Part shown: positions 1-60,053 of the stretch, piece after piece
Position numbering within the stretch: position 1 is the stretch's first letter
Layout: the number at the start of each line of letters is the position of its first letter
Assembly: GCA_025352365.1 (NCBI GenBank)
Contig: JANXTO010000085.1
Coordinates: forward strand, 1-60,053
Origin: Undibacterium sp.
GTDB taxonomy: Bacteria; Pseudomonadota; Gammaproteobacteria; Burkholderiales; Burkholderiaceae_D
Reading direction: 5' to 3'
Length of the DNA stretch: 60,053 nt
Translations under genes and position numbers: made by a program
The notes under the pieces: generated by a model
What the model was told of the DNA's origin: nothing
Database searches by the model: none
Seen by the model: the letters and a program-made list of their open reading frames with translations, nothing else

Positions 1-1832
1 CCTAATTTAGTGGTGAAAAATGGATCAAATATGCGTCCGACATTGGCCGCAGGTATGCCTTTGCCGTTATCGCTGACCACAATTTCCACTCTATCTTCTT
101 CAAACAACTTGGCAGAAATATCCACCACACCGCGGGTGTCACCTTCAAAAGCATGAATAAACGCATTGTTAATCAGATTGGTCAACACTTGCCCCAGAGG
201 ACCGGGGTAACTATCCAGAATAATTTTAGGCGGAATCGTATACACCACCTCATGCCGGGTCTTGCGTATGGTCGGACCAAGAGTAAGCACAATTTCTGCA
301 ATGGTTTCATCCAACACAAACAAACGACAATTGGCACTGGTCTGATCAACAGCAACTTGTTTAAAGCTGACGACTAGTTCGGACGCTTTACCAAGATTGC
401 GCATCAAAATATCTGTGCCATTGCGCGTATTTTGTAAAAACTCGTCCAGAGTGGAACGCCGCATCCCAGTCTTCATCCCGGCGATGATTTGCTCGGTATG
501 CTGCTGCAAAGTGCTGGCAATCGTCACGCTGGTACCGATGGGCGTATTGAGCTCATGCGCGATGCCTGCCACCAAGGAGCCGAGTGCGGCCATTTTTTCG
601 GTGCGTAACAGCTCATGCTGCGCCCGCTGGAGATTCTCTAGCACGATCGTCAACTCAGAATTGGCCACCTCAAGTGCGTTAGTTCGTTCTGATACCCTGC
701 GCTCTAAACTGCTATTGAGGGTACGAATTTCTGATTCGTTATGGCGTTTTTCGGTGATATCTTCTTGCACCAGTACCAATAAAGATTCTTCACTCAGACG
801 TATTAACCTGCCAGAAATATTACACAGCAGGATTTTTTCCTGATGACCACAATGTAGCCATGCTTCGTAATCATGGATCTCGCCATGATGTTCTACGTTT
901 TGCATTACGGCATCTAAATCTTCTTTATTTCGCCACAGCGCAAGTTGTTTTTCTGGGCTATTTAAGATGTCATCATGCGACCAGCCAAATTGTCTGACCC
1001 AGGCATCATTGACATCAATCATCGTGAAACTGGTTGTTTTACGAAATACCGTCATAGCAACCGGAGAGGCATGAAAAATCGCGGTGAATTTTTCTTCGGT
1101 AAAACGTAAGGCTTGCTCTGCACGCAAACGATCATTTAATTCTTGTTGGAGTATCTCATTTTTCAGATCGCGCTCTGAAAGCAAAGCGCCCAGATCAAGC
1201 CGCATTTTATCTAGGCTATCGGCAAAGCTGCCAATCTCATCCTTGCGATGCCAGATCACCGCTTTGTCCAGTTTGCCACGAGCCAGATCGGCAGTAATAT
1301 TTTGCAGTGCCTGCAATGGATGTACGATCCTGCGCTCAAATAACAGCAGGATAAAACCAAATGAAATTAAAACCTGCGCAAGGATTGCGCCGCCCAACTT
1401 CAAGAAATCAATCAGTAAATCGTGATCCAAACGCCCTGTACTCAGTTCGATAACGACCTTACCGATTTGCTTATTATTTAAAAAAATCGGACGTTCTTCA
1501 TGCATGACCTCGCCGATGCGTCGCTCGGCGATTTCGCTATGCACAAACTGGCTTCGGGATTCATCTTCGACGGTGACTTGCAGAACTGCCGGGTCACGCA
1601 TGACGGCTTTAACAAATTGGGTAGCGACTTCTTTATCGACATTCCAGACCGGAACCGCCATCGCGCTGGATAGCATGTCCGCGTATTGCGACATTGGGGT
1701 ACGCACACGTAGATCCAACTCACGCTCGTACCGGTCCACTAGCAAAAATCGTCCGACGACCAAGGCTGGCAGTAAGATTCCTAATGCGACGCCTAAAATC
1801 AGAATTTGACGAAGTGAAAGTTTTCCCAACAT
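1..1832 (-). CDS. Sensor histidine kinase (N-terminal TM/periplasmic region, HAMP, PAS, HisKA, HATPase_c), partial at the window edge
   Basis: Reverse-strand translation starts MLGKLSLRQILILGVALGILLPALVVGRFLL and contains ALGSLVAGIAHELNTPIG (H box) and VVSDNGKGIPAANVGRIFDPFFTTK (G box). Open to the window edge, so absent from the ORF track. Confidence 0.85.
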   Translation of the reverse strand, partial: MLGKLSLRQILILGVALGILLPALVVGRFLLVDRYERELDLRVRTPMSQYADMLSSAMAVPVWNVDKEVATQFVKAVMRDPAVLQVTVEDESRSQFVHSEIAERRIGEVMHEERPIFLNNKQIGKVVIELSTGRLDHDLLIDFLKLGGAILAQVLISFGFILLLFERRIVHPLQALQNITADLARGKLDKAVIWHRKDEIGSFADSLDKMRLDLGALLSERDLKNEILQQELNDRLRAEQALRFTEEKFTAIFHASPVAMTVFRKTTSFTMIDVNDAWVRQFGWSHDDILNSPEKQLALWRNKEDLDAVMQNVEHHGEIHDYEAWLHCGHQEKILLCNISGRLIRLSEESLLVLVQEDITEKRHNESEIRTLNSSLERRVSERTNALEVANSELTIVLENLQRAQHELLRTEKMAALGSLVAGIAHELNTPIGTSVTIASTLQQHTEQIIAGMKTGMRRSTLDEFLQNTRNGTDILMRNLGKASELVVSFKQVAVDQTSANCRLFVLDETIAEIVLTLGPTIRKTRHEVVYTIPPKIILDSYPGPLGQVLTNLINNAFIHAFEGDTRGVVDISAKLFEEDRVEIVVSDNGKGIPAANVGRIFDPFFTTKL

Positions 1833-2018
1833 GAGCCTTGTAGAGTTACTTATTAAGTTACCAGTTGCCATAGCCTGTTGCCATATACAGTTTTATTTTC
1901 GCTGCAAGGAAACGACTGGCATTCACCGAATTTTGCAGAGTTCGCCGTTAGCTATTTTTGCAAAAAGAGCCTGATTAACAGACATTCACTCAGATATATG
2001 CATAGCGTCTTGAACACC

Positions 2019-2840
2019 TCAGTCACTTTTTTTACGCCAGAGCTGAATGTTATTTTCAATTAATTTATCCATCACATTCTGCTTGGTCAATTTGATCATT
2101 GCCTTCGCAACGCGCCCGCGCATTTCTCCGGTATTACATGGCGATTTGTGCGAGAAAGTTAAAAATAAGCCCTCATTACTAATCGCTGGCGTGACTATTT
2201 TTAAGCCGGTGATATTCAGCTTAGCCACGTAGGCGAGGCTTGGATCTTCCTCATAAATCAGATAATCTGAGCGCGATAAAGTCAACATTTTTAATGCTGA
2301 TTCCAGACTAGCAACGGTAGCTATTTTCAATGATTCCTTAGCATAATGATCGAAATCGTCACCGAAGCTATTATTGATCACCGTGACTCCCTGTTTGCCC
2401 TGCAGATCGCTCCACCTCTTATAGTTGAGAGACTTATTTGCTTTTGTCCAGATTACAGAATGCGTTTCACGGAAAGCCGGATAAAAATAATCCATGTAAT
2501 CCAGTCTGGGTTGAGTGAAAAAAGCCCCCGCAATCAAGTCAATACGACCAAGCTTAGCCTCCTCCTGCACGCGCCCCCAAGTACCAACATATTTGACTTC
2601 AATCGGTATGCCTAACTCTTTTGATAATAACTGCATTAAATCGGCATTTGCACCGATTAACCTGCTTTCATCGCTGGGGTCACGCCATAAATAAGGAGGA
2701 TATTCTGGATTGCCTGCTGCAATCAAGGCTTTACACGATTCAGCTTGCGCATTTGAACCAGAAAAACAGGCGCAAACCAAGGCGAGAACACTGAACAACT
2801 TTAGTCCTGACAGTGGCTGTATTTGCTTGTTGCTTAACAT
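2019..2840 (-). CDS. Periplasmic amino-acid-type substrate-binding protein (SBP_bac_3 family)
   Basis: Signal peptide followed by AAGNPEYPPYLWRD...IGANADLMQLLSKELGIPIEVKYVGTWGRVQEEAKLGRIDLIAGAFFTQPR, typical of the fold. Confidence 0.8.
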   Translation of the reverse strand: MLSNKQIQPLSGLKLFSVLALVCACFSGSNAQAESCKALIAAGNPEYPPYLWRDPSDESRLIGANADLMQLLSKELGIPIEVKYVGTWGRVQEEAKLGRIDLIAGAFFTQPRLDYMDYFYPAFRETHSVIWTKANKSLNYKRWSDLQGKQGVTVINNSFGDDFDHYAKESLKIATVASLESALKMLTLSRSDYLIYEEDPSLAYVAKLNITGLKIVTPAISNEGLFLTFSHKSPCNTGEMRGRVAKAMIKLTKQNVMDKLIENNIQLWRKKSD

Positions 2841-3211
2841 TGAACAGTCCCTTGTTTTTATTGGGATAATGAGCGTCTAGTCTAACGACTGGATTTGGTA
2901 TTTACAAGAACGATCTAGGCGTAGGGCAATAAAATACTAAGAAGCAACGAAAATGAGCAAGATAGAAAACTGAAATGTAAAGTTAGTTTCGCCACTGTTT
3001 GCGATCCCATGATGACCCCAACCAAGACTTGCAAGCAAGCTTAGCCCTCGCTCCTGTCAATAGAGCAAACCTTGTGAGCTTATTAGTATCCACGAAGGCT
3101 CTGATTACATTATCGATTGAAAATACTCTGCCCATCTCCAGCCTACGCAAATCGCCTCGCTTGATCATCTCTGCAAATTTGCGTAAGTCGCTAACAAGAA
3201 TACTCAAAAAA

Positions 3212-3826
3212 TTAACGGCGGATAATGCTATCGCCACTGTTTCTGACCAGATCACCGCTACCGAATCCTGGATCATGGTCGAAATTAAAAGTGCTTTTAT
3301 CGCCATTATCATATTGCACCGCGACTACCCAGACTTTGGACGATTTTGCTTTTTGCTCAATTTTACGACCAGCATAGGCACCGCCCGCTGCACCAGCAAC
3401 CGTTGCCAGATCGCGCCCGGTGCCATTACCGACCTGATTACCTAATAGTGCACCGGCCACACCGCCGGCAATTAAGCCTAAAGCGCTACCTTCTCCCTCT
3501 TTATCACTCACATTGACCGATAGCACACGACCGCAGCCAGCGCAGCTTGCGCCCGACTTGGTTGATACGGTGACTGCCTGCATATTCGATTTTGCGGTAG
3601 CCAATGCATTGTTATATTCGGTCTTGGCATCCCGCAGACATTGCATGCGCGAAGCGGATGTACTCTCTTCTGCACACAACTTTTTATCATCAGCATATCG
3701 AGTTGCCGCTCTTTTAGTATCTTCAGTATATTGCTGCTTAGAACTGATTGTTTGTGCATGAGCACCTATGTTTACACCTAAAAGTAGCAGGCACAACACG
3801 GGGGAAATTAAGGCGTTTTTTTTCAT
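3212..3826 (-). CDS. Glycine-zipper 2TM-domain outer membrane protein (17 kDa surface antigen-like)
   Basis: Signal peptide MKKNALISPVLCLLLLGVNIGAHAQ; glycine-zipper GLIAGGVAGALLGNQVGNGTGRDLATVAGAAGGAYAGRKIE. Start moved to the ATG at 3826. Confidence 0.75.
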   Translation of the reverse strand: MKKNALISPVLCLLLLGVNIGAHAQTISSKQQYTEDTKRAATRYADDKKLCAEESTSASRMQCLRDAKTEYNNALATAKSNMQAVTVSTKSGASCAGCGRVLSVNVSDKEGEGSALGLIAGGVAGALLGNQVGNGTGRDLATVAGAAGGAYAGRKIEQKAKSSKVWVVAVQYDNGDKSTFNFDHDPGFGSGDLVRNSGDSIIRR

Positions 3827-4128
3827 GTTAGAACTCCCGGATAAATTAAAGGATGGAAAAGCGAAGAACTTCCAGTAATACGGCATCATCAATAACAAGC
3901 ATGTCAGCTTTGTCGTCGTATAAGCCAGTTCAGGTAAAACACGGCACAGAGCGCCGTCATTTTATATAAAAGGCATGGCATACAATGTGCATACCTTTTT
4001 TATGAATTATTTTTATAATTTGTTTTTATAAAATATGTTGATGAAACACGAACACAATAGCACTATAGAAGCGCAATGCAAAAAACATGCGCACCGAAAA
4101 ACATCCCAGCTTTCGTTATAGCAAACTC

Positions 4129-4641
4129 ATGCGTACCCTGCACACAAAAATTCAACACACAGATCATATCGATGGCGAATTAGTTTTACCTTTTCAGATA
4201 CGCGAAAAAAGTCGCTTTCGCGCTACCCTCACTTCAGGCGAGGATATTGCCTTACTCACGGTGCGTGGTAGCGTCTTGCGCGATGGCGATCTGATCGCTA
4301 GCGAAGACGGCTTCGTCGTCAAAATCGTCGCTGCGGCAGAATCGACTTATAAAGTCGTTTGCGATTCGGCCCAGGCTTTGTTGCGCTGTGCGTTCCATTT
4401 AGGTAACCGGCACACACAAGCTCAGGTTGGTGATGGTTTTTTAAGAATCCGCCACGACAATGTACTTAAAGAGATGTTAGAAGGTTTGGGCGCTCAGGTA
4501 GAGGAAGAACTTGCTGCATTTGAGCCAGAAGCCGGTGCTTATGGCGGTGGTCATCATCATGGCGATGACGGTCATCAGAACAATCCACTTGCACCTATCC
4601 CGCTACGTCAAAAAATACATCGTCCTTCGGACAAAAACTAA
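4129..4641 (+). CDS. ureE: Urease accessory protein UreE
   Basis: MRTLHTKIQHTDHIDGELVLPFQIREKSRFRATL...GNRHTQAQVGDGFLRIRHDNVLKEMLEGLGA and a His-rich C-terminus (GGGHHHGDDGH). Longer ORF opens at 4087. Confidence 0.93.
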   Translation: MRTLHTKIQHTDHIDGELVLPFQIREKSRFRATLTSGEDIALLTVRGSVLRDGDLIASEDGFVVKIVAAAESTYKVVCDSAQALLRCAFHLGNRHTQAQVGDGFLRIRHDNVLKEMLEGLGAQVEEELAAFEPEAGAYGGGHHHGDDGHQNNPLAPIPLRQKIHRPSDKN

Positions 4642-4653
4642 TACGCCAAGCTG

Positions 4654-5349
4654 ATGATACAAACCACTGCATTGCTGCATTTGCTGCAACTTGCCAGCCC
4701 TTCTCTGCCGGTTGGCGCTTATAGCTATTCTCAAGGCTTAGAGAGTGCGATTGAACAAGGTCTGGTGAAAAATTCAGCTACTGCCAGACTATGGATATCG
4801 CAGCAATTAGTCGAGGTACTAGCCTGTTTTGAAGCGCCGATTTTGTGGCGACTGCTGCACGCTTTTGAAAAACGCGATCAGGCTACGATCAGTCTATGGA
4901 CCGAACATTTTTTGGCGGCGCGGGACACCGCAGAATTTCGGGCGGAGACTGTACAAATGGGGTATTCACTAGGCAAACTATTGGTAGATTTAAAACTGGA
5001 CGACAACCAAGTTGATCCGGCATTGCTGGCTTGTTTGCAAAGTCTGAGCGAAGTCCCATTCCCCACAGCATTAGCATGTAGCGCGGTTGCGTTGAAAGTA
5101 CCTGCCGAGGCAGCATTACTCGGCATGTTATTTTCATGGGCAGAAAATCAGGTGCTAGTGTGCGTCAAATCCGTGCCACTGGGACAAGTCGCGGGACAAG
5201 CCCTGTTACTCAGTTTGACTGAGGCATTAGAGGCGGCGGCAAAAACCGCGCAAACTCTGAACGACGATGAATTATCCAGCTGGGCACCAGGATTATCTCT
5301 GCTATCGATGCAGCATGAAGTGCAATATAGCCGCCTTTATCGATCTTAG
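4654..5349 (+). CDS. ureF: Urease accessory protein UreF
   Basis: [29 protein letters not shown] is a UreF signature; sits between ureE and ureG. Confidence 0.93.
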
Positions 5350-5401
5350 CGCTCCTAACGTCAGCATCATACTTACCGAATTTACATTTTTGAGAGTCCA
5401 T

Positions 5402-6094
5402 ATGAATTCCGATTTCAATACCCAAATCAGTACCAAAATCAGTACTCAAATCAACACGCAAACCAACTCAAAAATAAGTGCACAAGCATCAAATCCGTTG
5501 CGCGTCGGCATCGGCGGCCCGGTAGGTTCGGGCAAAACGGCACTGTGCGAAATGTTATGTAAAGCCATGCGTGACGACTACGAGATGGCGGTCATCACTA
5601 ACGACATCTACACCAAAGAAGATATGGAAATCCTGTTACGCGCGGATGCCTTACCGGCAGAACGTTTGATGGGAGTAGAAACCGGCGGCTGTCCCCACAC
5701 AGCGATCCGCGAAGATGCGTCCATCAATCTGGAGGCGATCTCAAGGATGTGCGCTGATTTTCCTGACTTAGATTTAATTCTGGTGGAGTCTGGCGGCGAT
5801 AATCTGGCCGCAACTTTTAGCCCTGAATTATCTGACTTAACGATCTATGTGATCGACGTCGCTGGCGGTGAAAAAATTCCACGCAAAGGCGGGCCGGGCA
5901 TCACCCGCTCTGATTTATTGATCATCAATAAAACAGACCTGGCGCCACACGTCGGAGCCAATTTAGACATCATGGCGCAAGATGCCAAGCGCATGCGCGG
6001 TGATCGTCCGTTTATTTTTACAAATTTAAAAACGGGTGATGGCGTGACGCAAATAATGGAGTTTATTTGCCGTGAAGGCTTATTGAAAAACTGA
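5402..6094 (+). CDS. ureG: Urease accessory GTPase UreG with a repeat-derived N-terminal extension
   Basis: [23 protein letters not shown] (P-loop), [40 protein letters not shown]. Start placed at the ATG at 5402. Confidence 0.95.
5417..5488 (+). repeat. In-frame 12-bp minisatellite (6 units), tetrapeptides [24 protein letters not shown]
   Basis: AATACCCAAATC AGTACCAAAATC AGTACTCAAATC AACACGCAAACC AACTCAAAAATA AGTGCACAAGCA read from the sequence. Confidence 0.85.
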
Positions 6095-6159
6095 ATGCCT
6101 TGTTTAGATAATTGAGGTAACTAAATAGTAAAACAGCGACTTTTTTCCGCCGCTCAAAA

Positions 6160-6192
6160 AAACAAATGAGCCGATTCGGCTCATTTGTTTTT
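6160..6192. terminator. Intrinsic terminator-like hairpin after ureG (convergent with the aminotransferase)
   Basis: AAAACAAATGAGCCGATTCGGCTCATTTGTTTTT: long near-perfect inverted repeat with A/T tracts on both sides. Confidence 0.85.
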
Positions 6193-6206
6193 AGATCAGA
6201 TCCAGA

Positions 6207-7415
6207 TTACAACTTAGACTGTATCAATTTACCCAACTTCTCAATCCCTTCATTAATCCGCTCTGGCGATACAGTCACAAAGCTCAAACGCAAGGTATTT
6301 GTGGCCGGATTATCTGCATAAAACGGCGCACCAGGAACGAATGCCACATTCTGCGCAATCGCTTCATCCAATAACTGTTTGCTATTGACGTGCGCAGGCA
6401 AGGTCACCCAGATAAACATACCACCCTCTGGACGCGTCCATGTCACGCTGGCTGGAAAATGCTTTGTCATCGCGGCGAGCATCACATCGCATTGACCTGA
6501 ATAAAAATGACGGATTGTCGGAATATGTTCGTTCAGGAAGCCATCTTTGATCACTTCGTACACCACCATCTGAGTCAGCGTAGACGTGTGTAAATCGGCG
6601 GCTTGTTTTGCCTGCTCCAATTTACGGATCAACGGCGCCGGACCGACGACATAACCGAGACGAATACCAGGCGTAAGGATTTTGGAGAACGAACCCATGT
6701 AGATCACGCCATCGGGATTCATCGTCAGCATTTTTGGTAAAGGCTCACCGCTGTAACATAAATCGCCATACGGATTATCTTCAATCAAAGGCAAACCCAG
6801 ACGTGCGCAGGTATCGACTAATTCGTAGCGACGTTCAACCGATAAAGTTAGGCCAGTCGGATTCTGGAAGTTAGGCAAGGCATACAATAAACGCGCGCCC
6901 TGTCCTTTTGCCGCAACTGACGACGGCAACAAACCATGCACATCACCATCGACAGAAACATACTCAGGCTGGTACAAAGAAAATGCCTGCAAAGCACCGA
7001 GGTAAGTCGGCGTCTCAACCAAGATCTTGCTACCCTTGTCGATCAACACTTTACCGAGCAAATCCAGACCTTGTTGTGAACCCGAGACCATCAAAATCTG
7101 TTCTGGCGAAATTTTAGTCACATCGTTGGACAAAGAATCCGCTATGAATTGACGTAAAGGCGCATAACCATCGGTCGGTCCGTATTGCAATGCCGACTTC
7201 CCTTGCTTGGATAAAACCAGATCAAACGCTGCCCGCATGCGGTCAATTGGAAACGTCTCTGGCGACGGCAAACCACCGGCGAAAGAAATCACTTCTGGAC
7301 GCATCGTGACTTTCAAAATTTCACGGATCACGGAGCCTTGCAACTGCTCTGCACGCTCAGAAAATTTCCACTGCATGGGGCTAGGATTTTCAAGTTTCAT
7401 ACTGGTCTCATTCAC
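6207..7415 (-). CDS. PLP-dependent aminotransferase, class I/II (2-aminoadipate transaminase/LysN-like)
   Basis: EVISFAGGLPSPETFP...YGPTDGYAPLRQFIADSL...LVETPTYLGALQAF...ALPNFQNPTGLTLS...YMGSFSKILTPGIRLGYVV. Confidence 0.88.
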   Translation of the reverse strand: MNETSMKLENPSPMQWKFSERAEQLQGSVIREILKVTMRPEVISFAGGLPSPETFPIDRMRAAFDLVLSKQGKSALQYGPTDGYAPLRQFIADSLSNDVTKISPEQILMVSGSQQGLDLLGKVLIDKGSKILVETPTYLGALQAFSLYQPEYVSVDGDVHGLLPSSVAAKGQGARLLYALPNFQNPTGLTLSVERRYELVDTCARLGLPLIEDNPYGDLCYSGEPLPKMLTMNPDGVIYMGSFSKILTPGIRLGYVVGPAPLIRKLEQAKQAADLHTSTLTQMVVYEVIKDGFLNEHIPTIRHFYSGQCDVMLAAMTKHFPASVTWTRPEGGMFIWVTLPAHVNSKQLLDEAIAQNVAFVPGAPFYADNPATNTLRLSFVTVSPERINEGIEKLGKLIQSKL

Positions 7416-7503
7416 TCTGTATTTTTATGTTGTACTGTTTTTATCATCGGTCAATTGTCTACGTTAATCTGGATGACTTCAGATTAATTTTGAGTTCATC
7501 AAC

Positions 7504-7962
7504 CTAGGCAATCTCAGCAATCAATTCAATTTCAACGCAAGCGCCCATCGGGATTTGTGCTACGCCGAAAGCGGAACGCGCATGCTTGCCTTGCTCGCCA
7601 AAAATCTCACCAAACAATTCTGATGCGCCGTTTGTAACTAAGTGCTGCTCTGTGAAGTCGCCAGTTGAATTGACCAGACTCATGACTTTAACAATCCGTT
7701 TAACGCGATTCAGGTCGCCGCCACAAGCGGCTTGCAGGGTAGCGATCAAGTCAATCGCTACTGCACGGGCGGCAGCTTTACCTTCTTCAGTGCTGATGTT
7801 TTTGCCTAATTGACCAACCCAAACTTTGCCATCTTTTTTTGCAAGATGACCGGACAAAAACACAGTGTTACCAGTTTGTGCATACATAACATACGCAGCG
7901 GCCGGCACAGCGACTGCTGGTAACTCAATATTCAAAGCTTGGAGTTTTTCGTAAAACGACAT
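7504..7962 (-). CDS. RidA/YjgF/Rid family protein
   Basis: MSFYEKLQALNIELPAVAVPAAAYVMYAQTGNTVFLSGHLAKKDGKVWVGQLGKNISTEEGKAAAR...HARSAFGVAQIPMGACVEIELIAEIA. Confidence 0.88.
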   Translation of the reverse strand: MSFYEKLQALNIELPAVAVPAAAYVMYAQTGNTVFLSGHLAKKDGKVWVGQLGKNISTEEGKAAARAVAIDLIATLQAACGGDLNRVKRIVKVMSLVNSTGDFTEQHLVTNGASELFGEIFGEQGKHARSAFGVAQIPMGACVEIELIAEIA

Positions 7963-8335
7963 GGTGATTTCCAAAAAAGTTGTGGCGTATGCCTGACTCG
8001 GTGCAATGTAGTGCAAAAAGCAATCTCAGCAATGACTAAACTACTTGGTGAAATTGCTAATGAGAACCAAGGCAAGTGCCTGATTTTATAGAGTGAAGCG
8101 GAACAATTGTTTTCACTGGCAGACCTCCATTGTAAGCCCCTCATCACCCGATTAACACCCCCAATTACAGACGATCCGCTTGATTTAATTTGGAGGCCTG
8201 TCTCTTTTCAACACGACTACCGATGATTCTTCATCGGTCTGCCGATTGCCAATAACGCTATCGCTGCCAGCCAATTGGTATTGGGCGAGAATTCGTCGCT
8301 TATATCATCACTGATAACATCGACTGCGTCATCAC

Positions 8336-8947
8336 TTATAAGGTCAGCATCCACATCGCCGTCAACGCTAATGCCAATCCCATCACGAGATTAAAATTTC
8401 TCAGACGATTACCGACTAGCAACCAGTTGCGCAAACTTTGCCCCATCCATGCCCAAGCGAGAATACTCAGCGCACTCGGAATGGTAAATCCCAGACTCAT
8501 CCAAGCCATACGGACAACAAAATCAGCATGCCCTATGGCATAAGTTGAGGTCGCGGCGACCAGCATCATCCATGCTTTGGGGTTAACGATCTGAAACAAT
8601 GCAGCTTGCGGAAGACTTAAAGGTTTAATCGCATCGCTGGACGACAGCTGGCGTGAGAAACATAGCTTAAAAGCCAGGTACAAAAGATAAGCAATACCCG
8701 CCAGCTTCATACCCCAGACTAGATAAGGGCTGGCTTGCAAAATAGCGATGCCGCCCAAACCGACCACCCACATCAGCACCACAAAGCCGATTGGCACACC
8801 CGCCACCTGTGGTAAGGCGGCACGCAGTCCATGATTAACACCAGTGGTTGCAGCGATTGCCACATTAGGGCCAGGCGTAAAAGAAGCGATCCAGGCAAAG
8901 GTGGTAAAAGCCAGCACTTCAGCAAATTGTATTTGAGCAAATGGCAT
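8336..8947 (-). CDS. LysE/RhtB family amino-acid exporter
   Basis: FTPGPNVAIAATTGVNHGLRAALPQVAGVPIGF, multi-TM. ATG at 8947 chosen. Confidence 0.85.
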   Translation of the reverse strand: MPFAQIQFAEVLAFTTFAWIASFTPGPNVAIAATTGVNHGLRAALPQVAGVPIGFVVLMWVVGLGGIAILQASPYLVWGMKLAGIAYLLYLAFKLCFSRQLSSSDAIKPLSLPQAALFQIVNPKAWMMLVAATSTYAIGHADFVVRMAWMSLGFTIPSALSILAWAWMGQSLRNWLLVGNRLRNFNLVMGLALALTAMWMLTL

Positions 8948-8963
8948 CACAAATTTCCTATTC

Positions 8964-9056
8964 AATAAAATATACTAGAGGGGTGTAATTTTTAATGTCC
9001 AATGATTATTTGCACAATAAGGTATATTTATTCACATACTCCCCTATTTTTTAATT
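8964..9056 (+). repeat. Dispersed intergenic element, copy A (architecture 2)
   Basis: ATACTAGAGGGGTGTAATTTTTAATGTCCAATGATTATTTGCACAATAAGGTATATTTATTCACATACTCCCCTATTTTTTAA; aligns by eye with the copies at 15502, 28840, 37609, 45770 and 53819. Confidence 0.75.
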
Positions 9057-9141
9057 TTTTCTTTATGGATATAAGGTAAATATTTTCAGTATCGTTGGAG
9101 GGGCGCCATACATACCGCTTCATCTGGCAACTTCCCCAATC

Positions 9142-9516
9142 TCACCGCGGGTCGCAAATTGTTTCCGCCCTGATTGCGTCATCGGTGCGCCGGAAGGACA
9201 CTACAGGCTCAAACTGTTTACTCAAGAACAAGCCTGAACTCTGATGAGTTAAAGACGTTTGCTCAGGCAGGCTATTTTCGATAATAGGACAAATTTGGAT
9301 CTCACTAGCTTGACGATCTGCCTCAATTACCACTCGTTTCAGCGGCGGTATCATCAAACTCTGCCCCTTCGATAACCAGTAATCATAGGCATCATTCTCA
9401 ATCGTAATCCACACCAAACCGCATTCGATTTGCAAGCACAGCGCCGATTCGGCAGACACAGATAACAAGCCATTTGGTGGTAGCGTCAGTAATGTATTGG
9501 CGGTGAGAATTTTCAT
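9142..9516 (-). CDS. DUF2917 domain protein
   Basis: MKILTANTLLTLPPNGLLSVSAESALCLQIECGLVWITIENDAYDYWLSKGQSLMIPPLKRVVIEA. Confidence 0.7.
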   Translation of the reverse strand: MKILTANTLLTLPPNGLLSVSAESALCLQIECGLVWITIENDAYDYWLSKGQSLMIPPLKRVVIEADRQASEIQICPIIENSLPEQTSLTHQSSGLFLSKQFEPVVSFRRTDDAIRAETICDPR

Positions 9517-9654
9517 AGCATTCCTTGCAGATTGGTGTAGGAGTTGTGCTATCCTAGCCGCAAAAACCAATACAGTACCAGTACAATAAAAACGATAATT
9601 CACGCACTGTTACGGTCTTTTTCCCGATACACCTATCCGATTGGCAGGCATCCT

Positions 9655-11163
9655 ATGATTAACGGTAGCAGGAATAGCGATACAAATGGCAGCACGAGTG
9701 GCGACAAGAATCGAGGCACAAATGTGAGCGCAATCGGAAGCACGAATCGAAGCATAATTTCGCGCGATTCTGGCGGCTCTCTGGTCGAGCAAATTGTCCG
9801 TAACGTTGCTACCCGTATCGACGACAAATTGCTACGCACCGGTGCGCGGATGCCGTCGATCCGGCAGTTTGCGGACGAACAGCGCGTCTCGCGCTTTACG
9901 GTGGTTGAGGCTTACGACCGGCTGGTCGCCAAGGGTTATCTGGAATCACGTCGCGGCTCGGGCTTTTTTGTGCGTGAGCGTGCGTCGATGATCAACAGCA
10001 ATAACGCTAATAATGCTGCAGAGGCTTTGCCATCAGGGCAACAACTCGATGTGGTGTGGCTGGTGCGGAATATGTTCCGCCAATTGCCGCCGCAAAAAAT
10101 GCCGGGCGCCGGTCTGCTGCCGCACGACTGGCTGGATGGTGAACTGGTGGCGAATGGTTTGCGTGCGATTAGTCGCCTTAATCAAAACCTGCTGCTGCAT
10201 TACGGTACGCCGCAGGGTTTTTTGCCGCTACGCCAGCAACTACAGTTAAAACTGGCTGAACTGGAAATCGCCGCAGCACCAGAACAAATCATCATGACGA
10301 CGGGTGTTACGCAGGCGCTGGATTTGGTGGCACGCGAATTTACTCGCCCCGGTGACACGATTTTTGTCGATGATCCCGCCTGGTTTTTGATGTTTGCCTC
10401 ATTTGCGATTTTGGGTGTCAAAGTGATTGGCATACCGCGCTTGCATGATGGTCCTAATGTGGTCAAGCTAGCCGAACTGGCGGCGCTGCATAAGCCCAAG
10501 CTCTATATAATTAATTCTGTCATGCATAACCCGACCTCCACGTCCCTGTCGGCGGCCAAGGCGTTTCAGGTATTGAAGACGGCAGAAGAACATGATTTTA
10601 TGGTGGTGGAAGATGATATTTACTGCGACATGCATCCCGGTCACGCGGTGCAAGCGGCGACACGTATCGCCGCCTTGGATCAATTAAATCGTGTGATTTA
10701 TCTGGGTGGATTTTCCAAAACTCTCGCTGCCAATCTGCGCGTAGGATTTATCGCCACCTCACATGAATTAGCTGTGCGCTTGTCGGACCGTAAGATGTTA
10801 TCCACGCTGACTACGACAGAGATCGGTGAGCGTGTCGTGTATAAAATTTTATCAGAAGGTCACTACCGCAAACACGTAGACCGCATCCGCGTCAAACTGG
10901 ATTCTGTACGGGACGACGTGACTAAGCGGGTAGAAAATCTTGGGATGAAAGTTGATTACCGCACACCTGCCGGCATGTTTTTGTGGACTGATACCGGCTG
11001 CGACACCAATGTACTGACCGAGAAGGCAATGGAGCAAGGTTTTCTGCTAGCACCCGGTAGCTTGTTCTCCCCCAATCAACTGCCCTCCACCAAGATGCGC
11101 ATCAACATTGCTGCGATGTCTGATCCTGATGTGTGGGCGTTTTTAGAGAAAGAAATTAAGTAA
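9655..11163 (+). CDS. MocR/PdxR-type GntR regulator with an aminotransferase-like domain
   Basis: wHTH RMPSIRQFADEQRVSRFTVVEAYDRLVAKGYLESRRGSGFFV plus AAT fold ...YLGGFSKTLAANLRVGFIA. Start placed at the ATG at 9655. Confidence 0.88.
   Translation: MINGSRNSDTNGSTSGDKNRGTNVSAIGSTNRSIISRDSGGSLVEQIVRNVATRIDDKLLRTGARMPSIRQFADEQRVSRFTVVEAYDRLVAKGYLESRRGSGFFVRERASMINSNNANNAAEALPSGQQLDVVWLVRNMFRQLPPQKMPGAGLLPHDWLDGELVANGLRAISRLNQNLLLHYGTPQGFLPLRQQLQLKLAELEIAAAPEQIIMTTGVTQALDLVAREFTRPGDTIFVDDPAWFLMFASFAILGVKVIGIPRLHDGPNVVKLAELAALHKPKLYIINSVMHNPTSTSLSAAKAFQVLKTAEEHDFMVVEDDIYCDMHPGHAVQAATRIAALDQLNRVIYLGGFSKTLAANLRVGFIATSHELAVRLSDRKMLSTLTTTEIGERVVYKILSEGHYRKHVDRIRVKLDSVRDDVTKRVENLGMKVDYRTPAGMFLWTDTGCDTNVLTEKAMEQGFLLAPGSLFSPNQLPSTKMRINIAAMSDPDVWAFLEKEIK
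9661..9756 (+). repeat. In-frame 12-bp minisatellite (8 units): NGSR/NSDT/NGST/SGDK/NRGT/NVSA/IGST/NRSI
   Basis: AACGGTAGCAGG AATAGCGATACA AATGGCAGCACG AGTGGCGACAAG AATCGAGGCACA AATGTGAGCGCA ATCGGAAGCACG AATCGAAGCATA. Confidence 0.8.
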
Positions 11164-11169
11164 TAGACC

Positions 11170-12252
11170 CTATTTCGCTGATATCCACCAGGCCTCACCT
11201 GCATGTGGCTTGATCATGCTGAGTTGCTCCCCCATTTGCGGTGTGCTGATAGGGACATTCCGCGCCTCAGCCAAGGCTGTAATACGATCAAACGGCTCAT
11301 GCCAGACATGTAGCGACAGATCAAACGTGCCGTTATGAACCGGCAGCAAATGTTTACCGCGCAAGTCAAGATGTGCCTGCAAAGTCTGCTCTGGCTGCAT
11401 GTGGACATCTGGCCACTGGTGATTGTAGGCGCCAGTTTCTATCATAGTCAGATCGAAGGGACCGAACTTATCGCCGATCTGTTTAAACCCGTCAAAATAA
11501 CCACTGTCACCACTAAAAAACAGCTTGAGATTCTGCTCGGCCTCTCCATGGGTTTCACGGATTACCCAAGACGACCAAAGAGTTTGATTGCCATCGTTGA
11601 GACCGCGACCGGAAAAATGTTGTGCTGGCGTCGCTGTCAATTCAATCCCGTCAACAGTGGTGCTTTGCCACCAATCCAATTGCTGTACTTTACTGGCTGC
11701 GATACCCCATTTAATTAAGGTATCACCCACACCCAGCGGCGTTAAAAAGTGTTCGACTTTATCGGCTAGCTGTAACACTGCAGCATAGTCCAGGTGATCA
11801 TAATGATCGTGCGACAAAATCACACCCTTGATCGGTGGCAGGTCTGCAATACTGATCGGTGGCTGATGGAAACGTTTTGGACCCATCCACTGGAACGGTG
11901 ATGCCCGCTCGGAAAATACAGGATCAGTCAGCCAAAATTCGCCACGCAGTTTCAGCAATAAAGTGGAATGCCCCAGACGAAATAAGGACTGATCCGGCGC
12001 AGCCAGCAATTGCTGATGCGTCAAAACCTGCACTGGGATTTGACCTGCCGGTATGGTGTTGGCAGGTTTATTAAAAAGGAAGGTCAAAGCGATTTGCACA
12101 GTTTTGAAAAAACTCGTCCTTTGTATTTGCACTGGATTTCTATACTTGCCATCTTCGTGCCGCAGATAGCGCATCTTGTCTTGCGTATTGTCAGCCACAT
12201 TGCTCAACACCACCTTAGTTGAGCTGTCTGCCGGGAATGTGCCAATTGCCAT
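11170..12252 (-). CDS. MBL-fold metallohydrolase (UlaG/NAPE-PLD-like)
   Basis: RLGHSTLLLKLRGEFWLTDPVF...GVILSHDHYDHLDYAAV (HxHxDH)...LFFSGDSGYFDGFKQIG. Longer ORF opens at 12297. Confidence 0.85.
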   Translation of the reverse strand: MAIGTFPADSSTKVVLSNVADNTQDKMRYLRHEDGKYRNPVQIQRTSFFKTVQIALTFLFNKPANTIPAGQIPVQVLTHQQLLAAPDQSLFRLGHSTLLLKLRGEFWLTDPVFSERASPFQWMGPKRFHQPPISIADLPPIKGVILSHDHYDHLDYAAVLQLADKVEHFLTPLGVGDTLIKWGIAASKVQQLDWWQSTTVDGIELTATPAQHFSGRGLNDGNQTLWSSWVIRETHGEAEQNLKLFFSGDSGYFDGFKQIGDKFGPFDLTMIETGAYNHQWPDVHMQPEQTLQAHLDLRGKHLLPVHNGTFDLSLHVWHEPFDRITALAEARNVPISTPQMGEQLSMIKPHAGEAWWISAK

Positions 12253-12352
12253 AATCAGATGTCCTGTAAGCAAAATAAAATCGAAAGTACCAAGCATTGC
12301 ATCGAACGGAAATTAAGGGCGAATGCCTAAACACAGCAAACATACCAAATAA

Positions 12353-12405
12353 TTACACTACACAGTGTAGTTTTAAATTCGCAAGAAGTAAACTACTTAG
12401 TGTAA
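12353..12405. promoter_or_regulatory. Probable TetR-family operator in the divergent intergenic region
   Basis: ACTACAC-A-GTGTAGT (12357-12371); outer half-sites TTACACTA (12353-12360) and TAGTGTAA (12398-12405) are exact reverse complements. Confidence 0.7.
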
Positions 12406-12457
12406 AATAATTTCTATCCCTTTATGCCCTCATTCATCTGCTCTGAACGCTAAGTCC

Positions 12458-13069
12458 ATGCCAATTCCACAACGCCTGACCGATCGCAAGCGCGAAGCAA
12501 TATTGCAAGCGGCTATTGCTGAATTCCGTACTCACGGTTTTGAAGCCACCAGCATGGATAAAATCGCCGCCAGCGCCGAGGTTTCTAAGCGCACGGTATA
12601 TAACCATTTCCCCAGCAAAGATGATCTGTTCGCCGCTATCTTATTACAGCTATGGCAAAACAGCGCCAGCCAGCGCGAGGTGGTTTATCGCACCGACATC
12701 CCCTTGCGTGATCAGCTAATCGACTTGATGCAAGAAAAAATGCAGATGCTCAACGATGAGCACTTTATCGCGTTGGCACGTGTCGCTATTGCGGCCACCA
12801 TCCACGCGCCAGACCGCGCACAAGAGATGGTCGCCAAATTAGGAGAAAAAGAAGAAGGCGTTACAGGCTGGATCAGAGCAGCACAAGTCGATGGTAAGCT
12901 TAAAGCAGTTGATCCGGCATTTGCAGCCCACCTGCTACAAGGTCAATTAAAAACCTTCGCATTCTGGCCACAAATCACCATGGGGCAAGCGCCTTTGGAT
13001 AAGGCTGCTCAAGTGCAAATCGTAGAAGCTGCGGTGGATATGTTTTTGGCTTATTTGGGTCAGTCTTAA
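12458..13069 (+). CDS. TetR/AcrR family regulator
   Basis: REAILQAAIAEFRTHGFEATSMDKIAASAEVSKRTVYNHFPSKDDLFAAIL (TetR HTH). Confidence 0.92.
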   Translation: MPIPQRLTDRKREAILQAAIAEFRTHGFEATSMDKIAASAEVSKRTVYNHFPSKDDLFAAILLQLWQNSASQREVVYRTDIPLRDQLIDLMQEKMQMLNDEHFIALARVAIAATIHAPDRAQEMVAKLGEKEEGVTGWIRAAQVDGKLKAVDPAFAAHLLQGQLKTFAFWPQITMGQAPLDKAAQVQIVEAAVDMFLAYLGQS

Positions 13070-13445
13070 AATCTTACAACAGCGTTGTTTATTAGCTCAG
13101 CAGCCAGTACGAGCCGCCCACTCACATCAACGCAATCAAATTGTGTGATAAATTCATATCTTCGTTTTATCGTCCTTGCCATTTCATTTTTATCGATCAC
13201 TCAAAGCTACCCGTGCAAGCCACATTCAATACGATGAAAAACGCCTCTACTTCCATCTGCGCATCCACAACAGCGCGCCGGTTGTTTGTCGTATTCAGCT
13301 TGTCATATACACACATATGCAGTGACAAGCTTTGTTGTCGCTGTTGATCCTGATCTAGTTACAACTACTCCAAAAATTCACCGTTTTTTAGCTGTAGCAA
13401 TCACGGTGTACGTCTGCTGTTTATTTTCGATTTTTTATACTCTCT

Positions 13446-14828
13446 ATGCATCTCTGTCTCTATGACAACTGGGAGCGTCAGCTTCGCCAATTTACCCCAC
13501 TGCGCCAGGATTGGGTTGGTCTGTATTGCTGCGGACCTACCGTGTATGACTATGCGCATATCGGTAATTTACGCACTTATTTGTTTGAAGATATTTTACG
13601 TCGCACCTTAGAATTTAACGGTCACCAAGTCCGTCATGTCATCAACATCACTGACGTCGGCCATCTGGTGTCCGATGCGGATGATGGCGAAGACAAAATG
13701 GAAAAAGGCAGCCGCAAAGCGGGAGAATCTGCCTGGGACATTGCGGAAAAATTTACTAGCGCGTTCAAAGCCGACTTGCTCAGCCTGAATATGCTGCCCC
13801 CTACCATCTGGTGCAAGGCAACTGATCATATCGCTGAGCAAATCGACTTTATCGCCACCATAGAACAAAAAGGCTACACCTACACCACCAGCGACGGCGT
13901 ATATTTCGACACATCCAAACAAAATGATTACGGCTACCTGGCACGACTCAATCGAGATGGTATTGAGGCGGGAATCCGTGTTGAACTGGGTGAAAAAAAA
14001 CACCCTACCGATTTTGCGCTATGGAAATTCAGTCCGGCAAATGAACAGTGTCAGATGGAATGGGATAGCCCTTGGGGACGTGGATTTCCAGGCTGGCATA
14101 TTGAGTGCTCTGCGATGGCTAGCAAATATCTGGAACCGTGGTTTGACATCCATTGCGGCGGAGAAGATCACATCGCGATTCATCACAGCAACGAGATTGC
14201 ACAGAACCAAACATGCCATGGCACTCGTCTTGCTAATCATTGGATGCATGGCTATTTTTTGCAAATCGATGCAGGAAAAATGTCTAAATCTAGCGGCGAT
14301 TTTTTGCGTCTGCAAACTCTGATTGACCAGGAGATTGATCCGCTGGCATACCGGTTTTTGTGCTTGTCGGCACACTACCGCAGCCAGATGAATTTTAACT
14401 GGGATGCATTGGAGGCAGCTCAAACAGCATTGGGCAGATTACGTGAGACTTACTTTGCGTTACCTTAAGGTGGCGCGGCTGACAGCAACTACGTGTCACG
14501 CTTCCAGACTGAAATCAATCAGGACCTGAATCTCCCCAAAGCACTTGTCATCCTTTGGGAAGTTCTAAAATCAGATTTGAATGACGCAGATAAAAAAGCG
14601 ACTCTCGATCAATTTGATCTTGTCTTAGGATTAGGATTGGCAGATTGGAAGCCAACAGTACTCACCATACCCGCCGAGGTAACTGCGCTGGCAGAGCAAC
14701 GTCAAATTGCCCGTAGCACAAAGAACTGGGCAGAGGCAGATCGACTACGTGCAGCCATACATAGATTAGGGTATGAAGTAGAAGATAAAGCAGATGGGAT
14801 GCAGATAAAACCTGGAACAGGTAGTTGA
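13446..14828 (+). pseudogene. Cysteinyl-tRNA synthetase-like gene interrupted by an in-frame TAA at 14466-14468
   Basis: ORF 13446..14468 has [19 protein letters not shown] (HIGN) and KMSKSSGDF (KMSKS). After TAA the same frame continues GGAADSNYVSRFQTEINQDLNLPKALVILWEVLKSDL...LGLGLADW, the C-terminal part of the family. Confidence 0.75.
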
Positions 14829-14927
14829 GCGCTCGTCAGTATAATTAAGTAGTTGATTCCATTGACTCAGGTCAGTATTCTCACTATCACCGTTCTGGTG
14901 AGAGTGCTACAACGGATTAATTTCGAT

Positions 14928-15416
14928 ATGACCATGCACCTTGTTGCGACCAAGCGCCCGCCCTCAGAAAAATCAGATTTGCTAAGGTTTATCCGGCAAG
15001 ATCACTCAGTTTGTGAAATTGAAATGCCACGCCAAGGTGTGCTGCCGCATGATCTGGTTCATTTTGTGGTTGAAACCGGGCTAAAACTCAGTGACGGTTT
15101 TTTAAGTATGGTGGCGCAAGGTGCCGATGCACAGTTTGTCATGGAGCTGACCCACGACACTCAGCGCCGGGATGTTGAACGGGGCGCAATGCAAGCCGAG
15201 GCGATTGTTGAGGCATTGCAGACACAACTCTGGAGCGGTAATTTTGATCACGACGCGTTTGCTTATGGACTGCAAACGGCGACTGGGGCACGCAATATTG
15301 AGGCGCCAGCAGCACCGGCAGAGAGTCTGGGGCGGGCTCTGTTCCAGCAAGCAGTGGGGCTAAACGCGATATGGTCGCAGATTAAACCATATGAAAAACT
15401 GGAACTCCGGTTTTAA
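14928..15416 (+). CDS. Conserved-looking hypothetical protein
   Basis: Open frame MTMHLVATKRPPSEKSDLLRFIRQDHSVCEIEMPRQGVLPHDLVHFVVETGLKLSDGFLSMVAQG; no family recognised. Confidence 0.6.
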   Translation: MTMHLVATKRPPSEKSDLLRFIRQDHSVCEIEMPRQGVLPHDLVHFVVETGLKLSDGFLSMVAQGADAQFVMELTHDTQRRDVERGAMQAEAIVEALQTQLWSGNFDHDAFAYGLQTATGARNIEAPAAPAESLGRALFQQAVGLNAIWSQIKPYEKLELRF

Positions 15417-15501
15417 ACAAATCGCCACGACATCCTACGTTCAGCATCTATTTTTGTCTTTTCCATCTAAACTCCCCAATTTGCTTAATTAGAACAATAA
15501 T

Positions 15502-15590
15502 TAAAAAAATGGGGAGTATTTTTAATTATCCAGAGAATAATTGGACAATAAGGCTAATTTACCTTGTACTACTACCCAGTATATAAATTA
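15502..15590 (-). repeat. Dispersed intergenic element, copy B (architecture 2)
   Basis: Reverse complement: ATACTGGGTAGTAGTACAAGGTAAATTAGCCTTATTGTCCAATTATTCTCTGGATAATTAAAAATACTCCCCATTTTTTTAA. Confidence 0.75.
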
Positions 15591-15788
15591 GCCGCAATCA
15601 ACATCTTGAAATATCCCAACTTAGCCGCATAACTGCCAAGCAAAATCTCTATGGATTTCATCAAATCGGGACTTGCACAAAATCGCTCTGACAAAATCGG
15701 TGTGAGCAGGTCGTCAGACGATGCTGTGTGAGGTCGCCAGGGTAATTTTTTAAAATTCTACAGTCATAAAAAATATTAAGAGGGAATT

Positions 15789-17708
15789 ATGTCCGACCAA
15801 AAACAAACAATGGGCTTTCAAGCTGAAGTCAAACAATTGCTGCAATTGATGATCCACTCGCTGTATTCCAACAAGGAAATTTTCTTGCGCGAATTGATCT
15901 CTAACGCATCTGATGCCGCTGATAAACTGCGTTTTGAAGCGATCAACAATGCCGCCTTGTATGAAAGTGATCCTGAACTCAAGATCAAAGTCAGCTTCGA
16001 TAAAGCTGCACGCACCATCACCATCGCCGACAACGGCATCGGTATGACACGCGAAGAAGCGATTGCGCATTTAGGTACCATTGCCAAGTCAGGTACAAAA
16101 GAATTCTTTGGCAAACTGTCTGGCGACCAGCAAAAAGATGCCGCCATGATCGGCCAATTTGGTGTGGGTTTCTACTCTGGCTTTATCGTTGCGGACAAAA
16201 TCACGGTTGAATCACGTCGTGCTGGCACTGCCGCCGACGCTGGCGTACGCTGGGAATCTGAAGGCGCTGGCGACTTCAGCGTAGAAGATATTACTAAAGC
16301 CGATCGCGGTAGCTCAATCACTTTGCATCTACGCGAGGGTGAAGATGATTTTCTCTCTTCATGGAAATTAAAGTCAGTGATTCGTACTTACTCCGACCAT
16401 ATCTCTTTGCCGATCTTAATGCAAAAAGAAGAGTGGGACGAAGAGAAAAAAGAACAAGTCACTAAAGACGAACTAGAGACAATCAATCAGGCCAGCGCCT
16501 TGTGGGCACGCAGCAAGAGCGACATCACGCCTGAGCAATATGATGAGTTCTATAAACACATTTCACACGATTACAGCGCCCCGCTGACCCACACGCATAA
16601 CCGTGTTGAAGGTCGCAGCGAATACACGCAATTGCTGTACATCCCTGCCCGTGCACCGTTCGACATGTGGGACCGCAACAAACGCGGCGGTATCAAGTTA
16701 TATGTCAAACGCGTCTTCATCATGGACGATGCCGAACAGTTGATGCCGGTCTATCTGCGCTTTGTTAAAGGTGTGATTGATTCCAATGACTTGCCACTGA
16801 ATGTCTCGCGTGAAATTTTGCAGGAAAGTCGTGACATCAAAGCTATTCGTGAAGGATCGACCAAGCGCGTATTAGGCATGCTGGAAGATTTGGCAAATGC
16901 CGAAGGTGATGATGATTCACAAGCGAAGAAAGATAAATACGCTAGCTTCTGGACCGAGTTTGGTCAGGTACTCAAAGAAGGTATAGGCGAAGATGCGGGC
17001 AACAAAGAACGTATCGCTAAACTGTTACGTTTTGCGTCTACCCACAACGACAGTGATGCACAGACGGTATCTTTAGCTGATTATCTGAGCCGGGTTAAAG
17101 ACGGTCAGGAAAAGATTTACTACGTTACTGCCGACAATTACGGCGCTGCGAAAAACAGTCCTCATTTAGAAATTTTCCGTAAAAAGGGTGTGGAAGTTCT
17201 ATTGCTGACTGACCGCGTTGATGAATGGATGCTGTCCTTCTTAAGTGATTTTGAAGGTAAAGAATTAGTCTCCGTTGCCAAAGGCGACCTGAACCTTGGT
17301 ACGCTAGAAGATGAAGCCGAGAAAAAACAGCACGAAGAGACCGAAACGCAGTTCAAGGATCTGGTTGAGAAGATGAAAACCGCGCTGGCAGATAAAGCCA
17401 AAGATGTACGCGTGACTTTCCGTCTGACCGACTCCCCTGCCTGTCTGGTAGCGGACGACAACGAGTTATCCGGCAACTTGATGCGCATGCTGAAAGCAGC
17501 AGGCCAGGCTGCACCGGAATCAAAACCGATTCTTGAAGTCAATCCAGATCATCCGTTAGTACAACGTTTAAAGTACGAAGAGAAGAAGTTTGACGACTGG
17601 GCCAATATCCTGTTTGATCAGGCAATGCTGGCAGAGGGCGGATCACTGGCAGATCCAAGCAGTTTTGTGAAACGTCTCAATGAAATGCTGTTGAACGTGG
17701 CAGCTTAG
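15789..17708 (+). CDS. htpG: Molecular chaperone HtpG (Hsp90)
   Basis: [44 protein letters not shown]...[31 protein letters not shown]. Confidence 0.98.
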
Positions 17709-17745
17709 GTTTTTACCTCAGGTTTTTACCTCAAGTTTTTACGTC
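17707..17745. repeat. 13-bp tandem repeat, 3 units, overlapping the htpG stop codon
   Basis: AGGTTTTTACCTC AGGTTTTTACCTC AAGTTTTTACGTC. Confidence 0.9.
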
Positions 17746-17796
17746 AGATGACTATTTGATTGGTTTCAGTCAACCACTTCTACAAAAGCAGCCCAT

Positions 17797-17832
17797 AACA
17801 AGCCCGCCAATTTGGTGGGCTTGTTGTTTTGT
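17797..17832 (+). terminator. Intrinsic terminator-like hairpin downstream of htpG
   Basis: AACAAGCCCGCCAATTTGGTGGGCTTGTTGTTTT. Confidence 0.75.
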
Positions 17833-17979
17833 GCTGAGCATGCGTGAAATGTAAAGAAACTATAAAGCTTGAAAGACCAAGCGCCCCTCGTTTTAATTTG
17901 TAATTTCTCGCTACAAGCTCCGCAAAAAATGAGCATTACAGGTAATATCACTGCATCGCAACAAAAACTCACAATTGCC

Positions 17980-19113
17980 ATGACTACACAAGAAAACGTT
18001 CTGATTCTCCAAGGTGGAGGTGCTTTGGGTGCCTACCAAGCGGGTGTTTTTGAGCAGCTTCATCAAAACGATATTCAGCTCGACTGGCTGATTGGCACCT
18101 CCATCGGCGCCATCAATTGTGCGCTGATTGCCGGCAATCCTCCAGAGAAGCGGGTTCAACAATTACGGGCCTTTTGGGAAAGCCTGGCACCGCCACTGGC
18201 GTCCAACCAACCCTGGTCGGCATTCACCCCTTTCTTGCAACAATGGGGTATCGCTAATACCTGGAGCAGCTGGACCAGCTCGAACGAAACCATGAACACA
18301 TTGACCAATGGTGTTCCAGGTTTCTTTAAACCGCGGGTTGGTGCTGGCTGGGATATGAATGCGCCAGTGGAGATAGGTCAAAACAGTTTTTATGACACAT
18401 CACCACTTAAAAAAACGCTAGAAAAATACATTGATTTTCAATACCTGAATAAAAGTCCCATACGTATCAGTATCTGCGCAGTAGAAATTACTGGCGGTCA
18501 GATGACGACCTTCGACAGCAAGAAGCAAAAAATCGGACCTGAACACATCATGGCAAGCGGCGCGCTACCACCGGGTTTTCCACCGGTAGAAATCGATGGA
18601 AAGATGTATTGGGACGGCGGCATTTACTCCAACACACCGCTAGAGGTTTTGCTTGATGGCGCACTACAACGCGATGCACTCTGCTTTATGGTAGATCTTT
18701 GGGACCCTAGTGAAGCAGCCCCTAAGACGATGGCAGAAGCTTTGGCACGGTACAAAAATATTCAATACGCCAGTCGTTCAAAAGAACAATTAGCGACACG
18801 CCGCCAACTACAAAATCTGCAAAAAGCGATACGTGGTTTATCTGAGAAGCTTTCTCCGGCTGAACGCAAAAAACCGGAAATACAAGCCCTGATGAAACTG
18901 GGCTGCGATCACACAATCAATGTCGTGCATCTGGTGATGAAGGCGCAAGAACACGATCAGTATTTTAAAGATATTGACTTCAGTACAGAGACAATACAAA
19001 ACCGCTGGCAAGCAGGGCTACATGATGCACAACGGGCTCTGCACCACAAATCCTGGTTACAACCACCGGCACCGCATACAGGTCTAATTATTCACGAATT
19101 ACCGCAGGAATAA
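17980..19113 (+). CDS. Patatin-like phospholipase
   Basis: LILQGGGALGAYQAGVFEQL (oxyanion loop), WLIGTSIGAINCALIAG (GxSxG), YWDGGIYSNTPLEVLL (DGG). Confidence 0.9.
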   Translation: MTTQENVLILQGGGALGAYQAGVFEQLHQNDIQLDWLIGTSIGAINCALIAGNPPEKRVQQLRAFWESLAPPLASNQPWSAFTPFLQQWGIANTWSSWTSSNETMNTLTNGVPGFFKPRVGAGWDMNAPVEIGQNSFYDTSPLKKTLEKYIDFQYLNKSPIRISICAVEITGGQMTTFDSKKQKIGPEHIMASGALPPGFPPVEIDGKMYWDGGIYSNTPLEVLLDGALQRDALCFMVDLWDPSEAAPKTMAEALARYKNIQYASRSKEQLATRRQLQNLQKAIRGLSEKLSPAERKKPEIQALMKLGCDHTINVVHLVMKAQEHDQYFKDIDFSTETIQNRWQAGLHDAQRALHHKSWLQPPAPHTGLIIHELPQE

Positions 19114-19234
19114 TTTGATCTTTAGGATAGCCGTTTAAAGAAAGAGTAAAGCAGTGCGCATGGCCTACCCTAATGGATATGCATGCTCATAAATCGTTTC
19201 TTGAATTGCTGTCCGCCCTCCCCTTTTGTTATTC

Positions 19235-19693
19235 TCAGTGAACGAGATTCTTGCTCATAAATACGCTCAAAGGATCGTCGCGATAATCGCCAAACCGACC
19301 ACACACCACATATCCAGCCTGCGTATAAAGGCGTAATGCCTCGGTCTGAAGCGGGCCGGTTTCCAGCATCACTTTCCGGTATTCTGCTTTACGGGCTGCG
19401 GCTTCTAGCAAATTCAGTAATTGTTTCGCCAAACCCTGCCCGCGCCGATCGGGATGCACATACACGCGCTTGATCTCAGCATATTCTGATGCCAGAACAA
19501 GCGCACCACAAGCGACCGCGCGCTGCTCCGAATCACGGGCAACAGCACACATGAGTTGCTGTGCCGAGAGCGCGGCCAGGTCAAGCGAATACACGCTTTC
19601 TACCGGGTACAGACTATGTTGATATGCGTCCAACTCAGCAATCAAAGCCAGCACGTCTGCCTGATCTGGCGATTCCATATTAATAGTAATCAT
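19235..19693 (-). CDS. GNAT family N-acetyltransferase
   Basis: AEIKRVYVHPDRRGQGLAKQLLNLLEAAARKAEYRKVMLETGPLQTEALRLYTQAGYVVC. Confidence 0.88.
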   Translation of the reverse strand: MITINMESPDQADVLALIAELDAYQHSLYPVESVYSLDLAALSAQQLMCAVARDSEQRAVACGALVLASEYAEIKRVYVHPDRRGQGLAKQLLNLLEAAARKAEYRKVMLETGPLQTEALRLYTQAGYVVCGRFGDYRDDPLSVFMSKNLVH

Positions 19694-19706
19694 AAAGAGT
19701 ATTGAT

Positions 19707-20276
19707 TTAGATGTTGGTTAAAATCGATTTGAAATAAATCGTAGTCGAGCATAGGCCACCTTGCGGCCATAAGGCATAGTCAGGAATACGCCCGCACAGT
19801 TGCCAGCCAAGCCGCTCATATAAAGATTCCGCACCACCGCCAATTGCGGTATCCAATACCAGCAGCGTCTTCCCCGCGGCATGTGCTGCTTGTTCTGCCG
19901 CCTGCATCAGCGCAGCACCAAGTCCAACTGCACGTGCCCGGCGATGTACCAGTAGCTTAGAAATATCGCCGCGATGTGGCTGGTTTTCAGGTTGACTCAA
20001 TATAGCTTGTACCGTACCGACAATGGCACCAGAGAAGTCTCTGGCAACTAGCAAAAGTCGCTCCTGACGCGCCACGCTGGCAGCAACACCTTGCCAGAAC
20101 GCCTGCGCCTTAGCACGAGATAAAGGCTGCATAAAACTTACCGATGCGCCACCATCGACACAGTCGCTCAGAACATCGCAAAGTGCTGCAATATCGGCAT
20201 GATTATCGAGCGCCTGTAACAGTTGAATTGAATAGTCTGAGGACGTACGGTTTGAAGATGAATAATCTAAGGACAT
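19707..20276 (-). CDS. GNAT family N-acetyltransferase
   Basis: HRGDISKLLVHRRARAVGLGAALMQAAEQAAHAAGKTLLVLDTAIGGGAESLYERLGWQLCG. Confidence 0.85.
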   Translation of the reverse strand: MSLDYSSSNRTSSDYSIQLLQALDNHADIAALCDVLSDCVDGGASVSFMQPLSRAKAQAFWQGVAASVARQERLLLVARDFSGAIVGTVQAILSQPENQPHRGDISKLLVHRRARAVGLGAALMQAAEQAAHAAGKTLLVLDTAIGGGAESLYERLGWQLCGRIPDYALWPQGGLCSTTIYFKSILTNI

Positions 20277-20376
20277 AGAGGCTCCTGATGCATTTATAAC
20301 GATGAAGTAATCTAGTGAAAAAATCAGATAAATTCTGATTCATCCGTATTTGATCTTTATTCGAAATGCGCCATGT

Positions 20377-20967
20377 TTAAAGTGATGCGGTGTTAATCGC
20401 AACGACGTAACGTACCGGATGCTTGCTAGAGTTTTGATACACAATCGCATTGTTCTCATCCATCGCCAGACAATCGCCGCTCTCCAGATGATGGCGCACA
20501 TCACCCAAAATAATTTCCAGCGAGCCGTCCAGCACCCAGATCTGCTGATGTATCCCGACTTCACGCAAACCCGCTGCATAAGACACTCTCGCACCGGCAG
20601 GAAACTCGACCTCAACCAACTGGATAGACGAACGGAAATGCGGCGGTGAAATATTCCGGCGACGATAACCTGACTGTGGATCTGTCCACAGTAATTGCGC
20701 CTCGCGCCTTACTAGTGGATTAGCATCTGGCTGCGGCTCTTCAAAAAACGAGGCTAGCGTGACACCCAGACCAAACGATAATTTATCCAGCACCACCGCT
20801 GTCGGACTGCTTTCCCCGCGCTCAATCAAAGAGATCATAGAACGACTGACATTCGACTTGGTCGCCAGTACATCGAGCGACATACCGCGCTCCGCCCGCA
20901 GACTACTCAGCCGGTTTGCAATACGCTGGTTAATGTCGGGCTGTTGAATAGTTTTTTGGTCTTGCAT
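20377..20967 (-). CDS. XRE-family regulator with C-terminal cupin domain
   Basis: HTH RLSSLRAERGMSLDVLATKSNVSRSMISLIERGESSPTAVVLDKLS plus a cupin-like C-terminus (HQQIWVLDGSLEIILGDVRHHLESGDCLAMD). Confidence 0.87.
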   Translation of the reverse strand: MQDQKTIQQPDINQRIANRLSSLRAERGMSLDVLATKSNVSRSMISLIERGESSPTAVVLDKLSFGLGVTLASFFEEPQPDANPLVRREAQLLWTDPQSGYRRRNISPPHFRSSIQLVEVEFPAGARVSYAAGLREVGIHQQIWVLDGSLEIILGDVRHHLESGDCLAMDENNAIVYQNSSKHPVRYVVAINTASL

Positions 20968-21266
20968 GGTGTGTGGATTAATTATTTTAATTAATTTCTT
21001 TCATAATAGATTTATTTTCCAATTTATTGGATATTGCGTCAATCGATTTATTTGATAAGCAGTTTTCCGCCGCAATGGATTAAGCATGTGGATTTCTAGC
21101 AAGATATCCGAATATCGGAATTAATAACAACACAAGACTATCAAAGCACTGACTTGGCACATTCGCTAGCATCCAAGCTCAATTGATCGTGTTAGTGTTC
21201 GTGCTCACATCAGCGCCACGTCAGCACCACTTCATCCAGCAACCGTTTCATTCCAGAGGTCTTTTA

Positions 21267-22274
21267 ATGAAAAGTGTCTTACGCTTTCTTGGGTTTTGTC
21301 TTTTGGGTTTGATTACCTTGATAGCGATAGCTGGTCTACTATTTGACTACTTCATTTACTCACCTGAACCAGAACTTCCAAAGCTGTCCGGCACACTGGC
21401 TAAGGCGTCCATCGAAGTAGGCGGACTCAAGCGTACTTACTTGACCTACGTACCGAAAGGACTGACAGAAGGAGCGCCGCTGGTGATGGTGATGCATGGC
21501 TCAGGTGAGGACGGCGCGCAAATTCGGATTGATACCGGATATGGATATGAGCGTCTCGCCGACCAACATGGCTTCGCAGTCGTCTACCCTAACTCCTACA
21601 GTTTTGACTGGAATGACTGTAGCAAAGTTGGTGACTTCAGCGCAAACGGGCGCGAGGTAGACGATGTTGGCTTTTTAAGCGCACTGGCTGGCAAACTGAT
21701 CACAGAGATTCATGTCAACCCAGACCGCGTGTTTGCGACTGGTGTTTCGTCTGGTGGTTTTATGTCGATTCGCCTTGCGCTGGAAGCGCCTTCCCGGTTT
21801 CGCGCGGTTGCAGCTGTATCCGCAAACGTACCGTCACCCGAGAATTTTAAATGTCAGCCTGCCCAGCAACTTGCGTCCGGTAATTCAGGTACATCAGTCA
21901 TGATCATGAATGGCACCAAGGACCCTCTGGTCCCGTTCAATGGCGGAGAATCCAGCCTCCTGGGCTTGTTTTACAAGGGTGGCAATGTGCGCTCATCTCA
22001 AGAATCAGTTCAATACTTTGCCGACCTCAATCATCTCACCGGCAAACCAGTAACAAAGCTGAGCACAGCGGCAGACGGTGTGAATGTCGAACAGTTTTTA
22101 TGGCGTAACGATACTAAAGTGGAAGTGGAGCTGGTTGCAATTCAAGGCGGTGGGCATGGACTCCCCCAACCTTACTTCCGTCGTCCGCGATTATTAGGCC
22201 CATCCCCCATGGCACCGGATGGCACCGCAATGGTGTGGGCTTTTTTTGAACGACAATCATCGCTAACGCAATAA
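21267..22274 (+). CDS. Secreted/anchored alpha/beta hydrolase esterase (LpqC/PHB depolymerase-like)
   Basis: TYLTYVPKGLTEGAPLVMVMHGSGEDGAQIR...VFATGVSSGGFMSIRLA (GxSxG)...NGTKDPLVPFNGG...GGGHGLPQ. Confidence 0.82.
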   Translation: MKSVLRFLGFCLLGLITLIAIAGLLFDYFIYSPEPELPKLSGTLAKASIEVGGLKRTYLTYVPKGLTEGAPLVMVMHGSGEDGAQIRIDTGYGYERLADQHGFAVVYPNSYSFDWNDCSKVGDFSANGREVDDVGFLSALAGKLITEIHVNPDRVFATGVSSGGFMSIRLALEAPSRFRAVAAVSANVPSPENFKCQPAQQLASGNSGTSVMIMNGTKDPLVPFNGGESSLLGLFYKGGNVRSSQESVQYFADLNHLTGKPVTKLSTAADGVNVEQFLWRNDTKVEVELVAIQGGGHGLPQPYFRRPRLLGPSPMAPDGTAMVWAFFERQSSLTQ

Positions 22275-22402
22275 AATAAGCTCAGCGACAAACAAAAATC
22301 TGATGCCAACAAGGAAAAAGTCATATAAGCATGATCTGATTTCATCAAAGTAGTCACTTCGGTTAATATGCTTGCACTTTCTATTCTTACGCTAAAAATA
22401 TT

Positions 22403-22879
22403 ATGAAAATTGATAAAGACACCGCCGTCACCCTGCGCTTTACTGTCGCCGAGAGCAACGGTAAAGTCATTGAAAACGGCAAAACTCCAATCGCTTATTT
22501 ACACGGTGGTTATGACAATTTATTACCAAAAATAGAAGCTGCCTTGCAAGATCAGGAAGTCGGATTTAAAGCCACCCTGGATTTGACACCAGAAGATGCA
22601 TTTGGTCTGCGTGATGAAAGTTTGCTGAGAACAATTTCCAAGAAAGATTTCCCTCCTGGCGTCAAAGTAGGTGCGTCTATGCAAGGACATACCGATGCGG
22701 GCGAGGAAACCATTTACACCGTACTTAAAATCAAAGGCGATCAAGTCATGCTCGACGCCAATCACCCGCTAGCAGGCAAATCCTTGCGTGTAGGCTTACA
22801 AGTATTAGGAGTACGCGCAGCGACCGCGGAAGAAATTATGCATGGTCATGTGCATGGTGATCACGGGCATCAGCATTAA
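22403..22879 (+). CDS. FKBP-type peptidyl-prolyl isomerase, SlyD-like
   Basis: MKIDKDTAVTLRFTVAESNGKVIENG...YLHGGYDNLLPKIEAALQDQEVG...MLDANHPLAGKSLRVGLQVLGVRAATAEEIMHGHVHGDHGHQH. Confidence 0.9.
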   Translation: MKIDKDTAVTLRFTVAESNGKVIENGKTPIAYLHGGYDNLLPKIEAALQDQEVGFKATLDLTPEDAFGLRDESLLRTISKKDFPPGVKVGASMQGHTDAGEETIYTVLKIKGDQVMLDANHPLAGKSLRVGLQVLGVRAATAEEIMHGHVHGDHGHQH

Positions 22880-23082
22880 CACTAAAGAGGCAGCATCACT
22901 AAATTTAGGCGCTGCTACCGCTTTAGTTTGTATCTCCGATGAAATGCGTCATGCGCACCGATGGATAAAACTTAAACTAATATTGATTAGTACGCGCAAC
23001 TCGCTCTAGCACCCTACAAAAATTGACTTCAGTTAGACGCAATTTTCATCACGTTGACTGACACGCTTTATCAACTCAAATA

Positions 23083-23850
23083 TCACCACAATTTTGCCAA
23101 CGGCATAACCAACCCAGTGAATAAAGATAAATCTGGTGATGCCTTATTCAAGCCTTTGGCAAAACCAAAATCAATCGTCAGTTTATTATTCGGGCTGTAG
23201 GTTAATGCAGCCAAAGCTTGGGCAGTGTCGTCGGTGCCGCGTCTGCGTGTGCCGCTGAGTTCTGCCGTGACACCCCATTTTTCAGTGACGGCTAGTGATG
23301 CGGATGTTGAAATACCTGTTTGCGTACTGGCAGTACCGGGATCGACCAAGCCCAAACGCGTAAAATTAAGGTTAGCATCTATATGCAGTTTGCCGATGTC
23401 TTTACTATAAATTCCATTCACGCTGTAATCTGTTTTGCCACTACCGATCGTATTTTTAGCGGTGGGGACTTTGACGCCAAACTCCAGTCCAAATGCGGTA
23501 TCGTCATTCATCAAGAAGGCACGCTTTAATACCAGCGTGGTATCACCCAAGCTGCGCTCACGGTTGCCCTGATCATCCGATGACGAAACTATGGCCTCAC
23601 CGCCGATCAACACCCCCCATTGCGGATTAAACGCCAGCTTTAATTGGTAAGGCAAACTATCTCGTCTGACCCCATCTTGCCTGGTGCTAAGCAGACCCAA
23701 TTCCAGTTCTAATTGTCCTGGAAACGGTAATTGTGCTGGACTCGATACCGAGGGGCGGTACGGCGTAACCTCTTCATCATCGGCGTAAGCATAAGCGCAA
23801 CAACTGAGCAGAGCGAGCAGACTGGTGGTGATCAGATATGTGCGCGGCAT
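23083..23850 (-). CDS. Outer-membrane beta-barrel-like/transporter-like protein of unknown function
   Basis: Signal peptide plus alternating amphipathic strands (LELELGLLSTRQDGVRRDSLPYQLKLAFNPQWGVLIGGEAIV...TAFGLEFGVKVPTAKNTIGSGKTDYSVNGIYSKDIG). Confidence 0.6.
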   Translation of the reverse strand: MPRTYLITTSLLALLSCCAYAYADDEEVTPYRPSVSSPAQLPFPGQLELELGLLSTRQDGVRRDSLPYQLKLAFNPQWGVLIGGEAIVSSSDDQGNRERSLGDTTLVLKRAFLMNDDTAFGLEFGVKVPTAKNTIGSGKTDYSVNGIYSKDIGKLHIDANLNFTRLGLVDPGTASTQTGISTSASLAVTEKWGVTAELSGTRRRGTDDTAQALAALTYSPNNKLTIDFGFAKGLNKASPDLSLFTGLVMPLAKLW

Positions 23851-24000
23851 TCTTTATGTCCTATGTCATGGTGAGGCGAAGCGACAAGTTTAAAAATTGA
23901 GGGGTGGCGATCGCTGGTGGAACTGAGAACATTTATAGCTAAATGCCGATCAAAACATTCTTGCTATATTGTTACAGATAAATTCATTTTGACAAAATAA

Positions 24001-24030
24001 AAACCCTCGCCATCAGCGAGGGTTTTTGCA
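24001..24030. terminator. Intrinsic terminator-like hairpin
   Basis: AAACCCTCGCCATCAGCGAGGGTTTTT. Confidence 0.85.
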
Positions 24031-24075
24031 ACATCAATACTAAAAAGTATAAATGCAGTTCGAATAAAAAATAGT

Positions 24076-24525
24076 TTAATGAGTGACGCGGGTAGTTCTG
24101 CCGCTTGACAATAAACGAATGCGATCACCTGGACGGAACAATTCGTCTGCATCTTGTGTAATTGCTTTAATCTCGCCGTTATCAAGTCTAACGGTAATTT
24201 CAAAACCCTTAGATTTATTCATATTACCCTCGACGGCCTGGCCTATCATGCCACCTGCAACTGCACCCAAAATACCGGCAGCGATAGAACCGTTACCTTT
24301 ACCGATGCTGGAGCCAGCAGCGATTCCGCCGACAGCCGCACCTGCAACGGTACCAACACCACTTTGGCCTTTGTCGATGGTAACTTCACGGACAGATTCC
24401 ACTACACCCATACGTACCGATTGCTCATTTTGAGTCTGACCAGGACGATATACGCTATTGGAAGTTGGCGGTACTGCGCAAGCACTTAATGCGACTACGG
24501 CAGTAAGAACGATAATTTTTTTCAA
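24076..24525 (-). CDS. Glycine-zipper 2TM lipoprotein (17 kDa surface antigen-like), probable TTG start
   Basis: (L)KKIIVLTAVVALSACAVPP lipobox; GAAVGGIAAGSSIGKGNGSIAAGILGAVAGGMIGQAVEG. GGAG upstream of TTG at 24525. Confidence 0.75.
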   Translation of the reverse strand: MKKIIVLTAVVALSACAVPPTSNSVYRPGQTQNEQSVRMGVVESVREVTIDKGQSGVGTVAGAAVGGIAAGSSIGKGNGSIAAGILGAVAGGMIGQAVEGNMNKSKGFEITVRLDNGEIKAITQDADELFRPGDRIRLLSSGRTTRVTH

Positions 24526-24830
24526 GATAATCTCCAGTAGATGTATAAAAACGATAAAAGTGGCATTAAAAATCAACCCGCAATCTACGCTTGAGTGATT
24601 GAATTTAGGCGAAATGATTTGTTAATTGACACTATTTTAATCTAAACACGTGTTGGACAAACACACGATGGCAATCGTTCCGTGGCTAAAGTCACTGCAT
24701 TCTGATTTTTGAGCTTAATTTGTTAAAAATGATGTCTAAATTAAATGATTATCAAAAGATAATTACTCATATCAGCAATAAGTCTGGCTACTGAACCAAG
24801 CAACTTATCAGATACTTTTACTAAGCAAGC

Positions 24831-25322
24831 TTAATAAGCAATGTTAAACCGACGATATAAAAATCCCAGCACAAACAAGGGACCAATTAATAAAAATCGC
24901 AGATCGTCAAAGAACGACGGTTTTTTTCCCTCTATCTTATGGCCTATAAACTGACCAACCCAGGCTAATACGAAGATACCCAATGCAGATGGTAAAACCC
25001 ATCCAGACGGCAATAAATAAAGTATGCCCAACATCAATACGGACATCAGACTCATGCCAATAGCAAATGGTACAGATAAAGAGATGTAGTACACCAATGC
25101 CAGCAGCGTCGCACCTATAGAAATCATCGGATGTATAGCCCAAAGTAAACCTAAAACTGTCCACACAATCACTGGGACGCAGACAAAATGGATATATTCA
25201 TTGGTAGGATTTTGATGACTTTCGGCATATTTTTCTAACAATTGCTCCACCGCGCGTGCGCCAGTGCTGGATTTAATCGCAGCTGTTGGCGTAGAAGCCG
25301 GATTACTATTGGTTTTATTCAT
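24831..25322 (-). CDS. DUF962/Mpo1-like membrane protein
   Basis: VEQLLEKYAESHQNPTNEYIHFVCVPVIVWTVLGLLWAIHP...WVGQFIGHKIEGKKPSFFDDLRFLLIGPLFVLGF. Confidence 0.88.
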   Translation of the reverse strand: MNKTNSNPASTPTAAIKSSTGARAVEQLLEKYAESHQNPTNEYIHFVCVPVIVWTVLGLLWAIHPMISIGATLLALVYYISLSVPFAIGMSLMSVLMLGILYLLPSGWVLPSALGIFVLAWVGQFIGHKIEGKKPSFFDDLRFLLIGPLFVLGFLYRRFNIAY

Positions 25323-25472
25323 ACTGTTCTCCTTGATATTATTATTGACCACTATCGCGCTCAAACAACGCACAAACAAACATGTTTTGATGCATCTCAT
25401 CGAACATGATCATCCTTTTATTTTAATCGGTATTTCCATAAAACTAAATTATTTAGCTAACGTCTTATATGT

Positions 25473-25961
25473 ATGAAAAATCAGTCTGTATTATCCAGCT
25501 TTCCGCCAGTAATCAACTTGCAAACGCACACCTTAGTGCTTGGTAGTTTTCCAGGTAAAAAATCATTAGAAATACAGCAATACTATGGATTTAAATACAA
25601 CCAGTTCTGGCGTCTGATGTCCGCAGTTACTAGCGAGAATCTGGTCACCCTTGATTATGCCGGGCGCCTGTCGCGGTTGCTTGCTCACGGATTTGGTTTG
25701 TGGGATGTGATTGATGCTTGCGATCGTGTTGGCAGCTTGGACTCGGATATTCGCAATGCTAAAGTCAATGATTTTTCTCTTTTAAAACAAGAATATCCTG
25801 CCCTGCGGCGCATAGGATTTAATGGAAAGACATCAGCCAAGTTTGCGCCACAATTTGCTGCTGTCGGTTTTGACACCTTGCTTTTACCATCCTCCTCGCC
25901 TGCTTATGCCATGCGGAGTTTTGAAGAAAAACTAGTTGATTGGCTGGCGCTTAAAGACTAA
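25473..25961 (+). CDS. DNA-deoxyinosine glycosylase (UDG superfamily)
   Basis: THTLVLGSFPGKKSLEIQQYYGFKYNQFWRLMSAV...GLWDVIDACDRVGSLDSDIRNAKVNDF...LLPSSSPAYA. Confidence 0.85.
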   Translation: MKNQSVLSSFPPVINLQTHTLVLGSFPGKKSLEIQQYYGFKYNQFWRLMSAVTSENLVTLDYAGRLSRLLAHGFGLWDVIDACDRVGSLDSDIRNAKVNDFSLLKQEYPALRRIGFNGKTSAKFAPQFAAVGFDTLLLPSSSPAYAMRSFEEKLVDWLALKD

Positions 25962-26076
25962 TTTTTACCGCCACCAATCAGCTTAGAGGCGTAAAAAACC
26001 AGATCATCATGTAGTTTTTTGTAAAGAGTGTCCATGAAATGACTTTTTTGTTCTCAGTAATCAGTAAAATACTTAC

Positions 26077-26901
26077 ATGCTAATCAAACGAAAATCTATA
26101 GAAGCCGAAGCCAACTATCGCTCCGGCCCCAGAGCTGCTGCAACTACAGCCCAGAAGTCACCGCGCAAAGCCAAATTTGCCCCGATCACTTTGTCTGAAC
26201 TGGACGGTGTGCGCTATCTGCATTTTGGTACGCAGTGGGTACAAGGTGCGATGCGCTTACGAAAACCCGACTGGCTAGAGCTGGAATACGCGCAACAAAT
26301 GATGGTTTGGATGTTGTTCGTCACCGAGCCCAAGTACATTGTGCAATTAGGTCTGGGTACGGGTGCATTGACCAAATTCTGTTATCGCCAGTTTCCACAA
26401 GCGCACATTACCGCGGTTGATCTAAACCCTGCCGTCATTGCTATTTGCGAGAGTATGTTTAAGCTGCCAGCCAATGATGAGCGTCTTAATGTTGTTGAGA
26501 TGGACGCCTTAGATTTCGTCAATGATCCGGGTAATGAAGGACAAATCGATATCATGCAAGTCGATTTGTACGACGCAACAGCGAAAGGGCCGGTATTAGA
26601 TACCGCCGAATTTTACGAAGCCTGCGCTGCTTGCCTGACACCAAACGGACTCCTGACTGTCAACTTATTTGGCGACCATCCAAGCTATGCTAAAAATGTA
26701 AAAGCACTACGCTTTGCTTTTGATAACGTACTCTGTTTGCCAGAAGTACACGATGGCAACGTCGTCGCCATTGCCTTCAAATCTGCCATCAAACTGGATT
26801 TTCCGGTACTGTATGAACGCGCAGCAATCATCAAAGAAATCAGTAAACTACCTGCAAAATCTTGGGTAGATGGATTAAAAGAAACTGCAAAGTCCACCTG
26901 A
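26077..26901 (+). CDS. Spermidine synthase-like methyltransferase
   Basis: IVQLGLGTGALTKFCYRQFPQAHITAVDLNPAVIAICESMFKLP...IDIMQVDLYDATAKGPVLDTAEFYEACAACLTPNGLLTVNLFG. Confidence 0.82.
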   Translation: MLIKRKSIEAEANYRSGPRAAATTAQKSPRKAKFAPITLSELDGVRYLHFGTQWVQGAMRLRKPDWLELEYAQQMMVWMLFVTEPKYIVQLGLGTGALTKFCYRQFPQAHITAVDLNPAVIAICESMFKLPANDERLNVVEMDALDFVNDPGNEGQIDIMQVDLYDATAKGPVLDTAEFYEACAACLTPNGLLTVNLFGDHPSYAKNVKALRFAFDNVLCLPEVHDGNVVAIAFKSAIKLDFPVLYERAAIIKEISKLPAKSWVDGLKETAKST

Positions 26902-26924
26902 ACATTGTCTACATCGAGAACAAA

Positions 26925-28706
26925 ATGACTAAGTCGCCACATCAATCCTTAAACATGCAGCAAATTTTTACCTGGTTGATGGCAGACGGCATTATCCTAA
27001 AGGAAAATGCCAAAGCAGAGTTTAATAGCGCGCAAGCAATTCTTAGAAATGGCCCGGCGGCGATGCATACGCTGACGGCAGTAGCACAAGTCAAGCTGCA
27101 TTCGGTAAAAAAACCGAATCAACAATTGACCTTGGATTGGCTGACCGAGTGGACAGCCAACAAGGTCAAGCTACCTTTTTACCGGATTGATCCATTAAAA
27201 ATTGACTTCACCAAAGTATCGGATGTGATGTCGTCCAACTACGCGACTCGCTTCAATATTTTGCCCGTAGAGTCCACTCAAGACAGCGTCACAATTGCGA
27301 CTACAGATCCTTTTAATACCGAGTGGCAGGCAGAAATTGCTAAGATCACGCGTAAAGAAATCCGTTTAGTACTAGCAAACCCGCTCGATATTTCTCAGTA
27401 TATTGCGCAGTTTTTTTCACTAGCGAAATCGATTAAAGATGCTAAAAAAGCCAGCAAAAATGACCTCTCTCTCAGAAGTAATTTTGAACAACTAGTTGAG
27501 TTAGGTAAGGCCAATAAGCAAGTCGACGCTAACGATCAGCACATCATCAATATTGTTGACTGGCTATGGCAATTTGCATTTGATCAACGTGCTTCCGATA
27601 TTCATCTCGAACCCAAGCGTGAAATGGCCTTAATCCGTTTTCGGATTGATGGTGTATTGCATCAGGTCTACCAAGTCCCTGCAGCGGTCATGATTGCGAT
27701 GACTGCGAGGATCAAATTGCTGGGACGTATGGATGTGATTGAAAAACGCCGACCACAGGATGGTCGTATTAAAACCCGTACCGCTGATGGACAAGAGGTC
27801 GAACTCCGTTTATCCACATTACCAACTGCATTTGGTGAGAAAGTGGTGATGCGTATTTTTGATCCGGAAGTCGTGGTCAAGACCTTGCCAGAACTGGGTT
27901 TTCCGCCACTGGACGCCGGTCGCTGGGATCAGCTTACGAGTAAACCGCATGGAATTATTCTAGTCACTGGCCCAACCGGCTCTGGCAAAACCACGACACT
28001 CTATACCACCTTAAAAGCCCTCGCTACATCGGATGTGAATGTCTGTACAGTAGAAGATCCGATCGAAATGGTAGAGCCTTCTTTTAACCAAATGCAGATA
28101 CAACCATCGATTGACCTGAACTTTGCCGATGGCGTGCGCGCTCTGATGCGGCAAGATCCTGACATCATCATGGTGGGTGAGATCCGTGATTTACAAACGG
28201 CTGAAATGGCAATCCAGGCAGCATTGACCGGACATCTGGTGCTATCAACCTTACATACCAATGACGCTCCGTCCGCCATTATGCGGCTGCTGGAATTAGG
28301 CGTTCCCTATTATCTACTGGAGGCGACCATCATCGGGATTCTGGCGCAACGATTGGTGCGGACGCTATGCTCGCATTGCAAATCGGATGATGGTGAAATA
28401 GCTGATGCTGTATGGAAAAGTCTGACCGAAGAATGGAACATGCCAAAACCGACAACAATTTATCGACCAGTAGGATGCCCTGAGTGTCGCTTGACAGGCT
28501 ATAAAGGTCGGACCGGCTTATATGAGTTATTGACTGTAACGCTGCAATTCAGCAAACTCATAAAAGAAGAGTCAGATATCCATGCACTGAGAAAGCAGAG
28601 CATTGCAGATCAGATGAAACCTCTGCGTATCGCAGGTGCCTATAAGATTATCGAGGGACTCACCACTGCAGATGAGGTATTAAAAGTAACGTCGTCATTA
28701 ATTTAA
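26925..28706 (+). CDS. GspE/PulE/PilB-type secretion ATPase
   Basis: GIILVTGPTGSGKTTTLYTTLKAL (Walker A), DPDIIMVGEIRDLQTAEMAIQAALTGHLVLSTLHTNDA, zinc tetracysteine CSHC...CPEC. Confidence 0.93.
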   Translation: MTKSPHQSLNMQQIFTWLMADGIILKENAKAEFNSAQAILRNGPAAMHTLTAVAQVKLHSVKKPNQQLTLDWLTEWTANKVKLPFYRIDPLKIDFTKVSDVMSSNYATRFNILPVESTQDSVTIATTDPFNTEWQAEIAKITRKEIRLVLANPLDISQYIAQFFSLAKSIKDAKKASKNDLSLRSNFEQLVELGKANKQVDANDQHIINIVDWLWQFAFDQRASDIHLEPKREMALIRFRIDGVLHQVYQVPAAVMIAMTARIKLLGRMDVIEKRRPQDGRIKTRTADGQEVELRLSTLPTAFGEKVVMRIFDPEVVVKTLPELGFPPLDAGRWDQLTSKPHGIILVTGPTGSGKTTTLYTTLKALATSDVNVCTVEDPIEMVEPSFNQMQIQPSIDLNFADGVRALMRQDPDIIMVGEIRDLQTAEMAIQAALTGHLVLSTLHTNDAPSAIMRLLELGVPYYLLEATIIGILAQRLVRTLCSHCKSDDGEIADAVWKSLTEEWNMPKPTTIYRPVGCPECRLTGYKGRTGLYELLTVTLQFSKLIKEESDIHALRKQSIADQMKPLRIAGAYKIIEGLTTADEVLKVTSSLI

Positions 28707-28839
28707 ATAGTGAACTGACGCAAAACCATCCTAGCTGAGTTGCAAGGCCTATCCGGAACAATCTTGCGTCAGTTTTAATAATGCTTAGCGAATATAATTA
28801 TCAAACAAATTATTCATTAACTCAGCAATAGAGCCATAC

Positions 28840-28919
28840 ATACTCCATGTAGGTATATTTTGATCGTCAATATACTTACTGATCAGTGCGGCATATTTAT
28901 AAAAAATAATGGGGAGTAT
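28840..28919 (+). repeat. Dispersed intergenic element, copy C (architecture 1)
   Basis: ATACTCCATGTAGGTATATTTTGATCGTCAATATACTTACTGATCAGTGCGGCATATTTATAAAAAATAATGGGGAGTAT. Confidence 0.75.
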
Positions 28920-29080
28920 ATTTATTCTCTACAGGATGTATGGTAAAAATATCGCACTGGATCCTTGAAGTTTTGAGTATTTCTCAGCTCCGGATCGCGG
29001 AAAATACTGGTAACAAATACGCTAAACGAATAACCAAAATAAATAGAAGTTCATAGCAATATCATCGCCAAGGAATCCCA

Positions 29081-31831
29081 ATGCAGGTTGCTGTAAAGCG
29101 CATGTCTGACGGTCTAAGATCCAGCTTATTGCTCCAAGTTTTATGTTTGACTTTGGTGTATGCCATATTGGGACGCTTGTCTCTGCTTCTGGTGATTCCT
29201 CCTGGTTATGCCGTTGCGATCTACCCACCAGCAGGTATTGCGCTCGGTGTAATTCTGACCAGAGGGTATCGTCTACTACCTGGCGTGGCGCTGGGTTCAC
29301 TGATTGTGAACTTGCTCATTGCTTGGGAACCAGCTCACCGGATTACAAGCAACAACTTGCTGCTCGCCATAGTACTAGCCAGCGGCGCTTGTATGCAGGC
29401 GTTCCTCAGTAGCTATCTGGTTCAAAAACAATTAAATAAGCAATTACAGAAACATACAAAGGAACCAATACAGTTCAGCAATGAACTTGCATTAGATACC
29501 GATCGGGATATTTTTACCTTTTTTATCATGGGTGCTGTTTTAGGTTGCCTGGTTAGCGCTAGTTGGGGTGTAATCGCTCTCTATGGGTTTGGGATCATCT
29601 CCTTAGCCGATATCAGCAGTCATTGGCTGACATGGTGGATAGGCGATACATTGGGCGTTTTGATTACCACGCCACTCGTCCTGATTTTGTTTGCCAGACC
29701 AAGAGATATATGGCACTTCCGCCGTTACAGCGTCATGCTACCTCTGTTCATTTGTCTGATTACCGTTGTTATTGCATTCGTCTTTATCCGTAACAGAGAA
29801 TACCAAAAACAGCGACTTGAGTTCCGTTTGGAAGCAGAGAGAATTAGCCAGAAACTACAAAATAACCTTAATGCGCATGCAGATGCGGTCAAAGATTTAG
29901 AACGCCTGTATTCAGCATCAGAAAAAGTATCCCGCACTGAATTCCATATTTTTACTGAACATCCGCTCACCACACTAAAAGAAATTACTGATCTGCTTTG
30001 GGTGCCTAGAGTACTACGTGCAGATAAAACGAAGTTTGAAGAATCCGTATTACGTGAAGGCTTTATCAGCTTCCAAATTACTGAAAAAAATAGTAACGGA
30101 AAAACTGTCCCCGCAAAAGACCGTGAGGATTACTTCCCCATCACCTACATAGAGCCATTTGAAAACGGTAAAAGAGTATTTGGTTTTGACATGGGCAGCA
30201 CCGCCATCAGGCGCAATGCGATAGAAGAGGCGCGAGATAGCGGCAAACTTGCCGTCACCGATCCCTTGGTACTTCTGTCGGGGGATGACAAGTATTTTTC
30301 CGTCTTGTTATACGCACCTATTTATGCACGGGGCAAGTCCGTGACCAATATACAAGAAAGGCGTGACGCATTTCGGGGTACCGCAGTCAGCGTTGTAAGA
30401 ATAAAAAATCTGGTCGGTGATTTATTGAATGAAGAAAAAAAAGCTAATCTCTTACTTGAATTTTATGACCTGTCTTACCCTGGAAGTAATGGTGTTTTTT
30501 ATGACTCAATCAAAGTCATCGACGCCGCTCATGTTTTCCAATCCACGATTGATTTTGGTAGTCGACAATATGCGTTTCTGGCGCAACCATCAGCGACCTA
30601 TTGGGCGGCTCATACATCATGGATCACCTGGTTCACCAAATTTGGCAGCCTACTGTTTTCCGCCCTATTAGCTGTTTATGTACTGGTAGCGACCGCACAT
30701 ACTTTTAATGTAGAAAAATTAGTCGCGCAACGCACCAGTCAATTGCATGAAAGTGAAGCCCGCTTGCGTGCCATCTTAGCCAATGCCGCAGAGGGAATTA
30801 TCACAACAGATGTGCACGGACTAATCACATCCGCCAATCAATCCGCAGAGATATTGCTCGATTATTCAACAGGTGCATTATTTGGACGTAATATTCTGGA
30901 GCTTTTCCCAGAAGTAGAATCAGCCACTTTTTTAGCAGCCTATCTGAATGACCATATAGAATCTGACATGATAGGTGACAACACCATCAGCACCGCCACA
31001 GCGGCACGTAAAGAAGTGGTCGCTAAAAAAAGAACTCATGAAGAAATTCCGCTAGAACTAGCGATGGCTAAAGTCGCGTTAGGAACACAAAATTTAGTAG
31101 TTTTAATTTTGCATGATTTATCTGAACGAAAACGCATAGAAAAACTTAAAAGCGAATTTGTCTCCTCTGTATCGCACGAGTTACGTACACCACTCACGTC
31201 CATCCGCGGTGCACTTGGCTTGTTGGCGGGTGGTGTTGGCGGAGGATTGTCAGATCAGGCAAAAACTTTAGTCACAATGGCAAACAATAATGCCTCTCGC
31301 CTGACCTTGTTGATTAATGATTTATTGGATTTTGAAAAATTGGAATACGGCGGTATCCAATTCAATATAGAAAAAATTATCTTGCGTGACCTGGTCAAAC
31401 AAAGCATTGAAGCGAACCAAGGATATGCTCAAAACTTCTCCATCAAAATGCAGTTTTTCTACGAAGCCTCACCAGCGTCGATGGTCAGTGTTGATACCCA
31501 GAGATTAATGCAAGTATTGTCCAATTTACTTTCAAACGCGATCAAATTTTCTCAACAAAATGGCGTAGTAGAAATTCATATTCGTCAGATTGCAGATCGG
31601 GTCAGACTAGAAGTTGTTGACTTTGGGATTGGAATTTCTGTGGACTTCCAAAAAAACATTTTCCAAAAATTTAGTCAGGAAGACGCTAAAGCAACCCGTA
31701 AATATGCGGGCACTGGCTTGGGACTGAGCTTGTCTAAGTCAATGATAGAAAAGATGTCTGGCAAAATTGGCTTCTATAGTGTGGAAGGTCATGGCTCCAC
31801 TTTTTACATTGAATTACCGTTGGCGTCGTAG
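29081..31831 (+). CDS. Sensor histidine kinase: MASE1-like membrane domain, CHASE, PAS, HisKA, HATPase_c
   Basis: N-terminal multi-TM region; SEFVSSVSHELRTPLTSIRGALGLLAGG; LSNLLSNAIKFSQ; KYAGTGLGLSLSKSMIEKMSGKIGFYS. Confidence 0.9.
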   Translation: MQVAVKRMSDGLRSSLLLQVLCLTLVYAILGRLSLLLVIPPGYAVAIYPPAGIALGVILTRGYRLLPGVALGSLIVNLLIAWEPAHRITSNNLLLAIVLASGACMQAFLSSYLVQKQLNKQLQKHTKEPIQFSNELALDTDRDIFTFFIMGAVLGCLVSASWGVIALYGFGIISLADISSHWLTWWIGDTLGVLITTPLVLILFARPRDIWHFRRYSVMLPLFICLITVVIAFVFIRNREYQKQRLEFRLEAERISQKLQNNLNAHADAVKDLERLYSASEKVSRTEFHIFTEHPLTTLKEITDLLWVPRVLRADKTKFEESVLREGFISFQITEKNSNGKTVPAKDREDYFPITYIEPFENGKRVFGFDMGSTAIRRNAIEEARDSGKLAVTDPLVLLSGDDKYFSVLLYAPIYARGKSVTNIQERRDAFRGTAVSVVRIKNLVGDLLNEEKKANLLLEFYDLSYPGSNGVFYDSIKVIDAAHVFQSTIDFGSRQYAFLAQPSATYWAAHTSWITWFTKFGSLLFSALLAVYVLVATAHTFNVEKLVAQRTSQLHESEARLRAILANAAEGIITTDVHGLITSANQSAEILLDYSTGALFGRNILELFPEVESATFLAAYLNDHIESDMIGDNTISTATAARKEVVAKKRTHEEIPLELAMAKVALGTQNLVVLILHDLSERKRIEKLKSEFVSSVSHELRTPLTSIRGALGLLAGGVGGGLSDQAKTLVTMANNNASRLTLLINDLLDFEKLEYGGIQFNIEKIILRDLVKQSIEANQGYAQNFSIKMQFFYEASPASMVSVDTQRLMQVLSNLLSNAIKFSQQNGVVEIHIRQIADRVRLEVVDFGIGISVDFQKNIFQKFSQEDAKATRKYAGTGLGLSLSKSMIEKMSGKIGFYSVEGHGSTFYIELPLAS

Positions 31832-32172
31832 TGCCTTTGAATGCACTATTCTCTGCATCAGACTATCCGGTTAAAGATAATTTTTTCGCAGCTCTTACGT
31901 GAAGTATTCGCTTCAAAATTACTCTTTTCTACATCTCCTTCAATACCCATTTCAAGCACCTACTCCAGAAATTTGCTAAGCCGCTCGACTTTATATTGTG
32001 GTCAAAATATGGTTACAGTAATGTCATCGCGCTGTCATAGCAGCACTTTATATTTGTTGCCTTCGCAGTATTTTTTGTCAATACTGTGATATTTTTGTTA
32101 GCGCTTATTCTTGAGCTCATTTCTTAAGAATAAGTTTCCCCTCACCCCTAACATTCGTTTTAGGAGAATCAC

Positions 32173-32910
32173 ATGTTGAAGCTTTTCATTAAAACTGTAG
32201 TGAGCTTGATTGCTGTCGTTGCCGTCAATACAGCGGCGCAAGCGCAGACGTATGACTATTTTTTGTTGGCAGCACAGTGGGAACCAGGATTTTGTGCAAC
32301 CAGTAGCGGCAATTCTGAATGTACCAATTTAAAAGGCAGCTATGCGGCAAGTAACTTCTCTCTGCACGGTTTATGGCCTAATGACTACACCGGAACGCAA
32401 CCGTTTTATTGTGGAGTATCGCAGAAAGAAATTAACTTAGATAAGTCCAGTACATGGTGCCAAATGGATGCTTATGGCGTCACCGCAGCAGGCTTTAAAA
32501 AACTGACGCCGTATATGCCGGGCGTTGCAGAGTGTCTGGATAAGCATGAGTATTACAAACATGGATCTTGCTCTGGCATGGCGACACCAGACGCATTTTG
32601 GGGTGCGGCAGAGCAATTAGTACAAGGTTTAAACAGCACAAGCTTTAACAGTTTTATACAAACGCATTTGGGTCAATATGTCACTCGTGCACAAATGCTA
32701 ACCGCGTTTGATAATGCCTTCGGCAGTAACACACACACGGCAGTGTCACTGAAGTGCGTCACAAGTGGCGGTAAAAATTATTTTACTGAAGCGTGGATTT
32801 CGATCAATAAAGACCAGTTGGCACAATTCCCTAGCGGCTCGTCTTTAGTCCTGGATGGTAATGTTGCCAGCACTTGTCCTAAATCGAATATCTATATTGT
32901 GAAGCCATAA
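32173..32910 (+). CDS. Secreted ribonuclease T2 family protein
   Basis: Signal peptide; CAS1 FSLHGLWPNDY; CAS2 DKHEYYKHGSCSGM. Confidence 0.92.
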   Translation: MLKLFIKTVVSLIAVVAVNTAAQAQTYDYFLLAAQWEPGFCATSSGNSECTNLKGSYAASNFSLHGLWPNDYTGTQPFYCGVSQKEINLDKSSTWCQMDAYGVTAAGFKKLTPYMPGVAECLDKHEYYKHGSCSGMATPDAFWGAAEQLVQGLNSTSFNSFIQTHLGQYVTRAQMLTAFDNAFGSNTHTAVSLKCVTSGGKNYFTEAWISINKDQLAQFPSGSSLVLDGNVASTCPKSNIYIVKP

Positions 32911-33000
32911 TTTATTTTGTCGTAATTAGAATTACGACATAGTTTTATGTTGGAATGAGGCAGATGCTCCGGTTCATTCCAAACACGTTCTTATAAATGA

Positions 33001-33039
33001 ATATGTCCCGCTCTGTTTAAAGCGGGACATATTTTTTTA
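33001..33039 (+). terminator. Intrinsic terminator-like hairpin after the RNase T2 gene
   Basis: ATATGTCCCGCT-CTGTTTAA-AGCGGGACATATTTTTTT. Confidence 0.88.
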
Positions 33040-33070
33040 GAACATTGACCGTCACACCACAGCATGCAGC

Positions 33071-33673
33071 TTAGTTTTGATTCAGCGCATTCTCATCATG
33101 TTTACGCTCAGACTTATCACGGTTCAATGTTTTTCCATCATATTTCACAGCTTGCTGATCACGTGCAACACCAGCGGTATTGCCGGCAGCTTGATCCGCC
33201 ACTAAATCCTTACGATCACGATTTAAATCATGGCGATCATGTACGACGGCAGTTTGATCACGGTTGATATCTTTCTCTGCATGGCCAGCCTGGCGTGCCG
33301 AGCTATAGACACCGTTAGCAGCGTCTTGTTTGTCTTTTGACAGATTACTGCGGTCGGCATTCAGATGCGCTTTTTCGCGACCGACTTGTCTGCTGTCTAA
33401 TTTCAATGCAGTTTGATCACGTTGGATTGCCGCTTGATTACCATTGGCTTCCGCTACATTAAGATCTTTTTTGTCGCGGGCAACATCATGGCGATCATGC
33501 GTTAAATCAGTCTTGTCGCGATGTACATCAGCGCGATCATGATGTTCGGCTTTTTTATCGCGCTGTACGTTGGTTGCAGTATCGGCAAAACTTGGGCTGC
33601 TATATAAACCAAGCATTCCAACAGTGAGGATTGCGGTAAATAGTGTGGATGTAGCAAGGCGATTTTTTTTCAT
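33071..33673 (-). CDS. Secreted, highly charged heptad-repeat protein of unknown function
   Basis: Signal peptide MKKNRLATSTLFTAILTVGMLGLYSSPSFA; then heptads such as HHDRADV/HRDKTDL/THDRHDV/ARDKKDL. Confidence 0.75.
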   Translation of the reverse strand: MKKNRLATSTLFTAILTVGMLGLYSSPSFADTATNVQRDKKAEHHDRADVHRDKTDLTHDRHDVARDKKDLNVAEANGNQAAIQRDQTALKLDSRQVGREKAHLNADRSNLSKDKQDAANGVYSSARQAGHAEKDINRDQTAVVHDRHDLNRDRKDLVADQAAGNTAGVARDQQAVKYDGKTLNRDKSERKHDENALNQN

Positions 33674-33889
33674 GATTTTTCTCTTTTCATGTTGAGGGGG
33701 TAGTGCTCATAAAAACGCGGGCTGGCATGGGATCGTTGACCCGATCCGGTTTAAACACTGTAAGAAGTGCAACAAACTGAAACAAGAAATGCGTATGTTC
33801 AAGTTGCGTAGATTGCTTAGCAAAGGTTCACAATCGCAAAAGAATAAAGTACAGTCAGCGTTCGATCGCTGTTCATCAAGAAGAAACGT

Positions 33890-34615
33890 ATGAGCCTGAA
33901 ATCAACTGAACTGCTGCGCCCGATAAAAGTAACGGTAAAGCGCGGTGCTATACCAACTGACGAAAAAATCTATAACTCTGTACTAAAAGCCGTCATGAGT
34001 CAGCGCTTGCCGCCGGGTACAAAGATGACTGAAACCAGTCTTTGTGAACTTTTTTCTGTCAGCAGAACGGTGGTAAGGAAAGCGCTACAACGACTAGCGC
34101 ATGACCATATTCTTGAGATGCGCCCCAACCGGGGCGCCATCGTGGCGCAGCCAACTCATCAAGAAACTCGCGACATCTTCGCCGCTCGCAGAGCAATAGA
34201 GGCAGCGATTGTGCCCCTGGCGATTACCCGTGCGACGCCTTTGCAAATAGCCAGATTAAGACAATTAATTATCGACGAACATCATGCTTATCACACACAA
34301 GACTACCCAAAGTGGATACGTCTTGGAGGCGATTTTCACGTCTTGCTAGCGGAAGTCGCCGGTAACACCGTGCTAATCCGTTTTTTGCAAGAACTGGTTT
34401 CTCGCTGTTCGCTAATTATTGCCCTATACCAATCGCCAGAGACGAATACCTGCCCTAACGATGAGCATAGTCGTTTGATTGATGCGATTGCCGCAGGTGA
34501 TGTGATACTGGCCTGCCAGTTAATGGATCAGCATTTGTTAGATATAGAGAATGCTCTACAACTCAAAGATGAGGAGCCAGAAATTAATTTAGCCGAAATA
34601 TTGGAAATCAGCTGA
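33890..34615 (+). CDS. GntR-family regulator with FCD-type ligand domain
   Basis: IYNSVLKAVMSQRLPPGTKMTETSLCELFSVSRTVVRKALQRLAHDHILEMRPNRGAIVAQP plus helical C-terminal domain (LGGDFHVLLAEVAGNTVLIRFLQELVSRCSLIIALY...EHSRLIDAIAAGD). Confidence 0.92.
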   Translation: MSLKSTELLRPIKVTVKRGAIPTDEKIYNSVLKAVMSQRLPPGTKMTETSLCELFSVSRTVVRKALQRLAHDHILEMRPNRGAIVAQPTHQETRDIFAARRAIEAAIVPLAITRATPLQIARLRQLIIDEHHAYHTQDYPKWIRLGGDFHVLLAEVAGNTVLIRFLQELVSRCSLIIALYQSPETNTCPNDEHSRLIDAIAAGDVILACQLMDQHLLDIENALQLKDEEPEINLAEILEIS

Positions 34616-34729
34616 TGGTTCGCTAAATTATCACTTAAAAATTGAAACCGCTTAGATCACTTTGTGTTGTGTCTTATATTTATTTAGTCCCGATCGAACA
34701 CTTATCTGCTTCCAGGGAGATCTTTGAAT

Positions 34730-34743
34730 AATTGTATACAATT
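34730..34743. promoter_or_regulatory. Perfect palindrome AATTGTATACAATT, candidate GntR/FadR-like operator
   Basis: Lies between the GntR gene and the TonB-dependent receptor; TGTATACA core recurs at 34938-34945. Confidence 0.55.
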
Positions 34744-35082
34744 GTTTTTTCCACAAAATCATTCTTCTTCAAGAATATTTTCTCTTTGCACCAAAATCAA
34801 ACAATAAGTAAGCCTTACTTGGTCTAAATTGATGCGGACTCTAATTATCTGGCTTCCTTAATCGATAAAATTTTAGATTTGAGTGAAGAAAATTTAGCAA
34901 GCCAAATATAGTTTGGCGAATAAAAATACAACTACCTTGTATACATTTTTTAGTTTTCATTTATTTTCCTCCCCAATTCTGGCATGCTATTTGCCTATAT
35001 AAAATTAACTTGTGGTTGCACAATAAAAAGCGCAAAACGAGTAAAAAAGTTTTTTTACTTATAAAAAAGTGAGGGTTGGGAA

Positions 35083-37302
35083 ATGAGCAAGAAATCGAAA
35101 ACTTTGCGTCGGTTAAACCGAACGCGCGGAATGATGTTGACACTAGTCGCATTGCCGTTTGGTTGTGCAATGGCACAAACAGCGGTGCCAGCAGACCCGG
35201 TGAAAGCACCAGGACAATTAGAAATTGTTACCGTAACTGCCGAGCGTCGACAAGAAAATATGAAAGATGTTCCAAGCTCCATCTCGCAACTGCGTGGAGA
35301 AAAATTGGACGTTCTGACATCTGGTGGCGGCGATATTCGCTTGTTGGCAGCTAAAGTGCCAAGTTTGAATATTGAGTCATCTAATGGCCGCACTTTCCCA
35401 CGTTTTTATATCCGTGGTTATGGCAATACCGATTTCAGTACATTCGCTTCCCAGCCAGTTTCTTTGATTTACGACGACATCGTGCAAGAAAATGCTGACT
35501 TAAAAGGCTTCCCGATTTTTGATCTGGCTGGCGTTGAAGTTTTGCGCGGGCCACAAGGTACTTTGTTTGGACGTAACACACCAGCCGGTGTAGTTAAGTT
35601 TGACTCAGCCAAACCAATCCTGAACCGCACTGAAGGCTACTACAGCGTATCTGAAGCTACCTACAACACGGTCAACGTTGAAGGCGCCGTCAATGCGCCA
35701 ATCAACAAAGAATGGGCAATGCGTTTTTCGATGTTAGGTCAACATCGTGACAATTTTGTGGATAACACATTCACTGGTCAAAAGAAATCTCTGGAAGGTT
35801 ATAACGAGAACGCAGAACGTCTGCAGTTTTTGTATGCCCCTAACACCACCTTCAATGCGCTGTTCAATATTCATGCCCGCGATACTGATGGCAGTGCCCG
35901 CTTATTCCGCGCCAATATCATCAAAAAAGGTAGCAACGATCTGGTCGATGGTTTTGATCCAGACAAGATTGCCACTAACGGCAAAAACTACCAAACTTTG
36001 CGCACCAACGGCGCGAGTGCACGTTTAACCTGGAATCTGGACGGCATCAAACTGTTCTCCATCACAGGTTATGAAGCTATTGGCAGCTATTTCAGCCGTG
36101 GCGACATTGACGGTGGTAATCCAACTGGACCTGGTTTCATTCCTTTCCAATCAGAGACTGGTGGCGGCATCCGCAATCATCGCCAACTCACGCAGGAGTT
36201 CCGCGCAGAATCTAAGAATGCCGGCCCTCTGAACTGGCAAGCAGGTTTGTACTACTTTAATGAAGGTACAACCGGTTTCAGTAACGGCTATAACAGTACG
36301 ACTGGTGCTCAAACTAGCGCCGTTAATAGCCGCCAGGAAAATGATGCATGGGCGATGTTTGGCTCACTCAATTACGATTTGACAGATCAGATCAAATTAC
36401 GTGGCGGCTTACGCTACACCGAAGATAAAAAATATTTCAATGCCAATGTAGTAGGTTCAATAGGACCTAGCGCAGTGCAAGAATCTGCTTCTAAAGTAAG
36501 CTGGGATGCAAGTGCAACCTATGCATTAAATAAAGATATCAATCTATATACCCGTATCGCCACTGGCTTTAGAGCACCGAGTATTGCAGCACCGTCGACG
36601 ACAGTACCAATCACCGTTGCCAACGCAGAAACCATCTTATCTGCCGAAGTTGGTATCAAGGCAGATCTGTTTAACCGCCGCGCGCGTGTTAATGCCAGCA
36701 TCTATGATTTTGATATCAAAAATCAACAGTTGACTGCAGTCGGTGGACAATCAAATACCACCATGTTGCTGAACGCAGCCAAAACAGTGGGGCATGGTGT
36801 GGAAGTTGATTTTGAAGCCTTGCTGACAGATAGATTACGTGCAACTCTGGGGGGTAGCTACAACTTTACAGAAATTCAAGATCCAAATCTGGCCGTCGCT
36901 AAATGTGCTGCGTGTACGATTACCGATCCAATCAATTCAGCTAATCGTGTCTTGATTAACGGAAATCCTTTGCCACAAGCACCAAAATGGATTGCTAATG
37001 CAACACTGCGCTATGGCATCCCGATGAGTGACGATAGTGAGTTGTTTTTCTATACCGACTGGTCTTATCGCAGCAAAATCAACTTCTTCCTTTATGAAGC
37101 CAAAGAATTCACTGGCAAACCATTGGTCGAAGGCGGCTTACGCGTTGGATATAGCTGGAAAGACGGCAAATATGAAGTGGCCGCTTATTCCCGCAATATC
37201 ACCAACACAGTACGTGTAACCGGCGGTATTGACTTCAATAACCTGACTGGCTTTATCAACGAACCACGCATCTTTGGTGTCCAGTTCAAGGGTAATTTCT
37301 AA
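35083..37302 (+). CDS. TonB-dependent receptor
   Basis: LEIVTVTAERRQENMKDVPSSISQL (TonB box/plug), VEVLRGPQGTLFGRNTPAGVVKF, C-terminal FGVQFKGNF (terminal aromatic). Confidence 0.93.
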   Translation: MSKKSKTLRRLNRTRGMMLTLVALPFGCAMAQTAVPADPVKAPGQLEIVTVTAERRQENMKDVPSSISQLRGEKLDVLTSGGGDIRLLAAKVPSLNIESSNGRTFPRFYIRGYGNTDFSTFASQPVSLIYDDIVQENADLKGFPIFDLAGVEVLRGPQGTLFGRNTPAGVVKFDSAKPILNRTEGYYSVSEATYNTVNVEGAVNAPINKEWAMRFSMLGQHRDNFVDNTFTGQKKSLEGYNENAERLQFLYAPNTTFNALFNIHARDTDGSARLFRANIIKKGSNDLVDGFDPDKIATNGKNYQTLRTNGASARLTWNLDGIKLFSITGYEAIGSYFSRGDIDGGNPTGPGFIPFQSETGGGIRNHRQLTQEFRAESKNAGPLNWQAGLYYFNEGTTGFSNGYNSTTGAQTSAVNSRQENDAWAMFGSLNYDLTDQIKLRGGLRYTEDKKYFNANVVGSIGPSAVQESASKVSWDASATYALNKDINLYTRIATGFRAPSIAAPSTTVPITVANAETILSAEVGIKADLFNRRARVNASIYDFDIKNQQLTAVGGQSNTTMLLNAAKTVGHGVEVDFEALLTDRLRATLGGSYNFTEIQDPNLAVAKCAACTITDPINSANRVLINGNPLPQAPKWIANATLRYGIPMSDDSELFFYTDWSYRSKINFFLYEAKEFTGKPLVEGGLRVGYSWKDGKYEVAAYSRNITNTVRVTGGIDFNNLTGFINEPRIFGVQFKGNF

Positions 37303-37608
37303 TAGAAAATTGCGTCATACTGCTTAACTGATTGCATGTATGGCGCATCTTTTTAAATAGAAAACTGATATTTTATTTTTGATTATGCTGGGAGAAGCGG
37401 TAACGCTCCCAGCATTACTCTGAGCTAGTAAGCACTGCCCTCTCAAGCACTTCAACTCCCTGCATCAAACAACGATATTTTTTGGTAACGTAGCTACCAA
37501 CGCACCATATCTGATCTGACTTCTGATATTTATTCGAGCCTCAACACATGATTGGCGCACCGGCAAGGTGGACTGTTCTTTTGATAATTGAAAAAATATC
37601 GATTTAAT

Positions 37609-37686
37609 ATACCCCCCCTATTTTTATGTAATATCGCTTATTATCCAATGAATCTATGGACAAATAAATATACTAATTAGGAGTAT
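37609..37686 (-). repeat. Dispersed intergenic element, copy D (architecture 1)
   Basis: Reverse complement: ATACTCCTAATTAGTATATTTATTTGTCCATAGATTCATTGGATAATAAGCGATATTACATAAAAATAGGGGGGGTAT. Confidence 0.75.
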
Positions 37687-37780
37687 CTACAATTGCCGTG
37701 ATTAATAGCCTAGCTTTAATGAGATAAATATCAGCTATCTTGCCCATAAATAGAATTTTAAGATCATCGACAGTACAAAA

Positions 37781-37816
37781 TAAAAGCCCTTGATTCTCAC
37801 GAGGAAAATCAAGGGC
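37781..37816 (-). terminator. Intrinsic terminator-like hairpin of icd
   Basis: Reverse strand GCCCTTGATT-TTCCTCGTGAG-AATCAAGGGCTTTTATTTT; a second hairpin ATCCAGTGC...GCACTGGAT lies at 37832-37855. Confidence 0.8.
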
Positions 37817-37860
37817 CTGCTACATAGAACGATCCAGTGCAACAAAGCACTGGATGAGTT

Positions 37861-39114
37861 TTACATATTTTCGATCATTACATCGCCAAAGCCGGAGCAA
37901 GATACTTGTGTTGCGCCTTCCATCAAACGTGCGAAATCGTAAGTAACTTTCTTCACAGTGATCGCTTTTTCTGTCGCGCTGATCAACAGATCCGCCGCTT
38001 CAGCCCAACCCATGTGACGCAACATCATTTCTGCGGACAAAATCAATGAACCTGGGTTCACATAGTCTTTACCGGCATACTTAGGCGCTGTACCGTGAGT
38101 AGCTTCAAACATGGCGATAGAGTCAGATAAATTAGCGCCTGGAGCAATGCCGATACCACCGACTTGTGCAGCTAATGCATCAGAGATGTAATCACCATTC
38201 AGATTCAATGTTGCAATCACACTGTACTCTGCCGGACGCAACAAGATTTGCTGCAAGAACGCATCAGCGATGGAATCCTTGACGATAATATCTTTACCCG
38301 TTTTTGGATTCTTGAACTTGCACCATGGACCGCCATCGATCAATTCTGCACCGAATTCTTTTTGTGCCAAAGCATAAGCCCAATCACGGAAGCCACCTTC
38401 GGTGTACTTCATGATGTTGCCTTTGTGGACGATCGTTACGGATGGCTTGTCGTTGTCGATCGCGTACTGGATCGCTTTACGTACCAAACGCTCAGTACCT
38501 TGACGGGATACTGGTTTAACGCCAATACCTGAAGTGTCTGGGAAACGGATTTTTTTAACCCCCATTTCGTCTTGCAAAAACTTGATCAGTTTTTTAACTT
38601 GATCAGAGCCTTCTTGGAATTCAATACCCGCATAGATATCTTCCGAGTTTTCGCGGAAGATCACCATGTCAGTTTTTTCTGGCTCACGCACTGGGGATGG
38701 CACGCCTTTGAAGTAGCGAACCGGGCGCAAGCAGACATATAAATCTAACTCTTGACGCAGCGCCACGTTCAGGGAACGGATACCGCCGCCAACTGGTGTA
38801 GTCAATGGGCCTTTGATAGAAACGACATAGTCTTTCAAGACTTTTAGGGTTTCTTCTGGCAACCAGACATCAGGACCGTATACTTTTGTCGATTTTTCAC
38901 CAGCGTAGATTTCCATCCAGCTAATCTTGCGCTTGCCGCCGTAAGCCTTAGCTACAGCAGCATCCACCACTTTGATCATGACAGGGCTGATATCTACACC
39001 AGTGCCATCACCTTCAATGAACGGAATAATTGGATTATCTGGAACGTTTAACGAGAAATCAGCATTGACGGTAATTTGCTTACCTTCGGCAGGAACTTTA
39101 ATATGTTGATACAT
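37861..39114 (-). CDS. icd: Isocitrate dehydrogenase, NADP-dependent
   Basis: [25 protein letters not shown]...[17 protein letters not shown]...[57 protein letters not shown]. Confidence 0.97.
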
Positions 39115-39352
39115 CTTTTTCTCCGTAGATTGGGGCGATTAAGCGGATCGCGCTTCGCTCGTAACAAGCCTTGTTGGCCGAATATACATATTCAAGTAAA
39201 CACAAATATAAAAATGCAAATAAATTTAATGTGAATTTACTCCGAATGTACTCTTATATAAGACACAAGACTACCATTTCGTATTATGCACTAGTATTTT
39301 ACTAGATGCCATCACTTTGCAATACTAGGCATCCGCAGATTATCATAGCGCC

Positions 39353-39943
39353 ATGAAACTGATATTACTCAATAAACCTTACGACGTGATGTGCCAGTTC
39401 TCGGCGCATCCAACGCGCCAGACATTAGCCGACTATGTCGATGTACCGAATGTCTACCCTGCTGGACGCCTTGATGCAGATAGCGAGGGACTTGTATTGC
39501 TTACAGACAACGGAAAGTTACAACATTCGATTAGCCATCCAGATTTAAAACAGGCTAAAACTTACTTGGTCCAGGTCGAAGGTCAGCCAACACCAGTATC
39601 ATTAGAGAAGTTAAGAAATCCCCTGGATTTAGGCGATTTTGTCACCAAACCATGTCAAGTTAAGCATATTTATGAACCAGACTGGCTATGGGATCGCACC
39701 CCGCCAATACGATATAGGGAAGATAAGCCTACGAGCTGGCTCAGCATAAGCTTAACGGAGGGGAAAAATCGGCAAGTGCGACGCATGACAGCCGCAGTTG
39801 GTCTGCCAACTCTAAGATTAATACGCAGTGGAATTGCCAATTTCACACTAGAAAGTCACGCACTAATGCCAGGCTCATGGCAAGAAGTCAGTGCAGAATG
39901 GCTGGCGCGCATCAAATCAGGAAATCTTGGAAATCGTAGCTAA
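39353..39943 (+). CDS. RsuA/RluE-type rRNA pseudouridine synthase
   Basis: LILLNKPYDVMCQFS...YPAGRLDADSEGLVLLTDNGKLQHSISHPDLKQAKTYLVQVEG...EGKNRQVRRMTAAVGLPTLRLIR. Confidence 0.92.
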   Translation: MKLILLNKPYDVMCQFSAHPTRQTLADYVDVPNVYPAGRLDADSEGLVLLTDNGKLQHSISHPDLKQAKTYLVQVEGQPTPVSLEKLRNPLDLGDFVTKPCQVKHIYEPDWLWDRTPPIRYREDKPTSWLSISLTEGKNRQVRRMTAAVGLPTLRLIRSGIANFTLESHALMPGSWQEVSAEWLARIKSGNLGNRS

Positions 39944-39964
39944 AGAATGAGATTTTAAGGACAC

Positions 39965-39997
39965 AAAAAAACCGCAATAAACTATTGCGGTTTTTTA
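39965..39997. terminator. Bidirectional intrinsic terminator-like hairpin
   Basis: AAAAAACCGCAATAAACTATTGCGGTTTTTT between convergent genes. Confidence 0.88.
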
Positions 39998-40071
39998 TTC
40001 ATTACTGACTTTACAATTAACTCATTAGTATTATCAAAGATAATACTAAAAAACCAACTATCGCTTAAATA

Positions 40072-40338
40072 TTAAGCAGACAAAGCCTTCAAAGCGGAAG
40101 CCAAACGGCTTTTATGACGAGCTGCTTTGTTTTTGTGAATGATTTTTTTATCTGCGATGCGATCAATCGTCGAAACGGAAGTTTGGAAGATTGTAGTTGC
40201 GACAGCTTTATCACCTGCTTCAATCGCTTTACGGACAGCTTTGATTGCTGTGCGCAGCGTCGAGCGCAGGCTGGAGTTGTGTGCGTTTTGTTTTACTGCT
40301 TGACGAGCGCGCTTGCGTGCTTGTGCGGTATTTGCCAT
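40072..40338 (-). CDS. rpsT: 30S ribosomal protein S20
   Basis: [44 protein letters not shown]...[22 protein letters not shown]. Confidence 0.98.
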
Positions 40339-40628
40339 GAGATTTCCTAAACGTGGTCAAGAGCGACGGGTTCAAAGTGAACTCACAAATTTCCACGCCG
40401 CATAATTCTGTACAGCTTTGCAGTGTAACTGTTTTTTCAAAAGTTGGCAAGCATCTCACTGGATTGATCTGAATTCCCTGCATTTTTGCTGATAGTTAAT
40501 AGAAACAATAACAAACAATGAAAGAATTGTTGTATTCATCCCCAAAGTGTCGTTCTGTATCTGGGAATCATCACAAAATATTGACACACTAAGCACCTAA
40601 GCTCACTTATTTATTTGAAGGACTTCTT

Positions 40629-41228
40629 ATGCAATGCACTCCCATCACACTTCAAGGTCGCCATGTTAGCTTAGAACCATTGCATCAAGAACATTTTGCT
40701 GAGATTCAGGCGGCAGCGGCTGACGGTGAATTATGGAAGCTATTTTTCACCTCAGTACCTAGCCCAGGAAACACGCAAAACTGGCTTGATCTCGCGTTAG
40801 AAATGCAAGATCAAAAAAAGGCAATTCCTTTTGTGATCAGGGAAAAACAGACTGACCAGATCGTCGGCTCTACACGTTACTGCAATATCGATCATAATAA
40901 TAAACGCTTAGAAATCGGTTACACCTGGTACGCCAAGCGAGTGCAAAGAAGCGCGATCAATACCGAGTGCAAGTTGCTATTGCTGTCACATGCGTTTGAC
41001 ATGCTTGAGTGTATCGCCGTTGAGTTTCGCACGGACTGGTTTAACCGTCGCTCGCAAGCAGCAATTGAGCGTCTAGGGGCGAAACGAGACGGCGTATTAC
41101 GTAACCACACGATTTTGCCAGATGGACGGATTCGCGACACGGTGGTGTATAGCATCCTGCAAAACGAATGGGCTGGCGTAAAACAGAATTTGCAGTACAT
41201 GCACGAGAAATATCAAGGCGTTAGCTAA
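40629..41228 (+). CDS. GNAT family N-acetyltransferase (RimJ/RimL-like)
   Basis: LQGRHVSLEPLHQEHFAEIQAAA...RLEIGYTWYAKRVQRSAINTECKLLLLSHAFDMLECIAVEFRTDWFNRRSQAAIERLGAKRDGVLRNH. Confidence 0.9.
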   Translation: MQCTPITLQGRHVSLEPLHQEHFAEIQAAAADGELWKLFFTSVPSPGNTQNWLDLALEMQDQKKAIPFVIREKQTDQIVGSTRYCNIDHNNKRLEIGYTWYAKRVQRSAINTECKLLLLSHAFDMLECIAVEFRTDWFNRRSQAAIERLGAKRDGVLRNHTILPDGRIRDTVVYSILQNEWAGVKQNLQYMHEKYQGVS

Positions 41229-41287
41229 CTAATTTATTTAACACGCCGATTGCAGTAAACCTAAACCAAGATTTGCAGGAGCCAGCC

Positions 41288-42457
41288 GTGCTGATTGATT
41301 TTTTCTACACTCTTAAAGATGCAAAAATTCCTGTCTCGATCAAGGAATTTCTGACGCTGCTCGAAGCGCTGGACAAAGGATTGATTAGCATGTCGATGGA
41401 TGATTTTTATTTTCTCTCGCGCACGATTATGGTTAAAGACGAAGCGCATTATGACAAGTTCGATAAAGCTTTCGGTCTTTACTTCAAAGGGATAGAAACG
41501 ATTTTTGAAAAGAACCCTGAAATTCCTCTGGAATGGTTAGCCAAGCGCATGGAGCGCGAACTAACTGATGAGCAAAAAGCAGCGTTAGAAAAATTTGGCT
41601 ACGACAAGCTGATGGATCGCTTGCAAGAATTACTCAAAGAACAAAAAGAACGCCACGAGGGCGGCAATAAATGGATAGGTACTGGCGGCACATCACCGTT
41701 TGGTAATGGCGGACAAAATCCAGAAGGCATACGCATCGGCGGCAAAGGCGGCAACCGCACTGCCGTCAAAGTATGGGAAGCGCGCGCCTTCCGCGATTAC
41801 GATGATGAGCGCGAACTCGGCACCCGCAATATCAAAATCGCGCTGCGTCGTCTGCGCAAATTTGCCCGTCACGGGGCTGAAGATGAGTTAGCGTTAGATG
41901 CGACAATCAAAGCGACGGCCAACAATGCCGGCTACCTAGATATAAAAATGCAACCGGAGCGCAAAAACAATATCAAGGTTTTGATGTTGCTGGATGTCGG
42001 TGGCACGATGGACGACCACATTGCAAGGACCGAAGAGTTATTTTCTGCTGCGAAAACAGAATTTAAAAATATGGAATTCTTTTATTTCCATAACTGCGTC
42101 TACGATCATTTATGGAAAAACAATCGCCGTCGTCATGCAGAAAAATTTCCTACATGGGATGTCTTGCGCAAATACACGCCAGATACGAAAGTGATTTTTG
42201 TTGGCGACGCCACCATGAGCCCGTATGAAATTTTACAGGCGGGTGGTTCCGTCGAATATAACAATGAAGAAGCGGGAGCAGCGTGGCTGCAACGGTTTAC
42301 TTCGGCTTTTCCGAAGTTTATCTGGCTCAATCCAGAACCAGAGGGATTGTGGCAATACCGTCAATCGGTGTCCATCATTAAGCAAATTATGAACAACCGC
42401 ATGTTTCCAGTCACCATCGAGGGACTGGAACGCGGCATGCGCTTATTGAGTAAATAA
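41288..42457 (+). CDS. VWA domain (CoxE-like) protein
   Basis: LIDFFYTLKDAKIPVSIKEFLTLLEALDKGL...NIKVLMLLDVGGTMDDHIARTEELFSAAK...FFYFHNCVYDHLWKNN. GTG start with CAGGAG upstream. Confidence 0.82.
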   Translation: MLIDFFYTLKDAKIPVSIKEFLTLLEALDKGLISMSMDDFYFLSRTIMVKDEAHYDKFDKAFGLYFKGIETIFEKNPEIPLEWLAKRMERELTDEQKAALEKFGYDKLMDRLQELLKEQKERHEGGNKWIGTGGTSPFGNGGQNPEGIRIGGKGGNRTAVKVWEARAFRDYDDERELGTRNIKIALRRLRKFARHGAEDELALDATIKATANNAGYLDIKMQPERKNNIKVLMLLDVGGTMDDHIARTEELFSAAKTEFKNMEFFYFHNCVYDHLWKNNRRRHAEKFPTWDVLRKYTPDTKVIFVGDATMSPYEILQAGGSVEYNNEEAGAAWLQRFTSAFPKFIWLNPEPEGLWQYRQSVSIIKQIMNNRMFPVTIEGLERGMRLLSK

Positions 42458-42569
42458 ATAAGTGAATAAATAACGAATTAGCACGAGCTGGGAAGAACGA
42501 AACTTCCGAAACGATATGCAAAATCACCGAAGCTCACCGAACCTAGTAGGTTAACCATTACTGGTCAGC

Positions 42570-43397
42570 TTAAGTGAGCTGCAAAAATTTCTGTATCGTT
42601 GATAAAACCAGTTTGCGCGACAAAGGCTTATTTAAAAACCCATCGCAACTCACGCTTTGCGCAAACTCCTGGTTATACACAAACGTCTTATCGATCAAAA
42701 ACATCACATTCGTTTTCCGATGTTCATTTTGACTTTTGAGTGACCGGCATAAACCATAGGGATCAATATCCGGCGTCGATGTATTAATCATAGTCAATCC
42801 ATATTGATATTGCGCATCCAAGCTTAAAGCTGTCTCCGCATCATTGCTCATACCAACAGGAATGTTATATCGCTCCATAATTGCCGCAACATAATCTCTG
42901 AAACGCATGTCCTTATCAATAATCAAAATACCGCCCCGTGGGGTCGCGGAGTTGCGCATTTTTTGATATACCGATGGGTCGGTCAAATCAAAATCTAAAC
43001 GTTCACGACGACGACGTTCGGGTATCGCCACCTCGCCATAAGCACTTAACGTTGTCAACAACAACTGGCGCTCATCCACTAATTCATCGAGCACATCAAA
43101 CAATTTACGCCAGCGAATCGGACGCGGCATAACCGCGTAAGGCAAACTCACCTTGGTTTTACCAATTAATAAAACGGGTTGTGCATGACCAGGGTTGATA
43201 TCAGACAGTGTTGCCAATGCTTTCATATCTTCGGCATTGACAATAAAAAGATCGGGGTCTTGCAGGCTGCCATCTCTTAAGCATAGATAGCGATAGCCCT
43301 TCTCGCGCATCACCGCAAGAACGGTAGAAAACGTGTCGTTTTCTTTAGGAGTAAATCCAATCAGTCGGATTGCGATTGTTGGGTTTTTTTCTGACAT
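42570..43397 (-). CDS. Response-regulator-like protein with degenerate receiver domain(s)
   Basis: GGILIIDKDMRFRDYVAAIMERYNIPVGMSNDAETALSLDAQYQYGLTMINTSTPDIDPYGLCRSLKSQ...CDGFLNKPLSRKLVLSTIQKFL. Confidence 0.65.
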   Translation of the reverse strand: MSEKNPTIAIRLIGFTPKENDTFSTVLAVMREKGYRYLCLRDGSLQDPDLFIVNAEDMKALATLSDINPGHAQPVLLIGKTKVSLPYAVMPRPIRWRKLFDVLDELVDERQLLLTTLSAYGEVAIPERRRRERLDFDLTDPSVYQKMRNSATPRGGILIIDKDMRFRDYVAAIMERYNIPVGMSNDAETALSLDAQYQYGLTMINTSTPDIDPYGLCRSLKSQNEHRKTNVMFLIDKTFVYNQEFAQSVSCDGFLNKPLSRKLVLSTIQKFLQLT

Positions 43398-43508
43398 CGT
43401 TTATCCATCAACACATAACAGCTACAATAGTTGCAAATCACTTGCAAAGAAATTATAAAAAAATTGCAAAAAAACTGAAAATAAGATCGCAGCAAAAAAG
43501 TCCCTGAG

Positions 43509-43728
43509 CTAAGTTAAGCTAAGTTAAGCTATCGTTAGCTATGATCGCATCACTCATTACTCGTTACTCGTTACTATTGGATAGCGATCTTATTGCTCTG
43601 ATGACTGGCTCTGATGACTTTCTACCAAGCCTATTTAAAATGATTGCCAGAATACAGGCAAACCTTGCCAGCAAACAAAAATTTTGTGGAATAATTTGTC
43701 TACATGGTACCTAATTAGTACCTAATTT
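43509..43728. repeat. Cluster of four different short tandem duplications upstream of parE
   Basis: CTAAGTTAAG x2 (43509-43528); TTACTCG x2 plus partial third (43557-); GCTCTGATGACT[G/T] x2 (43595-43620); GTACCTAATT[A/T] x2 (43707-43728). Confidence 0.85.
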
Positions 43729-43762
43729 CCAACATCAGCGACAACCAACACGTATTTATTGC

Positions 43763-45754
43763 ATGGCCACTAAAAAAAATACCACACCATCCGACTACAG
43801 CGAATCATCCATCCGTGTCCTTAAAGGACTGGAACCGGTCAAACAAAGACCGGGCATGTACACCCGCACTGAAAATCCACTGCATATTATTCAAGAGGTG
43901 ATCGACAATGCCTCGGATGAAGCCTTGGGCGGTCACTGTAAAAATATTGTTGTCACCCTCAATGCAGATAACAGCGTAACGGTGGAAGACGATGGGCGTG
44001 GCATTCCAGTTGGCATGCATCCGGAAGAACACGTCCCTACCGTAGAAATCGTCTTCACGCGCTTACATGCGGGCGGCAAGTTCGATAAAGGCTCAGGCGG
44101 TGCGTATGCGTTTTCTGGCGGTCTGCATGGGGTTGGTGTCTCAGTCACCAATGCTCTATCGACACGACTGGAAATCACGGTCTGGCGTGAAGCAGGTGTG
44201 CATAAGCTAACCTTTGCCAACGGCGATGTGATTGAACCTTTGACGTCGCAAGCTCTGGCACGTGGTGAGAAGAAAAACGGCACCAGAGTGTCAATCTGGC
44301 CAGACGTAAAGTATTTTGATTCGCCGACGATTTCTGCGACTGAATTAACCAGACTGTTGCGATCTAAAGCAGTCTTGTTGCCCGGCGTCAAAGTGACGTT
44401 GATCAATACCAAAACTGGCGACACGCAAACCTGGCAATACGATCAAGGTTTGCGTGGCTATTTAACCGAGGCCTTGGCGCAATCATCCCATGGCGAGCCA
44501 TTGATACCGCTGTTTGAGGGAGAGCAATACGCTAGTGGCGAGAGCGACGGCTTTGCAGAAGGTGAAGGCGCGGCCTGGGTGGTTGCTTGGACAGAAGAAG
44601 GCGCAGTCGTGCGCGAATCCTATGTCAATCTGATACCGACACCGGCAGGCGGCACGCATGAATCTGGTTTGCGTGAAGGCTTGTTTGGTGCAGTCAAGAG
44701 TTTTGCCGAAATGCATTCTCTGTTGCCAAAAGGCGTGAAGCTGTTGCCGGAAGATGTATTTGCTCGCGTCTCTTTTGTGTTGTCCACCAAAGTGCTTGAT
44801 CCTCAATTCCAGGGGCAGATTAAAGAACGCCTGAACTCCCGCGATGCCGTCAGGCTGGTATCCTCCTTCACCAAACCATCGCTGGAATTGTGGCTGAACT
44901 CGCATGTTGATTATGGTAAAAAACTCGCAGAACTGGTCATCAAGCAAGCCCAGTCGCGCTTGCGTTCCGCACAAAAAGTGGAGAAGAAAAAATCCTCAGG
45001 CGTTGCAGTCTTGCCAGGCAAACTGACCGACTGCGAATCGAGTGACATCGCCCGTAACGAACTGTTTTTGGTCGAAGGTGACTCGGCTGGTGGCTCTGCA
45101 AAAATGGGGCGTGATAAAGAATTCCAGGCGATTTTACCTCTGCGCGGTAAAGTTCTTAATTCATGGGAATCCGAACGTGATCGTTTGTTTGCGAACAATG
45201 AGATCCACGACATCGCCGTCGCCATCGGAGTTGATCCGCATGGCGTCAACGACAATCCCGATTTAACTAATCTGCGTTACGGCAAGATTTGTATTCTGTC
45301 GGATGCGGACGTTGATGGTTCGCATATTCAGGTGTTGTTACTGACCCTGTTTTTCAAACACTTCCCAAAATTGATTGCACAAGGTCACGTCTGCATTGCA
45401 CGCCCGCCTCTGTTCCGGGTGGATGCACCTGCACGTGGTAAAAAGCCGATTCAAAAAATGTATGCACTGGATGCAGGCGAACTGATCGCGATTGAAGACA
45501 AGCTGCGCAAAGACGGTGTTAAAGACGGTGCTTGGGCGATTTCGCGCTTCAAAGGTCTGGGTGAGATGAATGCCGAACAATTATGGGAAACCACGATGAA
45601 TCCGGATACGCGTCGCCTGTTGCCAGTGGCTTTGGGTGAGTTCGATCAAGCCTTCTCCGAAGCCCGTTTCAATATGCTGATGGGCAAAGGAGAAGCTGCC
45701 GCCCGTCGCGCCTGGTTGGAAGAACATGGTAACGAAGTAGAAGCAGACATTTAG
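43763..45754 (+). CDS. parE: DNA topoisomerase IV subunit B
   Basis: SIRVLKGLEPVKQRPGMYTRTENPLHIIQEVIDNASDEALGG...LFLVEGDSAGGSAKMGRDKEFQAILPLRGKVLN. Confidence 0.95.
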   Translation: MATKKNTTPSDYSESSIRVLKGLEPVKQRPGMYTRTENPLHIIQEVIDNASDEALGGHCKNIVVTLNADNSVTVEDDGRGIPVGMHPEEHVPTVEIVFTRLHAGGKFDKGSGGAYAFSGGLHGVGVSVTNALSTRLEITVWREAGVHKLTFANGDVIEPLTSQALARGEKKNGTRVSIWPDVKYFDSPTISATELTRLLRSKAVLLPGVKVTLINTKTGDTQTWQYDQGLRGYLTEALAQSSHGEPLIPLFEGEQYASGESDGFAEGEGAAWVVAWTEEGAVVRESYVNLIPTPAGGTHESGLREGLFGAVKSFAEMHSLLPKGVKLLPEDVFARVSFVLSTKVLDPQFQGQIKERLNSRDAVRLVSSFTKPSLELWLNSHVDYGKKLAELVIKQAQSRLRSAQKVEKKKSSGVAVLPGKLTDCESSDIARNELFLVEGDSAGGSAKMGRDKEFQAILPLRGKVLNSWESERDRLFANNEIHDIAVAIGVDPHGVNDNPDLTNLRYGKICILSDADVDGSHIQVLLLTLFFKHFPKLIAQGHVCIARPPLFRVDAPARGKKPIQKMYALDAGELIAIEDKLRKDGVKDGAWAISRFKGLGEMNAEQLWETTMNPDTRRLLPVALGEFDQAFSEARFNMLMGKGEAAARRAWLEEHGNEVEADI

Positions 45755-45769
45755 ATTTCCATCTTACAC

Positions 45770-45862
45770 AATAAAATATACTACCCATAAGTATATTTTA
45801 TTATCCATATAATCATTGGACATTAAGCACTAAATTGGCTGATACTCCCCTATTTTTATAAT
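45770..45862 (+). repeat. Dispersed intergenic element, copy E (architecture 2), between parE and parC
   Basis: ATACTACCCATAAGTATATTTTATTATCCATATAATCATTGGACATTAAGCACTAAATTGGCTGATACTCCCCTATTTTTATAA. Confidence 0.78.
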
Positions 45863-45884
45863 TTAATCGACGAATTGAAGCACC

Positions 45885-48215
45885 ATGAGCGAACAAGCGA
45901 ATTTATTTGATCAGGCACCTGATGACGACAAAGGCGGTGGCGATGGCAGAGAAACGCTGACGCTGGCCAGCTTTGCCGAACGCGCCTATCTTGACTATGC
46001 GATCTCCGTCGTCAAAGGCCGCGCCTTGCCGGATGTGTGCGATGGTCAAAAACCGGTACAGCGCCGTATCTTGTTTTCGATGAATGAGCTGGGTCTGAAC
46101 TCCAGCGCCAAACCACGTAAGTCCGCGACCGTCGTCGGTGACGTGTTAGGTAAGCTGCATCCCCATGGCGATCAGTCCGTGTACGACGCGATGGTACGAA
46201 TGGCGCAGGATTTTTCGCTACGCTATCCTCTGATCGATGGTCAGGGTAACTTCGGCTCACGCGATGGCGATGGTGCAGCAGCGATGCGATATACCGAGGC
46301 ACGCTTGACGCCGATCTCGCGCTTGTTGATGGATGAGATCAACCTTGGCACAGTCGACTTCCAACCCAACTACGATGGTTCGTTTGAAGAGCCAAGCTTG
46401 CTGCCGGGTCGTTTGCCGTTCGTCTTGTTAAACGGTGCATCCGGTATTGCCGTCGGTATGGCGACCGAAATCCCGTCACACAATCTGACCGAAGTCGCCA
46501 AAGCCGCCGTAGCGCTGATCCGCAACCCGGCTATGCAACATGCTGAATTAATGAGCATGATTCCAGGTCCGGACTTCCCAAGTGGCGGTCAAATCATTAC
46601 CCCCGCCGCTGCGATTGCCGACATCTACGCAGCAGGTCGTGGCAGCATGAAGGTACGCGCTTGCTGGAAGATTGAAGAACTGGCTCGTGGTCAATGGCAA
46701 GCCGTGATTACCGAATTGCCGCACGGTGTTTCTTCCCAAAAAATTCTGGAAGAAATCGAGGAAATCACTAACCCGAAAATCAAGTTAGGCAAAAAAACTC
46801 TCACGCCAGACCAAGCCTCGCTGAAGCAAGTTGTATTGTCCATGCTAGATGCGGTGCGCGACGAATCCGGTCGGGAGGCTGCCGTACGTCTGGTGCTGGA
46901 GCCGAAATCCAAAAATCAGGATCAGGCGGAGTTTATGCAGATGTTGCTGGCGCATACCTCACTGGAAACCTCGACCTCCATCAATCTGGTGATGATCGGT
47001 GGCGACGGGCGTCCGCGTCAAAAAGGCTTGCTCGATATTCTCAAGGAGTGGATCACTTTCCGCTTCGCGACAGTCACCCGCCGCACTCAGTTCAAGCTGA
47101 AAAAAGTCGATGATCGCATCCATATTTTAGAAGGCCGTGAAGCCGTTCTGTTAAATATCGACAAGGTCATCAAGATCATCCGTGAGTCGGATGAGCCTAA
47201 ACCAGCCTTGATGAACGCATTTAAATTATCCGACCGTCAGGCCGAAGATATTTTAGAAATCCGTCTGCGTCAGCTAGCACGATTAGAGGCCATCAAAATC
47301 CAGCAAGAATTGACCGAATTGCGCAACGAAAAAACCAGTCTGCAAGACCTGCTAGACAATCCAGCCTCGATGAAGAAATGCATCATCAAAGAAATCGAAG
47401 CTGATACCAAACAATTTGGTGACGCACGCCGTACCTTGATCGAAGAAGCCGCACGCGCTTCTGCAGAACAAAAAGTGATTGACGAGCCCGTCACCGTCGT
47501 CATCTCAGAAAAAGGTTGGGTGCGCGCACGCACAGGTCATGGTCATGACAATGCGCAGTTCACGTTTAAAGCGAGTGACAGTCTGTACAACACCTTTGAG
47601 TGCCGGACCATCGATCAATTGCTGGTGGTTGGCTCCAACGGCCGGGTTTATTCCGTCCCAGTTGCAGCACTACCCGGCGCGCGTGGCGATGGCGTGCCAA
47701 TCACTACGTTGATCGATCTTGCCAGCGGCACAAAAATCCTGCACTACTTTGCTGGCACAGCCGATTCAACCCTGCTGCTAGCCTCCAGTGCCGGTTACGG
47801 CTTCACCGCCAAAGCTAGTGACATGGTTGGCCGCATGAAAGCGGGTAAAGCCTTTATGACGATCGACGACGGCGATGAACCATTAAAGCCAACCTTGGTC
47901 GCAGAAGACGCCAGCGCGATTGCCTGTTTATCAGAAAAAGGTCGCTTGCTGGTATTCGGCCTGGCAGAAATCAAGCAACTCGCCAGCGGCGGCAGAGGCG
48001 TGATTTTGATGGAGTTGGAAGCCAAAGAAAAACTATTAGCAGCGCAAGCAATTAGCCAGAAAGGTGTACGTGTGGCAGGGATAGGACGTGCAGCCAAACC
48101 GCAAGAAGTCGTATTAAGTGCGTCAGCCTTGAGTATCCACATCAACAAACGCGCTCGCAAAGGTAAGGCGCTGGAATCCAAGCTCAAACCAAGTGGGATA
48201 TTTAGTGTGGGTTGA
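45885..48215 (+). CDS. parC: DNA topoisomerase IV subunit A
   Basis: [95 protein letters not shown]. Confidence 0.96.
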
Positions 48216-48234
48216 GTGGATAGAGAATAGTTGT

Positions 48235-48260
48235 ATCTGATATTTTTAAAAATATCAGAT
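48235..48260. repeat. 26-bp perfect palindrome after parC
   Basis: ATCTGATATTTTT|AAAAATATCAGAT. Confidence 0.92.
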
Positions 48261-48262
48261 TA

Positions 48263-48330
48263 CATCGTCCAATAAAAATGCGGCTTACCAAAGGAAAATG
48301 CTTGGTAAGCCGCATTTTTATTGGACGATG
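48263..48330. terminator. 68-bp perfect stem-loop (29-bp arms, 10-nt loop) after parC
   Basis: CATCGTCCAATAAAAATGCGGCTTACCAA-AGGAAAATGC-TTGGTAAGCCGCATTTTTATTGGACGATG. Confidence 0.85.
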
Positions 48331-48404
48331 CTAAAAGGAATTTCTAAAGAAATTTATAAAATGACTTAAACAGAGGTATTACATTTTAAGTAGTTATCGC
48401 GGAG

Positions 48405-48775
48405 CGCGGCATTGCAAGCACCCTCACCCCCGATCCCTCTCCCGCATGCAGGAGAGGGACGCTTGAAAGGCTTTAGATTGCGGACAACGAGGGAATTGAA
48501 TTTGAATTTGAATTTGAATTTGAATTTGCTATTGATTTTGACTTGAAGTTCCGCTTTGGCGCTGCCGTTTGTAGAAGGCAAAAATGGATAAGAAAGCTTC
48601 GTTGTCTGAGCGAAGCGAGTTTCGAACTTTTCCCATTTTTGTCTTTTACAAACGGGAACCCCGAAGGGGCAGCGACTTCGCGGTCGCCTTCTTTTGCTTA
48701 TTTTTCTTGGCGAAGCAAGAAAAGTGAGTAGCCGCCGGTCTACCACCGGCCTGCAATCTCAAATGAACGGTGTAG
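48405..48775. repeat. Composite repeat region: REP-like hairpin, GAATTT microsatellite, long imperfect inverted repeats
   Basis: CCCTCACCCCCGATCCCTCTCCCGCATGCAGGAGAGGGA; (GAATTT)5 at 48498-48527; CGTTTGTAGAAGGCAAAAATGG...CCCATTTTTGTCTTTTACAAACGGG; CTTATTTTTCTTGGCGAAGCAAGAAAAGTGAG. Confidence 0.7.
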
Positions 48776-48819
48776 GCATGACTGCCTAATACCAGATACC
48801 CTCAGACTACGTCAAAAAA

Positions 48820-50472
48820 TCAAATTTTCGCCAACTCAATCTGATTCCGCCCACCCTGCTTAGCCCGATACAATGCCGCATCAGCCACATCAAATAACTC
48901 ATCAGCATCCGTGGTTAATTCCAAATCAGCCACACCCGCTGAGAACGTAACCGCGAAATCGCCCTGCTCTGCATGCTGGTCAATTTTGCCAAAAGCAATC
49001 CTGATCTGATCCAATACTCTCCGGGCGACGACCGCGCTAGTACCCGGGAAAATGATGACAAACTCCTCACCACCATAACGCCCGACAATGTCGCTACGGC
49101 GCAAACGCTGCCGCAGAAGGCGAGACAAAGTGCGTAATACCTGATCGCCAACCGGATGGCCATAGGTGTCGTTGACGTGTTTAAAATTATCCAGATCGAT
49201 CATCGCCAAAGCCAGTGGTGCGCGGTTGCGGCTGGCGATAGATATCTCTGCGCCCAGTTCTTCTTTGATGGCAGTATGGTTGTACAAACCCGTCAAGCCG
49301 TCACGCATAATCAATGCGCGTAACAGGCGATACCGCTCTGCCCGGCTGGATAACGCGGAGACTAAAAATTCTGGGGTAATCGGTTTAGTGAGGAAATCAT
49401 CGGCGCCTGCCTGTACCGCATCTAATTGTTTACCCATGTCGTTTTCGCTGGACAGAAAAACGATAGGAATATCCAGATAAGAATTATCTTGCCGTATCAT
49501 TTTGGATAATTCCACACCGCTGCAAAGTGGCATGTATACATCCAGCAATAATAGCTCTGGCCTGAAATCTGTCATTACGCCCAAAATCTGGCTAGGGTCG
49601 TTAAGCAAGCGCACGCTCATCCCGGCATTGCGCAAAACTGCACTGTAATACTCGGCAGTGACGACATCATCATCAATAATCAGTACGCGGTAGCCTTTGG
49701 GCTCTTCGCGTCCGACTAAAGCATCGATTCTTTCGCTCAGGGCGACGATATCGACGGGCTTGGTGAAGTAGCCATCGCCACCGGCACGCACGGCTTGCAG
49801 GCGGTTTTCAAAACTACTGGATTGAGATACAAAGATGGTAGGAATACTTAAACGGCCAAGACGTTTGATGCGGGCGATCTCTTCTGCGCCAGCGGTTTTT
49901 CCGTCTTCTGAGCCAAGTTCGATGACCACGATGTCGGGTCGTCTAGTGGCGATGGATACCGCCAGCGATTTTAGCTGGTCTATGAGTACCACCTCGTAAC
50001 CAAATTGCTCTAACTGAACCAAGATGGATTGGGTAATCTCATTGTCGTCATCGACCAGATAAATCAGACGAGAGGCATCTTTGTCGCTGTTTTTTTCCAG
50101 ATAATCAACGGCTTGTACCGTAGCGCCTTTGCTTTTGGCGTTGAGCAAAGCCGTGACAAAATATTCTCTTAGCTCAGCGGCATAGAGGTCTAAATCTGCC
50201 AATGACCAGACACCCTCTGAAAATAAGGGTTTAAGACGTATTTCAAATTCGCGTGCCTGCAACCCCATTTCCGCAAAGCCGAATGTGCCAGCAGATCCTG
50301 CCATAGTGTGTAACAGCCGATGCAATATGGTCAGTGCCTCTTTATCATCGGGCATCGCTAAAAAATGGGCAAGTGCCTCCTCCATCTCTTGCATCTTCAA
50401 AGGCAATTTTTCTAAAAACAGATTTTCTAGTGCTCGCAGTTTTTCCTGGAGACTGTCATTTTTTTCTGTCAT
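48820..50472 (-). CDS. HPt-REC-REC-GGDEF diguanylate cyclase
   Basis: HPt LLHTMAGSAGTFGFAEMG; receivers VYLVDDDNEIT-type and RVLIIDDDVVTAEYYSAVLRNAGM...LLLLDVYMP; GGDEF IVGRYGGEEFVIIFPGT with RRSD five residues upstream (RxxD I-site position). Confidence 0.92.
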   Translation of the reverse strand: MTEKNDSLQEKLRALENLFLEKLPLKMQEMEEALAHFLAMPDDKEALTILHRLLHTMAGSAGTFGFAEMGLQAREFEIRLKPLFSEGVWSLADLDLYAAELREYFVTALLNAKSKGATVQAVDYLEKNSDKDASRLIYLVDDDNEITQSILVQLEQFGYEVVLIDQLKSLAVSIATRRPDIVVIELGSEDGKTAGAEEIARIKRLGRLSIPTIFVSQSSSFENRLQAVRAGGDGYFTKPVDIVALSERIDALVGREEPKGYRVLIIDDDVVTAEYYSAVLRNAGMSVRLLNDPSQILGVMTDFRPELLLLDVYMPLCSGVELSKMIRQDNSYLDIPIVFLSSENDMGKQLDAVQAGADDFLTKPITPEFLVSALSSRAERYRLLRALIMRDGLTGLYNHTAIKEELGAEISIASRNRAPLALAMIDLDNFKHVNDTYGHPVGDQVLRTLSRLLRQRLRRSDIVGRYGGEEFVIIFPGTSAVVARRVLDQIRIAFGKIDQHAEQGDFAVTFSAGVADLELTTDADELFDVADAALYRAKQGGRNQIELAKI

Positions 50473-50883
50473 TTAATTTCCTTTGCTCCCACTATTTGAG
50501 CTATTCCACAGAGCGCGCACTTGCTCCGATAATTCCATAGGATCGAAAGGTTTGGCAATGACGCCGATAGCGCCTAAAGATTTATAGTAATCAAGCTCAA
50601 CCGATTGCACTTTGGCCGTCATAAAAATAACCGGTGTCTGGGAGGTAGAAGCAAGCTTGCGTAATTCGGCCAATGTGGTTGGCCCATCCATACTTGGCAT
50701 CATCACATCGAGTAAGAGCAAGTCTGGCTCGGCACCCGTCTCTATCGCCTGCAACGCTGCGCTGCCGGAGCTGCACGTAATCAGGCTAAAGCCACCGACA
50801 ACTTCCAGCGCGATTTGGGCTACTGTTTGGATGTCCTGGTCGTCCTCGACGTACAGTATTTTATTCAGAGGTTTTTCACTCAT
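50473..50883 (-). CDS. Single-domain response regulator
   Basis: NKILYVEDDQDIQTVAQIALEVVGGFSLITCSSGSAALQAIETGAEPDLLLLDVMMPSMDGPTTLAELR...VIFMTAKV...GVIAKPFDP. Confidence 0.92.
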   Translation of the reverse strand: MSEKPLNKILYVEDDQDIQTVAQIALEVVGGFSLITCSSGSAALQAIETGAEPDLLLLDVMMPSMDGPTTLAELRKLASTSQTPVIFMTAKVQSVELDYYKSLGAIGVIAKPFDPMELSEQVRALWNSSNSGSKGN

Positions 50884-51078
50884 CGCAATTCCTTTTGCTT
50901 TTTATAGCGAAAAAATCGTTACCACTATGAAATTAAAGTCCTGACTAAAAATCCTACTGCGTATGTCGCTTTTCATCCATAGCGGCGCAAGGCTAAAAAT
51001 AGCAATTCCATTTAATCCAAGCTTACCAGAAGTATTATAAAAATTGCTCAAGAGTTGCGTTGCCGAAACGCCTGAATG

Positions 51079-51138
51079 TAACTCAAGGCAACTTAATACA
51101 ACTTATTGCAACTGAATACGACTGGATGGAGCTGGTTA
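51079..51138. repeat. Degenerate 10-bp tandem repeat, about 6 units
   Basis: TAACTCAAGG CAACTTAATA CAACTTATTG CAACTGAATA CGACTGGATG GAGCTGGTTA. Confidence 0.65.
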
Positions 51139-51162
51139 AGCCTAAGTAAGGCTAGGCACAAT

Positions 51163-53715
51163 TTATTGAATAACAGGTAATTCAAAGAAAAACTCAGTTG
51201 GCTCATTCGGCTTGCTATAAAAATCAATCCGTCCCTGATGAGCTTCGATGATTGTTTTACAAATACTTAAGCCCAAACCTGTACCGCCTTTTTGCCTGGT
51301 ATTTGAAGAATCTGCTTGGGCAAACTTTTCAAAAATATGTCCCTTAAATGCCTCTGGTACGCCTTTGCCGTTATCTATTACCGACAACCTCAGGCTCGCT
51401 GGATTCGCTGGGATGGTTGGGTTGACAGAATCCGCCAATAACGCCTGCAAGCGTATCGTTACGACGCCACCTTTAGGAGAGAATTTACAGGCATTAGATA
51501 ACAAATTGATCATCACTTGCAATAGTCTGTCGGCATCAACCAGCACTGTCATGGGCGTCTGCTCAGACTGCAACTCTAGCTTTACCTGATACAACTCGGC
51601 ATATGCCTGGGTTGCTGCAATGGCGTTGGCGACCAGTTCTTGCATGACATGCGGGCGCAGATCAAATGTCATATTCCCAGATTCCATTTTAGCAATGTCG
51701 AGAATATCGTTGATCAGCCTTACCAATCGCTCGCAATTATTTTTAGCAATCTCAAACAAGTCATGCGCGCGGGGCGATATTTCCATCAATTTGCCAGAAG
51801 ACAGCAAGCCAAGCGACCCACGAATAGAAGTCAGCGGTGTCCGCAACTCATGCGATACGGTAGAAATGAATTCGTTCTTCATTTTATCCATCCGTTTTTG
51901 CTCAGACAGATCGTAGGCAATCCCTAAAAAACCAACGATCGTATCTTGTTTATTTTGATGCTTATTTTGATGCTCACTTAGGCTCAGGTTTTGGTATGAG
52001 TTGACGTTTGAGGTAATGTTTGAGTTGATGTTTGGGTTGATGTTGGCGTCACTATTTTGGTCGCCAAAAAGCGCTGCAAGCGATAACATGACTGGCAAAC
52101 GAGATCCATCTTTGCGGATATACGTCCACTCCTGGTGGTCGTAACCACCTTGTCTGACCTTCGCTGCAAATGCCTCAAAGCCTGGGGCGATGGTTTGATT
52201 TAATTCCAGGCTAGACTGTGCCGCTTTGGCGATGATCTCATTCATGTCATGGAAGATTGCCGGACTATGAATACCAACCACCTCGTCTGCAGAATAGCCT
52301 AATATTTTCTCTGCACCGGCACTAAACATCTGAATAGTGCCTTCGGTGTCGGTGGCAATAATCGAGAAGTTAGCCACATCCAAAATCGCATTATGCAAGG
52401 CACTGGCATTGCTTAAACGCAGATTCAGTGACTCTAATAAGCGTTGATTTTCTATTAATGCTTGCTCATTGCGCCGGGCTTGAGTGATGTCGGACGCGAC
52501 TATGCACAAGCCATATATTTTGCCGTCACGATCAAGCAAAGGTGAGCGTACTGAATGGAAATGGACATCTCCGTCGGATGAAGGAAAAATACTATCTATC
52601 GCCAGCGACTCTGCACTCTGGAACACCAACAAATCCTCTTCCCGCGCTTTTTTGGCGAACTCAGAAGGGTAAATATCTTCCATCGTTTTTCCCAAAATAT
52701 CGATGCCAGACATTTTGATCAGCTCTTCATATTTCCGGTTCACAAACAGGTAACGACTGTTTAGATCACGTACCGCAATCAGAGAACTGGTGCTATTCAT
52801 CACTGACAGTAAAAGGTCTTCACCTACCCGCATTTTTTGCTCGGACGCCAGACGTTGACTGATATCAATGCCAATCACGCAGACTCCATAAATCTCGCCG
52901 CTGCTGCGGTACAAAGGGGTGCGGATTATCTGATAAATATGCTCGCCATCTTCTTGTACAACGACGGATTGCGACTCCAGAACGCTACCCGATTCGATCA
53001 CTTTACGATCTGCGTTGTGGCTAATCTTGGCCGCATCAGTCGGGAATAAGTCAAACACAGTCTTGCCGATTAAATCTTTGCCTAAACGTTGATGAACCAG
53101 TTCATACTCTTTATTGACGAATAAATAGCGCCCATGATTATCACGCACCGACAAGGTAGAACTCATGCTATCCATCACCGACTGCAATAAGCTGAACTCA
53201 TGATCTTGTTGTCGTTTTAGCTGGGCTAGATCCAGCGCGTTCATCTCCGACTCGACCATCGCGGCTAAGTCTTTCAGCATCCGTTGGTCGCTTGCACCGA
53301 ATTGACGTGCCTGGCGATCAATCACACAGAGTGTCCCAATCTTATGCCCACCCGGCCCTTTAATTGGCATGCCGGCATAAAAACGGATATCCGGCTCGCC
53401 AGTGACTAAAGGATTATCGGCAAAGCGCGGATCTAGCAAGGTGTTTTCGACCACAAAAACTGATTCTTGCAAAATGGCATGTCCGCAAAAAGAAATCTTG
53501 CGCGGGGTCTCGGTCTCGGCCAGTCCTTGCGACGACTTAAACCATTGCCGCTGATAATCGACCAGAGAAATCAGCACAATCGGCGCATCGAAATGACACT
53601 GAGTTATTCGGGTAATACGATCAAACCGCTCTTCTGCAGGCGTGTCTAATACTTCTAACGAGTGTAGATCCGCAAGGCGCTGCTCTTCATCCGCTGCTAG
53701 CGTAGCTTCTAACAT
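51163..53715 (-). CDS. GAF and multi-PAS sensor histidine kinase
   Basis: GAF RITRITQCHFDAPIVLISLVDYQRQWFKSSQGL; three PAS units; NEFISTVSHELRTPLTSIRGSLGLLSSG; QKGGTGLGLSICKTIIEAHQGRIDFYS. Confidence 0.93.
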   Translation of the reverse strand: MLEATLAADEEQRLADLHSLEVLDTPAEERFDRITRITQCHFDAPIVLISLVDYQRQWFKSSQGLAETETPRKISFCGHAILQESVFVVENTLLDPRFADNPLVTGEPDIRFYAGMPIKGPGGHKIGTLCVIDRQARQFGASDQRMLKDLAAMVESEMNALDLAQLKRQQDHEFSLLQSVMDSMSSTLSVRDNHGRYLFVNKEYELVHQRLGKDLIGKTVFDLFPTDAAKISHNADRKVIESGSVLESQSVVVQEDGEHIYQIIRTPLYRSSGEIYGVCVIGIDISQRLASEQKMRVGEDLLLSVMNSTSSLIAVRDLNSRYLFVNRKYEELIKMSGIDILGKTMEDIYPSEFAKKAREEDLLVFQSAESLAIDSIFPSSDGDVHFHSVRSPLLDRDGKIYGLCIVASDITQARRNEQALIENQRLLESLNLRLSNASALHNAILDVANFSIIATDTEGTIQMFSAGAEKILGYSADEVVGIHSPAIFHDMNEIIAKAAQSSLELNQTIAPGFEAFAAKVRQGGYDHQEWTYIRKDGSRLPVMLSLAALFGDQNSDANINPNINSNITSNVNSYQNLSLSEHQNKHQNKQDTIVGFLGIAYDLSEQKRMDKMKNEFISTVSHELRTPLTSIRGSLGLLSSGKLMEISPRAHDLFEIAKNNCERLVRLINDILDIAKMESGNMTFDLRPHVMQELVANAIAATQAYAELYQVKLELQSEQTPMTVLVDADRLLQVMINLLSNACKFSPKGGVVTIRLQALLADSVNPTIPANPASLRLSVIDNGKGVPEAFKGHIFEKFAQADSSNTRQKGGTGLGLSICKTIIEAHQGRIDFYSKPNEPTEFFFELPVIQ
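51950..52044 (-). repeat. In-frame 12-bp minisatellites in the kinase linker: NINP/NINS/NITS/NVNS and HQNK/HQNK
   Basis: + strand: TGAGTTGACGTT TGAGGTAATGTT TGAGTTGATGTT TGGGTTGATGTT (51997-52044) and TTATTTTGATGC x2 (51950-51973). Confidence 0.85.
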
Positions 53716-53818
53716 AGTGCTCCGTTCTGATTAAAGATCCAGCACTGCGCGTGTTTACAATGGGTTTGGTGCGATCAGGGCATTACGATTAACAATCAGC
53801 TATTAACATTAAATTCAT

Positions 53819-53897
53819 ATACTCCCCCTGATTTTTAATAAAATCGCCTTATTGAGCAGGAATTATATGGACAATAAAATATACCCACTGGGAGTAT
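53819..53897 (-). repeat. Dispersed intergenic element, copy F (architecture 1)
   Basis: Reverse complement: ATACTCCCAGTGGGTATATTTTATTGTCCATATAATTCCTGCTCAATAAGGCGATTTTATTAAAAATCAGGGGGAGTAT. Confidence 0.78.
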
Positions 53898-54013
53898 AAA
53901 TTATTATATTGGCGACCACATAAACTATTTGCCGTACAAAAGCCGTACTGTTTAAACGCCGTATTCAGTTCAGCCTCTTACTCTCACCTATCCGCAATAA
54001 GAAGAAGGTACTG

Positions 54014-57000
54014 CTATTTAACAGAAAAATCTACCCGATTTGGCAGACCTTTGTCTTTAATCCCATCCGCAGTCAATTTTGGCGCAATCAAAAACAGGCG
54101 CTCTTTGGCAATACCGCCTGTTTGCTCCAGATAATCCCGTACCACATCGGCTCTGCGTTGGGCTAACTGATGCAGATTTTCAGGTGTGACCAGCGTGTTA
54201 GCAAGGATCAAACGTTCGGCCTCTTCTGGTGGCAAAGTTTTGGCAATGCCGATCACATTACGCGGCTTGCTAAATTTTTCAGCTTTATAAACGTCTTCGA
54301 TATAAGTTTTTTTATCACCTTCATCCAAACTGATTTGATCCAGACTCAATTGAGGATTTTTCTTTTGCAAGCTAGCGAGTTTTGCTTGCTTGATTTTTTT
54401 CTCCAGACTGGCGCGGCGCAAGCCCTCTGTATCGGTTTGCGTATCGGCTCTACCAAGAATATCCATACGCAAACTGGTGCGGTTGCTGAGCGCTTTGGCT
54501 AGGTTGTCCAACTTAGCGCTGGTGTCCGGCGTCAAGATCGCCAGCCCCGGCGTAAACTCGGCATAGGATAATTCCTCTCCGCCACCAAACGCCTGCCCCA
54601 ACAAGGCAAACGGAGATGTCACTGCCTTGGTAATTAAGTTGACGAAGACTTTCCAAATAATCCCGCCGACTGAAAATTGCGGATCAGATAAAGAGCCGGA
54701 GATTGGTAAATTGATCGCAATTTTTCCATCGTTATCACGCAATAAAGCCAGTGCCAATTGTACCGGCAAGCGCGTGGCATTGGGACTATCAATTCTTTCG
54801 CCAAAAGTGAGCTGATCTAAACGCACGTCGTTTTGCGCTTGCAATTGCTGATTCTCTACCCGATACGACACCTGCACCGACAACTTGCCTTTATCAATTG
54901 CATAACCTGCATATTTTGCAGCATAGGGTGTCAGGCGCGTCAGCTCCATCCCGTTGGCGCTACCTTTAATATCCAAAAAAATCGGTGAGGATAAAGGATT
55001 GAGCGTGCCAGAAATCACTAACGGTGCATCATTATCAATCTTGCCGTTCAACTCAATTGTGGCGGGCTGCGTGCTGTCAGACGCAATCGCACCTATCGTG
55101 CCACTAACGCCAGTTAAATTAGCGCTGTAATTGGGACGGACAAAATTATCTGTGAAGTTGACATTGCCACCGCGCAGGACGGTTTGACTAATCCGGATCA
55201 CTAGCGGATTAGTTTGCTTGACTGGCGGTGCTAGCGGTGTAGAAACGACGACTGGCGTGGTCGCGGAGACTGACGCGGCAGGTACGATAGATACGGTAGC
55301 GGAGGTGGCGGCAGCGTCAGCAGAGTTGACTGAATTTGCCGTGTCAGTTGAATTGACATCGACTTTCTTGATTTCGACAATCTTATTCGCATCCGTTGTG
55401 CCGTCAGCAGATTTGTTGACGGTAATATTTTGCAGATTCAGTTTGCCTTTATCAGACAAAACTGCCCTGGCATAAAAATTCGTTAAGCTCAATTTCCTCA
55501 ACAATATCGTAGGTTTATTACCACCTAATTTTGCGTTAATACCGTCCAGATCGATTGATTTCCATTCTAAAAAATCGTCGCTGGCACCACTTTCCAGCAT
55601 ATGGAAATCACTGAGTTTTAAATTACCCTCATAACTTATTTTTGGTGCTTGTCCTTTGTCACTCAGGATCACTAGCTTGCCTTTAGCGCTGGCGTCACCA
55701 CGACTTAAAGTGACATTTAACTGGCGCGCAAAGTAAGGGTATAGCGCAGCAACTGGCAAGGTCTGGGCATCAATTAATGCCGTAATATTTTTTAAGCCAG
55801 CACTGGTATCAGCACTCAGACTTAATTTACCTTTGCGGTTAATCATCGTTTTTAATTTAAAGCTCGCCGTCTGGGCGGCGTTGTCCACGACTGAACCGTC
55901 CAATAGATTACTGCTGAGATTACTAGCGACCAGACTGATGCCATCCAGCGTCACGTTCACACTAGGATAAAGCGATTGATCATCAAAGCGCACACTACTA
56001 TCGTTGACAGAAAAATTGTGCAGATTGACACGCCATGCATTCGATTCTGGAACGGTGGCGGGATTGCTGGCACTAGCGTTGTTAAACTTGGCAGCACCAG
56101 CCAACTTTACTGCCTCTACATTGACACTAACTTTATCTTGAGTAGCTTGATTTTTTGCACTCTGCTCACTTTGTCCATTCCGCGCTATCAAAAATTTTTG
56201 CAGATTTAATGTTGCGGTCTGATCTTTTTGGACATCGGCTTTCAGACCTGTCATTTCTAAACTACTCGCGTTAACTACCTTGGTCGCAGTATCAAGTTCT
56301 AGCTTACTCAGTGCTAAAGATTTGATTGCGATACCGCCCTCGGTTTTCGCTTTTGACTGGATGGAAAAATCTGCTAATTGCAAATTTAAATCTGCTATTT
56401 TTACTTGCCCGTCCTGGCTATGGATATGCGACTGTACCGCTAATTTACCTGTCAGCGTGGCAGCCAATACAGGATTAAACAATGGCTGATAAGTAGCCAA
56501 TGACAAATCACTCAGACTCACATTGCCATCCACGATCCCGCTGGCGATGCTGAATTGCCCTTCAAATTTACTTTGTGCATTTTGCTCGGTAGCGATACTG
56601 ATTAAAACGCTGGCTGGCTTGGCCGCAACATCGGTACTCAATTGTTTAATATCGAGGGCGATATCTTTTAAATTGATTGGTGTAACTGGTGACGAATGCA
56701 AGGCGTCACTAAAATGGATTTGCCCTTTGCTGAGCACAATAGAATTTAAGGCAATGATTGCTTTACTCTTGGAATCTGATGTGACCGCGGTAATCGTATT
56801 AGCACTGTTAGCGGAGTTAACGGCATTAACAATTGGAGCAGAATTTTTTATCGGATCACTTGCCAGCATAGACTTTGCCTGATCCGCAGCGGGGGTTGGA
56901 GTAAGAGCGCTACTACTCAGTTTGGCCCAGTTAAGCTGACCTTTTTTGTCTAGATCCAGCCAAACTTCTGGTGCCTCTATGCTTAACTGATCTAAGCTCG

Positions 57001-57964
57001 CTGCACCGCTAATCAGATTAATTTGTTTGATCTGCGCCGTAATCACCTCGGTCATCAACAACGGGGTATCGGCATTATCTCTGAGGTCTATTTTACGTAA
57101 TTGCAGCTGACCAGATAACAGCAACTCTGCTTGGTTTTTCTTACGGCTAAAAGTCAGATCCAGCTTGGTAGATAATTGCGCGCTTTGTATTTTTAATGGC
57201 AAAGGGACTGGAATATAAGCAACATAGGCAGGTACATTCAGGCGATCAATATCAATCGCTAAAGTCGTGTCCAAGCTATCCATAAACGGCTTACTACGCG
57301 CCTTTAAATCGAATGGTGTACCATTGATTTTGGCGGACAACATCGGCTGTACGAAGCTATTTACTTCTTTTGGGAAGTTGGATAAAAACGGTACTGCAAT
57401 TTGCAGCTCGTCTATTTTTATGTGCTTCCCCAGTACTTTATCGTCAAAAACAATACTGCCATTTTGCAATTGCAAGTTCGCCAGCGAAAAACGAAAAGGC
57501 GCATCGCTTTTGGGTTGCGCCGCCAGTTTATCGAGGATGTCAGAAAAATTATAGCGACCATAACCATCCGCGCTGGTGCGTACTACATGGACTTGCGGTG
57601 CGGTTAGTCTGACCTCATCGATTACCAAAGCCCGATGCCAGGCAGAACTCAATGAGAGATTAAGTACCAGAGTTTTTAAAGACAGGGCCGGGCTGCGCTG
57701 ATCTGGCTCGTACAAGCTGATATCGTTAGCCGTGAGCGCGAGAGTAAAGGGGGAGAAACGAATCTCGCCAATCGCTAGCTTGCGACCTAACTGCTGCTGA
57801 ACTTGCTCGATCGCGACTCGCTTTGCATAAACCGGTAGCAGCAGCCAACTCAACAAGATGATCAGTGCTAGCAAGCCCACCAGACTGATGATGATTTTAC
57901 CGATACGCCCTTGCCAAGTTTTTTTGAGATGCGCCTGCAATGTCACTTTGGCTGATAAGGTCAC
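54014..57964 (-). CDS. DUF748/AsmA-like large membrane-anchored protein with OmpA-like C-terminal segment
   Basis: N-terminal TM; VYAKRVAIEQVQQQLGRKLAIGEIRFSPFTLALTANDISLYEPD; C-terminal LAILTPDTSAKLDNLAKALSNRTSLRMDILGRADTQTDTEGLRRASLEKKI. Confidence 0.88.
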   Translation of the reverse strand: MTLSAKVTLQAHLKKTWQGRIGKIIISLVGLLALIILLSWLLLPVYAKRVAIEQVQQQLGRKLAIGEIRFSPFTLALTANDISLYEPDQRSPALSLKTLVLNLSLSSAWHRALVIDEVRLTAPQVHVVRTSADGYGRYNFSDILDKLAAQPKSDAPFRFSLANLQLQNGSIVFDDKVLGKHIKIDELQIAVPFLSNFPKEVNSFVQPMLSAKINGTPFDLKARSKPFMDSLDTTLAIDIDRLNVPAYVAYIPVPLPLKIQSAQLSTKLDLTFSRKKNQAELLLSGQLQLRKIDLRDNADTPLLMTEVITAQIKQINLISGAASLDQLSIEAPEVWLDLDKKGQLNWAKLSSSALTPTPAADQAKSMLASDPIKNSAPIVNAVNSANSANTITAVTSDSKSKAIIALNSIVLSKGQIHFSDALHSSPVTPINLKDIALDIKQLSTDVAAKPASVLISIATEQNAQSKFEGQFSIASGIVDGNVSLSDLSLATYQPLFNPVLAATLTGKLAVQSHIHSQDGQVKIADLNLQLADFSIQSKAKTEGGIAIKSLALSKLELDTATKVVNASSLEMTGLKADVQKDQTATLNLQKFLIARNGQSEQSAKNQATQDKVSVNVEAVKLAGAAKFNNASASNPATVPESNAWRVNLHNFSVNDSSVRFDDQSLYPSVNVTLDGISLVASNLSSNLLDGSVVDNAAQTASFKLKTMINRKGKLSLSADTSAGLKNITALIDAQTLPVAALYPYFARQLNVTLSRGDASAKGKLVILSDKGQAPKISYEGNLKLSDFHMLESGASDDFLEWKSIDLDGINAKLGGNKPTILLRKLSLTNFYARAVLSDKGKLNLQNITVNKSADGTTDANKIVEIKKVDVNSTDTANSVNSADAAATSATVSIVPAASVSATTPVVVSTPLAPPVKQTNPLVIRISQTVLRGGNVNFTDNFVRPNYSANLTGVSGTIGAIASDSTQPATIELNGKIDNDAPLVISGTLNPLSSPIFLDIKGSANGMELTRLTPYAAKYAGYAIDKGKLSVQVSYRVENQQLQAQNDVRLDQLTFGERIDSPNATRLPVQLALALLRDNDGKIAINLPISGSLSDPQFSVGGIIWKVFVNLITKAVTSPFALLGQAFGGGEELSYAEFTPGLAILTPDTSAKLDNLAKALSNRTSLRMDILGRADTQTDTEGLRRASLEKKIKQAKLASLQKKNPQLSLDQISLDEGDKKTYIEDVYKAEKFSKPRNVIGIAKTLPPEEAERLILANTLVTPENLHQLAQRRADVVRDYLEQTGGIAKERLFLIAPKLTADGIKDKGLPNRVDFSVK

Positions 57965-57998
57965 GGTCGTTCCTTTAAATTGAATCTAATGCCATAGT

Positions 57999-59228
57999 TT
58001 AACTAACGATCTGCTCTCCAGCAAATACAATCCCCGCACAAGGATTGCCACCGATCGCATAGGCCAGATCACTTGGCCGGTCTATCGCCCACAATGCGAA
58101 GTCTGCTGCCTTACCAATTTCTAAAGTACCGATCTGATCTTGCAAACCCAAAGCGCGGGCGGCATGTTTGGTGACGCCTGCCAATGCCTCCAAAGGCGTT
58201 AAGCGGAATAAGGTGCAGGCCATATTCATTGCTAACAACAAGGAAGTCATTGGTGATGTACCCGGATTGCAGTCGGTAGAAATGGCGATGGGTACCTGCG
58301 CCTCGCGCAAACCAGCGACCGGAGGTAATTTGGTTTCTCGCAAAAAGTAGTAAGCACCAGGTAACAGCACAGCAACTGTGCCGTGCTGCGCCATGGCATT
58401 GATGCCTTCTTGCGATAAATATTCCAGATGATCGGCAGACAAGCCTTGATAGCGTGCCGTAAGTGCTGCTCCGCCCTGATCTGAGAGCTGCTCGGCATGC
58501 AATTTGACTGGCAATCCATGGCGCTGTGCCGCCTGAAATACTTTTTCAGACTGCGCTGGCGAGAAGCCAATTTTTTCACAAAACGCATCGACTGCATCGA
58601 CCAGACCTTCTGCCACCAGAGCAGGCAGCATCTGATCGCAAACCAGATCCAGATAATCATCAGCACGACCTGCATACTCGGGAGGCAAGGCATGCGCTCC
58701 AAGAAAAGTCGTTTTGATCCGTACCGGAAAATCTTGTGCGAATTGTCTGGCAACCCGCAACATCTTGGCTTCTGTTTCAACATCCAGACCATAGCCGGAT
58801 TTGATCTCCAGCGTAGTGACGCCTTCCTTTAATAAATTGCGTACTCTGGGCAAACTGGCTTGCATTAGCTGCTCTGGACTGGCGGCGCGGGTCGCACGCA
58901 CCGTGGAAAGAATACCGCCACCTTGTCTGGCGATATCTTCATAGGCGACGCCGTTTAAACGCGCCTCAAACTCATCGCTGCGATTGCCTGCGTAAACAAT
59001 GTGGGTATGACAGTCAATTAGACCAGGTGTCAACCAGCAGCCTTGTCCGTCGTGTGACATGCTCGCTTGGGAATTCGCTTGAATCTCAGCAAGCAAATCA
59101 GTAGGTAAATCGATACGTTTACCCAGCCAGACAATCTTGCCATCCTTCGCCACAATGGCAGCGTCGCGGATTTCGCCATAACCATCCTGCATGGTCGCCA
59201 GATGGATATTGGTCCAGAGAGTCAGCAT
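57999..59228 (-). CDS. hutI: Imidazolonepropionase
   Basis: [52 protein letters not shown]...[22 protein letters not shown]...[35 protein letters not shown]. Confidence 0.97.
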
Positions 59229-59231
59229 AGT

Positions 59232-59843
59232 TTAGGCTCCGGCGTGGTTTAAAAAACTAATGCGCATCAGATAGAGCACGCTGTCCTCTTGCGCCTGCAC
59301 GACTAATCGCACACCGGCGTGTTCATGATCTTCTTCCAGCAAAATTAAATCTGCTTCGCTGACATCCATCACTTTATTCAAGACTGCCTGTCCCTGTGCA
59401 CAGTAGATCAATACCTGTTGCGCATTTTGTGCAACAACATAATGCTCACCCGCTTCCAGTCGTTGCATAAAATGAGTACAGACATCCCGTCGTGTCATCA
59501 GATTAAGATCCCATACCGGACCATCTAGCAATTCTGCACGGATGGATGTCTCGCCAGAAAACTGATGTGGCATGCTGTCGCGGGTTAAGGTAACACTGGA
59601 AGGCGTATCAGTTCCTTCTTCATCTCCATGCAAGATCATACCTGCACCAGACAAAATCGCCAGCGTCCGGTCAATCTGTGTAAAGTGCGAGAACGCACCA
59701 TCACTGCTGACCAGGGCGGTACTGATGCGCCAGACAAAATGGTCCAAGCTTGCGCCCTCAGGGAAAACCGCCAGCTCGGTCGTGCTGCCGCCACCGTTTT
59801 TCCAAGGCATGGTTTTGTAGTCTTGCTGGCTCCATTTACGCAT
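59232..59843 (-). CDS. hutD: HutD family protein
   Basis: MRKWSQQDYKTMPWKNGGGSTTELAVFPEGASLDHFVWRISTALVSSDGAFSHFTQIDRTLAILSGAGM. Confidence 0.93.
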   Translation of the reverse strand: MRKWSQQDYKTMPWKNGGGSTTELAVFPEGASLDHFVWRISTALVSSDGAFSHFTQIDRTLAILSGAGMILHGDEEGTDTPSSVTLTRDSMPHQFSGETSIRAELLDGPVWDLNLMTRRDVCTHFMQRLEAGEHYVVAQNAQQVLIYCAQGQAVLNKVMDVSEADLILLEEDHEHAGVRLVVQAQEDSVLYLMRISFLNHAGA

Positions 59844-59882
59844 AGTGTGTTGGCGTTTTGAGTGTCAGGATAAAAGGCGGCT

Positions 59883-60053
59883 TTAGCAATATAGATGCGT
59901 GTACAAGTGCTGACATTGTGCGCTCAATTCGCCATCCAGCACCATCTGTTTTGCTGCTGCAATATCTGGTGCGAAGAAGCGATCCTTGTCATAAAACGCA
60001 ACCTTGCGGCGTAGCGCATGATGTACTGTCGCCAGACTCGCTGAGGTCTCTAG
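59883..60053 (-). CDS. hutH: Histidine ammonia-lyase, C-terminal fragment
   Basis: Reverse-strand translation LETSASLATVHHALRRKVAFYDKDRFFAPDIAAAKQMVLDGELSAQCQHLYTHLYC*, followed by hutD and hutI. Confidence 0.75.
   Translation of the reverse strand, partial: LETSASLATVHHALRRKVAFYDKDRFFAPDIAAAKQMVLDGELSAQCQHLYTHLYC

Follow-up and report, generated by a model that had tools for sequence, protein, structure and literature searches.

An intergenic element of three parts recurs about once per 10 kb in Undibacterium and a few related genera, and its arrays co-occur with a divergent paralog of the CsoR/RcnR protein family. We consider it probable that the element is a composite binding site for this paralog, taking together the binding, the wrapping of DNA and the role set out below.

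A three-part element in the intergenic regions of Undibacterium

The window analysed here is a stretch of 60,053 nucleotides from Undibacterium sp. (contig JANXTO010000085.1), in which a sequence-only reading had reported six related intergenic copies of an element. We built a profile (alignment A1) from 23 copies elsewhere in the same genome and then ran it against the six copies of the window (A to F). All six (6/6) were recovered at 19-59 bits (E 2e-17 to 4e-5), each at the place first described and none inside a called gene. The same reading had proposed counting further copies against shuffled DNA, and this bore the element out: a profile search of the whole assembly (G000, 4.02 Mb) found at least 150 copies, each with E <1e-15, whereas the top score in 800 kb of Markov-shuffled sequence was 7.8 bits. 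The window copies and their counterparts in a sister species (G015), the DNA of which is about 95% identical across most of the window, are as follows.

8972..9054, + strand: copy A; left box 8972-8988, centre 8995-9018, inverted right module 9036-9054; profile match 8964-9032 (19.3 bits, E 4e-5); upstream of a lysE-like gene; G015 ortholog at 379780
15503..15586, + strand: copy B; modules both inverted or swapped, with the GGGGAGTAT module at 15503-15519, centre 15526-15551 and ATACT-type module 15566-15586; profile match 15515-15561 (26.5 bits, E 2e-7); between an unassigned ORF and htpG; G015 ortholog at 373234
28835..28924, + strand: copy C; left box 28840-28856, right module 28900-28921; profile match 28835-28924 (50.9 bits, E 6e-15); between type II secretion ATPase and MASE1/CHASE kinase genes; G015 ortholog at 295929
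37604..37691, - strand: copy D; left box 37670-37686, centre 37641-37664, right module 37607-37626; profile match 37604-37691 (52.0 bits, E 3e-15); between convergent TonB-receptor and isocitrate/isopropylmalate dehydrogenase genes; G015 ortholog at 287064
45778..45861, + strand: copy E; left box 45778-45794, centre 45798-45826, inverted right module 45842-45861; profile match 45771-45830 (44.9 bits, E 5e-13); between parE and parC; same site and right-inverted class in six other species
53814..53898, - strand: copy F; left box 53881-53897, centre 53849-53877, right module 53817-53837; profile match 53814-53898 (59.0 bits, E 2e-17); upstream of a GAF/PAS kinase gene; G015 ortholog at 270773

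The window also holds, just 3' of parC at 48240-48353, a 52-bp inverted repeat with 81% complementary arms and 10 bases between them, perhaps a terminator.

The element has the consensus AAATATACTCCC-N4-AGTATATTTTATTGTCCATATAATCATTGGACAATAAGGCATATTT-N-TAAAAATARGGGGAGTATAT (alignment A1). Its left box, ATACT-N6/7-AGTAT, is followed by a central palindrome and then by a right module with GGGGAGTAT at its end. The element described earlier is real; its length, given as about 80 bp, is corrected to about 85-90 bp. The right module reads AAAAATA-GGGG-AGTAT, with a G-tract the orientation of which varies among copies, and roughly a dozen of the 83 copies in G015 have it inverted, as do window copies A and E. 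The distance between module centres is 61.5-63.5 bp in all six window copies, or six turns of B-DNA, even where the module is inverted. Such constant spacing despite inversion would be expected of a site that a protein contacts from one side of the helix and not of a transposon end. In U. aquatile and U. rivi, GGGAGTAT and ATACTCCC are also found in everted order, mostly 54 bp apart, which is what modules flipping in place would give.

The sequence of the centre varies by species, reading GTCCA..TGGAC in the own genome, GCGCA..TGCGC in a MAG and GCCC.. in U. aquatile, and both arms of the palindrome change in concert. Covariation across the left box and centre reaches 0.142 compared with 0.089 +/- 0.013 in shuffled alignments, none of 500 shuffles being as high, and 0.046-0.065 in slid ones; nearly all of the covarying changes are located in the centre. 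Helix 1 of the left box pairs at 97.8% in 37 sequences, and many of the G000 and G015 copies have a degenerate C/G tract in this box. The central palindrome may bind a second protein. An RNA element was considered and rejected: the alifold structure of the own-species alignment is weak (-2.9 kcal/mol), an Rfam search of the window gave no match, and the inversions of single modules favour duplex DNA sites despite the covarying centre. One contig end (L002, 1-238) folds back on itself around an element left box and is probably an assembly artefact.

The sister species carries 83 copies in 800 kb, or one per 9.6 kb, from which we extrapolate about 490 elements on its 4.71 Mb chromosome if the remainder resembles the 800 kb sampled. 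A search for the exact core beyond the own species returned zero matches because the core is species-specific; an element-pattern search finds the element in named species that include U. aquatile, U. rivi, U. griseum and U. oligocarboniphilum. Our literature search returned nothing on such repeats in Undibacterium, nor on nucleoid proteins of the CsoR family.

The left box matches operators of the CsoR/RcnR family

Type-1 CsoR/RcnR operators are defined by one G/C tract of 3-8 bp flanked by AT-rich inverted repeats, which are 6-9 bp apart (PMC3902906). The RcnR operator, TACT-G6-N-AGTA, occurs as two sites in tandem (PMC3902906; PMC7055735), and that of FrmR contains ATAC/GTAT (PMC5146963). 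The left box, ATACT-(C/G)6-7-AGTAT, fits the type-1 definition, and its form in U. aquatile, ATACTCCCCCCAGTAT, is the TACT-G6-N-AGTA motif itself. We therefore searched the genus for members of the Pfam family PF02583 as candidate partners.

The genus profile, trained on elements only, gave two weak matches in genomes that lack the paralog (L399 and L400). Both are operators, ATACTGCCCCCCAGTATATTT and ATACTCCCCCCTAGTATATTTTT, immediately upstream of RcnR-type PF02583 genes, and they lie no more than about 20 bp from the start codon. These matches form an unplanned control: judged from sequence, they show the left half of the element to be a genuine operator of the CsoR/RcnR family. The likeness to RcnR/CsoR/FrmR-class operators, raised in the sequence-only reading as a loose alternative, is supported by the type-1 form of the left box and by the co-occurrence of the arrays with a CsoR-family paralog. 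Three element-pattern matches were also found in Ramlibacter sp. H39-3-26 (L089, L191 and L195), and the centre of L089 is unrelated.

Element arrays co-occur with a divergent PF02583 paralog

PF02583 proteins of the genus fall into two types, a strong one (about 80 bits) and a weak one (50-62 bits). The strong type was rejected as a partner, its distribution not following the elements. The weak-type paralog is present in 22 of 22 Undibacterium genomes with elements and in 0 of 14 without (36 genomes). In eight previously unused genomes, element presence was predicted in advance from the presence of the protein, and six predictions were right (elements in G064, G065 and G066; none in G060, G061 and G062). 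The two wrong ones were G067, which has the protein and no site, and G063, which has one site and no protein. Over the resulting 44 genomes, elements are found in 25 of 26 with the paralog and 1 of 18 without, a concordance of 42/44 (Fisher 4.6e-10, a value uncorrected for phylogeny), and all 16 genomes with more than 10 element matches have the paralog. The training of the profile drew on some of the tested genomes, but on no negatives and on no low-copy genomes except G004. The training-free left-box pattern ATACTCCCN{0,5}AGTAT, for which the reversed-pattern control gives 0-1 matches per genome, occurs at 725 places in the 26 paralog-bearing genomes compared with 3 in the other 18.

Among 246 genomes of the family, the paralog is found in 72 and in 10 of 44 genera. 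It is present in 14 of 14 family genomes with at least five element matches, including three other genera (g37, g65 and g66) the elements of which follow the same plan with centres of their own, such as CCGCATTAAATATATGCGG in g37. Conversely, 58 of the 72 paralog-bearing genomes have no multi-copy elements by profile, and presence of the paralog does not imply an array. These array-less genomes probably have either a small regulon or sites invisible to the profile, in some perhaps through a drifted consensus.

In the parE tree, three genomes without paralog and elements stand in separate places: G012 by G013/G030 (support 99), G002 by G014/G016 (94) and G005 by G028/G034 (62). This points to three apparently independent joint losses of paralog and elements, or fewer if gains are allowed.

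Single sites were seen in several genomes. The one in G063 (L395) lies between purE and purK and is possibly a relic. In genus g53, which has the paralog and no array, each genome carries a single conserved site resembling the element, CATACTCC...ATACTTGTAGGAGTATG (L396, L398, L401, L403 and L404; 1501-1582), and in L396 and L401, the two with genes read, this site is upstream of lepA. The low-copy 6 Mb Undibacterium genomes (L076, L078-L081) share one conserved site between genes for a SIS-domain protein and a sugar ABC transporter binding protein, possibly the ancestral target of the paralog.

The paralog retains the CsoR-family DNA-binding motif

In the own genome, the paralog is encoded as follows.

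G000:C266:13397-13708: paralog gene, outside the window; 104 aa

The protein matches PF02583 at 59.1 bits (cut-off 22.8, E 6e-16), and its scores for the NCBIfam subfamilies, RcnR, FrmR and RicR among them, all fall well short of the cut-offs, the best being RicR with 33.7 of 175. Its AlphaFold model (pLDDT 82) predicts the three-helix CsoR fold; sequence and fold matches in the PDB are CsoR, InrS, CstR and FrmR, with a Foldseek E of only 5e-3 at a probability of 1.00. All aligned paralogs have the RLXR motif in helix 1 (RLAR followed by V/I-EGQ), which is a DNA-binding motif of the CsoR family (PMC3902906). The X-position Cys is present in all aligned paralogs except that of G003, and our reading of the alignment places Ser or Ala at the position of FrmR His60 (Y) in nearly all of them. 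The paralog is thus a member of the CsoR/RcnR/FrmR family, and a putative function as a metal or formaldehyde sensor would have to do without the canonical Y ligand.

The genes around the paralog gene, which were read without systematic annotation, vary from species to species, and none was noticed to be an efflux or detoxification gene. Autoregulation was considered and rejected, with no element found adjoining the gene. G003 combines the most divergent paralog (about 50% identity) with a drifted box, ATACCCCCGGGGGTAT; this pair fits co-evolution of protein and site, as a single case.

Elements persist at orthologous positions

Copy E, between parE and parC, recurs at its site in G015, U. griseum, U. 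oligocarboniphilum, U. rivi, U. aquatile and G003, which makes seven species with our own. Each counterpart has its own species-type sequence, and all have the right module inverted. Two more elements, near the paralog gene, are apparently common to U. griseum, U. oligocarboniphilum and U. aquatile, one of them also in U. rivi. Across 13 orthologous elements of U. aquatile and U. rivi, divergence is 4.5% compared with 26% in adjacent non-coding DNA (chi-square p 6e-37, with positions treated as independent). Between the own genome and G015, the left box is the one part with clearly slower divergence (3.6% vs 8.1% in the flank, p=0.02). A G015 counterpart was found for each of the six window copies (6/6); the flanks are AT-rich, and no clean empty site was seen. 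The elements appear not to have been mobile in recent time; orthologous positions are kept while the sequence drifts species by species.

In the sister species, elements are intergenic and scarce in divergent gaps

Placement was counted in G015 with simple gene calls made for this analysis and with gaps of at least 100 bp as background. All but one of the elements (82/83) are intergenic; they occupy 49 of 185 tandem, 24 of 76 convergent and 9 of 94 divergent gaps, the last being depleted (p 9e-4). In tandem gaps, an element lies a median of 74 bp from the 3' end of the preceding gene and 172 bp from the next start, and orientation relative to the genes is random (25 vs 24). Spacing along the G015 chromosome is more even than under random choice of gaps (CV 0.71 vs 0.94, p 0.002), with 5 neighbours less than 3 kb apart compared with 19.5 under random choice; it is not significant in the smaller samples of U. 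aquatile and U. rivi (G034 and G028). Strong intrinsic terminators are rarer at gene ends that carry an element (8.6% vs 20.5%, p=0.01) when the threshold is -8 kcal/mol, one of four tried, with no difference at -4 or -6 kcal/mol. Taken singly, the trends in placement, spacing and terminators are modest; they favour a function at gene boundaries, with the element wrapped as part of chromosome architecture or acting as a roadblock to transcription, over control of promoters.

Location upstream of a start codon, described earlier as a feature shared by most window copies, therefore does not carry over to G015, and the same counts weigh on the possibility that the paralog is a signal-responsive repressor or activator with a large but ordinary regulon of several hundred promoters. 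Such a regulon would agree with CsoR-family proteins acting as repressors and with the single site that low-copy species retain before a sugar ABC transporter gene or lepA, but the scarcity in divergent gaps, the proximity to upstream 3' ends and the random orientation all argue against it, and we regard it as unlikely. Repeats of the REP/BIME kind, serving mRNA 3'-end protection or gyrase binding, would account for the 3'-end and convergent placement, the intergenic location and the copy number, all of which are similar to those of REPs, and the correlation with the paralog would then stem from shared ancestry. The weak RNA structure, the separate parE-tree positions of the species lacking both paralog and elements, and the operator identity of the left box make this explanation very improbable.

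Equally improbable is a MITE-like non-autonomous transposon, amplified by a trans-acting transposase and with the operator-like ends as its terminal repeats. Copy number is indeed high, the sequence is species-specific and the ends of class I copies make an inverted repeat, TATACTCC...GGAGTATA, but such terminal repeats are confined to that class and not general to the element. Right modules stand in both orientations at constant spacing, the parE-parC copy keeps its site and class in seven species, the elements of U. aquatile and U. rivi are better conserved than their flanks, and arrays track the CsoR paralog and are missing from genomes without it. The sequence-only reading had also suggested looking for a related full-length insertion sequence: long ATACTCCC..GGGAGTAT pairs 0.3-3 kb apart, as a parental IS would give, are nearly absent in 2 Mb, where only two chance-like pairs were seen. 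The module flips, the orthologous persistence and the absence of a parental IS in those 2 Mb led us to discard its proposal of a MITE-like or mobile processing element.

A proposed role for the paralog and its sites

Our preferred explanation remains a composite site for the CsoR-family paralog, and the binding of the element by this protein is its firmest part, being very likely on the evidence of operator match and co-occurrence. The left box would serve as a type-1 CsoR/RcnR operator and the right module as a half-degenerate second operator with its G-tract either way. DNA wrapping is suggested for RcnR in a passage of PMC5146963 that credits Iwig and Chivers 2009. Since the two modules lie on the same DNA face six turns apart, two tetramers may bind there, wrapping or bridging about 85 bp, by analogy with what is reported for RcnR on tandem operators. 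The paralog would be a largely constitutive DNA binder because the Y-position ligand is missing and no efflux or detoxification gene was noticed adjoining. Because the sites are intergenic, near 3' ends, rare in divergent gaps and spaced at about one per 10 kb, they could serve chromosome-wide architecture, or a roadblock to RNA polymerase between transcription units, and not the control of a single pathway; we offer this role tentatively.

CsoR/RcnR proteins are known as local repressors with one or few operators. It is conceivable, if somewhat speculative, that this one has moved past metal sensing and is now a sequence-specific chromosome-organising or transcription-insulating factor, co-evolving species by species with some 500 composite sites at gene boundaries. 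If one CsoR/RcnR protein serves hundreds of sites, this would be a new route from metal sensor to global organiser of DNA. Otherwise similar species that lack paralog and elements together would provide natural knock-outs for array function, and orthologous sites drifting together would offer a model for genome-scale protein-DNA co-evolution.

Comparison with known systems

The tandem operators of E. coli RcnR are the closest in grammar, with TACT/AGTA around a G/C tract and two sites per operator, and RcnR shares its fold and Pfam family with the paralog and is reported to wrap DNA. However, RcnR acts at one locus and the element occurs at hundreds; the RcnR sites are 19 bp apart at an exporter promoter, whereas the element modules are 63 bp apart with a palindrome between them and mostly intergenic near 3' ends; and the sensor ligand set of the paralog, unlike that of RcnR, is incomplete. 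Enterobacterial REP/BIME repeats are likewise hundreds of short palindromic intergenic units that avoid divergent promoters, but the element differs in its duplex operator modules, fixed helical phasing and single-module flips and in tracking a CsoR paralog, and no REP unit with a GTAG hairpin was noticed in it. SlmA, Noc and MatP each form a chromosome-wide system in which a single small DNA-binding protein recognises many scattered sites. The element system resembles them in pairing one protein with many sites; it differs in the protein family and in that the best 69 G015 sites listed, with no obvious gap, are distributed over the entire chromosome.
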